This document shows positions 1 through 64,000 of a stretch of 64,000 nt of DNA, piece after piece. This DNA comes from Isoetes taiwanensis (Eukaryota > Streptophyta > Lycopodiopsida > Isoetales > Isoetaceae). The notes under the pieces were generated by a model. It saw nothing but the letters and a program-made list of their open reading frames with translations, was not told where the DNA came from and did no database searches. The stretch lies in contig JAJEKV010000046.1 of assembly GCA_021234155.1 (NCBI GenBank), forward strand, positions 6,763,012 through 6,827,011, in the 5' to 3' direction. Position 1 is the first letter of the stretch. Every line of letters starts with the position of its first letter. The position numbers were made by a program, and so were the translations under genes.

Positions 1-350
1 GTGCTCATAACTTTGGATCTAGCATAGAGAATCATAGAATTTTGAGTCTGTGAATTTTTTGCCTCATTCATAGGACTCGAGGACAGGAAGTAGGAGGTCA
101 TGGCTCCATAGGTTCATGGGTGAGTATGCTACATCAATGAGGAGCGACCATAGAGTGAAGCGACGATGGCGAGGAGATGTGCAGACACATTGGATAGGGA
201 GAATAAAAGAGTTTAAGTTGAATTCTACAGGTCGCAAAGTGGAAAGTATAACAATATGACATGCATATACCGGTTGGATATGGCAAAAGAACTAATCTCC
301 ACCACAAGAACTTTCCCAAAATTGTCCTCAAATGGTAACCACATTAAGTG

Positions 351-416
351 GATCACATGACGCGAAGCTTAGTGTCAACTATTTAAATGGAAGGCCTAAT
401 TTCGCGTCATATGATC
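351..416. repeat. Cassette hairpin 1
   Basis: Left arm GATCACATGACGCGAA (351-366) and right arm TTCGCGTCATATGATC (401-416) pair at 15 of 16 positions around a 34-base loop. This is the first member of the hairpin family that recurs between the cassette genes. Confidence 0.85.
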
Positions 417-634
417 TCCTTCTCTTTTTGTTTATTTTGTTACCTCTTCTTTACAAACATAATTTCTGTGCAGGTATATATTTATTAGATGTTGAGGATG
501 TTGTTCTGACTGAAAGCATTATTAATATCCTTGTCGTCTATCATATAGACATCGGGCTTGTCCTTTTCCAAGGTATGGATTCTGTCACCTTACAGGGTAT
601 GGGCATCTAGTTTTACAGCCATGATTACAACATA

Positions 635-1020
635 AAAATTAGGAAGCAAAGCTTGAGGCCGGTTGAATTGCCCTCCTTAAGCGAATTGCGTAAGCCACAA
701 ACTAATGACAACAGTATAATTACAATGAAGAAATGCCTGGCTGACGAGGTACAAGCAGTGAGAATGAGTTTTAAAATCTTCACACCATTTGAGGTATTTG
801 TTAACATATTCCAAATGGCGCAGAAAGTACGAAAAGCTAGAAAACAGATGTATGCTTTCTGCCCCCTGGTGAGTTTGTGGATGGCCTATTTTTGGGTCCT
901 TCATGGGATGTTCGATTCCACGAATCTTCTGGTCAACTAATATGCCGCATAGTTAAATTCCCTTTTAGGCCATTGTCAGAATTAAGAGTGCCAATGGAGA
1001 TGGAAGTTTGCGATCAACAA
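635..1020 (+). pseudogene. Unrecognised decayed coding remnant after hairpin 1
   Basis: I do not recognise this gene. An open frame from about 635 reads through ELPSLSELRKPQTNDNS and KMAQKVRKARK-like charged segments, and near 860 a second frame continues with LPPGEFVDGLFLGPSWDVRF. Together they give about 120 residues with one frameshift. The segment lies downstream of hairpin 1, the position that other hairpins hold relative to cassette genes, so it may be a further decayed member of the array. No homologue was found elsewhere in the window. It could equally be chance open frames. Confidence 0.25.
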
Positions 1021-1215
1021 AAAATTGTCTATTGGTTCTTTTATTTTTTTCATTTTTTGTGTGAAATTTCTTTGTGGCGTTTCGTACATTACATTTTTAA
1101 AAAGTTACCAATGTATTTACTTTGCATTTTTAAAAAGTTACCAATATATTTACTTTTAGCTTTAGTTTTTTATTATTTATCACTTGTCAGTTGTCCATTT
1201 CCAGAGTATTTGTAG

Positions 1216-1234
1216 TATAAAGCTCCTTCCGCTG
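1216..1234 (+). promoter_or_regulatory. TATA box and leader of the histone H3-like gene
   Basis: TATAAAG at 1216-1222 is followed at once by CTCCTTCCGC. The same GCTCCTTCCGC string follows the TATA region of gene C2 near 61579, which links the H3-like gene to the cassette genes. The lost start codon lies 20 bp further on, at 1242. Confidence 0.5.
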
Positions 1235-1241
1235 AGAAGCC

Positions 1242-2098
1242 ATAGCTCGAACTAAGCAAACCGCAAGGATTCATCCGGGCGGTGGTAGGCCAGGTGATTA
1301 CGTTATTCCTCCTCCTTTAAGTGAATCTGAAGTCTCTGATCGTGAATCGCCTCCTCCAACAATGTCTAACAAAAGGCCAGATAAAGAACTTCGCGTGACA
1401 GACGACATGGAAAGTACCTCTAGAGTAACTAGGGAGGTCAACTCTGGCTCGGAGACGGAAGATGGAAGGGTCACACATCGGCGAGAAAAATGATGCCGGA
1501 TTGATAGATGGGCAAGGGGCTCCTGCTGATCCACCTATGGGCACGCCATAGGCTTCTAATCAAAGGGGGCGAGGTCATCCAAGAAAGGAGAAGGCCATCG
1601 GAGAAGGCCACCTGATTGTCTAAAAATGTGAGGAGATGGTCAGAAGAGGCGGCCGAGCAGCAACCTCAAAATGAATGGCAGAATGACGTGATTGAGGGTA
1701 GTGGCTAAGTTGGAGCCGCAGAGTAGCAACAACCACAACAGCAACAGCCAGCAGAGCCAGTAAGAAGGAATCGAAGGACAAAGCTTAATGTCAAAGCATT
1801 TCACGAGATTAAGAAGTATCAAAAGAGCACGTGAGCTGGTCATTCCATGTCTCCTATTTGTGAAGCTTGTGAAAGAGATACTGCAAGAATGTGGCACTAT
1901 ATATAATTCTATGTATAGGATTCAAGCAACAGCTTTGAATGCTCTTCAAATGGCGGTGGAAGAGTTGGGGTCAGTTTGTTTGAGAACTTGCAGTTTGCAG
2001 CCATACATGCCAAGATGGTGATTGTCATGCCCAAGGACTCGTGCCTGGTCTTACGCATAAGGGATCTGGAGTACTATAGTCATAATTTTGAAACCTAA
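1242..2098 (+). pseudogene. Divergent histone H3-like gene, copy 1 (long N-terminal tail)
   Basis: This encodes a histone H3 relative, a nucleosome core protein. The frame at 1242 reads ATA then ARTKQTAR, identical to residues 1-8 of the H3 tail, so the ATG has become ATA. The reading continues 83 codons through a disordered acidic/proline stretch to TGA at 1491. Further frames hold an AT-hook-like GRGHPRKE and a glutamine-rich stretch. From 1781 KLNVKAFHEIKKYQKST matches the H3 alpha-N helix, followed by LVIPCLLFVKLVKEIL (alpha 1), ALNALQMAVEE (alpha 2) and FAAIHAKMVIVMPKD (alpha 3). Loop 1 is about four residues longer than in canonical H3. Frameshifts at 1832 and near 1970 break the fold. 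The tail of roughly 180 residues is far longer than canonical H3. A CENH3-like or viral H3 are alternatives. Confidence 0.8.
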
Positions 2099-2334
2099 TG
2101 CATCTTTACGACTAACTTAAAATGCTTTCGTGTTTTTTTTTTTTATATATATTTTATATATCCTCTGATGTTAGGGGCTTTCTTATGAATATAGTCTCTT
2201 TTTTCATAAAAAATAAAGTAATATCTGCTTGAAGATTAGTCCATTGCTTTCTCAAACAGCTAGATTCGAGTGGCGTGCCAATTTTTTTTTAAGTCTTTTT
2301 ATGGTGGGATCACATGACGCACAGCTAGCATTAT
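1555..2334. repeat. Tandem duplication, unit 1
   Basis: About 780 bp, beginning AATCAAAGGGGG, covering the histone-fold half of the H3-like gene and its 3' flank, repeats directly downstream. The second unit starts near 2335 with the same AATCAAAGGGGG and ends near 8512 after a retrotransposon insertion. Both units keep the same frameshifts. Confidence 0.8.
2308..2320. repeat. Half hairpin at the duplication junction
   Basis: GATCACATGACGC is a left arm only. Its right arm is missing because the duplication junction falls about 14 bp further on. The complete version is at 8486-8552. Confidence 0.65.
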
Positions 2335-2802
2335 AATCAAAGGGGGTTAGGTCATCTAAGAAAGCCACCAGAGAAGGCCACCTGATTGTCTAAAAATGTG
2401 GAGACGATCAGAAGAGGCGGCTGAGCAGCAACCTCAAAATGAATAGCAGAATGAGGTGATTGAGGGTAGTGGCTAAGGTGGAGCCGCAAAGTAGCAACAA
2501 CCACAATAGCAACAGCCAGCAGAGCCAGCAAGAAGGAAGCGGAGGACAAAGCCTGATGTCAAAGCATTTCACGAGATTAAGAAGTATCAGAAGAGCACGT
2601 GAGATGGTCATTCCATGTCTCCCATTTGTGAAGCTTGTGAAAGAGATACTGCAAGAATGTGGCACTATATATAATTCTATGTATAGGATTCAAGCAACAG
2701 CTTTGAATGCTCTTCAAATGGCGGCAGAAGAGTTGGGGTCAGTTTGTTTGAGAACTTGCAGTTTGCAGCCATACATGCCAAGAGGGTGATTGTCATGCCC
2801 AA
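2335..2802 (+). pseudogene. Histone H3-like gene, copy 2, upstream part
   Basis: This is the second tandem copy of the H3-like histone-fold region. It lacks the ARTKQTAR start because the duplication begins inside the tail. The frame carrying RRKRRTKPDVKAFHE and KKYQKST leads into the alpha-N helix. After the same one-base shift seen in copy 1, it continues as MVIPCLPFVKLVKEIL, ALNALQMAAEE and then FAAIHAKRVIVMPKD. The copia element interrupts the gene right after MPKD, and the last codons resume at 8176. Copy 2 keeps proline in LPFVKL and arginine in HAKRV where copy 1 has changes, so it is the better guide to the ancestral protein. Confidence 0.75.
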
Positions 2803-2807
2803 GGACT
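2803..2807. repeat. Target-site duplication GGACT, left
   Basis: GGACT precedes the left LTR and recurs at 8176-8180 right after the other LTR. A 5-bp duplication is usual for copia integrases. Confidence 0.9.
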
Positions 2808-3514
2808 TGAACGGATTTGACTAGGCAATACAGATTATTTGCACTAGCACAAGATCTAGCTGGAAACAAATTTAAACATTGACAATGCAATAGAGATGCT
2901 TTGTTTCCACTATTGCAACCATTAGAAATATAACAAACAATGTCAATGAAATTCAAAGGCTAAAGTACTGTAGCAATGAAATATCATTTTCAACTTCGAT
3001 AGCCCAAGCATCAGTATACATGCACCGGCTGCAACAATGCTTTTCCCTGCCGATCTGCTAATCAAATAACATACTACTTATTTTATTTGTTGATCCGGCC
3101 GATTAGCCGGACCGAGCTCACCTGCTGTAGCCGGAATGGAAACTTTGAAGGTCCTGTGTTTTTCATGCCACTAAGGCATTGGACCGAGAATAACAATACT
3201 AATTTTAACCTCATATAGATAAGACCTTCTTAAAAATAAAAGGCCCTTATCTAAGACCATTGCATGCCAACCATTCGGGTCATAACAATCACCCCTAATA
3301 ATATTTTTGCATCAACCTTTTTCGACCCTTTCAGATAGATATAGGTTCAACTTATAGCCCCTTCAGATAGTATGCTCATGATCACACAACCATGATTATG
3401 GTCATGTAAACTGCTCTGCAACTTTAATTTATAGCAATGTTACAGTTCTGAACTTCTATCTTCAAAATTGATGGCAGTAGTATAAACTGCTATGACAGGA
3501 CCATAAATTCTTCA
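2808..3514 (-). repeat. Copia LTR (3' LTR of the minus-strand element)
   Basis: 707 bp, starting TGAACGG and ending TTCTTCA (TG...CA borders). It contains 27 bases absent from the other LTR: 23 near 2830 and 4 near 3020. Confidence 0.95.
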
Positions 3515-3524
3515 TTTCCCCTTC
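3515..3524 (-). other. Polypurine tract of the copia element
   Basis: The minus strand reads GAAGGGGAAA directly against the 3' LTR, where plus-strand synthesis is primed. Confidence 0.8.
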
Positions 3525-3542
3525 ATGTCATAGCAGTACAAT

Positions 3543-4891
3543 TTATTCAAACCTGTATTCTGGAAGAGCTTTTGTTAGAATGTCAGCCAACTGATTTTCT
3601 GTGTTTACATAGACAGGCTTGATCATTCCTTTCCCTACCACTTCCCTTATAAAATGCAATTCCAGATCAATGTGTTTTGATCTTTCATGTAGCACTAGAT
3701 CCTTGGACATTGCTATACAGCTTGTATTATAACACCATAGTAGTGTAGGCTGATCCTGCATAATTTCAAGCTCATTCATTAGTCTTCTTTCCCAAACTAT
3801 TTCTTTTGCAGTTAGAGTTGTTGAAGCATACTCTGCTTCAGCACTGGACATTGCAATGGAGCCTTGCTTTTTACATTTCCATGTGGATTTCCTATTGTCT
3901 AAGTCTCCTCCCCAGTTAGCATGACAGTAAGCATTAAGCTTTAGCAGTGCATTGTTCCTTTAAGATACCTGAGCACTCTCTTGGCAGCAATCCAATGCTC
4001 CTTCCCTGGATTATTTAAGTACCTGCTCAACATGTTAACAATGTATGCTATATCAGGCCTAGAACAGTTAGAAACATATGCTAAACAACCAACCAGAGAT
4101 CTGTACGGAATATTTTCCATCTCATTTCTTTCTATGTCTGTTTTTGGACACAATTGCATGGAGAGCTTTCTTCCTGGTACTACAGGGGTTTTGCAAATCT
4201 TGCAATCCTTCATTCTGAACCTTTCCAACATTGAGTCATATCTGTCCACTTTGTGTTAGCGTTAGTTTCTTATTTTTCCTGTAAGTGTCCACGCATTTAT
4301 GCCATTCTCTTGGAGATTGTTTAAGACCATACACAACCCTGTTCAATCTCCAAACTTTGTCATTACCTTCTTCAAAACCTGGGGCCTGTCTCATGTATAT
4401 TTCTTCCTCCAATTTTGCATTCAAAATGCTGTATTTACATCCATATGATGTATCTCTAGGTCTTTTGCATTTGCAATGGATAAAAGCATCCTGATACTAT
4501 TCATTTTAACAAAGGTGGAAGGTCTCCTCATAGTCTTCTTCCTTTTTCTGTGAAAATCCCTGGGCCACAAGGAGCCTTATATTTGGGTAATACCATCTGC
4601 TCCTGTTTTAATTTTATAAAGCCATTTGCAGCCAACAACATTTCTATTTTCTGGCATATTTGTGAGCTCATATGTCTCAGTTCTTTTAAAAGAGGCCATT
4701 TCAATCCATTTGTCTTTATCAATGGCATTTATTGCTTCTGAATAATTTCTAGGTACCTTAAAGTCAGAGAGCATTAAAATTTCAAACAGGTCATGTAACT
4801 CACCTCTTTGGCCTGCTAATCTTTTACTTCTGCCATATACATCTCTCCCAAAATCTTTGTTGATCTTCAACATTTTCTTGTAATTTCTCAA
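3543..4891 (-). pseudogene. Copia reverse transcriptase and RNase H, catalytic core deleted
   Basis: This would copy element RNA into DNA. The N-terminal reverse transcriptase reads NVVGCKWLYKIKTGADG and, after a shift, VWRLNRVVYGLKQSPREWH. The next conserved block should be about 95 residues with YVDDL; instead DTYRK runs almost directly into DSMLERFRMKDCK (about 4236-4300), so the catalytic aspartates are gone. Downstream YRSLVGCLAYVSNCSRPDIAY and the RNase H region with MSSAEAEYAST (about 3820-3851), then KHIDLELHFIREVV and ADILTKALP, are recognisable. At least three frame breaks separate the pieces. Confidence 0.85.
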
Positions 4892-5954
4892 CTTCAGTTC
4901 TCCTTTTTCTTTGTTCTGTCACCAATTTGTTTTGATTGAGATCTTCATGTTCAACCTGCACATACTTAGAAGGTGTAATGGTATTAGTCATTTTGCAATC
5001 ATCTTCTATATCATCTATGTCAAAATGAACCTTTGGTTCATGAAATTTCCCCTCAGATGTGTCATCCTGTATTTGTGTTCCATTTTCAGTTTCTTCATTA
5101 TGCTGTTTCCCCTTTGATATATCATCATGCAGATTTACCTTTGAAATTTGTTTGTAGTATTGTGTTTCATCAAACACAACATCCCTACTTATAAGAATTC
5201 TCCTCTTTTTCGGATCATAAAGTCTATAAGCTTTGGACTGATCATCATAGCCAACTAAGTAGGTAATGTATGCCCTGTCATCTAGCTTCCTTCTTAACTC
5301 TTCAGGTACATGTGTAAAGGCTAGGCATCCATAGGCTTTTAATAGATCATAATTTGGAAGTTTACCTTTCCATAACATCTCAGGCACATCACCATTAAGG
5401 CTGCTAGAAGGTAAAGGATTTTGTACATACACTGAAGTTTTGACTGCTTCATCCCAAAGGAAATTAGGCAGCCCTGTATATTTCAGCATGCTCCTTACTG
5501 CATTTAGAATGGTACGATTTTTCCTCTCAGCAACACCATTCCGTTGAGGAGAGAACCTGCATGTTAACTGTCTTTTGATTCCCTTGTTTTTGCAATAAGC
5601 TTTGAATTCATTAGACAAATACTCTCCACCTCTGTCTGAACGTAAGCATTTGATCTTTCTTCCTGTTTCAAGTTCAACTTCATTTAAATATTGTTTAAAC
5701 ACTTCAAATGCCTGATCTTTTGTCCTTAAACAATACACTTTTGTCCTCCTGCTAAAGTCATCTATAAATGTTATAAAATAATGCAACCCAGTCATGCTGG
5801 TTACATTTAGAGGCCCACAGAGGTCAGTGTGCACAAGATCTAACAATCCCTTGGCTCTTTTCCAAGATTTTTTAAAAGGGAGCCTGCTGTGTTTGCCTAA
5901 AAGGCAGCCTGTACAGATAAAATTTTCATCCTCATTTCCTTGTGCATTAATCAA
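4824..5954 (-). CDS. Copia integrase segment
   Basis: A 376-codon open frame with the second half of the integrase zinc-binding module (CTGCLLGKHSRLPF) and the full catalytic core. The three acidic residues of the DDE triad appear to be present: the first in LVHTDLCGPL, the second in CLRSDRGGEYLSNEF and the glutamate in NGVAERKNRTI. The C-terminal GKLPNYDLLKAYGCLAF block typical of copia follows. The frame opens after a stop that separates it from the histidine half of the zinc module at 5958-6020. Integrase inserts the cDNA into chromosomal DNA. This is the best-preserved domain of the element. Confidence 0.9.
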   Translation of the reverse strand: MINAQGNEDENFICTGCLLGKHSRLPFKKSWKRAKGLLDLVHTDLCGPLNVTSMTGLHYFITFIDDFSRRTKVYCLRTKDQAFEVFKQYLNEVELETGRKIKCLRSDRGGEYLSNEFKAYCKNKGIKRQLTCRFSPQRNGVAERKNRTILNAVRSMLKYTGLPNFLWDEAVKTSVYVQNPLPSSSLNGDVPEMLWKGKLPNYDLLKAYGCLAFTHVPEELRRKLDDRAYITYLVGYDDQSKAYRLYDPKKRRILISRDVVFDETQYYKQISKVNLHDDISKGKQHNEETENGTQIQDDTSEGKFHEPKVHFDIDDIEDDCKMTNTITPSKYVQVEHEDLNQNKLVTEQRKRRTEVEKLQENVEDQQRFWERCIWQK

Positions 5955-5957
5955 ACC

Positions 5958-6443
5958 CTACTTGCTCAAAAGTTCTATGATCTTGGAGTTAGCATGACAT
6001 AATCGTTCATGCCATGTTTTAATAGATGAGCATGTAACTACATTAATACTTGGTATAAGATGTTCAGCATTCAAGCCAAAAAGATTTCCAACATGTTTTC
6101 CAACAAACCGAATTTCATTATTCATGAGAACTTTACAATGTGGTCTTTCAAAGACAACTTTATATCCTAGATCTACCAGCTGAGAAACTAAGATCAAATT
6201 CCTAACAAGTCCTGGAACACAAAGTACATCTTTTAATTCTATTCTTTTTCCTTGTAGATCAAAAAGCTCGAGCATGAAACTATCTTCAATTTCTTGGCAA
6301 TGACCATTTCCTAGTTGGACGTGTCCTCCTCCTTTTCCTTGGCAATCTTTCAGAATTTTTGGAGTACAAGTTACTGTCTTCTCAGCTCCTGAATCTATAA
6401 TGAATAATTTTGAATCATTGGTTTCAGTTTGCAAAGCATTCAA
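5958..6443 (-). CDS. Copia protease and pre-integrase segment
   Basis: 161 codons. LFIIDSGAEKTVT holds the DSG motif of a retroviral-type aspartic protease, which cleaves the polyprotein. The C-terminal half holds TWHERLCHANSK, the GAG-pre-integrase block with the His residues of the integrase zinc finger. A stop at 5958 splits that zinc finger from its cysteines in the next frame, so a full polyprotein cannot be made. The frame overlaps the end of gag by 4 bp in another phase, so a frameshift also separates gag from pol. Copia elements normally have one continuous gag-pol frame. Confidence 0.85.
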   Translation of the reverse strand: MNALQTETNDSKLFIIDSGAEKTVTCTPKILKDCQGKGGGHVQLGNGHCQEIEDSFMLELFDLQGKRIELKDVLCVPGLVRNLILVSQLVDLGYKVVFERPHCKVLMNNEIRFVGKHVGNLFGLNAEHLIPSINVVTCSSIKTWHERLCHANSKIIELLSK

Positions 6444-7471
6444 CTGAAAATTACATACCTCATCATTTGTTCACTGCTAGTTTCCTGTGCAAGATTCAGT
6501 TCTGGTTTTCCTCTTCCAATGCCCCTGCCTCTACCAAGATTTCTACCCCTGTTGCTAACTCCTCTTCCTCTTCCTCTACCTCTAGCAGATCCGCCTTTAG
6601 GACTTGTACAATTCACAGCCAAATGTCCCTTGCCCTCACAATTGTAACAGATAATTTCTCTTCCTAGTTTACGACAGTCATTTTTCAAATGACCATAACT
6701 CTCACAATGATAACATGGTCCGATTTTTCCTTTACCTGAAGTGTTCCCCTTTTTTCCTTTGTATTTCCCTGTATACAACACCTCTGTTGTTTGTTCATCA
6801 GCTTCACTTCTTTGCTCCAGCTCTGTTCTGATCATTCTTATAGCATCCTCTTTTGTTCGAGCTACATTCCTTAACAAGGTGGCTAGATGAGAGTCATGTG
6901 ATACTGACCTTGCAATTGCTAGAATTTGATATTCTTCAGTCAGCACATTGCCTGCTCCTTCTAAGTCTGCCACAATAGAGTCAAACTTTTCAAGAAATTC
7001 AGTCAGACCTTCTTTGTCATACAGCTTAAGCCTTTTCAATTGTTTCTCCAAGGCATCTATCTGAGAGGACGATTTTGCCTCATAATTTTTAATCATATAC
7101 TGCCACATCTCCCTTGGTGACAGTCCCCTTAATTTCAATTTGATTGTTGTTCCAACCTTACATGAGATAATAGCTTGAGCTTCCATAATGTTCAAGCTTT
7201 CATCAATTACCTCAGTACTAGCTGTAGCATTCACAGAACCTCCACCAACAGTGGAACCTTCAGAGGTTGAACTTGCACTAGTTTCCCCTGCATTAACACT
7301 TGCTGCACTAACATTTGAAGTGGTATGTCTAACAGCTTTTTCATCAATTAGATACCACAAATTTTCAAATTCAAGAACTTCCCTGATGCTTTGTTTCCAA
7401 ACTTGAAAACTTCCTTCCCCTTTGAAAAGTTCTATGACATTGAAAATATTAGCTCCAAATCTTGTAGACAT
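6440..7471 (-). CDS. Copia Gag
   Basis: The capsid/nucleocapsid protein that packages element RNA. The open frame begins upstream inside the LTR, but the likely start is the ATG at 7471 (MSTRFGANIFNVIELF), 12 bp inside the primer-binding site, as in other copia elements. The UBN2-type gag domain is visible (IISCKVGTTIKLKLRGLSP, LKRLKLYDKEGLTEFLEKF). Two zinc knuckles follow, CYHCESYGHLKNDC (about 6675-6716) and CYNCEGKGHLAVNC (about 6610-6651), then an RG-rich basic tail. About 343 residues, intact. Confidence 0.9.
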   Translation of the reverse strand: MSTRFGANIFNVIELFKGEGSFQVWKQSIREVLEFENLWYLIDEKAVRHTTSNVSAASVNAGETSASSTSEGSTVGGGSVNATASTEVIDESLNIMEAQAIISCKVGTTIKLKLRGLSPREMWQYMIKNYEAKSSSQIDALEKQLKRLKLYDKEGLTEFLEKFDSIVADLEGAGNVLTEEYQILAIARSVSHDSHLATLLRNVARTKEDAIRMIRTELEQRSEADEQTTEVLYTGKYKGKKGNTSGKGKIGPCYHCESYGHLKNDCRKLGREIICYNCEGKGHLAVNCTSPKGGSARGRGRGRGVSNRGRNLGRGRGIGRGKPELNLAQETSSEQMMRYVIFS

Positions 7472-7482
7472 GATTACCTGTA

Positions 7483-7494
7483 GCTCTGATACCA
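7483..7494 (-). other. Primer-binding site for initiator tRNA-Met
   Basis: The minus strand reads TGGTATCAGAGC one base inside the 5' LTR. This is the standard tRNA-iMet complement of plant copia elements. Confidence 0.9.
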
Positions 7495-7495
7495 A

Positions 7496-8175
7496 TGAAC
7501 GGATTTGACTAGGCAAAGATCTAGTTGGAAACAAATTTAAACATTGACAATGCAATAGAGATGCTTTGTTTCCACTATTGCAACCATTAGAAATATAACA
7601 AACAATGTCAATGAAATTCAAAGGCTAAAGTACTGTAGCAATGAAATATCATATTCAACTTCGATAGCCCAAGCATCAGTATACACCGGCTGCAACAATG
7701 CTTTTCCCTGCCGATCTGCTAATCAAATAATATACTACTTATTTTATTTGTTGATCCGGCCGATTAGCCGGACCGAGCTCACCTGCTGTAGCCGGAATGG
7801 AAACTTTGAAGGTCCTGTGTTTTTCATGCCACGAAGGCATTGGACCGAGAATAACAATACTAATTTTAACCTCATATAGATAAGACCTTCTTAAAAATAA
7901 AAGGCCCTTATCTAAGACCATTGCATGCCAACCATTCGGGTCATAACAATCACCCCTAATAATATTTTTGCATCAACCTTTTTCGACCCTTTCAGATAGA
8001 TATAGGTTCAACTTATAGCCCCTTCAGATAGTATGCTCATGATCACACAACCATGATTATGGTCATATAAACTCCTCTGCAACTTTAATTTATAGCAATG
8101 TTACAGTTCTGAACTTCTATCTTCAAAATTGATGGCAGTAGTATAAACTGCTATGACATGACCATAAATTCTTCA
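7496..8175 (-). repeat. Copia LTR (5' LTR of the minus-strand element)
   Basis: 680 bp with TG...CA ends, near-identical to 2808-3514. It lacks the 23-bp and 4-bp segments of the other LTR. Confidence 0.95.
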
Positions 8176-8512
8176 GGACTCGTGCCTAGTCTTACGCATA
8201 AGGGATCTGGAGTAATGTAATCATAATTTTGAAGCTGCATACAATAAGAGAAAAGAGTTGCTAGATCCTAATGCTCTTTACGACTAACTTAAAATGCTTT
8301 CATGTTCTTTTTTGATATATTTTATATATCCTCTGATGTTAGGGGCTTTCTTATAAATATAGTCCCCTTTTTTTCATAAAAAACAAAGTAATATCTGCTT
8401 GAAGATCAACATTTTAGCCCATTGGTTTCTCAAACAGCTAGATTCGAGTGACGTGACAATTTTTTTTTAAGTCTTTTTATGGTGGGATCACATGATGCGC
8501 AGCTAGCATTGT
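8176..8512 (+). pseudogene. Histone H3-like gene, copy 2, 3' remainder and flank
   Basis: After the right-hand GGACT the interrupted copy resumes with the codons SCLVLRIRDLE and meets a stop earlier than copy 1 does. The following 300 bp match 2050-2334, including the TTTTTTTTTAAGTCTTTTTATGG block, and run into hairpin 2. This fixes the retrotransposon as inserted after the tandem duplication. Confidence 0.75.
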
Positions 8513-8552
8513 GCTTTCTATTTTATATATGCTAGTCTCGCATTGTGTGATC
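8486..8552. repeat. Cassette hairpin 2 (upstream of E1)
   Basis: Left arm GATCACATGATGCG (8486-8499) and right arm TCGCATTGTGTGATC (8538-8552). The inner bases CAGCTAGCAT and ATGCTAGTCT extend the pairing. Confidence 0.85.
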
Positions 8553-8622
8553 CGATCCCTAACCCCTAAAGCATACAAACGAATCCCCACAATGGCTCTA
8601 TTGTATATCTTCTTAATGCACA

Positions 8623-9330
8623 ATGGCTACTTTCTGTTTTGCACTCAGAGCGTTTTGTAGCTCCTGCACATCTTTTTGCATCTTGCATCTGCATCTCCAT
8701 GGATTGTTATGCGAAGTTTTGGAATGGTATACATCTGCCCCACATGCAAATGAGGAAGTTGTGATGATTATTTATCCGTTCTATTGTAAGAATATCGACA
8801 TGGGAAATAGAGGCAAGCTCACATGCTATCACGATCTTGCTTTAGAGTTTACCCATGGTTCTTTTGCTCAGCGGATGTGCTTTGCTAGTGTTCATATCGT
8901 TTGGATTCCGAAACCAGCTTTAGAAGAAGTGACTTCCTGTTTGCAAGGGTTGAAGACATTCTTCAATAATGTGGCGCAACAAGCTTTGCCGGGTTGCGTG
9001 TTTGTAATTAAGAAGGTAACTTACATCTTCTTGCCATTTGCATTTGCTTCTTATTACATCTTGCTCGGCCAAAGCGAGGATACAATGGAAACAATGAAGT
9101 TATTAAGCCAAGGAGGATCGGTTATTTGTGATGATGATGACAATGAGATAGAAATGGAGATTGATCTACGAGAATATTTTGACAACCAAGCAGGTCTGCA
9201 TGCCAATACATGTTTAATTTCTTAGTTGCTGGCTTGAATCACCGAGCTAGGAAGCTAGGCTTGATAACATTGAAGCGATTCCTTTGCTAGATCAGTTCCA
9301 AAGGGGATTGAAAGAGTAGGAAACAAAAGA
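8623..9330 (+). pseudogene. Gene E, copy 1 (unknown family)
   Basis: I do not recognise the family. The open frame runs from ATG 8623 to the stop at 9225 (200 residues). The 3' part, MEIDLREYFDNQAGLHAN, matches YFDDQAGLMGEQYVKF of gene E2 (58398 on). Beyond the stop, DNA to 9330 still aligns with the E2 end (AGATCAGTTCC...GGGGATTGAAAGAG), so this copy is cut short by a stop. It follows hairpin 2 by 70 bp. A DDDDNEIE acidic patch precedes the conserved end. It is the first gene of cassette 1; the next cassette gene, A1, is displaced 11 kb by later insertions. Confidence 0.6.
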
Positions 9331-9495
9331 TGAGACATGAAATCTAGAAAAATTGCAACGTATATATTACGTAAGTTTGACGTTCTTGTGATACATGAAA
9401 TCTTCTTATAATATAAGGTTATACCATATTGGACGGATCAACCCTAATCTGAATGGCTAAGATCATCTGATTGAATTTGAAGACCGATATTTATT

Positions 9496-9526
9496 GCACG
9501 ACCTTCCATCACCGTGATTGGTCGTG
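9496..9526. repeat. Short inverted repeat beside the purine tract
   Basis: CACGACC and GGTCGTG form a 7-bp stem around a 16-base loop, just before the purine-rich stretch. Its role is unknown. Confidence 0.4.
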
Positions 9527-9537
9527 ATTTGATCTCT

Positions 9538-10419
9538 TAAGGGAAAAGGGAAAGGAAAAAGGGGGAAAAGGGAAGGGGAGAAAATGCAGAGGTAAAGGGA
9601 AAACGAGAAATGGGAAAAGGGAAAGGAAAAATGGCATAGGAAAAAGGGGAAGAAGAAAAGGGCAAAGAATGGGGAAAAGAAAAGGTAAAATGGCATGGGA
9701 AAAAAGAAAAGGAATAGAAAAAGGAGGGGGAAAAGAGGAAGAAGGAAAGGGTGGGGAAAGAAAAAAAGGGCAAGGGAAAAAGGGAAATGGGAAAAGGGTC
9801 GGAAAAAAGGGACAGACAAAGCACATGGAAAAAAGGAAAAGGGAAACGAAAAAAAAGGGAGGCGTGAAGGAGAATTGGGAACGTGGAAAAAAAGGCACAA
9901 GGAAAAGGGAAAAAGGGAAGGGGAAAAGGGTATAGGAAAAAGGAGAAGAGAGAAAGGGGAAAGAAAAAGAAAAAGGGAAGCAAAAAGGGCATAAAAAAGA
10001 AAATTAGAGGGAAAAGATGAGAAAGAAGAAGGGGGAACGGGAAATGGAAGAAAGAAAAGGGAGGAAAGAAAAGGGGATGACGAAAGGGGGAATGTGAATG
10101 GAAAAAAAAGCACGGGAAAAAGAGAAAAAGAGAGAGGGAAGAAGGGAAGGGGAAAATGGCATGGGAAAAAGGGGAAGAGGGAAAGGGTGAGGAAAACAGA
10201 AAAGGGAAGGGCAAAATGACTTGGGAAAAGGTAAAGAGAAAGGGAAACAGAATTGAAAAAGAGGGGGAAAGGGAAAGCAAAAAGGGCATCGAAGAAAGGG
10301 AAAGAGGGAAAGGGTGGGGAAAGGAGGAAAAGGGAACAGAAAAAACGGAACAGGGTGGGGAGAAGGGCATGGAAAAAATAAAAGAAAAAAGAAAAAAAAA
10401 GGATGGGAAAACGAGGGAA
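9538..10419. repeat. Purine-only minisatellite, left part
   Basis: About 880 bp almost entirely A and G on the plus strand, built from variants of GGGAAAAGGGAAAGG and AATGGCATGGGAAAAAGG. The tract stops exactly at the terminal repeat at 10420 and the same repeat family resumes at 19678. Long open frames here on both strands are low-complexity artefacts. Confidence 0.9.
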
Positions 10420-10441
10420 GGGTAAAAGCATGAAAGGGTGT
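10420..10441. repeat. Terminal inverted repeat, left
   Basis: Begins GGGTAAAAGCATGAAAGG. It is an exact reverse complement of 19656-19677 over 22 bp. Confidence 0.85.
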
Positions 10442-10671
10442 CTATAAATGTAGCCCTTTTTGTACATATGCATATGTACCGAATGCACATTTTTGGAATA
10501 ACTGTCATCATGACCAGCTAGTAACTGCCATGATTAATGGCTATCCACTACTCTGAACCCGCAATTATCGGATTTTGAAATTCTTTCCCAAATTCTTTCT
10601 TGGTTTGCCTCTCGTTCACTATCCCGCCCGCCTTCTCGCTTGAATTCGATCACTTAATTCTTCATCTAGCT

Positions 10672-13600
10672 ATGGCCCCAAAACGCCCCGGATGAGTGCT
10701 TGCTCATCACCACGCCCAAGCAAGATGCCAAAGTGCTTCCGGCGGTGGAATTTTACCTCCAAGGAGTTTACGTTTGGGTTCCGAGGTGATCCAAGCCAAA
10801 GACCTCCGCGGAGAAACATGCAGAGGCCCACATACCCAACCTAGAGATGGTTATGAACGAGGTATGGGGTGAAGCTCCAAAAATGCACGAGGATTCAAGG
10901 AAGGAGAATCCGAACGCATGGAAAGATGATTTTTTAAATATTATGAATTGGTTTATGGCAAGAAACGGGTTACAAACCATTATATTTCAACCTATTTTGC
11001 GAGCATTTGCTCTTCACTTGAAGGGACGGCTTGTTGATTGGATGGACGTGGCTAGGACCGCCAAAGATCTTGCCAAAACCCTCGGTTCAGGCGTTTGAGA
11101 GGACCCTACAAGGTAAATCCTCAACTATCAAACGGGACATCATTATTGCGTGAGAATATTAGAGCCCAGGTTATTCTAGATCAGATGTTGACACAATAAA
11201 GCGATTATTTAAGCATGGGTTGGAGGAGAAAACTAACCTATTGAATGAAGTAGAAGCCTTTGGAAGAAAAAGGAGGGATGCATTGAAGGTCATCACCGGA
11301 TTGAGGGTAGAAAGGATATGCTATCCAAGATCTCGCAGCAGACATCCGCCCGAAAAATAGATGAGACAAAACAGAATTTGACAAATTGTCCTGGGATCTA
11401 TTGCGGAAATGTTGTTATGTTCTGAGTGTTGAAGTACAAGTTGGAAGACTTGGTTATGAGTAGACATGATAAAGAACAACACTCTTCTAAGCTAGAAATT
11501 GGTTTGCAGGAAGCAACTAAAGACATTGAAAGGCATGAAATCTCAATTGAACAAGCAAAGGAAAAACTTAATTGCATTGAATTGGTGGGGAAAGGCATTC
11601 GTGATTTTGGATTTCATGGGGAGCGGGACCTATTGTTCTTGCGACCCGAGGCCCTACCACATAGGAGCTACTTCTATAGAGCAGATTCATCACATTCGGG
11701 GTTCATGTACTGTTGTGGCCAAGGCTTTGGCAAAAGCGGTTTGTTGTCGCTAGCTCCATGCAGAGATGCTTATTGCCTCTTCTCGCTTGTGTTATCCGGG
11801 TCCATGAAAGATGTAATTGCATAAAAGGTTGCATCCGGGATGAGGGCATTCAATTCAGCTTGGTTTCCGCCGTGAAAGGTATGCATTGCTCTCAACTAAT
11901 TTAAACTTATATTTCTCTTCATTCATATTTGTTATTGTAATCTGCATAGTTCTACATGTATGGCTTTCAAAGGCATTGCTATTCCTTGTACATGTATAAC
12001 TTTTTAGTGTACATCCGTAGAAGAGAGGTACATAGGCATATATTTGCTTGTTTATTGATGCTTTTATTTTTGAGCTTGGACTGCAGTTGTATGGGGTTGT
12101 ACATGTCTCTAATGGAGTCTACATCTGCAAATAGATGTACATGCATTTATCTTTAGAGTGCATCTCAGAGATGGATTCATAAGTATGTGCATTTTTACAT
12201 ATATGTGCTTTTTTTTTTGCATAGATCTACATTCCCTAACTGGATACCCGGGTACATCGGGTACATCGGTGTACATCTGGGTACATTGATGTACCTTTAT
12301 GTACATTGAGGAACATGTACATGTACATTTGGCTATAGTTAAATGTAGTTACTTACATTTGGTACATTCTATGTACATGAAATGTACATGCTTGGGCGAA
12401 TGTACCGGATATTTCTCATTAGTTCGGTTTTCATGTTCTTTTATGTCTATTGAAATTTAGATCATTTGTTTGTTTTATAGATGAGGTCGTTCCTATCCCG
12501 TAAGCGCCTTTTAATGGCTGATGTTCTTGAGCCATACGCAGATCGACTCTCTTTACTGATTTTCTCGAGCATAATAAGCGGTAGAATCAGACCCTCTACC
12601 TTCCAGCTCCGGATCACCAATGACATTTACAATAATAAAATAGAACACTTGATGCAAGGTTTCCGAACATGGCAAAGTGAAGTTGAGGAAATTGAGAGGA
12701 TGGCACTTGAGAAAGCTAAAAAGCGGTGCAGGTGCAGAGCCTTCAATGACTGGCGCAGAATGTAAAAATCTTTCATCACCAAGTGCTAAATTAGTAATTG
12801 GAGAAGCTAAGAAAGATTCAAATTTTACCTCAAAGATCATCTGCAGTCCCAGCCGGACCTGTTATTCTGGAAGAAGCTACAAAGGACACAGATCCGATTT
12901 TTAACCCGTGAGATACCGGGGAAGAGGAAGTTGAGTTGGTAGTTGAGTCCACTCCAAAGAGGAGGCAAAAGAATGCCTGGTGATGGCACTCCAAAAGGAA
13001 AAAAAGCAGGCAAAATCTCCAAAGAACAAAAAAATGTCCTCGAAAAAGAAAATCTCCAGGCAAAAAGTGCCACCACCACCTAGAAAGAGGTATGTCCAAG
13101 ATGAACTAATTTTGTTAAACATCTCCAGATTTATGGTAATTAACCACATTTTTTTTGTACATAGGACACGATCACAGGCCGTGAAGGAAGCTGATCCTGA
13201 TCCTTCTGAGTCGGAACCGGAAGAGGAAGAGGATCTACAAGCAAATATTGATGTGATAACAAATAAGGTGCAGCAGTCCTCAGAAGATGCTGAAACAGGT
13301 GATGAATTTACAAGGTGAGTAATATACAATTGATTACAATAGATATATTCTTTTGCTAATGCTATTGTTTCCTTGTACAGTTTAGTGAACCGACTGAAAA
13401 GGTTGGTTCCATTCACTCCTTATAGGGACTGTCCTCCTAAGCCTGCACCCTCTATCTTTCAAAGTGATGTTGACGAGTTCTGCTGGAAGCTGGACTTGAC
13501 CTCTAAGATGGTAGATGTCTATGGGAGGTAGGCTAGCATTTCAACATATTTATGTTATTTCATTCCCTAAGTCACTCATCTTATGTATTAATATGTAATC

Positions 13601-14410
13601 TGGATTTGTGTGCAGGTACCTTTGTAGCAGTCTTCCATCGATTGGAAACACAAGTTTTTCTGGTTCGACGGACACCTTCCAGAATTTTGTGAATTCCCTC
13701 AAGAACGGGGGGGGGCAGATGCACAGAACACTAACATAAAGGAAGGGCTGGATGGCATTTTGATTGCAAGATGCCAATACATATTTGTTCCAATTCTGCA
13801 AGGCCCAAATGTGGCATTGGCAATACTTGTGCTTGCTGGTCCAATGAAAAGCTCTTTTCCATCTATAGCTAGCCCAAGTATACAGATCCTCTCTCCTGTC
13901 AAAGGCTATGTACCCGATGCTAAAGTGGTCCAAAGTAAGTATGAGTTTCTATTTTGTTTTTATGATTTGATTATTCTCATATTGCAATTTCTTATGCTTG
14001 ATTTATTCTCACATTGCAATTTTGCAGGTTTCATAAGCTTGTGATCAATAACATGATGCTCGGATCCACAGCTTAAACCATGGTAGGAAGAACTTTGATG
14101 CTCCTGTGTTCTGTCCTAAAATGCCAGAAACTAGTACCAGCAACCCTTGCATGTACATTGTGGCTTACATGCACAAATTCATAGATGTCGTGGTTGATGC
14201 ACAGCCAAGCTCCATTTTTGTAAGTAGAACATGTTATTTTCCTATTAGTTATTTGTTGGTATAGTCCTCTAATACTTGTGCACCATGCAGATGACACCCA
14301 GTTGGTTCACTGATGCCTATGCCAAGTCACGGAGGGATCATCTAATGGAGGCATTAATTGTAGAAGGCGAGATGAATATACAAGCAGTTGTTCCTACACA
14401 GGGTAGATAG
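10672..14410 (+). pseudogene. Ulp1/C48-like cysteine protease gene in the transposon
   Basis: Multi-exon gene, apparently decayed. It opens near ATG 10672, reads DECLLITTPKQDAKVLP then, after a shift, AHIPNLEMVMNEVWGEAP (to 11098); coiled-coil segments follow (11200-11600). A Lys-rich, nuclear-signal-like exon (12980-13090) and an acidic exon (13165-13315, SESEPEEEEDLQ) have GT/AG borders, as do 13381-13528 and 13616 on. The C-terminal part has CQYIFVPILQGPNVALAILVL (13770), resembling the Ulp1 core where His-Trp is expected but VA is seen, and NPCMYIVAYMHKFID (14145), resembling the Asp-Cys-Gly strand. Catalytic residues are thus missing. A G-run at 13708 shifts the frame. Ulp1 proteins remove SUMO-like modifiers. 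Confidence 0.55.
11950..12410. repeat. GTACAT-rich block 1
   Basis: Dense GTACAT/ATGTAC hexamers, tightest at 12240-12400, where they recur about every 10 bp. Similar blocks lie at 16090-16175 and 18185-18545. All are inside the TIR element, so they may be subterminal binding sites or simple expansion in non-coding parts. Confidence 0.7.
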
Positions 14411-14599
14411 TCCCTTTGACTTGTTTGTAAATTACAGTTTTGTATGAGCCATGCTCCGAGCTTCTTTGTACTCAATAAGTAATGAAAAAATTAATTTATT
14501 AATCGTGTAATTATCAATGTGTTTTCTCAATTGTGTGTCCGAAATGTAATTATAAATTGTGAATCTCAAGTGTTTTCTTCTTTGTGTGAATCATCTAAT

Positions 14600-15817
14600 T
14601 CAGGGAGAAAGCTCGTTATCTTTGACTTAAATTCTGTGTTGGGCAAGAGTGTGCACAAGAATGAAAATATTAACTCAAGATACCAACAGATCCAGAAAGA
14701 TGAGCTTCAATTTAATATAGGAAACAGGTTTTTTTTTCGCGGGCCGTGGTTAGCATCATTGTTAGCATTTGTAAGAGAAGGGTTTGATGTTGCCATCCTG
14801 GTCTTCACTCACTTCTAAAAATCTTCAACCAATTGTGGAACATATTTGTGATGCTTTTTCCATAAAGCTGAAGTTTGTTTCTGACCGGGAGCGGTGTTGG
14901 ACTCTCCGCCACACAAACACCCTACCGAACCTCAAAAGGGGTTGTTTGTGAAACCATTAGCTGTGGTATGGAAAGAGTACCCGTGAGTACTATGGACATA
15001 CAAGTTACGATCGACGACGAAAAGATACAAATCCACTTTGAATCTGTAGGAAGCTACATATGTCCTTTCTCTTGGACACCGATATTAGCTAGTGATGATT
15101 GTTTGTCATGGAGCTCATTCCATGGCTTAATGGATTCAAAATGGCCAAGATGGTATAGTTTATGTGAAAGAGCATCCAATGACTAATGCAGCAGATGGCA
15201 TATCGAGCGGAGTGGAACAGATTTTCGGGGCAAACTATGGCAGCAACTTGGGTGCTCTCTTTGCCTAAATTTAGTCAATATCACGGAACAAGGAATGGAG
15301 AAAGCGCCATCATGTTATTGGCCTCTCGACTGGCCCATTGTTGGTACAGACTTTTTGGTGATGTACAAATTCAAATGTTATGAATATATGTATCAAAGTT
15401 TTTGTTCATTGCACTTGAGTACTCTATTCTTACTGTCTTTCTTATTGGTACAATTATGAGTGTGTATACATAATTAAGTGATCTTCATTTGCTTTGTAGA
15501 TGAATGGACTGAAACACAAAAGACTATTAAGAAACCAGAGGTAATACAAACCAACACAAGCTGCAAGTACATAGGGTTGGGGACCGATTATCGCCTCTAT
15601 ACTGCTGTTCCTGAACTTTGGGAAAAGGTTGAGCAAATTGAAAATTATGAGGAACGAGCAACCATGAAAGGTATATTGGCAGCAAATCACTTGTTGCACA
15701 ACCCTTGGGGGAAGGCACGTGTCCTGGAAGATGCAGGCTATGTAGGATGGAAAGGTTTGCCAGTGGCACGTGCTATAGAAACCGCATGGACTCTTGCTTT
15801 AGAGGATATCTCTTGAC
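14600..15817 (+). pseudogene. FCP1/NIF-like HAD phosphatase gene in the transposon
   Basis: This resembles the NLI-interacting-factor-type HAD phosphatases, which in plants dephosphorylate proteins such as the RNA polymerase II tail. Seen in order: RKLVIFDLNSVLGK (14608; the canonical DLDGT is altered to DLNSV), FFRGPWLASLLAFVREGFDVAI (14730), then after a one-base shift WSSLTSKNLQPIVEHICDAF, FVSDRERCW, and VTIDDEKIQIHFESVGSYI (15006). A further exon after an intron near 15400-15500 encodes DEWTETQKTIKKPEVIQ to a stop at 15817. Frameshifts near 14800 and 14990 break it. A cellular capture by the transposon is likely. Confidence 0.6.
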
Positions 15818-16089
15818 CTCTCGTGGGGCTGGAAGACATGATGCAATAGTCATAAGATATCGGGCTCCCTCTTGACATTTTGAAGCTTGGTCATGAATTA
15901 TGAGCCATGCTCATTTTTGGGTGTGTTATATTTATGTCCACAATATAAATATATCAACCATTTGTACATGAAAACCTGTCCATTTCTTATCTTTGCCATG
16001 ACTGAAACCATTTTAGTGTTTATGCAATTCAACTTTCTTGTGTTCAATTCTAATCAACTTACACTTAACAAATTTTTATAATATTTCTG

Positions 16090-16175
16090 GAATGTACAAC
16101 AGATGTACATAAGATGTACATAAGATGTACATAAGATGTACATCTGTTGTACATCTTATGTACATTGATGTACAT
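16090..16175. repeat. GTACAT-rich block 2
   Basis: ACAGATGTACATAAGATGTA repeats in tandem, then inverts (TACATCTGTTGTACATCTTA). It lies between the two convergent genes of the element. Confidence 0.7.
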
Positions 16176-16249
16176 AATGCACTTCTGAAGTAGTCCAGTT
16201 CTTCAGTTCTTATAACAAAGTATTACAATATTTCGGGAAAGTACTACGA

Positions 16250-19200
16250 GGTCGACTTAGTCCATGTCATCTACAATTCTTTGGAAGTTGTGATAACAAT
16301 GTCTCATAGACTTCATCGGCAAGTGAAATCTTTGGCTTGCCCCCTTCAGCTTGTGTTTTACTTTCTTGAATGGGATTCGAACCCCAATCCGCAGATTTGC
16401 GGTACCAAAACATTCTTAGTAGGAAGCGGTTTATACTTATTGTGGCAGCTACGGGATTAGTTCATAATATTGTCCTTCAATGACACTAGTGCCGCCAGAG
16501 TATTCATTTCCATAGTCATCAATTGAATCTTCTTCCAATGCATGCTTTTCCCCTGGTGCACATGAGAACATAGTATGAAACACCTTCCACATTGTCCGGT
16601 CTTTTGCAAAAGACACAAATACATCTCAAAGCTTGACTACGGTGTCATCTAAACCAGCCTCGTCCTCGTGATACAAAACTTCCACATCATTTTCAGCTTC
16701 AACACGAGAGGCAATATGATCTGTGGGCTCCAAACTTTTAGAGACCATTCTCCACAATGTTTAATGTTCTCACAATTCAACCAATTGAAGTTAATGCAAG
16801 CATCACAAAAGCAGAGTGGTCTGCGCATAGCAACTTTGTTGGATCTGGCTGGGTTTATAGTTGACACAGAATGTATCTGCCGAGTACGTGTAAAGTCTTG
16901 CAATTGAATGCTTGCTGCCCTGTTCACATCTGTTTTTCCAACCTCCCAAAACACCCTTTCACAATCCGATTCCTTGGCCCGTAAAAGCGCACAAGTCAAT
17001 TTTACTGCCATCCGGCATGCCATTTTGTTTTCTCTGCGCCGCTCTCAAGCCACAACTTTGCTATACCAGCCTCGCCATCATGTGTGCCTTTCCCATGGCC
17101 AGATCCAAAGAAATTCCATATCACTCGAATTTTATTTTCAACATGGTATCTACTGGATTCCATACCATGCACGCGGCAGATTTGAATTGAGATGCACAAC
17201 CATCCGACCACACATAATGAAGGTTTATGTGTCCACCTCCATTATTCTTAAGCCACCCCAAATGTAATTTAAAACCATGTTGCACAAAATGAGTGTCGTG
17301 CTTCCCGTCATCCTAAAACATAGAAATGCCTTTTTTTTTAAGCTTACCTTCTATTTTCATCATTGAAATATGGACCAAAATACTAATTTGATCGGGATTC
17401 CAATGCTCGGATTGCACTACGTCTCTCGGTTTCAATGTAGTTCTCTGCAAAGTCAACAAATGGACAACACACTATTATCCGGGAGTTTCTCAACACATCT
17501 TTTAAACCGCTTTGCTCTGCCCGATTGATTGTCTTTGTAAAGTTATGATCTCGTAAACTTAGCAAGCTGATTTTTCATGTTCTTTAACAAAAACAGATGC
17601 TTTGTCATTCCGATCAACTAATCTAAGCCTTCGGATGTACCTTTTTGGATGGCTCATTGACATATGCATATACTTGCAGTCCACATTACGAATTCCATCT
17701 TCCTCGTTTGGGACGGATGTCTAATTTCTTCACTCCACATTCATTACATTCGCCTTTGATGCATTTTAGTTTATGCCATTCATCCGTCACATATTTCTCT
17801 ATAAACTGTTGACCTCCACAAGATACTAACATTATCAAAAGTTTTCTTGTTTGCTTGACATACTCCATTGTTTTTTGGGATGCATGACACTACATACCGC
17901 AAGTGCAATTAACATGTAGGGATCTCCTCATATCATTGAAGGCCTTTTCAGACAGATCACGCTTGCTCATGTTTGACACAACAACATGTGTTTCTCTCCT
18001 TCAATTTCCTTATGCAATCAGGTTTCGATACTCGAGGCTGTCGAAGGCTAATTTTGGTATCGGGATTCGATATACAAACCGATTGATAAAGCTCGGACTA
18101 CAATAACAAAAGCATTAAAGACCATGTTAGCAAAATGATGTCGGCAACCGGATGCCAAAAGAGTATTGAACTATACTATTGTACAATTAATGTATGTTCT
18201 ATGTACATAAAATGTCCATCCAACGGTTCCATCGATCATCATATCAGTACATCTAATGTACATCTAATGTACTGCAAATACATCTAATGTACGATAACAG
18301 CCTAATGAACATCCAATGTACATCCAATGTACATCCAATGTACATCTAATTAATGTTCCAATATTAATACATCACATTAATGTTACAATATTAGTACAAC
18401 TAATGTACATATGTCCGATTTGTTTGGCTTCATTACGAAAAGTACACTAAAATGTAGAATGATGTAATTTTGATATTCAAGTACATGTAAATGCAGTTTG
18501 CATGGGCATGTAATTTGTTAATGGATGTACATCTAAAAAGTACCTAATAGCACATCATCGCAAGATTTACGCTACTATGTAAACAATGTAAAATGCAATA
18601 CATTTCATGAGAACCATGTGTATTCATTAACAGGTCACTTTCGAACGAGAACTAGAATGTACGAATAAAGTCATGAAAGAATTTTGGAAGAAAACATAAA
18701 CTCCAAGACTGAATTGATTCAATTACAAGAGCAAACACTGTGAGATATCAAGGTATTGTATTGCTTGTGTTCTCCTCTTCATGACATCTCTAACCTTTGG
18801 TGAAACTTTGGTATTGTCAAGCCAAAATTCACGAACGACATTTGATTGAATCATCGATTCTATTTGATCTTGGCATCCTTCCGCCAAAGCCCATACATTT
18901 GCTCCACTTAATGACATTATCTTCCTTCTTGCCGCAGACTTTGGATAAATTTCTTGGGTGTATCTTTAGCAATTTTGAAGAAACATTCTTGTTTATATCT
19001 CCTTTTTTTCCAACAATCATTGATAATGTTGAATGTTTTGCGACCAATTTATCTTTGCTATTAGCGGACTTTACTTCTTGAAGTCCATCTTTCAAGTTTC
19101 TGATCATTGATTTCATAACAATAACCCGGAAGGATTTCTAATTACAGGTTCGAAAAACAGAAAAAAGCACATCATCTTGCAACAAGCGATCACAAAAACT

Positions 19201-19340
19201 AATCTTTGATCACGGACGAAGGCGTTTACCCAAGAATCGAGGATGCAATCCACCGACTGTCAACAACACGCTTCTTTATTTGTTTTGTGGCATAACACTG
19301 GCCAATGTCGGCATACTTGCGCTTAGAACCATCACTTCCA
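16250..19340 (-). pseudogene. DDE-type transposase, decayed
   Basis: Fragments in several minus-strand frames spell a transposase-like protein. In order: LVAKHSTLSMIV (19040), VREFWLDNTKVSPKVRDVMK (18800), GVKKLDIRPKRGRW (17700), VDFAENYIETE (17450, first putative catalytic Asp), YVWSDGCASQFKSA (17210, second Asp), WNFFGSGHGKGTHDGEAG (17100) and a zinc-binding RRPLCFCDACINFNWLNC (16800). DFAENY, SDGC-QFKS and HGKG-DG motifs mark a family I know as uncharacterised repeat proteins of invertebrates and plants; I cannot give its formal name. It converges on the plus-strand genes and would move the element, but frame breaks make this copy inactive. Confidence 0.65.
18185..18545. repeat. GTACAT-rich block 3
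   Basis: Repeats of AATGTACATCC and TAATGTACATCT. It lies in a non-coding part, probably an intron, of the transposase region. Confidence 0.7.
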
Positions 19341-19655
19341 TTGGAATTCTCATTCTCCATGAACAGATTGAAATTGATTTGTATTTCTTGTAGATTCAAT
19401 TGGCATGTGTTTGCTTCTGGAATTCCTTCGGTGTTCGTCCTGTGAAAGGGGGGAATTTCGGAAAGGGAGGGACGGATCCATTCGAATTGGTTCGGTGGTT
19501 CGGTGGTTAACCAAGAATTTCGGGGGGAATGTCAGGGATGATCTTGCAATCATTGCATATCTGACACAAAACGACAAACCATAGTATCTTGATGTACATC
19601 TAAAATGTACCCCAAAAAAGCACAAATTCGTCCTTCAATTCAGTACGATGTACGT

Positions 19656-19677
19656 ACACCCTTTCATGCTTTTACCC
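19656..19677. repeat. Terminal inverted repeat, right
   Basis: Exact reverse complement of 10420-10441. GGAA follows it and also precedes the left repeat. Confidence 0.85.
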
Positions 19678-20285
19678 GGAAAGAGAACCTAGGAAAAATG
19701 GCATGAAGAAAAATGGAAGAGAAAAAGATGAAAAGGGAAGGGGGAAAGGGCACCGAAAAGGGAAAGAGGAAAAGGTTGGAGAAATGAGGAAAAGGGAAGG
19801 AAAAAAGGGGATCAAGAAAAAGGTGGGGAGAAAAGAAAGGAAAATGACATGTAAAAAGGGAAATGGAAAGGAAAGAAAAAGGGAGGGGGGAAGGGAACCC
19901 GGGAAAGTGGAACGGGAAGGAGGAAGGGTAAGGGAGGACTTGGAAGAGGGAAGGGTGAAGAAAGGGGAAAAGAAAGCACGAGAAAGGAAAAAATGAGGGA
20001 AGAGGGAAAGGGTGGGGGAGAAAAGAAATGGGGCACATCAGAAAAATGTGGCATAGGAAAAAAAGAAAGGGAAAGGAAGGAGGAAAGGCATATGGAAAGG
20101 GAAAAAGGGCACGAAGGGAAAAGGAAAAGGAGGAAAAAGGAAAGAAAAAGTCCATCAAGAAAAGGGAAAGGAAAAAGGGAAGGGAAGCAGGGGCGGAGGT
20201 TTTGGGGGTGGAACAAAGAAAAAAAAGGAAAAAAAAAGGGGGGGGGGGGCGGAGGCGTGTAAGGAAAATAAGGAAAAGAGTAAAA
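19678..20285. repeat. Purine-only minisatellite, right part
   Basis: About 600 bp of A and G on the plus strand with the same unit variants and the same orientation as 9538-10419, hence one tract split by the transposon. Confidence 0.9.
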
Positions 20286-20459
20286 ACGAGGTAGGGCAAA
20301 TGGCAAAGGATATAGAAAATAGTGTCATGTGTAACAATGACGTACTTTTGGATTATTCTCTCATTGTTACAATGTATCATTTATAGTTTCTCAGCTTATG
20401 CCTAGCAACGTTGGGCAACGTTCCTAGTTTAAAATAAGAGATATTCTATTTATATTTGT

Positions 20460-20522
20460 TCACACCACATGAAATATAGCAGTTGGTGTTCTTGCCCAAC
20501 ATGACTATTCGCGTCATGTGAT
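20460..20522. repeat. Cassette hairpin 3 (5' of A1)
   Basis: Arms TCACACCACATGAAA (20460-20474) and ATTCGCGTCATGTGAT (20507-20522). It matches the position of 58672-58732 in cassette 2. Confidence 0.7.
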
Positions 20523-20580
20523 ATTTCTGTAAAAAAATAAATAAATATGCATATAAAATAATATTAAATTTCTTTATTCT

Positions 20581-20642
20581 TCACACGATGCAAAACACAA
20601 CGGTCCATTTACCTAACCAACGATATTTTTCGCATCATATGA
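20581..20642. repeat. Cassette hairpin 4 (promoter side of A1)
   Basis: Arms TCACACGATGCAAAA (20581-20595) and TTTCGCATCATATGA (20628-20642). TATAAATA follows at 20667, and CAAGCTACTA between the two is shared with A2b (59712). Confidence 0.8.
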
Positions 20643-20666
20643 CACAAGCTACTATGAAATCTCTTT

Positions 20667-20674
20667 TATAAATA
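20667..20674 (+). promoter_or_regulatory. TATA box of A1
   Basis: TATAAATA, 25 bp after hairpin 4, the same spacing as in A2b. A LINE piece inserted directly downstream separates it from the gene. Confidence 0.6.
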
Positions 20675-20680
20675 AGAAGG

Positions 20681-21045
20681 AAGGAAGGAAGGAAGGAAGT
20701 ATATTTTAACGTTCGCAGAGGCCAAATCGGCCTATGAGACGGTACATGCACTATACAAAGAAGATAAAAACCACACCTAAAATAGAAATGCTACTATACA
20801 ATATGTCCCTATTACTGGAATGAAAAAACCCCCAAGTGGGAAGAAAAACCCTGGTAATAGGCTCTCAGATCCCCTGTCTCGTAATGGATACTCTGATGGT
20901 GGAGACCTGCAAAATGTAGGACGCGAGATGTGCAACCATCGGCGATGCCAGCAAGTGATGCAACGGTGTCTCAGAGCATCTAAGATCAGCATGCGTTGCT
21001 CGGATGTGCGTATATGCTGGACACTCCTGCAGAGCAACCTTTCGT
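20681..21045 (-). mobile_element. LINE 3'-end fragment
   Basis: The minus strand encodes LQECPAYTHIRATHADLRCSE, near-identical to the C-terminus of the LINE at 23745-25198, and shares its 3' end (AGTATATTTTAACGT beside an AAGG run). It is strongly 5'-truncated and sits in the leader of gene A1. Confidence 0.8.
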
Positions 21046-21097
21046 CTTTCGCCTCCACCTCTTTCTGCCTTCACTCTGTCTACATCTTCCTTTGGCC

Positions 21098-21475
21098 ATG
21101 GCATGTCCATTTTCTTCAAACAAATGCCCACGCCAAGAAAGCCCTCCATCACGCTAAGAGCTGCCCGTGGACATCACCCTTGTTGTTGTGATGAAGTGGT
21201 TCAAAGAAATCCATGAGGAAAACAACCATCTAGTTATGGAGAAGATAGGTGCCTCCGACAGATTATTTTTTACTAGGGCGTTGCTGCATGAACGAGACAT
21301 CGAGCTCACATAAACGTTTGCCTTGTACTAGGAGACGAATCACAAGAGGACCGAGGCAATTAAAACTGCCCATAATATTTCTTTAGCCTCAGAAGAAATG
21401 GAGAAGAAGCTACGAGTTGTGGAGAATGAGAATGCAACTTTAAGGCTTCAGCTAGAGGATCATGAAGATCCCTAG
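21098..21475 (+). pseudogene. Gene A, copy 1 (coiled-coil protein)
   Basis: Unknown small protein, about 125 codons. The ATG at 21098 aligns with those of A2a and A2b. After a shift the body reads VDITLVVVMKWFKEIHEENN, then FTRALLHERDIELT, a TAA stop, and MEKKLRVVENENATLRLQLED. Spacing of Leu and charged residues suggests one long coiled coil. It ends DHEDP-stop like A2b. A stop within ELT and the frameshift near the start make this copy non-functional. Its TATA box is 430 bp upstream because of the LINE insertion. Confidence 0.65.
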
Positions 21476-21546
21476 CCATCTTTGTAAATTTTTTGTTTTA
21501 TGAATATAAATAAATTATTTTCACTTATTCTTACTTTTTGTTCCAA

Positions 21547-21613
21547 GATCACACCACGCGAAATGCCATATGTGCAAATAAATTGCACATAGTGTATTTC
21601 ACATCGTGTGATC
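21547..21613. repeat. Cassette hairpin 5 (3' of A1)
   Basis: Arms GATCACACCACGCGAAAT (21547-21564) and ATTTCACATCGTGTGATC (21596-21613), 67 bp in all. The loop holds TGTGCAAATAAATTGCACA, itself an inverted repeat. Confidence 0.85.
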
Positions 21614-21725
21614 TCCAAATTGTATCCCTAGCCATCTTTGTACTATTTCGTCCTATGAATATAAATTTTTTGTCATACAAGTTAAACTCGTTGTCAAAAG
21701 GTTGTTTTTCTTACTTTTGTAAGAA

Positions 21726-21794
21726 GATCATAGGATGCAAAATGTTGTGTGTGTGCAAAAAAAATGTGCATAGTGCAACTCGTGTCGGATGATC
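21726..21794. repeat. Cassette hairpin 6
   Basis: Decayed arms GATCATAGGATGCAAAAT (21726-21743) and AACTCGTGTCGGATGATC (21777-21794). Together with its flank it looks like a duplicate of hairpin 5. Confidence 0.65.
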
Positions 21795-22004
21795 TCCATT
21801 ATACGTATTTGATATAAATGATATCCACATGGCATTTTTAGACTTAATAATATGCCCTCCTCCAACAAACAAAATAGTTGTTGTAATTGGGTATAGACGG
21901 CGTGTCGCTTATTTGAGATGGCATGTCACAATGATGTCATACTTTGTACGGCTTGTCAAGTAATAAGATGGGTCTGAATATCGTACAGTCAGGGTCTGAC
22001 GGTT

Positions 22005-22065
22005 CCCATGATGCGAAACTAGAGTATTGTTTTCTACATGCATGCTATCATTTTGCTTCATAAGG
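22005..22065. repeat. Cassette hairpin 7 (5' of B1), degenerate
   Basis: CCCATGATGCGAAAC (22005-22019) pairs with TTTTGCTTCATAAGG at 11 of 15 positions. B2 has the same arrangement at 60588-60653. Confidence 0.55.
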
Positions 22066-22122
22066 TTTTATTACAACTTTATCGGTAATGGCAGCTGTAA
22101 AATTCAATGTATCTGTGGTCTC

Positions 22123-22130
22123 TATATAAA
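22123..22130 (+). promoter_or_regulatory. TATA box of B1
   Basis: TATATAAA followed by GCGTTGC; B2 has TATATAAAACGTCGG at the same place. The start codon is 110 bp downstream, after a pyrimidine-rich leader. Confidence 0.6.
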
Positions 22131-22239
22131 GCGTTGCATGCTATTATCTCTTTCCTATCCGCTATCTCCTATTCTTCCGCTTTCTTTCAGCCACTACCAC
22201 TCTTTCCTTCCGTCTTCTGCATTCTTTTGGTCCCTTTCA

Positions 22240-22756
22240 ATGGCCTCCAGCTCCATCCTTGCCGAGATTTTATTACAAGTTCTTGTAAAAGAAATGAAGA
22301 TCATTCGCGCACAAGAGGAAGAGCAAATCCGACTCCGAAAGAGAAGAATGATAAGACACCACAAAGTTGGTTGCGACGTAGGATAAGGCCACCTTCTATA
22401 GGAAGGTGATTGAAGTGTGGGACAATCAACGGGCTTGCACGCAACAAGGTCTAACCTCCAAGATAGGCTTAGAGCCTGTCTGCACCCAACTCGATGAGCG
22501 GGAGGATAAGGTTGCAGAGTACGAGAACGTGGTTGCCAGGAAGGCAGCATTGCTGGAGGAGCTGAACAAAACAACAAGAGAGCCATTCGTGTCATCCAGC
22601 AAGATATTGCCTACCAGCAAGAGCTCACCCGCACCTGCTCTCGCTTTTGCTCAACCCGTCAATCATGAGCATCCGGATCCTCCGCTCCCTGTAAAGGCGC
22701 CATTTTTTTCAATGCTTGTATGTATTTTAATTTCGCAATGGAAAAAAAAGTTTTAG
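22240..22756 (+). pseudogene. Gene B, copy 1 (coiled-coil protein)
   Basis: Starts MASSSILAEILLQVLVKEMK and continues IIRAQEEEQIRLRK; a frameshift near 22340 leads to a stop, and the other frame continues VIEVWDNQRAC and QLDEREDKVAEYENVVARKA. The last string matches B2 almost exactly. Overall about 140 residues rich in Glu, Arg and Leu with coiled-coil character. Past the shared region it reads on to 22756 into sequence that is non-coding in B2. The function is unknown; the N-terminal ILxQVLVKE helix is conserved between copies. Confidence 0.65.
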
Positions 22757-22819
22757 CAACATATGCACAATTTTAAGTTTCTTTCTTTTTATTTTTAATT
22801 ATGTATTGCACGCTAAAAA

Positions 22820-22884
22820 GATCACATGAATCGAAACTCGTCATTTGCTTTTAAAATGCGTGTGAAGTTTTCGCGTGAGTGATT
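22820..22884. repeat. Cassette hairpin 8 (between B1 and C1)
   Basis: Arms GATCACATGAATCGAAAC (22820-22837) and GTTTTCGCGTGAGTGATT (22867-22884). It corresponds to 61379-61443. Confidence 0.75.
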
Positions 22885-23078
22885 TATTGTATTTAAATTT
22901 GTTAAATTCCTCAAGCGGACAATACATGTATATAATCTTCTTCTATTTCAATGGATCTCTACTTCTATGTATGATATCATCACTTTATGTTTGATATCTA
23001 TAAAATTCATCAAACAATTATTCGCTTGACACGTGTGTCAGTGGCAGACTTTATTTAATACAATTGAGCTCTAATATG

Positions 23079-23086
23079 TATAAATT
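23079..23086 (+). promoter_or_regulatory. TATA box of C1
   Basis: TATAAATT, with CGACACGTG-like bases upstream near 23028; C2 has TATAAATT in the same place after CGACACGTGCGACAG. Confidence 0.55.
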
Positions 23087-23191
23087 AAAGTCTTTACTAA
23101 GTCTTTACATTGCATTCCTTGCTTCGGTTAGAATGCTAGCGTCTTTCCTTCCTTCACATTGAGCGTCTTTCCTTCCTCCACATCTGCATCT

Positions 23192-23643
23192 ATGGCCTCC
23201 TCATCCTCCACTACTGAGAAACAGAAATGCTCGACTCTAGAACTTCATTGTGATATAGATTTGGGTGTTCTAATGAAGAGGTCGAAGGAACAATATGAGA
23301 TTATTAAGGGGAATGATGCTGCCATTCAACAGAAAGAAAAAGAAAATAAATTCAAGCTTCTCATGCTTCATAGTCAAGAGAAGCAGATCAGATGGTTAAA
23401 TAGAAGGCTTGACAAGAGAGGAACAAGATGTTCCAACAACTACAATGAGATTGTTTTGACTACAAGGAGGCTGCTCATTCAAGCGGAAGAGAATGTTGTG
23501 ACAATGGGACAGAAGCGGGACATATAAAGAAATGGTAGACAGATTGGAAGAAAGCTTAGATAGGGTACTTGCGCGCCTAAGGAAAGGAGACGAAGATGAT
23601 GATCAAGAAAAAGAGTTGGCATTGGAGCAACACTTACTTGTTC
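23192..23643 (+). pseudogene. Gene C, copy 1 (coiled-coil protein with acidic tail)
   Basis: ATG 23192 gives MASSSSTTEKQKC, then DLGVLMKRSKEQYEIIKG, IQQKEKENKFKLLMLHS, IRWLNRRLDKRGTRC and TTRRLLIQAEENVVTMG. The frame ends after QKRDI at 23527; a one-base shift continues as YKEMVDRLEESLDRVLARLR and an acidic GDEDDDQEKE tail. About 150 residues, largely coiled coil and charged, of unknown function. C2 keeps the shift region in frame, so the break here is a private mutation. The 3' hairpin starts 65 bp beyond the end. Confidence 0.7.
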
Positions 23644-23708
23644 TTCTATTCTATTTTTTATTTCATTTTTCTCAATGTTAATTGAAGTAATTTTCTCTCT
23701 CTTAACAT

Positions 23709-23726
23709 GATCACACTACGCGAAAT
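23709..23726. repeat. Cassette hairpin 9, left arm, split by a LINE
   Basis: GATCACACTACGCGAAAT is an intact left arm. Its partner, GCACCGTATGATC, lies at 25201-25213 on the other side of the LINE. In cassette 2 the corresponding hairpin is at 62201-62264. Confidence 0.7.
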
Positions 23727-23744
23727 CACATAAATCCAAAAAAG

Positions 23745-25198
23745 AAGGAAGGAAAAAAGTATATTTTAACGTCCACGGAGGCCAACTGGCCTATGAGACG
23801 GTTATAGACATACAATATATTGGAAAGTATCCAAACATAAAAGAAAACCACAGAAACCCTGTACAATGTGTCTCTACCACTGGGGCGAAAAAACCCCCCG
23901 TGTGGGAGGAAAAACCCTTGTAGTAGGCGTTCAGAGTCCCTATCTGGGCGCTCAAATTCCCTGTGCTATGAGGGACTCTCTGACGGCGGAGACTTGCAGA
24001 ATGTAGGACACGAGATGTGCAACCATTGGCGAAGCCCGCAGTTGATGAACTGCTATCTCAGAGCATCTGAGATCGGCATGAGCTGCTCGGATGTGTGCAT
24101 ATGCCGGACACTCCTGTAGAGCATGGTGTTCATCTTCTACTATCTGCATGTGACAGCACTGGCATAATCTCTCGTGCCGGGGGATTCCCTGCCCACCATC
24201 CGTACCCCAGCGGCCTGTCTCAATTCTGAGATGGTGGGACCCTGTCCTTATTGCAGCTATAGCTCTCCGTTTCTTGGTAGAGATGTGTGCCCTCAAATAC
24301 TGGTGGGGGCCATGTTCAAGCGACGGATTAACCTGCGTGTGGTAGTGCTCTGTTTTGGGCTTTGCAAGAGTGGGCACATCCCACAGAGAGGTAGCAAAGC
24401 GCTCATTCAAATGCAGCTCCTGTTCCGCAATATCCGACATATCCATAATCTGTTGATAGTCTATGGACCATCTTGCGAACCATCCCCTACAATGCTCCTG
24501 CCACACTCTCTTGTGCATAACGTCTTCCTCCCCGGGCTCTGTTAGAGCAATTGTTTTACTGTATATGCCTCTGGCAACTGCGGGCCACCACCTCCATGTT
24601 CTTGCATCCAGGTCTCCAACTTGTCAATATAGAGTAAAAAAAAACGTTGGAGATAACGAACATCCCTGTTTAACACCTATGATATTGTTCACCCGGTGAT
24701 CTGACGCAGGCAAAGTGGCATATCATCATAGAGCCGGTAGATGGCATTCTGCAAATCCTGTGGGACATGTAGCTCCTGCAAGCGTTGCCACAACAGGTCC
24801 TGAGGGACCGTATCATATGTCGTCTTAAAATCCACGAAACAGCAATACAAGTCACGTCGTGCATTGCGGCTAGCTTCCATAAGAATTCTGAGAGTAAAAA
24901 TATGATCACTCGTGGAGTGGGCAGGGCGAAAACCTGCCTGGCCAATGTTCTGCATGTACTCCAGCTTCCTCAACCCATTGCGTTAACTTCTTCTCCAGCA
25001 CACCTACTAGAAGTTTTGCGAGTAACGGGCTCACCATGATCATACGGTAGTTGGTGGAGTCATCCCTACTTCCCATCTTATGAATAGAGGTGACCTTGCT
25101 AACCATCCATTCCTGTGGGAGGCTCTCTCTGATGGCCTGATTGATTATCCCTATCAAAGGCTCGAGCACTGGCCCACCCCAAGAGCAAAGATGATATT
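23745..25198 (-). mobile_element. LINE (non-LTR retrotransposon), 5'-truncated
   Basis: The minus strand encodes a non-LTR reverse transcriptase: MIMVSPLLAKLLVGVLEKKL (25030), IGQAGFRPAHSTSDHIFTLR (24915), YCCFVDFKTTYDTVPQDLL (24820) and, after a shift, GVKQGCSLSPTFF. The next part should contain the YADD catalytic box, but PEAYTVKQLL (about 24560) jumps directly to EPGEEDVMHKRVWQEHC, so it is deleted. The C-terminus has a cysteine-histidine motif CQCCHMQIVEDEHHALQEC (24110). No endonuclease is present. It inserted in the loop of hairpin 9. Confidence 0.9.
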
Positions 25199-25220
25199 CC
25201 GCACCGTATGATCCAAAGAA

Positions 25221-25287
25221 AATCATACGATGCAAAAGCCCACTTGTAAAAAAGGGGACGGAGACAAGTACTCCACCTCGTGTGAGC
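25221..25287. repeat. Cassette hairpin 10 (3' of D1)
   Basis: AATCATACGATGCAAAAG (25221-25238) and ACCTCGTGTGAGC (25275-25287). After it, the TACAAGTAGGCTTTACCGAT string is shared with 62352 on. Confidence 0.65.
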
Positions 25288-25309
25288 ATATATGCATTAC
25301 AAGTAGGCT

Positions 25310-27857
25310 TTACCGATTCTTTGTCTCTTCAATTTCTACTATTGCAATGATTGTGGAGTCTTGGAACGCTGCCATGCGAGCTTCTGCTTCTGCGTCCTCT
25401 TCCTCTTCCTCTTCAATGTTATGCTAATGATGTTTACCAATTCTGGGTTACTTCTTAAAGTGACCTTCTTGTCGTTTATAGCTATCGCCCTTCTATAGAA
25501 CCATTCTGTCATCTGTCTCAGAGGGTTGGTTCCTACTTTTCCATCCCATCTTTGAGTGTTTTTATGAAAGGCTACTTTAGCTTGTTTATGCGACTTTTTC
25601 ATGCCTTGTGCACTCCAGATTGCTAAGCTGCATACTTTCTAAAAAACCAAGATGTATGAGCCCAAAAGATGTGTAAAGAGTGCTTGGCTTCACTTTCACC
25701 CTATGCATCTATGTAAGCCTTGATAAATTTGTTATTCGCTTGCACGAACATTTCTGCATCTTTTTTGGTGAGATCTTCGCTGAATGTGCAGGAACAGTTC
25801 AGATAACGCATTCCATGCTTTTTTTTCCCTCAATGCCGAACACGCTCCATCTGTGCAGTCTTTTTCTTCATTAACCAGCAATTTTCCATATTCATATATC
25901 TTTTCATTGATATTGTTTTGGTTAGAAGCCTCTTTATGATTCTTGATAAAGCGTCGACACTTTATGAGACATATTTGTTGTTCCTGCCTTTTTTTCATGA
26001 AGCTCTAATTTCATATTGCCACCATAAAAACCTGCTTCTGATAGAACATGTTTAACTTTGCAAATTTCTTTCTCTCTTCTTTTTTTGTCTTCAATGTTCC
26101 ACTTGAATCTGCAGCTCAAGAATATCGTCTTATCGATGATTCCAACAAAATCGTGCAAAGTGCAGATATGAACTCTAATAGAATGGAAAAAATACCGTGT
26201 AACTTAGGACCTTTTCCTTCCTTATTAGGAGGATTTGCTTGGTTGAGGCACAAGGTCAAAACCATCCTCCCAGTACTTGACTTTCTTGCCAAGTGAAAAA
26301 TGACTTTGTAAGATCCATATTGATCTACTTGCAGTTCTTCCCCTCCCTCAAATCTAGATGTTATGCTCGGGATGCCAGTTTGATTGAACGCCCATTTCAG
26401 TACCTCATGGGTCTCTTTCTGAGCTTTAAAGAGACCTAACCACCAGGTGTCATCTTCAGATTGACATGGGAACCATTTCTTGGCAGCCGCCTTCTTCGCG
26501 TTTGTCTCCTCTGCATATTTCTTCTTACTCTTCAGCCTTCTTCTTCGCGTTTGTCTCCTCTGCATATTTCTTCTTACTTGTATTGCTCTTTGATTTAGCA
26601 TGTGCAATTGCATCTTCAATTGCTCTATTCATGGTGACAATGGATACCCTCTCATATTTTTCAACCTTTGTAAGTTTTATTTCATCCAGTTTTATGCAAA
26701 TTTCAAGCTCGCCATTAATTTCTTCAATTGTTAAGTCATAATATTTGACAAGGAATTGTAACAGACTAACAAGGGCAGTAATCCTTGTATTCTCAACAAT
26801 TTGAGGGCGTGGAGCAAACACTTTTCTTGTGCCCATTCTTTTTAACGTTTCGTGAAATGGCTTGAATAGAGAACGGTAACCAACCTAATGCCTACATCAT
26901 CACAAACTGTCTAGACATCTGCCGCTTCAAGCTTCTTGTATATCTCTCCTAGTACCATTTCTAATACCTTTTTCTTGAAAGAAGAGTTGTAAGATATGTC
27001 TATTATTTCTTGTTTTTCGATAGGTTCCTCATTACGTAACCAAGATTGCTTCTGGTTTTGCCACATCTTGATTGGCCTTTACTAGTATTATAAACACACC
27101 TTGTGGTCGTGACCTTGGGTCTAAATGCACCTGATCTAAATTTCAATTCCTCTATCGGTCGAAAGTTTTTCTTCCTCTCTCCTAAGCCAAGGTGTTCTTT
27201 TCAAACTCTTTAATCTAGAATGAAATCCAACATTTGCCCTTTCAAGCTCTTGAACCTTCTCTTGCAGTTGCTTTGTTACCGATTTGGACTTGTCCACTTC
27301 GTATCTCAAAAAGCTTTCTCTGTCGAAGCCATCATTGATTTCCATCATTATAGTACAGTAATGAAGCGAGAGAAAAAAGAGTTGCTGGTTTGAGTTATAA
27401 CTCTCTTGTGACATTTGAAAGTAGCTCCTCTCAAGAAAGTGTATTCGATTCCTAATGTCTTCATCGTCTCTTAATCTCTCGCAATAACCAAAGGAGCCAA
27501 AGTTACTATCACCGCAAAATCTAACTAAGCTTGACACATCCTGAAATGATAGTTTCTTGCCGTTCAATGGATCCATAGATATAAACTGCCATCCACCCAA
27601 ATGTCGACACTTTTAATCTACAAGACGCAACATATGAGGTCTAAGTTCTTATTTTTTAGGTCTTCCTTTTTGCGATTGAAGAGTGAAGCATATTCATGAG
27701 TCAGTTGAATTCTTATCCACACATCATTTGGAGCTTCCAGACTGCATGGATCACATGGCCCTAGCCAAATTCGCTTCGTGTGGGCCGACTGTCCATTCAA
27801 GCATAGTTCTTGAAATTTTCGACGTGCGTACAAAAATCGAAAAGTCAATTCTCCCAC
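25310..27857 (-). pseudogene. Gene D, copy 1 (large unknown protein)
   Basis: Not recognised. On the minus strand, segments in order: FLYARRKFQELCLNG (27830), LSFQDVSSLVRFCGDSNFG with coiled coil VTKQLQEKVQELERAN (27240-27560), MGTRKVFAPRPQIVEN (26836), LQFLVKYYDLTIEEING, WFPCQSEDDTWWLGLFKAQK and ISTRFEGGE-like text (26300-26470), then KKYEYGKLLVN and a Lys-rich C-terminus (25339-25602). D2 matches over the central 330 residues. This copy lacks 29 codons present in D2 (63351-63437), including a Cys-pair, and has several frame breaks plus a duplicated CTTCTTCGCGTTTGTCTCCT stretch (26490, 26541). It converges with C1, as D2 does with C2. Confidence 0.6.
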
Positions 27858-27880
27858 AATACATGTTTTTATATATTATG

Positions 27881-28040
27881 TAAATTCAAATTTAGAATTG
27901 TAGAGGGCAGGAAGCCTATAGTGGAATGAAAGATCTTTGATTATGTACTTGAGGCGCATCACCACAAAATGAAAATGGGATATAAAGGTTGAACCTACAA
28001 ATTCAAATTTTGAATTGTAGAGGGTGGACAGCCTGTATAG
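27881..28040. repeat. Imperfect direct repeat of about 40 bp
   Basis: AAATTCAAATTTAGAATTGT at 27881 and AAATTCAAATTTTGAATTGT at 27999 are each followed by AGAGGG and GCCT. Spacing is 118 bp. Confidence 0.6.
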
Positions 28041-28201
28041 GCATGGCCTCAAGATGAAAATGCCGCAAGATGAAAATGGAAAATGAATATCTCTCATCTA
28101 GTTGTATAAGCACAAGAGGGTGCTGCTGGAACACGAGCCTGCGACACCATGTGCTTACTCCATACTAGATAAGTAAAAGGAGATGAGGCTCTCTTAAGAG
28201 T

Positions 28202-29330
28202 CTAGCCGCATTGAACCTGTAACGATGTCAAATCCGATGTGACTACTGGAATCTCAGGAGAGTTTGAAGATGTAACTTGGGCCTTCGACAAGACAGTATT
28301 GTCTTCAGCCAAATCAGCCCACTGAAGTGGAGCGAAGCGACCACATGCAACAGAAGGAGCAGAATCATGTGTAGTAAGTGTTGAGGAGAGTTGAGATGCA
28401 GAGGTATTAGAACCCTTAGCTGACTTTCGGGGTTGATGAAGAGCAGGTGGATGTTTAGGTGGAGGGTGGGCACCACGACGATCAATGTCCATGTACTGCC
28501 CAGAAGCCGCTTCAACTTGCTCTTGCGACCCCTGAATCTCTTCCAACCTTTGCCTCTGTTGATCCAACAGCAGAGGCGTGGGACCAGCGGCTGGAGTAGA
28601 TGTAGAAGAAGTCACAGGGGGACGAGAGACATCCATTGAAGAAGGAGCAGAGCTAGGAGTAGGATTGGTAACAAAGGCAGCTGGAGGAGCCTGCTGGTAA
28701 GACTTACAATATTGAGCAAAGAGAGGGGCCTCAAGGAACATGAGAGCCAGCTCTGGGCCATTTAACAATCATAACTTGAACGAAAAGAACATGGGCCCAC
28801 TTTGAACAACAATTGTCTGAGGTAGATCACGATGAATGGAGCGTGCTACGCAAATCTTAGTAATGCCATTGGTTATAGCATGTTGCAAGTGAAGTCCAAT
28901 CTCACTAGCAATAGCAGAAATGAACTCAGAATTCTGAAACTTTGGAGGAAATCTTCAATATCAATCCAGAATGGGGCACATAAGGCATCTGGCTTACCTG
29001 AAAAAGAGCCAGGAACATACTGTTGATACAACAAGAAATGTTTCCACAGAGGATCAACACCTCGTTCTATGAGATGAGCCACCGGTCAGGAGACTCAAAC
29101 ATTAGGAGAAGACAATGTTGATCTTTGGCCACGAGCTTGATAGATTGATACGCAGGAAGTCCTAATTTGTGTAGATGCCCAGATAACCAAGATCCCACGC
29201 GCTTCAAATCCAAGAAGGGGCCAGTGAAGTAACATACAACAGAGCATGCAACTAATTGCTCCACATGACGACGGTGAGTCTCATGACTGATCTGCACCAC
29301 AAGGGCCCCAAAGCACTCAAAGGTTGACCT
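28202..29330 (-). pseudogene. Retroelement ORF1/DUF4283-like remnant
   Basis: A broken minus-strand gene. The N-terminal part (29300-29070) reads FLDLKRVGSWLSGHLHKLGL and KDQHCLLLMFESPDRWLI, then VPGSFSGKPDALCAPFWIDI (28990). This pattern, a small mixed alpha/beta domain followed by a W-D/E phrase with LPLxxW, is that of plant LINE ORF1/DUF4283 proteins, which bind element RNA. The C-terminal 188 codons (28768-28202) are proline/serine/glutamine rich and disordered. Two or three frameshifts separate the parts. Assignment rests on pattern only; an unrelated gag-like protein is possible. Confidence 0.4.
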
Positions 29331-29339
29331 GCACTCCTG

Positions 29340-30540
29340 AATCTCATAAAAAATTTCAGCTGGTTGATATCTCTTAGATCAAAACTAAAAAAAAACAGGT
29401 GCTAGCTTTAGAGGATGAAAGGCTAGGACAACAGTTATGGGACACCTTTTTCTCTCGGTTGTGAAGAAGTAAAATTGTTTATTTGGTTACCTATGTGGTT
29501 ACCCCTACATATTCAGAACTGTTGTGTGGGTATAGTGATATCACATAACATCTACATATATTAGTATTTTTGAAGTTTAATAAATATATCTTTCAACAAA
29601 AAAAAAAGTGTCACTTATGTATCCCCCTATTGTTCATCTCTGGAACTAGTTTTCCATATGTTAATTCTATTAACACAAACAACATCATCTATTTGTTTTA
29701 GATGCCATGACTTATTCCCACTAACGACAACGACAATATTCATTTAAAATAAAAGCCAATAGGAGATACGCACGTCATATTTTGTCGTTCATCCCTCTTT
29801 CCATTGGGTGTGGTAGGTGTATAGCTGGCATTATTTCGTTGTTGCCGTTAAATTTTTATTCTATCGGGCAGCATCAATATTTCAATGGCAATAGGAAGAA
29901 AAACACCTAAAATTAGCTAAAAATCAATGATTATTGTTTTTGCATTGCCATTAATGGAAGGCTTTGGAGTAGAAAATGCCGGCAATTCTAAATTTTTTCA
30001 CGTTATCGCCTGGAAACTACGAGGCCACGTCATTTTCAAACCTCACGTTAGTGAAAGTCCGGTGGGCTTCCACATAGATTTCTCCTTTTACCTTTGAGCA
30101 TGGATATATTAGAAAATGCTAAGGATGTAGATGTGCACGAGGGATATTCCAAACACCCTCTTGCAGCACTAATAATTGAGAAGACTTATACTTTACAAGC
30201 GAGCGTTTTATTTAACAACCATGGTCATGTTTGAACCAGCATGAAATGAAAAAAACTTCGTGTAGTTTTTCCCTCAATGTGGCTTTAACATGACACTCAG
30301 CAAAAAAATTTGTTAAGTCCACAAAAACCCCATGTTTTTTTTTGGGTTGCCCCTAGGGGGCAAACCCTTGTTTATGTGGGGTTTTGGCATATCCTAGGTA
30401 TATGCTAGAATATCCTAGGTATATGCTGGTGACTGCTCCAAACTTCCTATTTCCTGTAAACTCTCGGTCAGATGTAAAGAACTCCACGACTCCTTGTAAC
30501 CGGGTAACTGGCAAGGCAGGGATCGGCCATCAGAGATCGA
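29340..30540. other. Gene-free stretch with a short palindrome
   Basis: No supported coding region or element. GGGTTGCCCCTAGGGGGCAA (about 30344-30369 with its flank) is a near-perfect palindrome, and ATATCCTAGGTATATGCT repeats twice at 30389-30427. Confidence 0.5.
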
Positions 30541-30549
30541 GAAAGCGAT

Positions 30550-31980
30550 ATGGAAGCAGCTCTTATTCGCAGCTCTTATCGTCTGGATAGTCAGCAGGTA
30601 TGTAATTAGTCTGAGCAGAATATTTGCTCGATCCTTTTTCTCGACAGATTTTAACTTATGTAACCTTTGTCCTTCATCTTCGTATGGGTGCTAAGTTGGA
30701 GCATCTACCATATGTAAGAGCATACTCTTGCCCACCTAAATTTCGGAAAGCTTTTATGGAAACCCCTTGCATGGTCTCTAATAATTCAAGGGCATTCTTC
30801 ATGCTCATAATTTTTGTTCTGCTCCCAAATAGTACTCTAAAGCAATGCCCTTATCTAGCTAAACTGCTGCTGGGCCTTGCCAGGGTGCATACTCAACTGG
30901 AAAACGTAACCAAAAGCGTTCAGATATATTATCATCTCCTAGATATCCTGGAAGAATCAAAGGGCCTTGAAGATCAATCTTTAATTATTCCAATGTCCCA
31001 TCTTGGACATATGCTGGTGTGGAAAACAAAGTGGCTGAAGCTGAGCATTGTTTAAACAGGTATTCTTTATAATTACTTTTTGGTTTTACTCTAAATTAAT
31101 TTCGTGAGCGAAGTATTTTTATTAAGCTTCACCTTTCTTGCAGGGGCCGAAGCCTTATTGAAAGGTTATATGGAGCTTTAGATTGTAGATATGGTTTTAT
31201 TATCTGTGCTCTTGCACGAATTAAACATACAGAAGGTAATAAGCAGAGTAAAATCCTACTATCGCAGCTGATTCTTTCTGTATTGCAGTTGCATTATTCA
31301 AGCATGCCAATATCGCTAGCAGCTTGGGTACAGAAAATTGAGTCTGCTAATTTTGCTGCCCTCATCTATGTTAAATATGGCCTGAGGGAGAATGGTATAA
31401 TAGTTGGCATCTTTTACATGGATGCATGTCACATGTAGGGTTTCTCCTTTTGGTCGTCATACATGCATGAGTCAAGGATTGGGATTCACTTAATATTTGT
31501 TTCTAGGTGATTTTGACGCTACCATTGAGCTGTTTCAGAGAGGTCTGAAGATTCTGTCAGACAGTGGCGATTGTTCACAAGCTGATCCTGCAGTAGAAGC
31601 AGCACACACGGAATTTGCTAAAGTACTTTCTGAGATGGGGAGGTGAATGTTAGGATCAAAATTACAATCAAAATGAGCTTTCATATGAATTTGATTTCTT
31701 CATTCAGCTTGAGTGGTTTAGGAAATGCAGCTCTTAATACTCCTTGTCTTACCTTGATACTAACATACTCTATTTGCAGGAACTGCATGCAATTGCTTAG
31801 CTGCAATTTTGCATTCATTGGTACTAGATGATGAATCAGAAAAGTTGATGTGTAGAGTCCTGAAGATACAGGAAGCTAACAGGAAGGTTGGAGTTGAAGG
31901 TTGGAAGAATGATGTGGGTTCCGTTAGCGTCTTCCACGTGGGTCTTGAGAAGGCAATTGAGATGTTGCTGGTAAGATGTT
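30550..31980 (+). CDS. Tetratricopeptide-repeat protein, partial model
   Basis: A spliced host gene. A first exon with MEAALIRSSYRLDSQQ ends CAG/GTATGT at 30597, and an in-phase exon 30648-30713 (ILTYVTFVLHLRMGAKLEH) ends at GTAAGA. Then come QCPYLAKLLLGLARVHTQLE, with the frame moving to ENKVAEAEHCLNRGRSLIER across the splice at 31057/31143, YGALDCRYGFIICALARIKH, DFDATIELFQRGLKILSDSG and AAHTEFAKVLSEMGR. Helical repeats of about 34-42 residues with A/G-L-G-Y spacing are those of TPR scaffold proteins, resembling kinesin-light-chain-related types. A last segment LHSLVLDDESEKLMCRVLKI (31810) may belong to it. Some junctions do not fit one frame, so it may be decayed. Confidence 0.55.
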
Positions 31981-31989
31981 GGCAATGCT

Positions 31990-32690
31990 TATTTGCAGTA
32001 GTTAATGACTGACAGAACCAATATTGACTTCTCTTCTTTTACGTAGTATAAAATGAGATTAAAGTGTGGCCTGTGTCCCTCGGCTAAATAAAGAGCTGAT
32101 ATAGGAGTTACATGATCAATTATGTAGTGTGCGTGTAGCAATTGTCCAGCATTAGTGAAGACTATTCCCATTCTCCTTCAAGAGGTAATATAGTTACAGT
32201 AGCACTATCAACCAAATAGTCTACTGTGGGGAATTCTTGGGATAGGATATTTAAATGCTCTTCCTGAAATGCCAATTATGCTGCCAACTATTGTCTGCAG
32301 ACAACAAGACGTTTGTCACCTTTCTGCCTTCTTAATATCTTCATGGCAATTACCAAATAATATTGGTGTCAAGGTTTGTGTTGCTTAAAATCAAATATTC
32401 AGTTGGGACTCTTATTCCTAATTTACCAATTGCCATATCAGTGCAGGCATGTGAAAATGCTTTTTGGATTTAAGTATTTGGGGCTTGTTGAAGCTGTTTG
32501 CTGTATTATACTACATGGAAGTGTTTGAGAGATTCTTATTTGGGATTTTTGAGCGTTTTTCTTTATCCAGTGTCAGGATTATATTCAAGCATCAAATGTG
32601 GCACCCATTACTTTGGTACTTGTTTGTGAAAATCTGGCATCTACTCTGTCTGCATTATGCTCTAGGCTATATATTGTATACATGGTGACG
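31990..32690. other. Gap without a supported gene
   Basis: AT-rich DNA; short open frames only. It may hold remnants of introns of the neighbouring TPR or MFP2-like genes. Confidence 0.4.
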
Positions 32691-32732
32691 TGTTTCTGAT
32701 TCTATTGCGTTTGGTATTTGTCTTTTTTATAG

Positions 32733-33322
32733 ACATCAAAGCCAATCACATCGGTCTGATAGAACAAATTGTTTCCCATGAGCAGCTTTTGGGTGCTGCA
32801 CGTCAATGGGCATTAGATATTGTTGAGAATAGGAAGCCATGGGTCATTAGCCTGCATAAAATTGATAGATTGCAGCCACTTGAGAAAGCTCTACGGGCAA
32901 AGAAAACTACTCCAAATTTGAAGCATCCGCTATTGTACCTGGATGTGATTGAGCAAGGTGTCATTTCAGGTGGCCTTGCTGGGATTGTAAGGGTACGTAG
33001 CCAGTTGCCATATGTGCATCAACCTTTTTGCTTCTTGTTCATATAATTGATTTTCATTCAGGAAGAAGCCGCATCTCATGAAGTTTTAACTTATGAGACA
33101 TCAAAAGCTCTAACACATATGTTTCTTGCTGAAAGGTCAACATCAAAGGTAGATAAATGGAAATGGTTTGGATTGTAGTTGCTTAAACTTGAAAATCTTT
33201 TTAATAATGATTTGAGGAATCCAGGGTGTTGGTGTGATCAAAGGTTTAAAACCTAGGACTATTAAGACAGTTGGTGTTGTTGGTGGGGGTTTCATGGGTT
33301 CAAGTATAGTGACTGCCCTCCG
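32733..33322 (+). pseudogene. Peroxisomal multifunctional protein (MFP2/AIM1-type), central fragment
   Basis: Three exons of a plant fatty-acid beta-oxidation enzyme with enoyl-CoA hydratase and 3-hydroxyacyl-CoA dehydrogenase activities. Exon 32733-32994 (GLIEQIVSHEQLLGAARQWA, PNLKHPLLYLDVIEQGVISG) covers the end of the hydratase domain, 33061-33149 the linker (THMFLAERSTSK), and 33225-33321 the start of the dehydrogenase with its NAD-binding VGVVGGGFMGSSIV loop. AG and GT borders are visible. The first hydratase exons and everything after the glycine loop are missing on both sides, so only about 150 of some 720 residues remain. It is most likely a duplicated gene fragment. Confidence 0.85.
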
Positions 33323-33329
33323 TGTGCAT

Positions 33330-34690
33330 ATTTTTAGTTTTTGGATTCTTACTTAATTTCGTGTACATTATGCGAGAGATTAGATGAGTTCCCTCGGCAT
33401 TATTGAGTGTTTACCGAGGTAGCCGGTGCCCACCAATGAGGAAGCTTCCATTCAATGTCACTTGTGTAGGCGGATATGCCTCATACGTCAGATTATGCAT
33501 GCATAGATCTTTCAGAGAATGCTGCTGGGGCCATATCTCCTTATTGTATTTCATGCTTATTCACAATTACAATCTGCAACAATATGTTGGAAGGGTATTA
33601 TAGAAGATCTGAGCTACACTTTGCCTTTGAGTTTGAGGGCTTGTTGCTACAGAGTTAGTTTCACTGCATGTAATGGTTGCAATGTAAATTAGGTAATACG
33701 TATATGGAGGATATCACACAACACATCAAGTCTGAAACAAAGGTGTCTTTTCCACTGGAGACCAGTGAAACGTGTTTACACACAACCTTCGATGAAGCAT
33801 GCAAAGTCAGCAGTATCTTTGATGTATTCTGCTTGATTAAGAAGTAGAATTTATTGCTAGAGTTGAATTTTGGAATGACTGTACCGAAGTGAAGTTCTAA
33901 GGCTTTTAGACTGACTGATAGACATAAATCATATGCAGTTTTACTCTTCTGTGTCCTCGTGACTTCACTCTATCAGTGACTTCACTCTATCATGTACAAA
34001 TACAAACGACTAATGGAGAGAAAATGGTCTTAAGACAAGCATTTACCACCTTCACTTACTAATGAAGTGTTGAGCATACTAAAGTGTATTATAGCACACC
34101 CTAGAGAAATTTCATTTCACACAGTTTATCATTGTCACTCCCATATGCCTACAAGATTTTCAGTGAAATTAAATGTTCAAGGCATGTTCAACGCCATTAT
34201 TCTGGAGCTTGTTTACATTGACTTCACAAATGAGTACTGCTTTGGAAGATGTGAAGATTATATCATCTCATTCAGTTGGAATCAAGACCAGCCCAACCAT
34301 ATTGGCCCGTAGCAGACACAAAAATCTTTGAGGAATTTGTTTTAAAGACTATAATTTTGAAAATGCTCATAGTTAAATAGAAATCAAGTTTGTATAGGTC
34401 CTGTGTTTATATTTCAATTGGTCCGATACTTTGTTTGGAATATAGTCGACTGTAAGATTTTTGGAAGCCGACTTCGATTTATATTTGTCTTTCTGCCCAT
34501 TCCTATTGCCAAATATATTGTCTTTCACTATCTATTAGCAGTTTTTCTAAACCCTGAGGGTAGGTGTGAGAGTTGTTTGTTGTTTGCAGATCCAACTTAG
34601 TGAGGAAACCAAACCAACTATAGCCCTCCGTGGATCAAAAAGACCAGCTATTTCTTTGGCAAATTTCTTGCTTCTTTTTCCATTATCAAG
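33330..34690. other. Gap without a supported gene
   Basis: No convincing frame or known repeat. A run IQLSEETKPTIALRGSKRP at 34590, after TTTGCAG, looks exon-like but has no recognisable relatives. Confidence 0.4.
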
Positions 34691-34709
34691 GTCTTCGGTG
34701 AAAGCCACT

Positions 34710-34826
34710 TCACCCTCCAGCCATGGAGGGTTGTGACTTTGAACTATAATTTAAGCCACTTCACCCTCCGGCCATGGAGGGCAACCCTCTGTGCGCACGG
34801 AGGGGTTGCCCTCCATGGCCGAAAAA
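34710..34826. repeat. CGGCCATGGAGGG fold-back repeat
   Basis: TAAGCCACTTCACCCTCCGG introduces CGGCCATGGAGGGCAACCCT (34770-34789), and after 14 bases its near-perfect complement GGGGTTGCCCTCCATGGCCG follows. A related unit lies just upstream (34706-34730), and another at 37548-37600, with the exonuclease remnant between them. Confidence 0.75.
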
Positions 34827-35940
34827 AAAAAAAAAAACCTAGTAAAAAGCACACTAGAAGACTTTGGCAAGGTGACAACCAAATTACTTGTTACTTGTTT
34901 TTTTTTTGCAATGCAAACAATTAGATTACTTGTTATTTTTTTATTGTTGTTAGAATGGGTTATTTTTAAAGTGGTATTTTTTAGCCTTTAAGAATTTGTC
35001 TATATCTCAATGCTTGATCATGGTTTGACACCTAAAGGTCAGTCTTACACCATACAAATTGATATGGTGACATCAAATATGCATGTTCCAAAATGTTGAC
35101 AGAGTATAGAATCCTCAAATCATCTAGATACACATTTGATTGGGCTTCAACATACAAGCAAGTAATTCCTATGTAAACATTTGCAAAGGAAAGCCAGCGT
35201 AAAGATTATTAGACATTTTCCTTACATTTGAGTATTAGTAATTTTGGAATGATGTTTGATCTAGTTTAGAGAAGTTGAAATACAGTGCTTCCGTTTCATT
35301 TGTTGGCACATTGTAACTGCCATTAACTATTTTTATTTTTACTAGTAATTTAATGTCAAGAATTGAGATCCAATGACAATGGAATCTGGCAATAAACAGT
35401 TGGTGGTAAATATTTAACATGGCATTTGGATTGTTAGTCATAGTGGGTACAAATGGGTTGTCATGTTGACAAACATGGGGCTTTACTGGCCAATTTTCCC
35501 CAAGTAATTCTATGTACCCAATGGTTAGAGGGACCAATGCAAATATCCAAAGATGCGGTAACTCAATTTGTAGTATAAGAATAATTTTAGAAAAGTAGAA
35601 ACTTGACATTGGTGAAAAGAAGTGGCACTGTCCATACACTTTGATTCAACATAGCACAATGTTCGGAGGCAACTTGGAAACTGGAGAACGAGAATTCAAG
35701 CCTTAAAAAGCCATTCTATGTGTGAAATTACATTGGTTGGACTTCCTTTCTCCTATTTAAGGCAGAGGAAATCAGGATGGAGGTTTCAATTTACATATTT
35801 ATAAGTATATATGTAAAAACAGTTTCAAACAACAAAAGCATAAGAGTGTCCAGCACAGATAAAGAGCTCTCCTTATGTCCTTGCAGCTTGCAATCATATT
35901 TGACAAGGAAAGTCGAGCTATCGCTACAATTTACCTTATA

Positions 35941-36470
35941 TTAATACTTGCACAATTTACAACATTCAAGCCAAGAGTAATACCTGACTCTGTACAGATA
36001 ATATGCATCAGGAAACTCCTTATGCAACTTGTAACGCTCCACAATTTTGTATGCTACCTTATACAATCCCATATCCATACATTGTTGTATAAGGAAGCAG
36101 CATGTTTCAACACCGAGATAAGCTGCCCACCGGCCTGCTAAATCTGCTTGATTATCTGAAACCATTTTGATAAGAAATTTCTAAGAAGTAAAATCTTGCA
36201 TATTAAACTGCTCCAAAAGGGAGGCTGCAGAGTTATAGGAGCGCTTCTTTACTAGGTCTAGAATAAATGATTCTAGAAGACATTTAGTTTCATTATGTTT
36301 GTCAACTTTATCAAGCACTTGTGCATCACAACAATCTGCGATATCCTTGACTTTAACTCGAAAAACAATGACAAGCCTGACAAGAACTTTTTCATCCATA
36401 TTAATCTGCCCACATATCACTTCTTTAAACAATGCAGCGGCCAACTTTTTTGAAAGAAAGGTATCCTCAT
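35941..36470 (-). pseudogene. 3'-5' exonuclease (mut-7-like) N-terminal fragment with in-frame stop
   Basis: The minus strand reads DEDTFLSKKLAAALFKEVIC, LVIVFRVKVKDIADCCDAQV, FILDLVKKRSYNSAASLLEQ and FNMQDFTS, meets TAG at 36183-36181, and continues in the same frame with KFLIKMVSDNQADLAGRWAA and YKIVERYKLHKEFPDAYYL. The helical pattern resembles the region N-terminal to the exonuclease domain of plant mut-7/EXD3-like proteins, recalled from memory only. No exonuclease DEDD motif is present here. The single TAG suggests a pseudogene fragment, and fold-back repeats on both sides suggest capture or transposition. Confidence 0.45.
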
Positions 36471-36509
36471 CCCTGCCCTACGAGAGTGTGTTACTAGATG
36501 GCTAAGGCC

Positions 36510-37540
36510 TTGACCAAACCGAGGATCTGTGGTAAGCAAGCATTGATGGTATGGTTATTTTTCTGGAAGCATTGATGGTATGGGGAGATTTTTCTCAAGG
36601 GTCTCCGTTAGCTTCTGGGACAACCCAACAACAACCCACAGTCCACAGTTTGAACAATATATAAATCATGTATCTAAATTTGCTATTATAACAAAGCAAT
36701 TAAAATGCTTAAATTTATATTCAAAACTTACACTAGTCTAAGGATACATTCTATTTTGTTTAAGAATTCCTCTCTTAGGTCAATCCATGTAAACATACAA
36801 GCGTGCAATAGATACAAGCAAAAGCTAAGCAAAATTTGCAAGAGAATCCAAGCAAACTTTCACCAAATCTTGCATCACGAATTTTAGATTCATTACGCCA
36901 TGAATTTGACAGTGTTCTTATTTTATGGCATATTAGTATAAACTTGCATTCTATACAGAGCTTTAAGTCAATCCATGCAAAGTATGCAAGAGAAGCAAAA
37001 TATACAAAAGAATCTAAGCCGACAACAACAAAAGACATCCCTTCATATTTTTAAACAGCTTTACTTGGCTTCGAACTTCCATGTATTCCATGTGTTGTTA
37101 CACACCCACCCCCAGTCTCTTGTTCCTCTATTTCGATTCTTCATAAATTGTTTCGTATGTTATCAACTATCAAGTACTCCAATGTATATCATCCTATTAA
37201 TAAACTCATGGTTTCAAGTACTCTATTGTCTAAAAGTACCAACTTCAAAAAAATGTCAAAACATAACTTTCAACTACGATTTAAGCCGCTTCACAAAACA
37301 TGCACATCCATTCTCTCCTTTATTACACTTCTCCTTATGCTTCTGCCATCCTAGTTCCATACCAAGCACCAAACACCAATACCTTGCGCTCAAATCCCAA
37401 ACTCCATATGTCCAACTACATCCTACTACAACAACAACTCAACACCTAAGCGGAATTTACTAATGCAAATGCATACCATCACCTTCACAAAATGTCAATG
37501 TCTTAAAATAGCAATTTCGATTCAAATACTCTATTGTCTA
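36510..37540. other. AT-rich stretch with internal repeats
   Basis: No supported gene. TCAAGTACTCTATTGTCTAA (37214) recurs as TTCAAATACTCTATTGTCTA (37514). CAAGCAAA-AG and CAATCCATG phrases repeat near 36780 and 36969. Confidence 0.4.
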
Positions 37541-37547
37541 CAACTAC

Positions 37548-37600
37548 AACATAAGCCATTTCACTCTCCGGCCATGGAGGGCAACCCTCCGTGCGCAGCA
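37548..37600. repeat. CGGCCATGGAGGG repeat, distal copy
   Basis: ATAAGCCATTTCACTCTCCGG then CATGGAGGGCAACCCTCCGTGCGC, close to 34755-34800 and in the same orientation. Confidence 0.7.
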
Positions 37601-37966
37601 CCTTGTTTTTTTTGTTCAAACATGAATGTGGTTGATAAATAAGACGCTCGCTTTACAAGGACTACTTTGACATGTTGGGTGAACACTTTACCTATACCTG
37701 ATCAATCCTTCAAGCATAAATAACCGCCCTAAAGGGTTTTTGCCAGAACCGTATCATCCGACTATTATTACGATTTGAGAGGAAATGCTGAATAATAAAT
37801 CTTAAAGAAAAAATAAAACAATTGATGGTTGCTGTTGGGTGCGCTATCTTAAAAGAGAAATGCAGGGGCTGTGTCCATAACTAGGCATCAGCCATGGTAC
37901 TTAATTTTTTTACGCTTTCCTTATGATTTTAAGGTGGCAATTTTTTGACGTAATGCTTGTTCCAGC

Positions 37967-40900
37967 CGGTGTTGGCATCCTCCGTTGCTTATGGAGCAAA
38001 GCAGTACAGATTGCCTGTTCATGCAGTTGCTGGAACTCATGAAGAAATCAAAGGGTCTAGCACAAAATCTAGGGATGTGGCTAGAGTGGGTGTTCTTGGT
38101 GCCAGTGGTTACACAGGATCTGAGGTCTGTATTCAGTCTTGCCTAGATTGCCATTGCTTCGGAGACATTGCAATACTGCTTTCAGTAGGAATTGTTTGGC
38201 TATTAGCTCAAGGAGGAGTGTAATAGGGATTTGGCATTTTTAGAGTTGAAAGCATGGACACAACTTTTGCTTGTGGGGCTGCTAGCTTCTTGTTCTGTCC
38301 TGCTGCGAGTTCTATGATTTTTCGAAGTTTTACTTTACCATTTCCTCCCTTGTTAGACCATCTCCTTCTTTGTTCTTCCATTTGCAGGCAATATTAATGC
38401 CTCTGTTACGCAAAATAGGCCCTGAGATTATTGCTTTATTTGCAGATAATACGTATTCTGGCGACACACCCTCATTTTGCAGTCACAATAATGACTGCTG
38501 ATAGAAAGGCTGGGCAATCTCTTGCTTCTGTATTTCCTCATCTCATCAGCCAGGTGGGATTCAGCAATGCTTTGAATTTTATGAAAGGAAAATGCTTAGT
38601 TTATTGCATGTCGAAACTTTAGGATCTACCCAATATGGTGGCCATCAAGGATGCAGACTTTGCAGAAGTGGATGCTATATTTTGCTGTTTACCACATGGA
38701 ACGACACAGGTAAGTTGATCTATTAAGAATTTCAATTGAAAACATCAGTTTGAGGACGGATATATAATTTACCATTATCTGAAAAGCAAAAAATCGCTGT
38801 TGAGATGACGCATCTAAACAACATTTACCCTTCCTTACTGGTGTCCTTCTAGCTGTGTCACTTACACGTGATTTGAATGTATATTGTTACTTACTGTCAT
38901 TTTGAAGTTTCAAGATTTGTTGCTTAATTCGTTGAAACTTAATGTAGTTATATATGACCCAGAGTTGACAATCATCAAGTGCAATTAGCAATGTAAGATC
39001 TTCTTGCTGTGGCGCATGAGTTCCCCCAGGGTTAGATAAAAAGTGATGAACTTTTCATGCTTCTGCCAGGAAATTATTGCCGACATTCTACAACAGCACC
39101 GATCAAGGCAACTGAGAATCGTAGACCTTTCAGCCGTAAGTATAAAGAAAATATATTCACTGCATTTTTGGTTGCTTAGCAAAGAGTTCATACAGGACTT
39201 CAGGTTGAGGGATGTTAAACAATATGAAGATTGGTATGGCGGTCAACATCGTGCTCCAAAGATACAGGTAAGTGATCATTAGACTTTATGTAAGTAAAAC
39301 AAATGAAAAATATTCAGATGATATGTGTTGGAATATGTTTATGAGTGAATAGCATGATGCGTGCTGATTTGTTATGCAGACTTTCCGTGCAGTCTTGCAG
39401 TTAGTTTCAACTCGTTCTGGGTTAATTTTGTGCATTGTGGTTCTGTTCATTCTGCTTCTTATGTTGCAGGAAGAAGCAGTTTATGGCCTCACTGAAATAA
39501 ATCGAACAGAAATTAAAGATGCCCGACTTGTTGCAAATCCTGGATGCTACCCCACAAGCGTCCAGCTTCCACTTGTACCTTTGCTGAAGGTTTGTATGCT
39601 TTTACATCTTGAAATTAAGTTTTCCACTTTGTTACTACAATGAAATCCAACTTTTAGAGGTTCTTCTCTCTAGTTAAATATCTCAAAGAATAGAGTATAA
39701 GAACCTAGGATGAAATATGTGGACTACTATAACTGAAGTGTAATGTAAAATATCTTTGTTCTTGATTTATTTTCATTAGAACTCTTTGTAATGCTTCTTG
39801 TTTTTTCCTTCCTGTAATTGATGTGTGGAGCTCTCAAATTGACTATGCATATGTAGAGATCTTTCAGGTTGTAGAGAGTATCAGATGTGGGTGGCTTCTA
39901 AACTAGAAAGAAAGTTTATCATTATTGGACTTTGGAATTGTCTGCTCCATTGGTCTCAATAGATGTTCATTAACATAATCTCATGTCGATTAGTCGAGCT
40001 TAAATAGGCTTCTATACTTTTGGTCTTTTAGGCGTCTTTGTGGCATCGTCTCTGTTAGTATGTCACGTTCTATGTGGGGATGCAGGGCTTGCTTTAACTT
40101 TGGATTAGGTTGGAAGTAGTGGCATGGAGTCTTCACATGGCTGGGAAACATAGAATTAGATTTTATTCTCCAAGTTTGAAGTAGCTGGGAAAGGCGGTTT
40201 GGAATTGATGTAGAGATAGGCAGAATAAGTATCGCGTTGTGTTAAATAACATATAGCATGTTTCTCTTGAAATTTCTATAATTTCCTTGTTCAGTTACTG
40301 CGAACTGCAAATTGGATGTTCTTTAATGGAATGGCTGTTTTTATACAGGCTGGCTTGATAGAGAAAGAAAACATTATTATTGATGCTAAATCTGGAGTCA
40401 GTGGGGCAGGTAATTAGAGGCTTTCCCCAAGTCCCTCTTTTCTAGTTAGGAATTCAGAGTCGTATACAGCTTTCATGTGACGATACTTCGAACTGTTGAA
40501 AGGTAGAGCTGCTAAGGAAGCAAATCTTTACACTGAGGTGGCAGAAGGTTTACATGCTTATGGAATCACCAGCCATCGTCATGGTATTGTGAACTCACTC
40601 ATTCTTTATTTGTAGTAATGCTTTCTCCTCTCTAACTAATTGTTAGAGCACTGTTTCTTCTCGAATCATCGTAGAATTGCCTATAATTCCGTGTTTGAAA
40701 AATGGTTTTCCAACTTCTTAACCAGTCCTGCAGCTGCCAACTAGCTTAGCTTCTTGGGTTGCTGCCTTTTAAGCTGGTTATAAATTGCCAAATGACAAGC
40801 TCCTCTATTTCTAAATTCACATTGGTAGAGTAGGCAAGTCCCTTGTTCCCTTACAATCAGGAACTCTTCCCTGAACTGACCACGACACCAGTTGGGTGTT

Positions 40901-42063
40901 GACTAGTGTCTTGCGTCTCATCTAAACATGGGTCAAATGGATCAGAGGATCTGGCTTAAATTGTTCAATATCATATAAAGGCGAAGAAACATATTGATGC
41001 AGCACTTCAAACTTGTTGGAGCCAATAAAGAATGATTGAATTTGGCCAACCATGTAGGCAGTCGTTTTCCTACCCCGAGAAGGTTGTAGAGGATTTCCTG
41101 TGGAATGAGTATTTATTCCTTACATTCAAAGTCGCGTTAACACACTTTATAAATATGTTTGTCACGTTGTATCATATAACCTTTTATCCGGTTTGTACAA
41201 AGATGGTTTTTGGTGCTCTGTTTTGCTGATCTCAATTGTTCATCTTGTTTTTGCAGTGCCTGAAATTGAGCAAGGCCTTTCTGATGCGATTAAATCAAAC
41301 GTTACTGTTAGTTTTACCCCTCATCTTATGCCAATGGTAGGAGTCATTTGGAAGATATTTATCGCTGAAATGTGGATGATAAGCTGAGAAATTCATACAA
41401 CTTTGCATTCTTTCGTTACACTAGAGTCGCGGAATGCAATCAACAATTTACGTCCAGCTGAAGGAAGGCACATCTGTGGACGACCTGCACCATCTTCTTT
41501 CTGTACATTATCATGTAAGGACTTCATCTATATGGTAAATAAAAGTATATGCCTTGAAAAAAAGGAAGATGCTACATACTACATGGAGACGTGGACTTAT
41601 AGTATCATTAATAATGGTTCTTTATAACGGGTATGGTAATTATTACTGCTTGATAAAGAGCACCTATTTTTGATATATGATCGACTTCTCAGGAAGAAGA
41701 GTTTGTAATTGTGCTTCCAAAAGGAGTGGTCCCACATACCCGCAATGTCCGTGGATCAAATTACTGCCTGATTAACGTTTTCAAAGACAGAATTCCTGGA
41801 AGAGCAATAATTATCTCTGTGGTGAGTTGGGTATTTGTAGGTTCTAGAGGAAAATTTAGGAGGCTAGCAATTTGATAACAACATTGTATGATTGATTTTG
41901 TATTCAAATGTGGATCAAGATTACATATTTACTTGTTTTCTTTTGTGTCTTGCAGATAGATAATCTTGTAAAGGGCGCATCTGGACAAGCTGTGCAGAAT
42001 ATGAATCTTATGCTTGGTATTGATGAGCATACTGGCCTCCGTCAGCAACCATTATTTCCATAA
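37967..42063 (+). CDS. N-acetyl-gamma-glutamyl-phosphate reductase, chloroplast type
   Basis: Third enzyme of plastid arginine synthesis; it reduces N-acetylglutamyl 5-phosphate to the semialdehyde with NADPH. Twelve exons with GT/AG borders: 37967-38124, 38446-38553, 38623-38709, 39070-39135, 39196-39267, 39470-39589, 40349-40409, 40503-40583, 41257-41336, 41425-41514, 41693-41821, 41956-42063. Motifs: [13 protein letters not shown] (NADP loop), [15 protein letters not shown] with the catalytic Cys, [14 protein letters not shown]-like histidine [33 protein letters not shown], and the C-terminal [20 protein letters not shown] to QPLFP-TAA. An acceptor at 37966 shows that an upstream exon with the transit-peptide start lies further 5' and was not identified. 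Otherwise the frame is intact and the gene looks functional. Symbol argC is used in bacteria. Confidence 0.93.
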
Positions 42064-42069
42064 TGGACT

Positions 42070-43130
42070 CTCTCAAGTGCTTAGATCCACGAGAACTAAA
42101 ATTTTTGTCTAGGCTGTTTCGAATTTTAAAGAACTAGAGAGAAGGTTTCATAGTAGATACAAGGTGCGGGTTCAGAACTATGTAGACATGTATCCTGAAT
42201 TCGGTTAACGAGCTACAAGGACTATAAAACGTCCTCAGCAGCTTCTCTTACCAATTTTGAAAAAACTGAAGGTCTAGACAATTGTCCTATATTTTTCCAT
42301 TTACATACATAGGAAAAGACGGCCCTCTTATTTGAATGCTCTCTTAGCGACTTCAAATTCTTTATATTTGGGAATATAGGGTCACCAATTGCATTTGGAG
42401 GTGAGTAGTGAGATCCATTTGTAAGAATGAGATTCATTGCCCTGTTTACTTTCCTTATGCACTCTAGATGGAAGTAGGACTTTCTATACACTAATGATGA
42501 CCTATTCGAGGCAATCTTTCATGTGAAATTTTCAATCAATGTTCTTGTTGAGTTGATATCTTGTTCCCTTTCTACAAGGGCCGCCAACCAAGCCATGCCC
42601 AAAAACAACCAGAAAGCAAAAAATCGAGATAAGTTCAAGCTCCCTTTTTTGTCATCGAAAATTTGAAGGGGTAGGAAATTTTGTTGTGATGAAATTTCTT
42701 GCTCCTTCCAAGTTACCTCTTCCAAAAACATTGTAAAGAAGGAAAAATAGAGTATTTTTTGAATTTAAAATTGCAACATAACATACAACCATCATAACAT
42801 CTTGGTCTCACTTGTCTTTGTCACCTGCAAACATTATCACTTTCAAATTTGTATATCATATAATTTTGCCTATGTATATGTTTTTCTTGACTAATGCTTT
42901 GTTAGTTAAGAATGGGGCCAAGGCCCACAAAGCATTGTGTATTGAATATGCGTAAGGAAAGAAGAGTTACCAAGATTGTTATTTTGGCGAGGATGGCAAG
43001 CTTGTCTCTTAGGCCCACTTCTCTGATCCTTTACTTTTGGGTGGGTATACCCACAACTACATTATTTACCTACGAAAGAGCAGAAAAATATGCGATAAGA
43101 TTTAATTAGCACCTAATTTGAGTATATGTC
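42070..43130. other. Intergenic region between convergent genes
   Basis: 3' flanks of the reductase gene (plus) and the LSD1-like gene (minus). No supported gene or repeat. Confidence 0.5.
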
Positions 43131-43132
43131 TC

Positions 43133-44107
43133 TCTTACCAATTTTCCATTCTCATCAAGGGTCATGGGGTTTTGCACCACAATTGTTTGGGTTGATGGTC
43201 TATGTTGGAGCTGCATACAATGAAATAGTTAGCAAATACTTGATCCTTCTAAACCTAAGGTGACGTGTAGCTTCATCTTACTCACCAGGGTGTTTGTCAC
43301 ATACTGACAAATGGCACACCTCACACTTTGAGCACCATTGGGGTATACTAGACTAGCATTGCAACCTCTACAATTGATTTGCGCAACATCTGCCGCTGTT
43401 AAATAAGATATGATTTAAGGTTCCTATATGAAACTAACGTGATGTGCTTAGGGCAAATTGAAAAGGTGATAGAAGATTACGATTTTGACCATCAGAAACT
43501 ATGTTAATTGTTCGACAACACGAACATTGAACACTTGTTGCCCCCCTGGTATACATAAGCAAGATATGACAAGCACCACATATGAGATGTGCCATATCTA
43601 TTCCTGCATAATTTTGCTCCATTAATACACAAGCCAAGACATGTAGTTGTAACTGCTAAAAGTTGAGACGTACCTTGGGGTTGAGGTGTAACGGGTATTA
43701 TGTTCCTGCAGAGGGCACATTGAACATTGGTGGCACCATGGGGGTATAAGAGAAGGGTTCGACATCCATTGCATACAACTTGGCATTGGGCAACTGTGAA
43801 AGCGAACAAAGAGACAGTAAGGATTTTAAAGTCGAAAATAGTGAGAATTGAATTGAATTTAAAGTCGAAAATAGTGAGAATTGAATTGAATTGAATTGAA
43901 TTTTATTATGCACTGAGAAGAATAGTACATACGAGGTGGAGATTGAGGCTGAAGTTGAGGGTGAGGGTGAGGAATGTGGTGAGGTTGAGAGGAAAAGTGA
44001 AGCATGGGTGTGGTAGACATTTGAGAAGGCCAGCGCTGTTGGTGCCAGGAGGTAGTGGCGCTGTTACTGTTACTTGTTCCTGCTTCATTTGGCAATGGGC
44101 CACTCAT
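43133..44107 (-). CDS. LSD1-like zinc-finger protein (LOL/LSD family)
   Basis: A plant regulator of the LSD1 type; LSD1 itself restrains cell death in Arabidopsis. ATG at 44107 opens [20 protein letters not shown] and a His/Pro/Gln-rich tail; the exon ends near 43933 at a GT. Three LSD1 zinc fingers (CxxCRxxLxYPxGAxxVxCxxC) follow on separate exons: [20 protein letters not shown] (43785), [20 protein letters not shown] (43595), [20 protein letters not shown] (43380). The end [15 protein letters not shown] (about 43190-43145) is the usual C-terminus after finger 3. All finger cysteines are present. The final stop is placed only approximately. The TATTTTCGACTTTAAATTCA repeat (43809, 43858) is in intron 1. 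Confidence 0.88.
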
Positions 44108-44600
44108 TGCAGCAGCATATGCCTTTCATTCATAAACATGAATGCGCCATTTCCAAACTGATGGACTGCTTTCTGTGAACGCGGAATTGCTCGAGTTTGC
44201 TGCTTGATTTTGAGCGCGAACACAAAATTGGGCGCAAATCATCGTAGTTCATCATGTCCCAGAATGTAGCTGCCGTGTCGGAGAGTTGCAACTTTTCGAC
44301 TCTCCCTTCTCGCTTTACTGTAATGGACGGCCCAGATTGGGCTCGGCTTTTGGAGGGCCCAAATTGTTTTCATAAATTCTGAAGGATTATTATTGCCACA
44401 AGCCTAAAACTCTTCCGTGCCCTGAGATCCATCAAGCTTCGCCGTATTGAACTTTAATAGAATTTAAGAGCCAGTCCAGATGCTCTTTACGACCAAGGAG
44501 GAGCTTAAGACGAGAATATGCTGATTCTAGATCATGGTAATTCTTTTTCATGCTCGTTATGTCACAGATTAGTCTTCACTTCCCTTATCAACCCGTGCAT

Positions 44601-44982
44601 TTATTGGCTCCCGATTATGGGTTGGATTCCAGTGGGGTATTAAGCTCGTAGATTGGCTTCTATTTTGCAAGTCGAATACCAAAAATGGGGAAAAATGGGG
44701 TATTCGACTTATAGATTCGCATGTAAATTACGCAAGTCGAATACGCCCAAAAAATATTGTGTGAGTCGAATACCCCTCCAAAGAAAAAAAAAAAGAAAAA
44801 AAATGATAAAAGGCGGGTTCGAACTCGCGCAAGGAGGTTGAAAACAAAACAAACCAACAATTTGCGCCACAAAACGTTATTGTAATAGGTCTCATTTTCA
44901 TATCATCATAAACTATTATAATTATGCACGGCGTATTTGACTCGCCGTTTTTTGGAATCCAACCCCCTTTCGGGAGCCAATA
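44601..44982. mobile_element. MITE-like element with 30-bp TIRs
   Basis: TIRs 44601-44630 (TATTGGCTCCCGATTATGGG...) and 44953-44982 pair over 30 bp with a few mismatches, and TA flanks both ends, as for mariner/Stowaway-type insertions. The interior repeats GCAAGTCGAATAC (44667, 44733) and its inverse, and holds a tRNA-like box near 44815. There is no transposase, so it would depend on one elsewhere. Confidence 0.75.
44814..44876 (-). other. tRNA-like fragment inside the MITE
   Basis: The minus strand reads TGGCGCAAATTGTTGGTTTG and, 30 bases on, GCGCGAGTTCGAACCCGCC. The latter has the form of a tRNA T-arm/box B (GTTCGAACC). A full cloverleaf is not visible, so this is a tRNA- or SINE-derived remnant, not a gene. 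Confidence 0.4.
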
Positions 44983-45537
44983 TTTCGCTCGCTTATCAAC
45001 ATGCCCTAAGGTGCATTTCTCCAACCGTCCTTATTAAACCCTCCATTTCTGATCCATTTCTCAGAGATGGAGGTGCATTGCTATCTGTTCTCTTCTTCTG
45101 ACGCCTCAGGTGTAATCTTCGTTCTATATGCTGTGCATTAGCCAATATGCCTAGGATAACCATTCTGTCGAGTATAACATCTTAGTGAATATAATTTGCT
45201 TCATAATTTTGCAGGCGAGGATGGATGAAAGTGCTTTGGTGATTAGTAATGTTGCGGTGTCTATTTTAGCTATTGAAGCTTCTAATGGTATTCTGTGTGT
45301 AAGAGACATTTGCTTGAAATATAAATCGATGCTTTAGGTTGTTCTTCTATATTTTGTTTTCCTTTAACGCTCCTAGGAAGTCATGAATCTGATCCGATGT
45401 TTCTATAAATGCAACCAGCAGCTCTGAAGGTTAATGGTGCAAATGAAATGTGACTAAAGTAGTCTGTTGGTTATATCTTGCAAAGTAATGGTTTTAGTTT
45501 TTTATTTAAGAAGTATAAGAAAATAACATTCCAGCTT

Positions 45538-45592
45538 TCTGAATTTCTGTCTGTCTGTCCTCCGTTCGTCCGTCTGTCTGTCTTGCCCGTTT
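45538..45592. repeat. CTGT/CCGT tetranucleotide microsatellite
   Basis: TTCTGTCTGTCTGTCC, then CGTCCGTCTGTCTGTCTTG. Related tracts lie at 46396-46462 and 50641-50675. Confidence 0.8.
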
Positions 45593-46076
45593 TTAGCTAT
45601 TTTGCCCGTCAAAACGTGTAGAAATTTTTTTCGCCCTGCAAATGAAGGGCACCAAATTGTGAAATGCCTGTCATAGGAAAGACTAGAAAAAAAATTATAT
45701 GGCATTTGAAGGGCTGGGAATGTAGGTTTGCCTGTCATTTTTTATCTATAGTATATCAATATAGTACTTTATATAATATAATATGGTATAGTATTTGTAT
45801 TTGTATATATATTTAAAAAATTAGAACCAAGTCAATGGTTCTAACAATAAAAAATATCGATTACAATATCACAAATTATCACCCAATCAACCATTGAACT
45901 ATTCAATCAGTTATGGAACTTACTATTATGAAATACCAATAGCATTCATTCAAGAAATTAAACCCGGCAGGTAGCCGACTACCCGTAGAAATTTTAGTGG
46001 GCTGGGGAAGAGGAACTGTCATCAGCTGATTGCTTGCATGTTGAATGTTTCACAACCTAGAGTGCTACAAGAGCTC

Positions 46077-46211
46077 GTATGAACCTAGAGACACTTGATG
46101 CAATTATGCTAGTGTCATTATGGGATGCACCATTTGAGTCTATAGATTGGCAAGCATGTTTTAAGGATTGGTATGAAGCAAAAGATAGAAGAGCAATGCG
46201 GTTTGGTAATT
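46077..46211 (+). pseudogene. Exon-like fragment of unknown gene
   Basis: Frame RMNLETLDAIMLVSLWDAPF then SIDWQACFKDWYEAKDRRAM, ending at a stop. The composition is protein-like and the segment lies in AT-rich DNA with no other coding signal. I do not recognise it. Confidence 0.3.
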
Positions 46212-46395
46212 GATCAATTTGTGTTTCTAAAACTTTCTTTTTTGTCCGTTATTATATAGCACGTGCATTTTCTATGTATTTTGTTAAAATTTTGGATTCT
46301 ATCATTTTAAATTTTTGTCTGGCGTATGAAAGGTTGAAATTTGAGAACTTTCTGTCATGCCAAAAGGCATAAAATATTTTCCTGTCCTTTGAAAA

Positions 46396-46550
46396 CCGTC
46401 AAACCTGCCTGCCTGCCTGTCTACCTGTCTGTTTGTCTGCCTGTCTGCCTGCTTGCCGGCCACAGTGACATAATACGCATACGAAAATGAATACGGGGAC
46501 CCAAAAATGAATACAGAATACGAAATTGTAAAATATGCATACGGAATATT
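46396..46550. repeat. CCTG microsatellite and GAATACG repeats, left copy
   Basis: CCTGCCTGCCTGTCTACC continues as tetranucleotides to 46462, then ATACGCATACGAAAATGAAT and several more ATACG/GAATAC units follow. A similar pair in inverted order is at 50480-50675. Confidence 0.65.
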
Positions 46551-47401
46551 CTCTTAGAATATTCCATAAAATATCATATTTGTGCTTGATCTTATCAGCT
46601 TAATCTCTATTTTTTAAATATGAAAACTGTAAATTCTTCTATTGCAATAATAACAACATTAAGGGAAGAAAACATAAAAGTAAAGTTTATCATATTAAAA
46701 CATAAGAATGCTCTTAACAAAAGTTATGTTGGCTGCAAACTTCTAATTCCATCTTTTATCTCAAAAAGCTGCACCATCCGAATGCTTTCCACAGATGTAA
46801 GTGTCTTACTCTAATAAGATGATAGGGCTTTCACTTGCCAATGTTTGAAAATTTTTAGCAGTGTACATATAAGTCAAAGAGGTAACGAGGTGTCGATACC
46901 AAATAAACAAACCTTACAGATTTGAAGGAAAATCCTCATAACTAGCAATTAAATGAAAAGTATGACAGAAGATGAACTCATATGCATAGTGCCGATATGC
47001 CAAAGCATTTTCAGGTCAGATTGACAACTCACAATTTTACAATCTGACCGTACATAGCGATCCTCGTTTGTGGGGTATGCCTGTACAAGTTTATGTATAC
47101 TGTATATTAGGTTTGCAAAATACTATAAGATTTGAGATAATGTACTTAATGGTGTTAATTTTGTACATGTATTGTAAGTTTAAAGGGGCTCTCGCTGCCC
47201 TACGTAACCCCCCGTGTGAATATGCACCCAAACCAAAGGGGGTTTCAGGGGGATTTTCATTTAAATGTGTCAGATGCAATGGTTTGTATTAATAATGTTA
47301 CTGTTAGTTATATGTTGGTAGTTAAAAAAAAAAAAATTGGGCCCTTCGGGCCCTAACAAAATCAGACAAAGAAAACAAGATAAATGCATTGAAAAAGTAT
47401 T

Positions 47402-48270
47402 TTAGAATTTGCCACCAATTGTGGTCTCCTTCGTCCATGTACATGTGGAGATCTCAAACATATAAATATCACCAAAGATACTGGCGCCATCAAATCCACC
47501 AAACATGTAAAGTTTGTTACCAATTGCAATTAATGAATGTGAATGTCGTGGAGATGGTATGTCGCCTCTACATTCAAGTAATGACCAATGTCTCAAGTGG
47601 GTATCCAACACTAGCTGGTCACCATAAGCTACAGATCTTCCTAAACCCCATGAATGTAGATTCTTGAACCAAGCGATGCACCTGCATGGCGATGCCTACA
47701 AAAGAGATGCTGATATCATAAGATCCAAAGGAAAAGCAAAACAAGAATCTCTGAAGCATCCAAAGCTCTAGAAAGGGTGTTTTGCAAAGATCATGAGATT
47801 GTACCTAGGTAGAAATTTTGCCCCGATGGTTTTCACATTATTCCTATCTATGTCAAGGACCATAACTTCTTGGAGAGGGGTGCTTGGATCCTCCCTCGCA
47901 CCTATCACCCACATCTTATCACCTAAGACAAAAGCCCTATGTCCCATCCTTGGAGAAGGTGGCTCAATAGTATCCAAATGTTTGATAGTCCCATTGAATT
48001 GGTCAAGTAGTAAGGTATCAGATAATCGTGCATGTCTTCCAACGCCACCATATCCTGCAAATATCAACAATGAAGATTGTTTGATAGTACCAACTGGTGA
48101 AGATATTGTGCATCTGGTGTGTCCCCAATGGTGTAACCATTCTATAGATCCACTAGAGAGAATCATATCGGAGAATGCAAGCCCCCGCATCATTGTACAA
48201 TTGTATAGATTTCTCTCGATTGAGATGGTTTTCACCATTCAAACTCTTGCAGCTTATCCAGCACATTACA
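47402..48270 (-). pseudogene. Kelch domain of a wybutosine-synthesis (TYW2/3/4-type) protein, decayed
   Basis: Minus-strand kelch repeats: EWLHHWGHTRCTISSP, LLIFAGYGGVGRHARLSDTL, PSPRMGHRAFVLGDKMWVIG, RHAGASLGSRIYIHG, then PSPRHSHSLIAIGNKLYMFG and DIYMFEISTCTWTKE. The phrase W-WGH-CT with GGFGRHAR-LLL is the kelch part of plant tRNA wybutosine-synthesising protein 2/3/4, which modifies G37 of tRNA-Phe. An intron separates 47815 from about 47695. A one-base deletion near 47640 (after YIHG) breaks the frame and the reading ends at a stop at 47402, so methyltransferase/ACP-transferase parts downstream are missing. Confidence 0.65.
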
Positions 48271-48729
48271 TATAAACAGAAACAACAATTGCTCTTTTCA
48301 AAAGTAGAGCTATGCAAGAGAAATAACAAGGCCAAAATTTTTGCAACCTAGAAAACCTTTGTTCGGCGTGCCTTCATCAATAGAAATTTGTAAAGGACTT
48401 CTCAGCTGTGACTCTAGATTATTAAGGCGCCCCAAAATGCGCTTCTGTCTATTTCCCAAAGACAAGTAACTTTTTTTTTGAAGAGTCTTAGGCAATCTTG
48501 TTAATGGGCATCCATTACGTGAGTTGTCTCGAATCACTTGACCGGGTCGGATATATTCCCATTATTATTAGGCTGAAGCACAAAGAAAGATATGGGCATG
48601 TAATTCCTATTTTGAACCGCAATCTGTAAGACCGATAAGTAGCTTTAGTAGATTCACAAATTCTATGCATGTCCATCTCTTCAAACAACTCCACCAATGT
48701 GGTTCCCAACATAAGCAAATCTAAACTTG

Positions 48730-49402
48730 GACAAAGCTAATGAACACAAATAATGCTGAAACCGCTATATGAATGTAACAACAAAACGACACTGCAGATG
48801 GACTTGTATGACACGAAAAATACCGGGAACACAAAAGCGGTAATTTTGAGGTAACACAAACCCATAATAACTTACTGTGTCTTGGAAATAAAGTCGACAA
48901 TCGATGATACCGTCTATTCCAAATGCTTCCAAGGCTTTCAGACACAATCATCTTCCATTCCCCCATGCGCTATAATGGACGAGGAAGATGATAGATCCAA
49001 AGAAAGATCAAGATGGGTCAGCATTTCATAATTTTGTAGTGAACCCGACCCGATAAGGCATTCACAAACCTGAATAGAATTTTTGAGATATTCAAGCCCA
49101 ACATGCCCAATAGCGCCGAGCCGATCCGCCATCTTTGTTATGCCCTCGTTCGATTGCCATAAGCCATTTCTTTGCCATCGTCTCCTTTCGCCAAAACCGT
49201 TTTCATTCTTTGCTGCTTTGGATTCACCGCCATACCGAAGCCAAAGCCGGCAACAAGAAAAGCAAAGGAGGGAGTCGGTTTGCCCGGTGGTCGTTCGACC
49301 ATATCCAACATTTCGCCGATCGCCATAATCAGAAAGCATAGCGGGACCCGACTCTACCATACCCGGATCTTTCACCTTTCGATACATCCTCTCATCCGCC
49401 AT
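48730..49402 (-). CDS. Unknown minus-strand exons upstream of the kelch region
   Basis: A 154-codon frame opens at ATG 49402 (MADERMYRKVKDPGMVESGP), passes MADRLGAIGHVGLEYLKNSI and HLDLSLDLSSSSSIIAHGG, and seems to continue after 48945 as LKALEAFGIDGIIDCRLYFQ and VSYYGFVLPQNYRF. It may be the 5' part of the kelch gene or a separate gene; the text does not look like the TYW3 domain expected N-terminal to this kelch type. The start could also be the internal Met at 49132. Not recognised. Confidence 0.4.
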
Positions 49403-49409
49403 AGCCTAG

Positions 49410-50470
49410 TCCGCGCCTTCCGATACCCTAATCATGGGCCGCGCCGCATGTTGGTAAAAGAAGAAGAGGGGAAAAAAAGTAATTAAAAAGGTAAAAAGAT
49501 CGTTGAAAAAAAAACATGCAGAACCGCCTCTCGGTGGTCTCGGTTGCAGCCGATTTGTGGTAGCCCAAACTATAGAGCCGTGTCAGGTACCGATTCTTGT
49601 GGCAGCCACAAGCTCGTTGGGCACTACATCGAGGGCTCTATTAGAGCTGCTTGAATCCGACCCACAAAACCACGCCCCCTGTTATGAGACCACATTTTTT
49701 TTATGAAGAAGCTTCTCTCCCGCAACCACGATCTCTTTAAATGGTAGCTCAGCCTGTAATCTTATCTTGCTAATCCCTCCTTGTTGTTGCAGATTTGCAA
49801 GCCCTTTTTCGTGCCCCAAAATGCTATCCACGAGGCTTGCATGTTCAGCCCCTAAAATAAAATAAAAAGAGGGCTTTTGTTGTGAGCCCTTGGATGTTGG
49901 ACCATTGGAAAAAAAAAAAAAGCTAAATCAACGACTAAGAAATGGTGCACTCTAGATGTACGCATTAGTACATCCATTCGAATACGCCATGAAATCTTAG
50001 GAAAACCTTTGTGAAAAGCGTACAAAAACACAAAGAAAACCCCCTGTTATTATGCTACATATTTGCGTCTGTGATTGGACTGTGGCTATCAACAATCATC
50101 TCCTGGAGATATCTACCTGTCATTTCCTAAGACTTTCTCCCTAAAACTGTAATGTAAGGCCAGAGCTTGCTATTTAATATTCAAGCAGTTCCAAATTAAT
50201 GTTTAGCAGAACAAGTCTACAAAGTGTAGTGGAAATAAAACACTCACAACTGGAGATTCAACAGGGCGGATCAGTTGGAGTGATACCTTACCTGAGAAGG
50301 AGCTAAGGCGCAGACGAATGGAGCACGAAATGGAAGACACTCTTAATGCATTAGGGTCGTTGCAGAGTCTAGCAGCAGGTCGATAACTCGGCACAACAGA
50401 TCGAGCGCCGTAACATACCAAAACAACGAGGTGTCGAAAAAAAGGGAAAAATTTTTTGTGTTGAGTTTTT
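49410..50470. other. Gene-free stretch
   Basis: Presumed 5' flank of the minus-strand gene. Short poly-A run at 49908-49921. No supported gene. Confidence 0.4.
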
Positions 50471-50479
50471 TTTTTCACT

Positions 50480-50675
50480 TCAAACTTAATACGACCGTAT
50501 TCTGGCCCGTATTCCCTGGAATACGGGCGTATTCTGTTTCAAAATTTTCTTACGGCGTATTCATTTTTGGAATACGGTTTTTTTTTTTAAATTTGCGTAT
50601 TTGCCGTATTCTAAAGAGAATACGGTCGTATTTTATTTCCATGCTGCCTGCCCGCCCGCCCGCCCGCCCGCCTGT
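50480..50675. repeat. GAATACG repeats and CCCG microsatellite, right copy
   Basis: AATACGACCGTATTCTGGCC and further GTATTC/GAATAC inverted units to 50634, then TGCCTGCCCGCCCGCCCGCC to 50675. The order is the mirror of 46396-46550. Confidence 0.7.
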
Positions 50676-50679
50676 CTAT

Positions 50680-51780
50680 ATGCAAATTGATGGCGGTAGT
50701 GCCGTCAACCTCATCAGGGACAAGCTTCGGAAATAGTTGGGCATCACGCAACTTTATCATGCTCCCTATGACATCAAGCTTGCTAATGGCCACATCACGC
50801 GACCTCAAGGCATCACGCCTCTTTTCCACATCAGTATTGGGGATCTCAAATTTCCCTTGGAATTTGATGTTTGGAAAGCTGGTGAAGATCCGGTGACTAT
50901 GAAATGCTGGTAGGACGAACTTTCCTTCGCCAGACTAAGGGCATTCGTTATTGGGCCACTGATCAACTTGTCATCACAGACGGTACATTGAATGCAACCA
51001 TGGATCTGGAAACTGGAAAGCTCATTTCTGTTGAGCATGCTGAACCATCTCTCTCTGAACCATCTCTCTCAGATGGTGATTCCGAGGAAGCTCAAAATAT
51101 TTATCATATTCAAGCTCCTCCAGCAGATCTTCCTCTGTCCTCTTACCCTGAGTATGTAGATTCTTGGGGTGAGATGACCCTTGATCAGGATCAGGCTGTG
51201 GCTGCTTTACTGGATCCATATCTGGCCCCTTGCAATAGGATCCAGCGAGTAGATATTTTCCAGACGAGGACGCTCCTCATAACGCTGTTGATGTTGATGT
51301 TGCTGCTATCATGAACCAACCATTACTTGATGACACTCAGCAGCCTCTCTTTTTCATGACCCAGCGTGCTGCATCACCCGTGTTGTTCCAACCTCCTGCT
51401 CATGTTGTCCACGACACCGAAGTAGTCCCGCACATTTAAACTCCAGAAGTGGAAGTCGTGATCTTGGCGAAAATCAACCTGTCAGGTTAGCCGCAAATCT
51501 TCCACCAAACTATAAAGCTCATGCTATCACCCTCTTCAAGAAGTTTAAGCACATCTTTGCATGGAGCTACAAAGACTTAAGGGGTATCAAAAAAGAGTTG
51601 GGGGAACTGACCATTCCCACCAAACCTGATGCACGTCCAATCTAGCAACGACAGTACAGGCTCAACTCTAACTATCGTGGCCGTGCCAAAGCCGAAATCG
51701 ACAAACTTCTTGCAGCTGGCTTGATTTATGCCCGGGGACTTCACCATTAAGAACCCGTATAGACCAACTTCGTGACTGGT
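50680..51780 (+). mobile_element. Ty3/gypsy retrotransposon fragment (protease to start of RT)
   Basis: Aspartic-protease-like text MQIDGGSAVNLIRDKLRK (50680), ITQLYHAPYDIKLANGHITR and, after a shift, MLVGRTFLRQTKGIRYWA and LEFDVWK is followed by an acidic linker and then FKKFKHIFAWSYKDLRGI (51535) and YRLNSNYRGRAKAEIDKLLA, the N-terminus of a gypsy-type reverse transcriptase. The usual catalytic D-T/S-G reads DGG here. Stops and frame changes interrupt it, and the sequence ends before the catalytic YxDD. No LTRs were found. Confidence 0.8.
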
Positions 51781-51919
51781 AGGGGGTTTTTTAATTGGCA
51801 AAGGAGTCCGTAGACGGGCGGGATGGTTGTACGGAAAAACTTATTCTAGCAGTACTCCAAACGTTAGGGGTGGTGGGCGGGAAATGGCGCTCCCGCATGG
51901 ATCCGGGTAGGGGGATAGG

Positions 51920-52240
51920 GCTTCTTATTTGGATCCACAACCTCGTACATCAATAGCAGTGCGTAATATAGTGCTTAATGCAGATGAAATTTGTGCTTTT
52001 TCTTGCAATCTACTGGACAAATTGAGCACCGTGAAAGGAGTTTTTGTGGAAGAGCATTTGCAGCTATTTGTGGTTCAAAATCTTACATTCCTCTTGTTCA
52101 TAAGCACCCATTTTTTATTTTTACTTTGACTCTTGTGTGATTTTCAATTTGCAGATTAAAGCACATCATCGTTTCCTTCAAAAAAGCAAGCAAAAAACCA
52201 AGCTTGGTCGTTTAAGGTTGTCTTACATGTAGTTTTTCTC
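51920..52240 (+). other. Possible upstream exons of the transposase gene
   Basis: Frame RTSIAVRNIVLNADEICAFS to VEEHLQLFVVQNLTF (51944-52095), then after TTTGCAG at 52155 IKAHHRFLQKSKQKTKLGRL. Both look exon-like and lie just 5' of the zinc-finger frame; linkage is a guess. Confidence 0.3.
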
Positions 52241-52315
52241 ACCTACTTCTCCGATTTTATTTTTTCTGAACCAATTCTTACCTTATACCTGTGATGGCAG
52301 CTTGTTTATGGAGTC

Positions 52316-53449
52316 ATGTCGGTGGAATGGGAAATAGTGGTTTGTATTGATGCTGGAAATGGTGATGTTACTGAGATTGGCTTTATCATAGTGAAGAATA
52401 ACATATTATTTGCTGATTTGAGACGTGAGTTGGAGCTCAACGGGTTGGAGGAGCTAGAGGGAAAGACTTTTGTTTTTCTTGGTGAAAAGAAATTGCCATT
52501 GTCCAAGAGGCAAGAAGATAGACATAAATTTGTAGCAGACCAGGTTCTGATAAGAATAGTAGGTTGTGAAGATCAAGATGGGCACCCCGAGGTTGGCGAT
52601 CATCCCAAGAAAAGAAGAAGACTAGTACTTTCCGAGGTTGAGGAAGAGATCAATGTAGACGACTATACAATTGAGGTTGAAGGGGTAGATGGCATTGATA
52701 AAGCTGGTCAAGACTTCAATGTAGCTTGTGAGGCACCCGAATTTGCTAGGTTGCTTTCCAAGAAAGCCTCAACAGCTCAAACAAACAGGTGGAAACATGC
52801 CTATAGGAAGTACAAAATGAAAATGAAGAATAATGGCAAAACAGACCGATTTGAGATTATGTCCATGGATGTAAATGGAGTGGCAGTTTTCAGTTTGTGG
52901 TGTGTAGAATGTGACATGAAATATGGCAAAGGGGGAGAAGATATGATGTATAATTTCACCGCTCGGCACTTGGAAACCAAAGAGCACAAATTGAACTTCT
53001 TAAAGCATAGACAAGGTCTTGAAAATAATCCAGATAGTGAACCACATCTTAAAAGTCATGAAGAAGTTGTGGCTGAGAATAGGGCAGCAGTGGAGCTTTG
53101 CATGTCAACAAATGTCACCCCATTTGTTGAGCAATATCAAGTAAAGTTTGAGGACTCCGTAGGAGGCTATGCGAAGAGTAAAGAGATTTGCATTAAGTGT
53201 ATGACCTGCAATAGGGCCCTTCTTCTATTTCCAAATAGAGGGGACCTAATTGACAACATGAAGGAACATATTAAAAGTAATAGACATGTTGCTGCTAAGG
53301 AAAAGAAAGAGAACAAGGATAACAAGTGCAATGAACCAAAAAAAGGTGGCAGACCAGCAAAGGAAGTCAATGGGCCTGGGCAAAAGAGCATGCTTACTTA
53401 TTTCACCAAAGGTAGTGCACTGGCTTATGCACAAAAATCTTTCCTATGA
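52316..53449 (+). CDS. Zinc-finger N-terminal protein of a two-ORF transposase gene
   Basis: 377 codons from an ATG-like start at 52316. After a ubiquitin-like-looking N-terminus (MSVEWEIVVCIDAGNGDVTE) and an acidic stretch comes a first C2H2-type finger (WCVECDMKYGKGGEDMMYNF with HLETKEHKLN) and a second (CIKCMTCNRALLLFPNRGDL with HIKSNRHV), then a Lys-rich, nuclear-signal-like tail and KSMLTYFTKGS. Fingers spaced CxxC-H-x5-H are typical DNA-binding heads of transposases. It is followed 316 bp later by the transposase frame, and the two are probably joined by splicing. Intact. Confidence 0.6.
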   Translation: MSVEWEIVVCIDAGNGDVTEIGFIIVKNNILFADLRRELELNGLEELEGKTFVFLGEKKLPLSKRQEDRHKFVADQVLIRIVGCEDQDGHPEVGDHPKKRRRLVLSEVEEEINVDDYTIEVEGVDGIDKAGQDFNVACEAPEFARLLSKKASTAQTNRWKHAYRKYKMKMKNNGKTDRFEIMSMDVNGVAVFSLWCVECDMKYGKGGEDMMYNFTARHLETKEHKLNFLKHRQGLENNPDSEPHLKSHEEVVAENRAAVELCMSTNVTPFVEQYQVKFEDSVGGYAKSKEICIKCMTCNRALLLFPNRGDLIDNMKEHIKSNRHVAAKEKKENKDNKCNEPKKGGRPAKEVNGPGQKSMLTYFTKGSALAYAQKSFL

Positions 53450-53764
53450 CAGCGATTAATTGCTTTGAAATGATTAGTTTATTGCTTTGATGTTATTGTC
53501 TAGCATGTTTAAATGTTATTGACAACAAAATCTTAATGGCTAAGATTTTTGTTATTTGATCCAGCTCCTTCAAGCATTGTAAATGTTGAGTCACAAGCTA
53601 GTTCTTCAAGTAAGTTTTTCGCACCTCTTCAATATCTCTTTTATCCATAAATGCTGGAGGTATGATGCTTTTCTTCCTATTTGTTTCATTTTTGTCAATA
53701 AAAAAAACAGGAAGTGAGTATTTGGCTTCCCTTTGTTGGGGTTTTTGGCAATTAGAGTATAGGT

Positions 53765-55816
53765 ATGGTACAAAGAAGAGGGGATTTGAGGCCTTATCTA
53801 GATGATTCAAAGGCTGGTTATTGTTGGTACTCCGAACTAAAGCTCAAAGCAAAGTTTCAGATTGGTGATGAGGTAGTTGAGGTTGATAGAGCATTTAGGC
53901 ATGTGAACTGTTGTAGAGTCAATATAGATGGTAAAAGGTTTCCAAATTTCCAATGTTCAATTCCCAAAGAGAGGGACTTTCGTATGAGAATATACAACAG
54001 ACAAGATGGAAAAACAATAGAGAGAGGTCAACGTGATACGAAGACATGTACAAGGGTAGAGTTTCTTACATATACAGGGCTGCTTAACATGGCTAAGGAC
54101 AACAGGCTTGAAAATAGATTCTTGAAGAAGGAGTTGACTTTCTCAAAGAAAAGAAATGTGGCTTTGTCTGTGAAGGTTAGAACCTTACGAGAAAGTTTGA
54201 GTGAGTTGATGAATAGAAAAGATGTGAGGAAGTTTTGCAATGACATAAGGGAGGCTCACTCACAAGGAAAGTTTGATGGTAAAGCAGCCTTATGGAACTT
54301 CCTTACTGACATTGCTCAAAACATTTTGAGGCCGGGACATAAGAAACGTTATAATCAGATAACTAAAGAATTGTTTGAGACCATTAGAATTTGGGGTCGA
54401 AAGATTATGCATAATTTCTTAACCATGAACTTCTATGGTCCTAGTTTATCAACCACAATGCGGTCCACTCGAAAAATTTTTACTTACAGGGTTGGCATAG
54501 TGGAAGTAACGTTTATTCATTTAGCAAAGGTATATGCCAAGCATATGGCAGATCTTGGCTTAAAAGCTGGATGTATTCCCACTCTTGTTGCAGAAGATGA
54601 AACAGTCATAAAGAGGTCTGTATACTGGAATGCAAAGGATGACTGTTTGGTAGGGTTTTGTGGCATTTTGGAGAACCATGCATGTGGGCCAAGTTTCATT
54701 GTGCAGGTTGGAACTGGTGATGCAGGTTACAAGAAGATAGTTAATGCTTTTGAAAAGAATGTTATAGCACACTATGCTCGTGTTTTCATTATAAATCCAT
54801 TGCATGCACGTCTTCCTAAGCTTGTCTTGGCCATACAACTAACATGCAACAAGTTTGATAGTAGAGCAGTGAGAGCTCAATGGGAAATAATACAAGTTTT
54901 TTGGGACTTGCATTTGTGGCAAGTTTTTGGGCCATTAGTTGGCCATAGCTCGGATGGAGATGCGCATAGACGGTGTTGCATGCTGGAAGATTATACAAGT
55001 GTGAAGGATGCAGGAACAAGATACGGGATTCCGTGGGAAGGTTGGGTTTTTACTGCAGCAAAGAGAAAAGATGGCAGCATTCAAGGCTTGCATGATCAGG
55101 ATTTTATACACAATGGGAAGAAGTTAATCAACCCACTTGATAACGCAACTAAGAGACTCTATTTAGGTGAAGATCTCGCCACACTGAATGACATTTGGCA
55201 CGTCTTCCATGCTTTCCAAGGAGAACATGGTCTTCAAATTGTAGATGTAGAAAGGAAGGATAAACAAAATTGGAGGGCAGCCCAACGGATTGCTTCACGG
55301 AAGGTTCAGTCTTGTCTACATAAACTACAAGATCCATCTAATTCTCCTCCAATGCGGACTCTTGGAACTGAAACATACTGTTCAGTTGTGGCCTTATATA
55401 TTGCCATATTCCTATCACCCCATATGGGCCTATGGTCTCGTGTTAAGGCAGCATCTACAGTCTCATTCTTCTTCAGGTAATTGCTCATTGTGGTCATGTG
55501 GCTTATTGCTCATATGGTCTCATTGGCTTATTGCTAAGATTTTTGTTTGGTTTGTTGCAATCTCAAAGGTTGTGGAGGCTGTGGATAATTAGGCATCCAA
55601 CACACACTTTGAAGATGAACTTTATAAGCCGTGAGACTTTTCTTGACATACAGTTATCATGTCATTTTGCTGTGATATAGATAGACGGCATAGCGATATC
55701 ATTAGATTCTGTCATAGCTTTGGCTTGTCTAACTTACAAGCCAGAATCTGGAATATATCTACTTCATGAGCATGATAGATTGCAATTTGAGAAATTTGTT
55801 GCCGAGCAATCTAAAG
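53765..55816 (+). CDS. DDE transposase-like protein (SDGD family)
   Basis: The largest open frame of the window: 571 codons to 55480. Then an apparent intron (GTAATT at 55478 to about 55568) and a C-terminal exon (RLWRLWIIRHPTHTLKMNFI, and LACLTYKPESGIYLLHEHDR near 55735). Motifs: TLVAEDETVIKRSVYWNAKD (about residue 275, candidate first acidic site) with VGFCG, VGHSSDGDAHRRCCML (about 395), HVFHAFQGEHGLQIVDVERK (about 480). SSDGDxRRRxLM and DxERKDKQNW occur in an uncharacterised transposase family of plants and invertebrates that I cannot name. A basic coiled region NRKDVRKFCNDIREAH precedes the core. No TIRs were found, but a 38-bp direct repeat follows at 56137. The unbroken frame suggests a recent or domesticated copy. 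Confidence 0.6.
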
Positions 55817-56136
55817 GTTACTGTAAACTTGTATCTTAAATCTGCTCACAATTGCAGGTTGTTTTGCAATGATTATGAGTCTGATATATTTAGTGGTCTT
55901 TGAATTTTCCAGGTGGTGGGAAAGGGAAGCAGAAGATGTATTGAAGATGTATAGTTAAGGCTGAGGTCATTGAAGGTCGTATGGTCTCCCTAATTCTTTT
56001 GGATTGCAGATATAGAAAGATATAGATGTAGAAAGAATGTTTTAAATGTCTATTTTGTAATACTTAATATTGATGTGTGACTTACTTGCAGTTTAGGTAG
56101 AGTTTGGAAGTTGAAAGTTGCCACCAACAGACCTGC

Positions 56137-56312
56137 AACAATTTTGTTTGGATCTCTTACATTCTGTTTGGCCTGAATCTCTTTGGGGCAAGTGCAAGAT
56201 GTGCTTCATATTTTGGAAGTAAATAAAATCATAGTTTCAGTTTCAGTTATGGCCGAATGGGCCGAATGCATTACATTTTGTTTGGATCTCTTACATTCTG
56301 TTTGGCCTGCAT
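56137..56312. repeat. Direct repeat of 34-38 bp
   Basis: TTTTGTTTGGATCTCTTACATTC-type unit at 56139-56172 and 56276-56310, each ending TTTGGCCTG. It lies just 3' of the transposase gene. Confidence 0.7.
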
Positions 56313-56508
56313 CAGACAAAGGCAAGTACTCTTCACATAAAAGATACCATATTTTATTATATTAAAGACTTTTTTTTATAAAAAAACTTGTGCATGCAGA
56401 AGCCTTGCACGTTTTTACACCTGGTTTTTACAGAAAATACACAACAGATTACATAGAGCCGATTATCTTTGCATGATATAGAGCCGATTATCTTGACAGA
56501 TTCAGGCA

Positions 56509-56793
56509 TCAAAAGTGGCCTGGAGGGGGCATCTGCAGCAGCACTCGAAGGTAAATGCCATCTGCCTCCATGCTCATCTGTAGAAGTCGTTCATCAGCAG
56601 GATTAACCCGATCAAGCCATGCTTGCACCTTTTCTGTAACATTTGCTCCTTGCTCTTTCAATCGATTCACCTCCAAACAGGAAAACGATGCCACGAAGGT
56701 CAACGATGCCACGAAGGTCATCTCCATGCCTGGATGGCTGGAATTGGATGATTCTGCCATAGCCTTTTGGGCAGTGACCTTGGTCCTAGCCAT
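56509..56793 (-). CDS. Small protein with an H3-tail-like N-terminus
   Basis: 94 codons from ATG 56793. The first ten residues, MARTKVTAQK, match the H3 tail MARTKQTARK at eight positions, then AMAESSNSSHPGMEMTF diverges. The rest, LEVNRLKEQGANVTEKVQAW and DRVNPADERLLQMSMEADGI, is probably helical and not a histone fold. A duplicated 18-bp unit (56688-56722) encodes FVAS twice. Upstream, a TATTTAAAGG-like box (about 56897) and GGCTCCTTCCTTCCCC precede the start, as in the cassette genes. Whether the tail likeness is descent, mimicry or chance is open; so is whether the gene is expressed. Confidence 0.4.
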   Translation of the reverse strand: MARTKVTAQKAMAESSNSSHPGMEMTFVASLTFVASFSCLEVNRLKEQGANVTEKVQAWLDRVNPADERLLQMSMEADGIYLRVLLQMPPPGHF

Positions 56794-57027
56794 TCCAAAG
56801 CAGGGAGGAAAAGAAGCCGATTAGGGGAAGGAAGGAGCCGAATATGAATAGGAAGCAATGCCGAACCTTGATGCCGAATAGGAAGCAATGCCCCTTTAAA
56901 TATGAAAGGCCATGCAATCATGTAATTTCTGGCCATGCTAGCCTTGCTGCTATTATGCAATTTCTGGCTCATATGAACCATGCAATGATGTGATTTTATG
57001 AATAATCCTACCTTATAATAATGAACC

Positions 57028-57122
57028 ATAGGAAGAAGAAGAAGAAGAGATTTTAACGTCACGCCACAAGGCAGCGTCCTATCGGACATGTGACACTTTA
57101 CAATAATAATAATAATAATGAC
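57028..57122 (-). mobile_element. Short retroelement 3'-end fragment
   Basis: GAAGAAGAAGAAGAGATTTT then AACGTCACGCC-AAGGC...CCTATCGGACA resembles the 3' end of the LINEs at 20690 and 23755 (TATTTTAACGTCCACGGAGG, GGCCTATGAGACGG). It ends in an (AAT)n run, so it is a SINE or a very short LINE tail. Confidence 0.45.
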
Positions 57123-57164
57123 CTTAAAAAGTCTAGGAGCCATGCAATAATGAACCATTATGCA

Positions 57165-57515
57165 CCTTTTAAAATTTCAACATTATAAACCAAGAGACCA
57201 TTGGCCAACATTTCAAAATTCAACATTTCAACATTATAAACCACGAACCATTGGCAAAATTGAACATTTCAACATTATAAACCATGAATTGCGAATGGTT
57301 TTCATGAATTTTGGCAACATGAATTCAACATTTTCAACATTATAAACCATGAAAATCATTGCAAAATTCCATATGCCATGCCAACATTATAAGCCATTGG
57401 CCAATATTTCAACATTATAAACCATGAAAACCATTGGCCAACATTTCAACATTCCATATGCCAACATTATAAACCATTGGCCAACATTTCAACATTATAA
57501 ACCATTGGCCAACAT
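57165..57515. repeat. Tandem satellite, AACATTATAAACCAT units
   Basis: Irregular units of about 30-40 bp built from TTTCAACATTATAAACCA and CCATTGGCCAACATT, repeated about ten times directly upstream of gene E2. Confidence 0.85.
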
Positions 57516-57618
57516 TGGCTAAGAATTGTGAAGCTATTTGATCTTGTTGATCTTGCCTTATAAACTTTGTAGAGCAATTGATAATTCAACTCCCTAATCA
57601 ACTTAGATCAATCATTCA

Positions 57619-58550
57619 ATGGAGATAGATCTACAAGAAGAAGAGCAAGAATGTAGGAGTTTTAGCTTCGACGCACTGGCCTTGGGTGAACCAGAGGAGG
57701 GAGATGATTCTGAAGGTGATGAGGATGGGGATGAGGATGAAAAGAAGTTGTCTGACATAACGCCAATTTTAGTGGAAGGCAAAGAATACCTATTGCTAAG
57801 TGATATACTGAGGAACCCGTCTTTGTTACGAATGTGTGCTAGGGAAGACGAGCTTATCAGTACCTTGGCCGAATGGGTAAACTTAGGCCTAGATTTTGAA
57901 GAGGATTTGGACAAAGAGATGTTTGAAGTGTCTAATTATACCGGCAATGCTATAAAGCTTAAAGAAGCCTATGAGAGGCTGGAGTCTCGATTTGCTCAAG
58001 ATGAGGCTAATCTACCAACGGGAAGAAGAATTCCGGCGTCTCCGCAAAAAGCCAACCGGGATCTCTGTGTTTGGCAGGCCCTTCATCAACCATGGCAAAG
58101 ATAAGCCCGGTAGATGAGGATAAATGTGAAGAAGATAAGCTTGAGGGTTCTTATTTGTGGGAAGTAGATGATTTTTCTTGCCGACATGCGGGGGGACAGG
58201 AAAGATTGAAGGACTCTACATTGTTACGATATATCTCAAGATTCGTTAATGGGGAGATAATCGTCAAAGAGAATTTTCAGTCCAAAAGGTGCGAGAGTTT
58301 GTCTATTACATCCGTGCATTATGCATGTTAGGGAACCATTCCCAATTGGCATCAAACACCGAAAAGGGTGATAGCAATTCGTAAGGATGTTGTGCTACAA
58401 TATTTTGACGACCAAGCCGGTCTCATGGGCGAGCAATATGTTAAATTTTTAGGCTGGCGGCTTGACTCACCCAAGGTTGGAAGTGGGGTCGATAACATGG
58501 AAGTCATTGCCTTGTTGGATCAAGTCGCGGTGGGGATTGAAAGAGCATGA
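57619..58550 (+). pseudogene. Gene E, copy 2 (unknown family)
   Basis: Opens at ATG 57619: MEIDLQEEEQECRSFSFDAL, a Glu/Asp-rich segment (EEGDDSEGDEDGDEDEKK), ILVEGKEYLLLSDILRNPSL, LAEWVNLGLDFEEDLDKEMF; this frame runs to 58104. Another continues EEDKLEGSYLWEVDDFSCRH and STLLRYISRFVNGEIIVKEN to 58331, and a third RKDVVLQYFDDQAGLMGEQY to IALLDQVAVGIERA at 58550. So about 300 residues over two frame breaks. The last 60 residues match E1 (9165-9330). MEIDL also occurs in E1. Function unknown. It is the first gene of cassette 2. Confidence 0.65.
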
Positions 58551-58671
58551 AATTGACGATTTAAGCTTGAGAAATTGGAAGTTATATGTTTTCCAACTTG
58601 TATCGGTAAAATTATTTATGTCTGATTGTCCTTCCGAAATTCCTAATAAAAATTATTTTATTTGTATTTAT

Positions 58672-58732
58672 TCACATCACGCCGAAATACATCGGTCGAT
58701 TTTCCGTCATATCTAGGTTTTCGCCGTGTGAT
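58672..58732. repeat. Cassette hairpin 11 (between E2 and A2a)
   Basis: Arms TCACATCACGCCGAAAT (58672-58688) and GTTTTCGCCGTGTGAT (58717-58732). It corresponds to hairpin 3. Confidence 0.8.
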
Positions 58733-58787
58733 ATCTATCTTGAAGAAATGAAATATTATTGGAAAAAACAATTAATTTATTTATTCC

Positions 58788-58816
58788 TCACACGACGCGA
58801 GAAGCAACTCGTGTGA
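58788..58816. repeat. Cassette hairpin 12 (promoter side of A2a), shortened
   Basis: TCACACGACGCGA (58788-58800) and AACTCGTGTGA (58806-58816) with only 5 bases between, so most of the usual loop is deleted. Confidence 0.65.
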
Positions 58817-58823
58817 CTCATGT

Positions 58824-58831
58824 TATAAATA
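58824..58831 (+). promoter_or_regulatory. TATA box of A2a
   Basis: TATAAATA followed by GAAGACC; A2b has CATAAATAGAAGACC at 59734 and A1 TATAAATAAGAAG. About 90 bp of CT-rich leader follow before the ATG. Confidence 0.65.
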
Positions 58832-58921
58832 GAAGACCGATGTCCACGCTGACCTCCGATCGCCTTCTGGCTTATACGCTCATCTTCTACTTCCGGCTTC
58901 CGCCTTCCACCTTCTGCTCCG

Positions 58922-59301
58922 ATGGCATCATCATCTTCCCTAGCAAGCGACCACGCCAAGATAGCACTCCCGGCCCGTAGCTGCCTCGCGTGGACATCAC
59001 CCTTGCAAAGTGGTGATGAAGAGATTCAAGGAGATCCATGATGAAAACAACCGCCTCGGCCGCCGAGAACAATGAGGCGGTCGACAGATTAGCCTTCACG
59101 AGGGAGCTGCTGCACGAGCGAGACGTTGAGCTCGTGGAAACATTCGCCATGTACCAAGAGGCGACGAGCCGCAGGGCCGAGGCAGTTGAAACTGCTCACA
59201 TGATTTTGCAGGCCTTAGAAGATATGGAGAAGAAGCTCCGAGCTGCGGAGGATGAGAACGCAGCCTTACGGCTTCAGCTGCAGGACATGAAAATCAGCTA
59301 G
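58922..59301 (+). pseudogene. Gene A, copy 2a (coiled-coil protein)
   Basis: Starts MASSSSLASDHAKIALPARS and runs out of frame near 58990; one-base changes around CTTGCAAAGTGGTGATG separate it from the main frame, which reads ENNEAVDRLAFTRELLHERD, VETFAMYQEATSRRAEAVET and ALEDMEKKLRAAEDENAALR to a stop at 59301. About 127 residues in the restored order, a near-continuous coiled coil. The 3' two-thirds is intact (87 codons from 59038), so a shorter protein from the internal ATG is possible. Unknown function. Confidence 0.7.
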
Positions 59302-59420
59302 AGGATCATGAAGATCCCTAGCCGTTGTATCTATCTATTTTTTGCTTCAAAGAAAAGGTTTCTCTATTTTTTGCTTCTATCTATCCTCTTGTTCCAATGT
59401 ATGTTCTGTTTTATTAAAAT

Positions 59421-59485
59421 ATCACACGACGCGAAATGCCTTGCTTGCAATTAGGTAGCAATCAATGGATTTCGCGTCGTGTGAT
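59421..59485. repeat. Cassette hairpin 13 (3' of A2a), perfect arms
   Basis: ATCACACGACGCGAAAT (59421-59437) and ATTTCGCGTCGTGTGAT (59469-59485) are exact complements over 17 bp with a 31-base loop. It is the best copy in the window and defines the consensus. Confidence 0.95.
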
Positions 59486-59647
59486 CTCCATGCCGTTCTA
59501 TTTTGCTTCAATGAGAAGTTCTATCTTTAGTTATGTATCAATAAAATTACTTATGTATAGATTGTATCACCGAAATTATCAATAAAAATTATCACACGAG
59601 CTTTCTCTGGAAGAAAAGACGTTAGAAGAAGTAACGGTCCCTTTTCC

Positions 59648-59709
59648 TCACACGACGCGAGAAGTAATAGTCCATTTTCCTGACCCACGGCATCCTTCGC
59701 GTCGTGTGA
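59648..59709. repeat. Cassette hairpin 14 (promoter side of A2b)
   Basis: TCACACGACGCGA (59648-59660) and TCGCGTCGTGTGA (59697-59709) pair perfectly over 13 bp. CATAAATA follows at 59734. Confidence 0.9.
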
Positions 59710-59828
59710 CTCAAGCTACTACGAAATCCCTGTCATAAATAGAAGACCTTCTATCTTGCCTTCGACCTCCGATCCTCTTCCGCCTTCCGCCTTCTGCTCA
59801 TCTTCTCCGCCTTCCGCCTTCTCCTCCG

Positions 59829-60185
59829 ATGGCATCTTCATCCTCCTCCAGCTAGCGACCGCGCCCAGAGTTGCCCGCGGACATCACCCTTGCTGTGGTG
59901 ATGAAGAGATTCAAGGAGGTTCACGATTTAAAAGCCAACAGCCGTCGCCGCAGAAGATGGAGGCGGTGGACAGTTAGAATTCACGAGGGGCTGCTGCATG
60001 AGCGAGACCTTGAGCAGCGGCAACATTAACCAGTAAAGAGAGGCCAATAGTCAGAGTAGGGTCGAGGGCTTTTAAGCGCACACAATATTTCGCAGGCGCT
60101 AGAAGATATGGAGAAGAAGCTTCGAGCTGCGGAGGATGAGAACGCAGCTTTACGGCTTCAGCTACAGGATCATGAAGATCCGTAG
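59829..60185 (+). pseudogene. Gene A, copy 2b (coiled-coil protein)
   Basis: ATG 59829 gives MASSSSSS then a TAG. Further on the usual frame reads DITLAVVMKRFKEVHDLKAN, is lost, and returns as ALEDMEKKLRAAEDENAALR and LQDHEDP-stop at 60185. The middle (60000-60090) has diverged or been rearranged: HERDLEQ is followed by sequence unlike A2a. It is a clear pseudogene, arisen by tandem duplication of A within cassette 2. Confidence 0.7.
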
Positions 60186-60269
60186 CCATTGAATATATAT
60201 TTTTTGTTTCAAAGAAAAATTTGCTCTGTTTCTTGCTTCTATCTGTTCTCTTGTTTTGTTTTATTAAAA

Positions 60270-60336
60270 GATCACGACGCGAAATGCCATTCTTGCAATT
60301 AGGTAGCAATCAATGGATTTACGGCGTCAGATGATC
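60270..60336. repeat. Cassette hairpin 15 (3' of A2b)
   Basis: GATCACGACGCGAAAT (60270-60285) and ATTTACGGCGTCAGATGATC (60317-60336). Its loop is nearly identical to that of hairpin 13 (CTTGCAATTAGGTAGCAATC), so the two are duplicates. Confidence 0.85.
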
Positions 60337-60587
60337 TCCACAACGTACACCTCGTTGTATGTATAAATTCCTAATTTATTAATGGAAAAGTATATGTAAC
60401 ACAAATATCTAGCTAGATTATGTGATAACTTGCAGGTAAATGCGAATTTGCATGTGGATGACAACGTCTATTCACATACGTGGCTTGTGGATGACAACGT
60501 CATGCCAAGGACGTGGCATCTTGTTTGCCACAATAACACCTTGTTTTTGTATGCGGCTTGCATACAAGATGCGGCTGGGATATGACG

Positions 60588-60653
60588 GATCCCATGATGC
60601 GAACATAGGCTACCGTTGCCTAATTGCATGCTATAATTTCGCCTAGTAGGATT
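60588..60653. repeat. Cassette hairpin 16 (5' of B2), degenerate
   Basis: GATCCCATGATGCGAAC (60588-60604) and ATTTCGCCTAGTAGGATT (60636-60653). The arms match only in their outer and inner parts. Confidence 0.6.
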
Positions 60654-60708
60654 ATTACACAACTTTATCGGTACTCGCAACCGTAGATTCCAACGTATCT
60701 CTAGTTTC

Positions 60709-60716
60709 TATATAAA
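60709..60716 (+). promoter_or_regulatory. TATA box of B2
   Basis: TATATAAA followed by ACGTCGG, 98 bp before the start codon, matching B1. Confidence 0.6.
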
Positions 60717-60806
60717 ACGTCGGAGGCCTTTGTCTTCTCCTATCCGCCATCTCCTGTTCTACCACATCCGCCCTCAGCCATCTCTCCTGTTCTCCCATCA
60801 CTTTCA

Positions 60807-61225
60807 ATGGCCTCCAGCTCCAGTTCCATCCCTGCCGAGATCTTGTCTCAAGTTTTGGTCAAGGAAATTCAGAACATTCGTGCTGAAGTGGAGGAACGGA
60901 TCCGCCTTCTAAAAGAAAAGAATGATGAAGACGTCGCCAAGCTGGTTCTTGGCAGAGGAAAAGGCCGCCTTCTTCTGGGGAAGTGATTTTAGTGCGCGAC
61001 AATCAGCGGGCTGCCTTAGACCGCGAATTGCGCGCCACGAGATATAACCTCCAAGAGAGGCTTAGGGCCGCAATCGAAGCGGGAGAGGCTGCCCGAGCTC
61101 AACTCGATGAGCGGGAAGATAAGGTTGCGGAATATGAGAACGTGGTTGCGGGGCAGGCAATCATGTTGGAGGAGCAGAAAAAAATTATCACTGCCCTCCA
61201 GGAAGAGCTTGCCCGGCGATCATAG
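60807..61225 (+). pseudogene. Gene B, copy 2 (coiled-coil protein), one frameshift
   Basis: ATG 60807 gives MASSSSSIPAEILSQVLVKE, IQNIRAEVEERIRLLKEKND and ends at a TGA near 60985. One base lost near 60978 moves the rest to another frame: VRDNQRAALDRELRATRYNL, RLRAAIEAGEAARAQLDERE and EEQKKIITALQEELARRS-stop at 61225. About 139 residues in total. Heptad-like Leu/Ala spacing suggests a coiled coil over the last 80. With its single lesion it is one of the best-kept cassette genes. Confidence 0.75.
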
Positions 61226-61378
61226 GCATCGGGCTCCTCCTAGAGGGGCCCGTTTTTTTTTTTTTTAATGTTTGTAATGGTTTTATTTCTCAATGGGAAA
61301 AGTTTTTGACAAATGTGCCGAATATTATGTTTCCTATTTTTAATTTTCAATATCCGTGGTAGAGAGAATGACAAGACA

Positions 61379-61443
61379 GATCACACGAAGCGAAACCCTT
61401 CATAGGGTTTTAAAGCTCGTGTGCAGATTTCGCGTGGTGTGAT
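61379..61443. repeat. Cassette hairpin 17 (between B2 and C2)
   Basis: GATCACACGAAGCGAAAC (61379-61396) and GATTTCGCGTGGTGTGAT (61426-61443). The loop CCTTCATAGGGTTTTAAAGC contains a small stem of its own. Confidence 0.85.
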
Positions 61444-61554
61444 ACAGTGTAGTTAGAATAGTTATTAATGTGTTCCAGCGGACAGTACCATTAATGTGTT
61501 CTAGCGGACAACCGACAGAATCCGCTCGACACGTGCGACAGCAGCCGAGTGTTG

Positions 61555-61562
61555 TATAAATT
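61555..61562 (+). promoter_or_regulatory. TATA box of C2
   Basis: TATAAATT, then GTGCTCCTTCCGCCGG at 61577, the leader string shared with the H3-like gene. Confidence 0.6.
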
Positions 61563-61647
61563 GAGGTCCTTGTATTGTGCTCCTTCCGCCGGTTAGAGTC
61601 TTTGCTCCTCACTTCTATAATCTTAACGTCCCTCCCATTTGTCATCT

Positions 61648-62118
61648 ATGGCCTCCACATCCTCAACCGCTGATAAGGGAAAACATAAGAGGATAGAACT
61701 CCCTTCCCGACATAGTGTTGGGTGTTCTAATGAAGAGGTTGAAGGAGCAAGATGATCTTCTAAAAGGAAAACGCCGTTACAATTCAGCAGAAAGAAGAAG
61801 AGAATGAATTCAACCTTCTCATGCTTCGTAGCGTGAGAGGCAAATCAGCGGTTGAATAGAAGGTTGGACAGGATGACATGCCCCAACAAGCTGACCGAGG
61901 TGGTTATGATGGCAACGAGGATGCTAATTCAGGCGTAAGAACACGTTGTGCTATTGGGGACAGGAGCGGGACATGTACAAAGAGATGGTGGATGATTGGA
62001 GGAACGTTTGGATAGGGTGATTGCTCGCTTGAGGGGAAGAGATGAAGACGAAGACGAGGGCCGAGCTGATGATGATGATGAAGATAATGAAGAAGAGCTC
62101 GCGACCGAGCAACAATGA
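61648..62118 (+). pseudogene. Gene C, copy 2 (coiled-coil protein with acidic tail)
   Basis: ATG 61648 gives MASTSSTADKGKHKRIELPS, then shifts of frame near 61715, 61790 and 61845; the middle matches C1 (LMLRS for LMLHS, LNRRLDR). From about 61950 it reads QERDMYKEMVDD and, after one lost base, LEERLDRVIARLRGRDEDED and ends EELATEQQ-stop at 62118. It has more lesions than C1 but keeps the frame at the point where C1 is broken, so both together show an ancestral protein of about 155 residues. Confidence 0.7.
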
Positions 62119-62200
62119 GTCGTTGTATTTTGTTTTTCAATGTAATATCTTTCACAACTTTAATCAAAAGTAACCCTTTTTATTATTATCTTGTAAAGCT

Positions 62201-62264
62201 TCACACGACGAAGCCACATAAATGCAAGCAATAGCGAACTCCTTTGTCGCGCCTTGCTATGATA
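62201..62264. repeat. Cassette hairpin 18 (3' of C2)
   Basis: TCACACGACGAAG (62201-62213) and TCGCGCCTTGCTATGAT (62246-62262). It corresponds to the LINE-split hairpin 9 of cassette 1. Confidence 0.65.
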
Positions 62265-62271
62265 CAAATAA

Positions 62272-62339
62272 GATCACACGACACGAAGCTACAGTTAATG
62301 CAAACAAGGTTGGAGGCAAGTACTTGGCGTCGTGTGAAC
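62272..62339. repeat. Cassette hairpin 19 (3' of D2)
   Basis: GATCACACGACACGAAG (62272-62288) and TTGGCGTCGTGTGAAC (62324-62339). It is the counterpart of 25221-25287. Confidence 0.8.
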
Positions 62340-62359
62340 ATGCTACACATTACAAGTAT

Positions 62360-64000
62360 ACTTTACCGATTCTTTGTCTCTTAGATCTCCTTTGTTGCGA
62401 TGCTAGTGGGGCCCTAGAATTTTGCCAAGCAACTTTCCGTTTTTCTCAAACATTATGCCAATGGTGTTTACGACTTACGGGTTGCTCCTTAAAGCGACCT
62501 TCTTGTCGATTTAGCCATCGCCCTTCTATAAAACCACTCTGTCATCATCTGTCTTAGAGGGTTGGTTCCCACATTTCCACCCCTCTTTGAGTGTTACGAT
62601 GAAAGGTTATTTTAGCTTGTTTATGCGACTTCTCCATGCCTTGTGCACTCCATTAATCGCTAGGCTTCCATACTTCCTAAAAACCAAGGTGCATGAGCCC
62701 AAAAGATGTGCAAGTAGTCGTGACTTCACTCTCTCCCCACGCGTCTATGAAAGCTTTAATAAATTTGTTATTCGCTTGCATGAACATTTCGCATCTTCTC
62801 TTGTGAGGTCCATTCTCGAATGTATGGGAACAATTGAGACAATGCATCCCATGTTTTTTTTTTTCCTCAATGCCGAGCGAACGCCATCTCAGGCGGTCCT
62901 GCTCCGCATCAACCAGCAATTTTCCAAATTCATAGACCTTTTCTCCCATCCGGTTTCCGCTTTGAGCCTCTCTATGATTCTTTATGAAGCGCCGAACTTT
63001 CCCCCTCCAATTCACACCTTACGAGGCACACTTGTTCTTCCTGCCCGTTTCTCATCGAGCTCTAATCTTACATTGCCACCATGCAAACCTGCTTCTGATA
63101 GAACATGTTCAACTCTACGAATTCCTTCCTCTCTTCTCTTCTTGTCTGAAATGTTCCACACGAATCTGCAGCTCAAAAATATCATCTTGTCGATGATTCT
63201 CACAAAGCCGTGCAAAGTGCAGATATGAACCCTCTCTAATGGAATGGGGAAAATGCCATGGAACTTGGGATCTTCTTCTCCTCTATTAGGAGCATTTGCT
63301 TGGTTAAGGGACAAGGTTGAAACAGTCTTCCCAGTACTTGACTTCCTTGCATGATTGCAGTACAGACAACTTTTGCATGTTCCTTGTCCTCCTCCACTTA
63401 TGTTGTACATTGCTTTCTCAGTTTTTAAATCAGACGCCAAGTGAAAAATTACTTTGTAAGATCCATAGTGATCTACTTGCAATTTTTCCCCTCCCTCGAA
63501 TCTAGATATTAGACTCGGGATGTCAGTTTGATTGAACACCCATTTCAATACCTCGTGGGTTTCTTTCTGAACTTTAAAGAGACCTAACCACCAGGTGTCA
63601 TCTTCAGATTGACATGAGAACCATTTTTCCGCACGCTTCTTCTCCTCGTCCGTCACCTCTACATCTTTTTTATTATTCTTGTTGCTCTTTGATTTAGCAT
63701 GTGCAATTGCATTCTCAATTGCTCTATTCATGATGACAACGGATACCCTCTCATACTTCTCAAACTTGGTCAGTTCCATTTCATCCAATTTTATGCAAAC
63801 TTCAATCTCACCATTAGTTTCTGCAACTGTTAAGTCATAATATTTGACAAGGAATTGTAAGAGAGTAACCAGGTCAACCCAAAGATTATTGCGTTCATTC
63901 ATTCCAACTATATCACAACAATCCTTGCCATTCTTATCTTTTATGGCTATGGCAGGACCAGCACATAATATGGCATACACCATCTTTGTCCTAGTAACCC
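62360..64000 (-). pseudogene. Gene D, copy 2 (large unknown protein), runs off the window
   Basis: Not recognised. A 323-codon minus-strand frame (63983-63012) reads LLQFLVKYYDLTVAETNGEI, FSCQSEDDTWWLGLFKVQKE, FNQTDIPSLISRFEGGEKLQ, HYGSYKVIFHLASDLKTEKA, a GGGQGTCKSCLYCNHARKS segment with a CxxC pair, and RRVEHVLSEAGLHGGNVRLE. A shift at 63012 continues KVYEFGKLLVDAEQDRLRW and FMQANNKFIKAFIDAWGESE (to 62677), then a badly decayed C-terminus. The pattern of an Asp-Leu-Lys strand followed by a Cys-x-x-Cys pair recalls uncharacterised repeat proteins with DLxxLxxLxG-CxxC, but this is not enough for a name. The 5' end lies beyond 64000. Confidence 0.6.

Follow-up and report, generated by a model that had tools for sequence, protein, structure and literature searches.

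Recurrent hairpins at gene borders in a dispersed multigene DNA transposon of Isoetes taiwanensis with a RAG1-fold transposase

The hairpins that recur in a 64-kb stretch of Isoetes taiwanensis DNA (the window) are almost certainly cis-elements that occupy fixed sites inside a dispersed, ~13.5-kb DNA transposon, which is bounded by 32-bp terminal inverted repeats and carries genes for a transposase of the RAG1/Transib fold (D), a histone H3-like protein, the E protein and the small proteins A, B and C. The genes are arranged in the order H3-like, E, a coiled-coil A, a further A, B and C, followed by D on the minus strand. The best overall explanation, to which we assign a somewhat better than even chance, is that the hairpins are internal transposon sites bound by a putative element-encoded factor. 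Two copies of the element are present in the window (Table 1): an older, interrupted one that spans positions 1 to 30.5 kb, and a younger one that lacks its left part and starts at 57.6 kb.

Table 1. Features of the two element copies in the window (hairpin scores are from the two-arm motif scan)
Feature	Position	Strand	Basis
Older copy
Left part with region of decayed histone H3-like gene; interruption at ~2.8 kb	1..2809	+	BLAST to L022-L041; H3-like gene at same element position in L040, L035, L037 and others
Hairpin, left subterminal position	351..416	.	score 28.2; L022 counterpart 9791-9857, ~690 bp from C17 left terminal repeat (C17:213522-213543)
E gene, internally deleted: 5' part fused to 3' end	8414..9368	+	
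Hairpin 5' of E, positional class FE	8486..8552	.	scan
Hairpin, EA1 position (other copies: downstream of E)	20458..20523	.	scan
Hairpin, A5p position, 5' of A	20579..20644	.	scan
A gene (small coiled-coil protein), decayed	21098..21475	+	65% over 113 aa to A of L038 (tblastn)
Hairpin 3' of A	21547..21613	.	score 29.4
Hairpin, second 3' of A	21726..21794	.	scan
Hairpin, B5p position, 5' of B	22002..22067	.	score 21.9
B gene, decayed, approximate ends	22240..22640	+	coverage by element copies; ends by eye
Hairpin, BC position, right arm decayed	22820..22884	.	below scan threshold
C gene, 111-aa open frame	23192..23527	+	ORF; tblastn with C of L035, 64%
Hairpin, CD1 position, split by ~1.5-kb insert	23709..25213	.	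left arm 23709, right arm ~25205 ending 25213; by eye against class CD1
Hairpin, CD2 position, 3' end of D	25221..25287	.	scan
D gene (RAG1-fold transposase), decayed, approximate ends	25300..27576	-	BLAST to element copies; tblastn of P0003/P0011; ORF 27136-27576
Shortened hairpin, D5p position, absent from the original prediction	27749..27785	.	score 23.0, 37 bp; full hairpin at matching place in L032
Displaced piece from near right end	30338..30470	.	matches L032:5154-5287, just past D5p hairpin
Younger copy
E gene minus first ~154 residues; start of copy	57619..58560	+	
Hairpin, EA1 position, 3' of E	58670..58733	.	score 22.2
Shortened hairpin (29 bp), A5p position, 5' of A1	58788..58816	.	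sequence
A1 gene	58922..59303	+	ends by eye
Hairpin class A3p, 3' of A1	59420..59486	.	score 31.9
Hairpin class A5p, 5' of A2	59646..59711	.	score 27.7
A2 gene	59831..60185	+	ends by eye
Hairpin, A3p position, 3' of A2	60268..60336	.	scan
Hairpin, B5p position, 5' of B	60588..60653	.	scan
B gene, frame broken	60808..61225	+	
B-C intergenic hairpin, class BC	61379..61444	.	score 29.4
C gene	61649..62117	+	
Hairpin, CD1 position, 3' of C, decayed	62201..62265	.	sequence
Hairpin at 3' end of D, class CD2	62272..62339	.	score 28.0
D gene, C-terminal part, runs past window	62350..64000	-	ORF 63012-63983, homologues, fold of intact relative; low end inferred from L038

The hairpin family and its distribution in the genome

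All 19 positions of the original prediction were read out as letters, and a two-arm motif scan of the window (total score of at least 21) detected 17 places, namely 15 of these 19 plus 25172 and 27749, the former likewise absent from the prediction. The same threshold yielded a mean of 0.7 places in triplet-block shuffles (maximum of 2 in 10 shuffles) and none in the reversed window, and at a score of at least 23, there were 13 places in the window against none in the control; thus, the hairpin family is real. The four predicted copies below the threshold (22820, 23709, 58788 and 62201) are still recognizable by eye. The hairpin-free gap claimed for 27.9 to 57.6 kb is also borne out, with no hairpin at or above the threshold between 27,785 and 58,670. 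The length of the hairpins is nearly fixed: the 60-70 bp given originally can be narrowed to 66-67 bp, the span of 99 of the 118 hairpins with a score of at least 24 in the window and 25 fetched loci. These hairpins form about 10 positional classes, with arms common to all and loops unrelated between classes. A tRNA search of the window found none. A viral origin of the hairpins was considered and rejected: an exact 15-mer of the arm gave 13 single matches in 2.9 million viral contigs.

Across the 1.658-Gb assembly, the 18-nt arm occurs 2,916 times with up to two mismatches, compared to 14 occurrences of the reversed control. At least two of the E, A, B, C and D genes are present in 18 of 20 loci picked at exact arm matches; the exceptions are L023, which has a lone hairpin and no recognizable element gene, and L032, which has only D fragments. 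In the reverse direction, an exact arm lies within 13 kb inward of 8 of 15 left ends that were found independently of the arms. The predicted genome-wide preference for these genes is therefore confirmed, and the association exists because hairpins and genes lie inside one dispersed transposon, in which the motif is repeated in the non-coding parts, between the gene matches, and hairpins occupy matching positions in most of the copies read. An ordinary MITE that inserted repeatedly beside these genes by chance would account for the thousands of arms genome-wide and for the solitary hairpin at L023, but it is extremely improbable given that the hairpins, far from being scattered without regard to genes, accompany them in nearly all of the 20 loci, and that the copies share positional classes, each with its own unrelated loop.

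Nature of the arms and a putative binding factor

The departures from the arm consensus are mostly one-sided (14, versus 3 two-sided), with true compensation in only 1 of 17. Such rarity of compensation suggests that the arms are probably dyad protein-binding sites rather than RNA structures; among the functions originally proposed for the hairpins, protein binding fits best, with transcription borders as a further candidate. Transcribed palindromes that serve as 3' ends, terminators or small-RNA precursors are quite unlikely. Ten representative hairpins do fold stably as RNA (-17 to -39 kcal/mol), and several follow soon after stop codons, near poly-A-like strings (by eye). Apart from the near lack of compensation, this possibility is opposed by the loops, which are not conserved between classes, by the location of about half of the positions 5' of genes, and by the absence of any Rfam match in the window at the gathering threshold. 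The folding of the inner loops of the same number of representatives, compared with shuffles, follows no common trend (z from -2.2 to +1.2).

CpG decay amounts to 10% in the arms compared to 26% elsewhere in the element and 18% in matched contexts; under this matching, the difference is weaker, being reached in 22 of 2000 resamples, and the loci were picked by exact arm match, which biases them towards intact arms. In the GCGA context, the effect is gone (12% in arms versus 9%), and in L034 the difference runs in the opposite direction. Outside CpGs, divergence is 4.1% in the arms and 4.0% in genes and other intergenic parts; being no lower in the arms than elsewhere, it gives no sign of recent constraint on the arms in these copies.

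The arms could also be read by a plant protein, acting as borders or S-phase switches between the packed genes, and the inner part of the arm, TTTCGCG, resembles what we take to be an E2F site. Compatible with such host-factor sites or insulators are the lower CpG decay in the arms, the presence of hairpins on both sides of genes and the AATAAA or ATTAAA strings that precede the 3' hairpins of E and A by a few to ~20 bp (by eye). The claim that the hairpins lie 25-110 bp 5' of TATA boxes points the same way and holds roughly for three of five genes in L035, where TATA-like strings start 23, 58 and 128 bp downstream of the hairpin for A2, B and C, respectively; for E and A1, no TATA[AT]A was found in the 220 bp before the ATG. 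Nevertheless, a host factor appears unlikely: the usual plant factor site is shorter than the conserved half-site, and of the 20 arm loci, only one has no recognizable element gene and only one has D fragments alone.

We favor, by analogy, the view that the hairpins are element-specific control or anti-silencing sites comparable to VANC motifs. Each hairpin would constitute a dyad in which the half-site TCACACGACGCGAAA occurs twice, in inverted orientation and with 48-49 bp from start to start, and which could be recognized by a putative DNA-binding factor, most likely the element's own product. The action of such a factor on the arm dyads is given slightly less than an even chance. Bound on the 5' and 3' sides of genes, it would keep the tightly packed genes separately expressed and might allow them to escape host silencing, as VANC of VANDAL elements does on its own motif. 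A near-fixed dyad of 66-67 bp that brackets genes and in which CpGs decay less would offer a testable model of transposon-encoded silencing escape in a seedless plant. A more elaborate version, which we put forward only tentatively and regard as improbable, is that this RAG1-fold transposon, which would insert without duplicating its target, encodes a set of chromatin proteins of its own, comprising an H3-like protein whose tail is altered and its coiled-coil partners. These proteins would be addressed via palindromic docking sites at gene borders and would package the element's own DNA in silencing-resistant chromatin.

Sites for the TnpA protein of En/Spm elements are many, short, partly inverted and bound by an element-encoded protein. 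The sites described here are similarly numerous, short and partly inverted, but whereas the TnpA sites cluster near the ends, those of the Isoetes element are spread along it at gene borders. In Arabidopsis, VANC21 binds a short repeated motif and the VANDAL element loses methylation (PMC5735166). Like the Isoetes element, VANDALs are plant DNA transposons with more than one gene, and their non-coding parts contain a short motif in many copies (PMC5735166). VANDALs, however, are Mutator-type elements (MuDR; PMC12730594), with a transposase of that type in place of the RAG1-fold D. The arrangement also differs: the VANDAL motif lies in tandem repeats and has a known binder, whereas in the Isoetes element spaced dyads are found at the gene borders and the binder is putative.

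Among the E, A and C proteins, matches to curated DNA-binding families were found for none, and no homolog of E was found; the AlphaFold model of E is poor (mean pLDDT of 37) and was accordingly not used. Pfam, searched with an intact relative of D (L069) and with fragments of D, E, A and C, and NCBIfam, searched with E, A, C and L069, yielded nothing above the curated cut-offs.

Transposon ends, transposase and related elements

The terminal repeats are 32 bp long and begin with CATTAGGG. Termini of the form 5'-CA...TG-3' (CATTAGGG...CCCTAATG; CATTA..TAATG) are found on both sides of 12 end pairs, ten of which were selected by an exact 22-mer, the C568 end being a variant. Many 4-kb elements share the ends of the ~13.5-kb element; among the arm matches listed (100 places), none of nine end pairs of the 4-kb elements contains the exact arm.

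In none of the 12 pairs are the ends flanked by a target-site duplication of at least 3 bp (ten examined by script, C35a and C568 by eye). In the C79 pair, the flanks have 2 bp in common (by eye), which is about the chance expectation, and a 5-mer match in the C54 pair that is one base off is read as chance. C35a and C568 are insertions into open frames, and in both, the joined flanks read through in frame. For C568, the lack of duplication is read directly from the sequence and from the frame that stays open across the joined flanks, not from the reading of its flank as a phosphoglycerate mutase, which rests on an E-value of 0.84 in PDB, with no Pfam match. Thus, the element seems to insert without target-site duplication.

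The hairpins could, in principle, be internal binding sites of D or excision sites through which single genes are lost or moved like cassettes. Suggestive in this respect is L038, which lacks B and C, with the junction in hairpin B5p and the tip of hairpin CD1; furthermore, of 24 breakpoints that were mapped, 14 are no more than 20 bp away from a hairpin, compared to an expected 14.5%, and subterminal hairpins are located ~690 bp from a terminal repeat, the left one in C17 and the right one in C568. Most of the near-hairpin breakpoints, however, belong to the A1/A2 duplication, which maps ambiguously, and in six deletions judged clean, the number is 4 of 12, so that there is no clear enrichment. 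Together with the unrelatedness of the arms to the terminal repeat (by eye) and the recurrence of the hairpin positions, this leaves the proposed excision or cassette mobility without clear support, and we consider transposase or recombinase sites improbable; internal sites for a binding factor remain the preferred reading.

The intact relative L069 is 56% identical to D over 311 aa; the 4.3 kb retrieved with its gene contain no hairpin of this kind, a point against the preferred reading of the hairpins. L069 contains an RNase H-like DDE core that folds like the RAG1/Transib transposases. It possesses C561/C564 (C(2)C) and H775/H780 (H(4)H) between D540 and E800, to which we attribute catalytic roles; the H motif and E800 align with RAG1 in phmmer (E-value of 0.07), and the D protein in the window also carries CxYC and a matching Asp. 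Pfam transposase models showed no match to the D pieces or L069, an absence that is weak evidence, and in a PDB profile search with alignment A3 the RAG1 match was lost, perhaps through misaligned rows.

CACTA/EnSpm elements are common in plants, and RAG1 descends from a transposase of the CMCT clade. Besides CACTA/EnSpm, Mirage, Chapaev and Transib, this clade includes RAG1, Plavaka, ESTA and Lanisha, and its lineages have target-site duplications of 2-5 bp (PMC12730594). Its transposases carry C(2)C and H(3-4)H motifs between the second D and the last E. The Isoetes element resembles the clade (PMC12730594) in the RAG1/Transib fold, in C(2)C and H(4)H, which precede the last Glu in the order expected, and in its 5'-CA...TG-3' termini, but differs in the absence of such a duplication. 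Also unlike the clade, its multigene load includes an H3-like gene. Because the plant-common CACTA/EnSpm belong to the clade, a RAG1-type fold alone is not new to plants. EnSpm/CACTA elements, however, have CAC..GTG termini and a 3-bp duplication, in contrast to CATTA..TAATG and no duplication here; the CATTAGGG terminus is presumably neither CACTA nor the RSS/Transib heptamer. A RAG1-fold lineage in a lycophyte, apparently without target-site duplication, would break the rule of the clade. The Spy group of the PHIS superfamily consists of DNA transposons that, like the Isoetes element, make no target-site duplication. Spy, however, belongs with the PIF/Harbinger-like transposases (PMC4482050), in contrast to the RAG1-fold here.

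In the titles and opening parts of abstracts on transposon-encoded histone H3 and on RAG1-like or Transib transposons of plants or lycophytes, a literature in which few subscription papers were covered, nothing described this element. The histone H3-like gene is multicopy, with at least 213 matches (150 scored of 7,943 candidates), and the D lineage is weakly matched by a sequence of the fern Adiantum nelumboides.

The hairpins and the transposon that carries them

The hairpins are part of a transposon. The main loci, 20 of 10 kb each, were picked at exact arm matches, which biases them towards intact arms, and 18 of these contain at least two of the five element genes E, A, B, C and D (D encodes the RAG1/Transib-fold transposase), ordered as in the window, so that the proposed link between hairpins and genes is borne out; the exceptions are L032, with D fragments only, and L023, with a hairpin and none of the five genes. 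Element copies have sharp ends at a 32-bp inverted terminal repeat starting CATTAGGGCGGATTTGGGG, a 22-mer of which gives 940 + 947 matches with up to 3 mismatches (control, 0 + 2). Among the first 100 matches listed, inverted end pairs are spaced 13.4-13.8 kb in five cases (contig C35 twice, C133, C270 and C307), 3.9-4.6 kb in nine, and 0.1 to 15.5 kb in a few others; the nine short pairs may represent a non-autonomous version of this transposon. The standard length is provisional because the C568 element spans 11.65 kb and copy C35a carries an internal duplication close to its right end. On the contigs of the listed arm matches, an exact arm lies within 13 kb inward of at least 8 of 15 left ends that were found without the arms; a histone H3-like match lies within 3.5 kb of at least 12 of 40 left ends, and D within 14 kb of at least 9 of 40.

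The arm GATCACACGACGCGAAAT was searched for across the 1,658,258,908-bp assembly (1,110 contigs; the published description, PMC8566536, gives 1658.30 Mb, with 909 contigs left unplaced beside 204 scaffolds). With up to 2 mismatches, it has 1455 + 1461 matches on the two strands, compared to 6 + 8 for the reversed control. Given a mean density of 5.3 arms per 10 kb in the 18 gene-bearing loci at the same stringency, this extrapolates to some hundreds of hairpin-bearing copies, a figure derived from a biased sample.

Within the window, the sequence was read out at all 19 positions named in the original prediction, and 15 of these were recovered by a two-arm scan that found 17 places with a total score of at least 21 (shuffle mean, 0.7). 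Of the four listed hairpins below this score, two are decayed (22820 and 62201), one is truncated (58788) and one is interrupted by an insert (the arm at 23709 pairs with one at about 25205); a shortened hairpin at 27749 is additional to the list. The predicted hairpin-free middle, 27.9-57.6 kb, likewise held: no match reached the threshold from 27,785 to 58,670.

Features of the window and of loci around copy C35a
Feature	Coordinates	Remarks
Old interrupted element copy	window 1-2.8, 8.4-9.4, 20.4-28.0, 30.3-30.5 kb	broken by copia element and other inserts
Younger element copy	window from 57.6 kb on	without its left part
Copia-type retrotransposon	window 4824-7471	inside old copy; integrase and gag matches (Pfam)
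Skewed stretches	window 9463-10511, 19664-20380	purine/pyrimidine skew; parts resemble stretches of L047; long open frames probably spurious
Insert	window 20700-20900	letters like those of the next insert, by eye
Insert	window 23734-25205	about 1.5 kb, LINE-like by eye; interrupts a hairpin; 188-aa frame without Pfam match
Two long open frames	window 52316-55480	377 and 571 aa; unmatched by all 20 element loci; no Pfam match above cut-off
H3-domain frame split by C35a	L042:8105-9418 + L043:3017-3715 (C35)	438 residues
Frames beside the split frame	L043:3143-3715, 3948-4631	no Pfam match
hAT-type transposase remains	L045:3895-6208	near C35a; DUF659 and hAT dimerisation domain

Insertion sites and placement of the transposase

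None of 12 end pairs is flanked by a target-site duplication of at least 3 bp; C35a and C568 were compared by eye, the other ten by script. The C79 pair has 2 bp in common, about the chance level, and a 5-mer match at C54 is offset by one base and was taken as chance. C35a sits inside another H3-like gene, and its raw flanks, when joined, read in frame as histone H3 (...LALARRIRG...); the interrupted open stretch combines a histone H3 domain (Pfam, 1.1e-40) with a long unrelated N-terminal extension and may represent a host gene or a further element that bears H3. The joined C568 flanks also form an open frame (...VIVLDGWDEQIADEYN...), which resembles phosphoglycerate mutase (weak PDB match, E 0.84).

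The CMCT clade (CACTA/EnSpm-Mirage-Chapaev-Transib, including RAG1) is described as having target-site duplications of 2-5 bp and, for the most part, CA..TG termini (PMC12730594). The fold, motifs and termini agree with this clade whereas the expected duplication was not found; thus, the D transposase is placed within the clade, and the element itself is filed under neither Transib, EnSpm nor another described lineage. Stop-free, open D-like frames of 877-931 aa (55-56% identity) lie at L069 (C931:986600-990900), C1045:8777182 and C1036:1036731; they may be a RAG1-like gene that has been domesticated, or else a transposon line of their own. No such hairpin occurs within the 4.3 kb fetched around L069, an intact but distant relative of D, so the hairpin sites do not simply follow D.

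Arm architecture and CpG decay

Among hairpins scoring at least 24 in the window and 25 loci, 99 of 118 are 66 or 67 bp long. The hairpins sort into position classes with class-specific loops; 10 in this set joined no other at the threshold used for clustering, and the older copy in the window accounts for six of the ten. Between classes (ten single copies, one per class), the arm core is 72% identical pairwise and the loop 28%. In the ten class majorities (14 of 145 hairpins fit no class and were excluded), 17 departures were counted, 14 one-sided and three two-sided, with the same base on both sides in one. Selection on pairing should have left compensated departures; since they are mostly one-sided and uncompensated, the conserved object is a half-site in inverted repetition at a set distance rather than a stem. 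This pattern argues for the hairpin as a candidate protein-bound dyad; a role as RNA hairpins ranks second among the rival explanations.

CpG columns were tallied over 18 copies (17 loci and the younger copy of the window, with L035 as coordinate frame only). Decay to TG/CA amounts to 10% in arms outside class A3p and 6% in A3p arms. It stands at 20% for the 40-bp flanks, 26% for the remainder of the element and 42% for loops, which contribute just 17 columns. Non-CpG divergence is alike in arms (4.1%), genes (4.0%), other intergenic sequence (4.0%) and loops (3.6%), and therefore the low decay is not general constraint. When the three arm contexts are matched, the contrast shrinks to 9.5% in arms vs 18%, with non-A3p arms less decayed in 17 of the 18 copies; none of 2000 random sets of columns reached the arm value, and 22 of 2000 resamples with matched context did. 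The GCGA context alone gives no difference between arms and the rest. The effect persists with A3p, the class mostly matched by the exact arm, omitted, although loci chosen by exact arms still favour intact ones. These substitution patterns hint that the arms are covered by protein or carry little methylation.

Possible function of the dyads

Of the functions originally proposed, protein binding is favoured: the dyads are candidate sites for a DNA-binding factor, in the simplest case one encoded by the element, that would act at gene borders to keep the element genes expressed and unsilenced. In our analysis, such dyad-binding control is the best account, by analogy with the Arabidopsis anti-silencing protein VANC, which acts in this manner on VANDAL elements (PMC5735166); the likeness lies in the proposed motif-bound factor that keeps element genes unsilenced. 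Borders bound by a host factor are the first rival to this reading.

Recombination sites, also among the original proposals, are retained as the last of the three rivals. Deletion breakpoints lie close to hairpins in 14 of 24 cases overall and in 4 of 12 for the six deletions judged clean of the A1/A2 duplication, with 14.5% expected; these counts do not decide the matter. At L038:5530-5560, the B and C genes are missing, and the junction falls within hairpin B5p and at the CD1 hairpin's tip.
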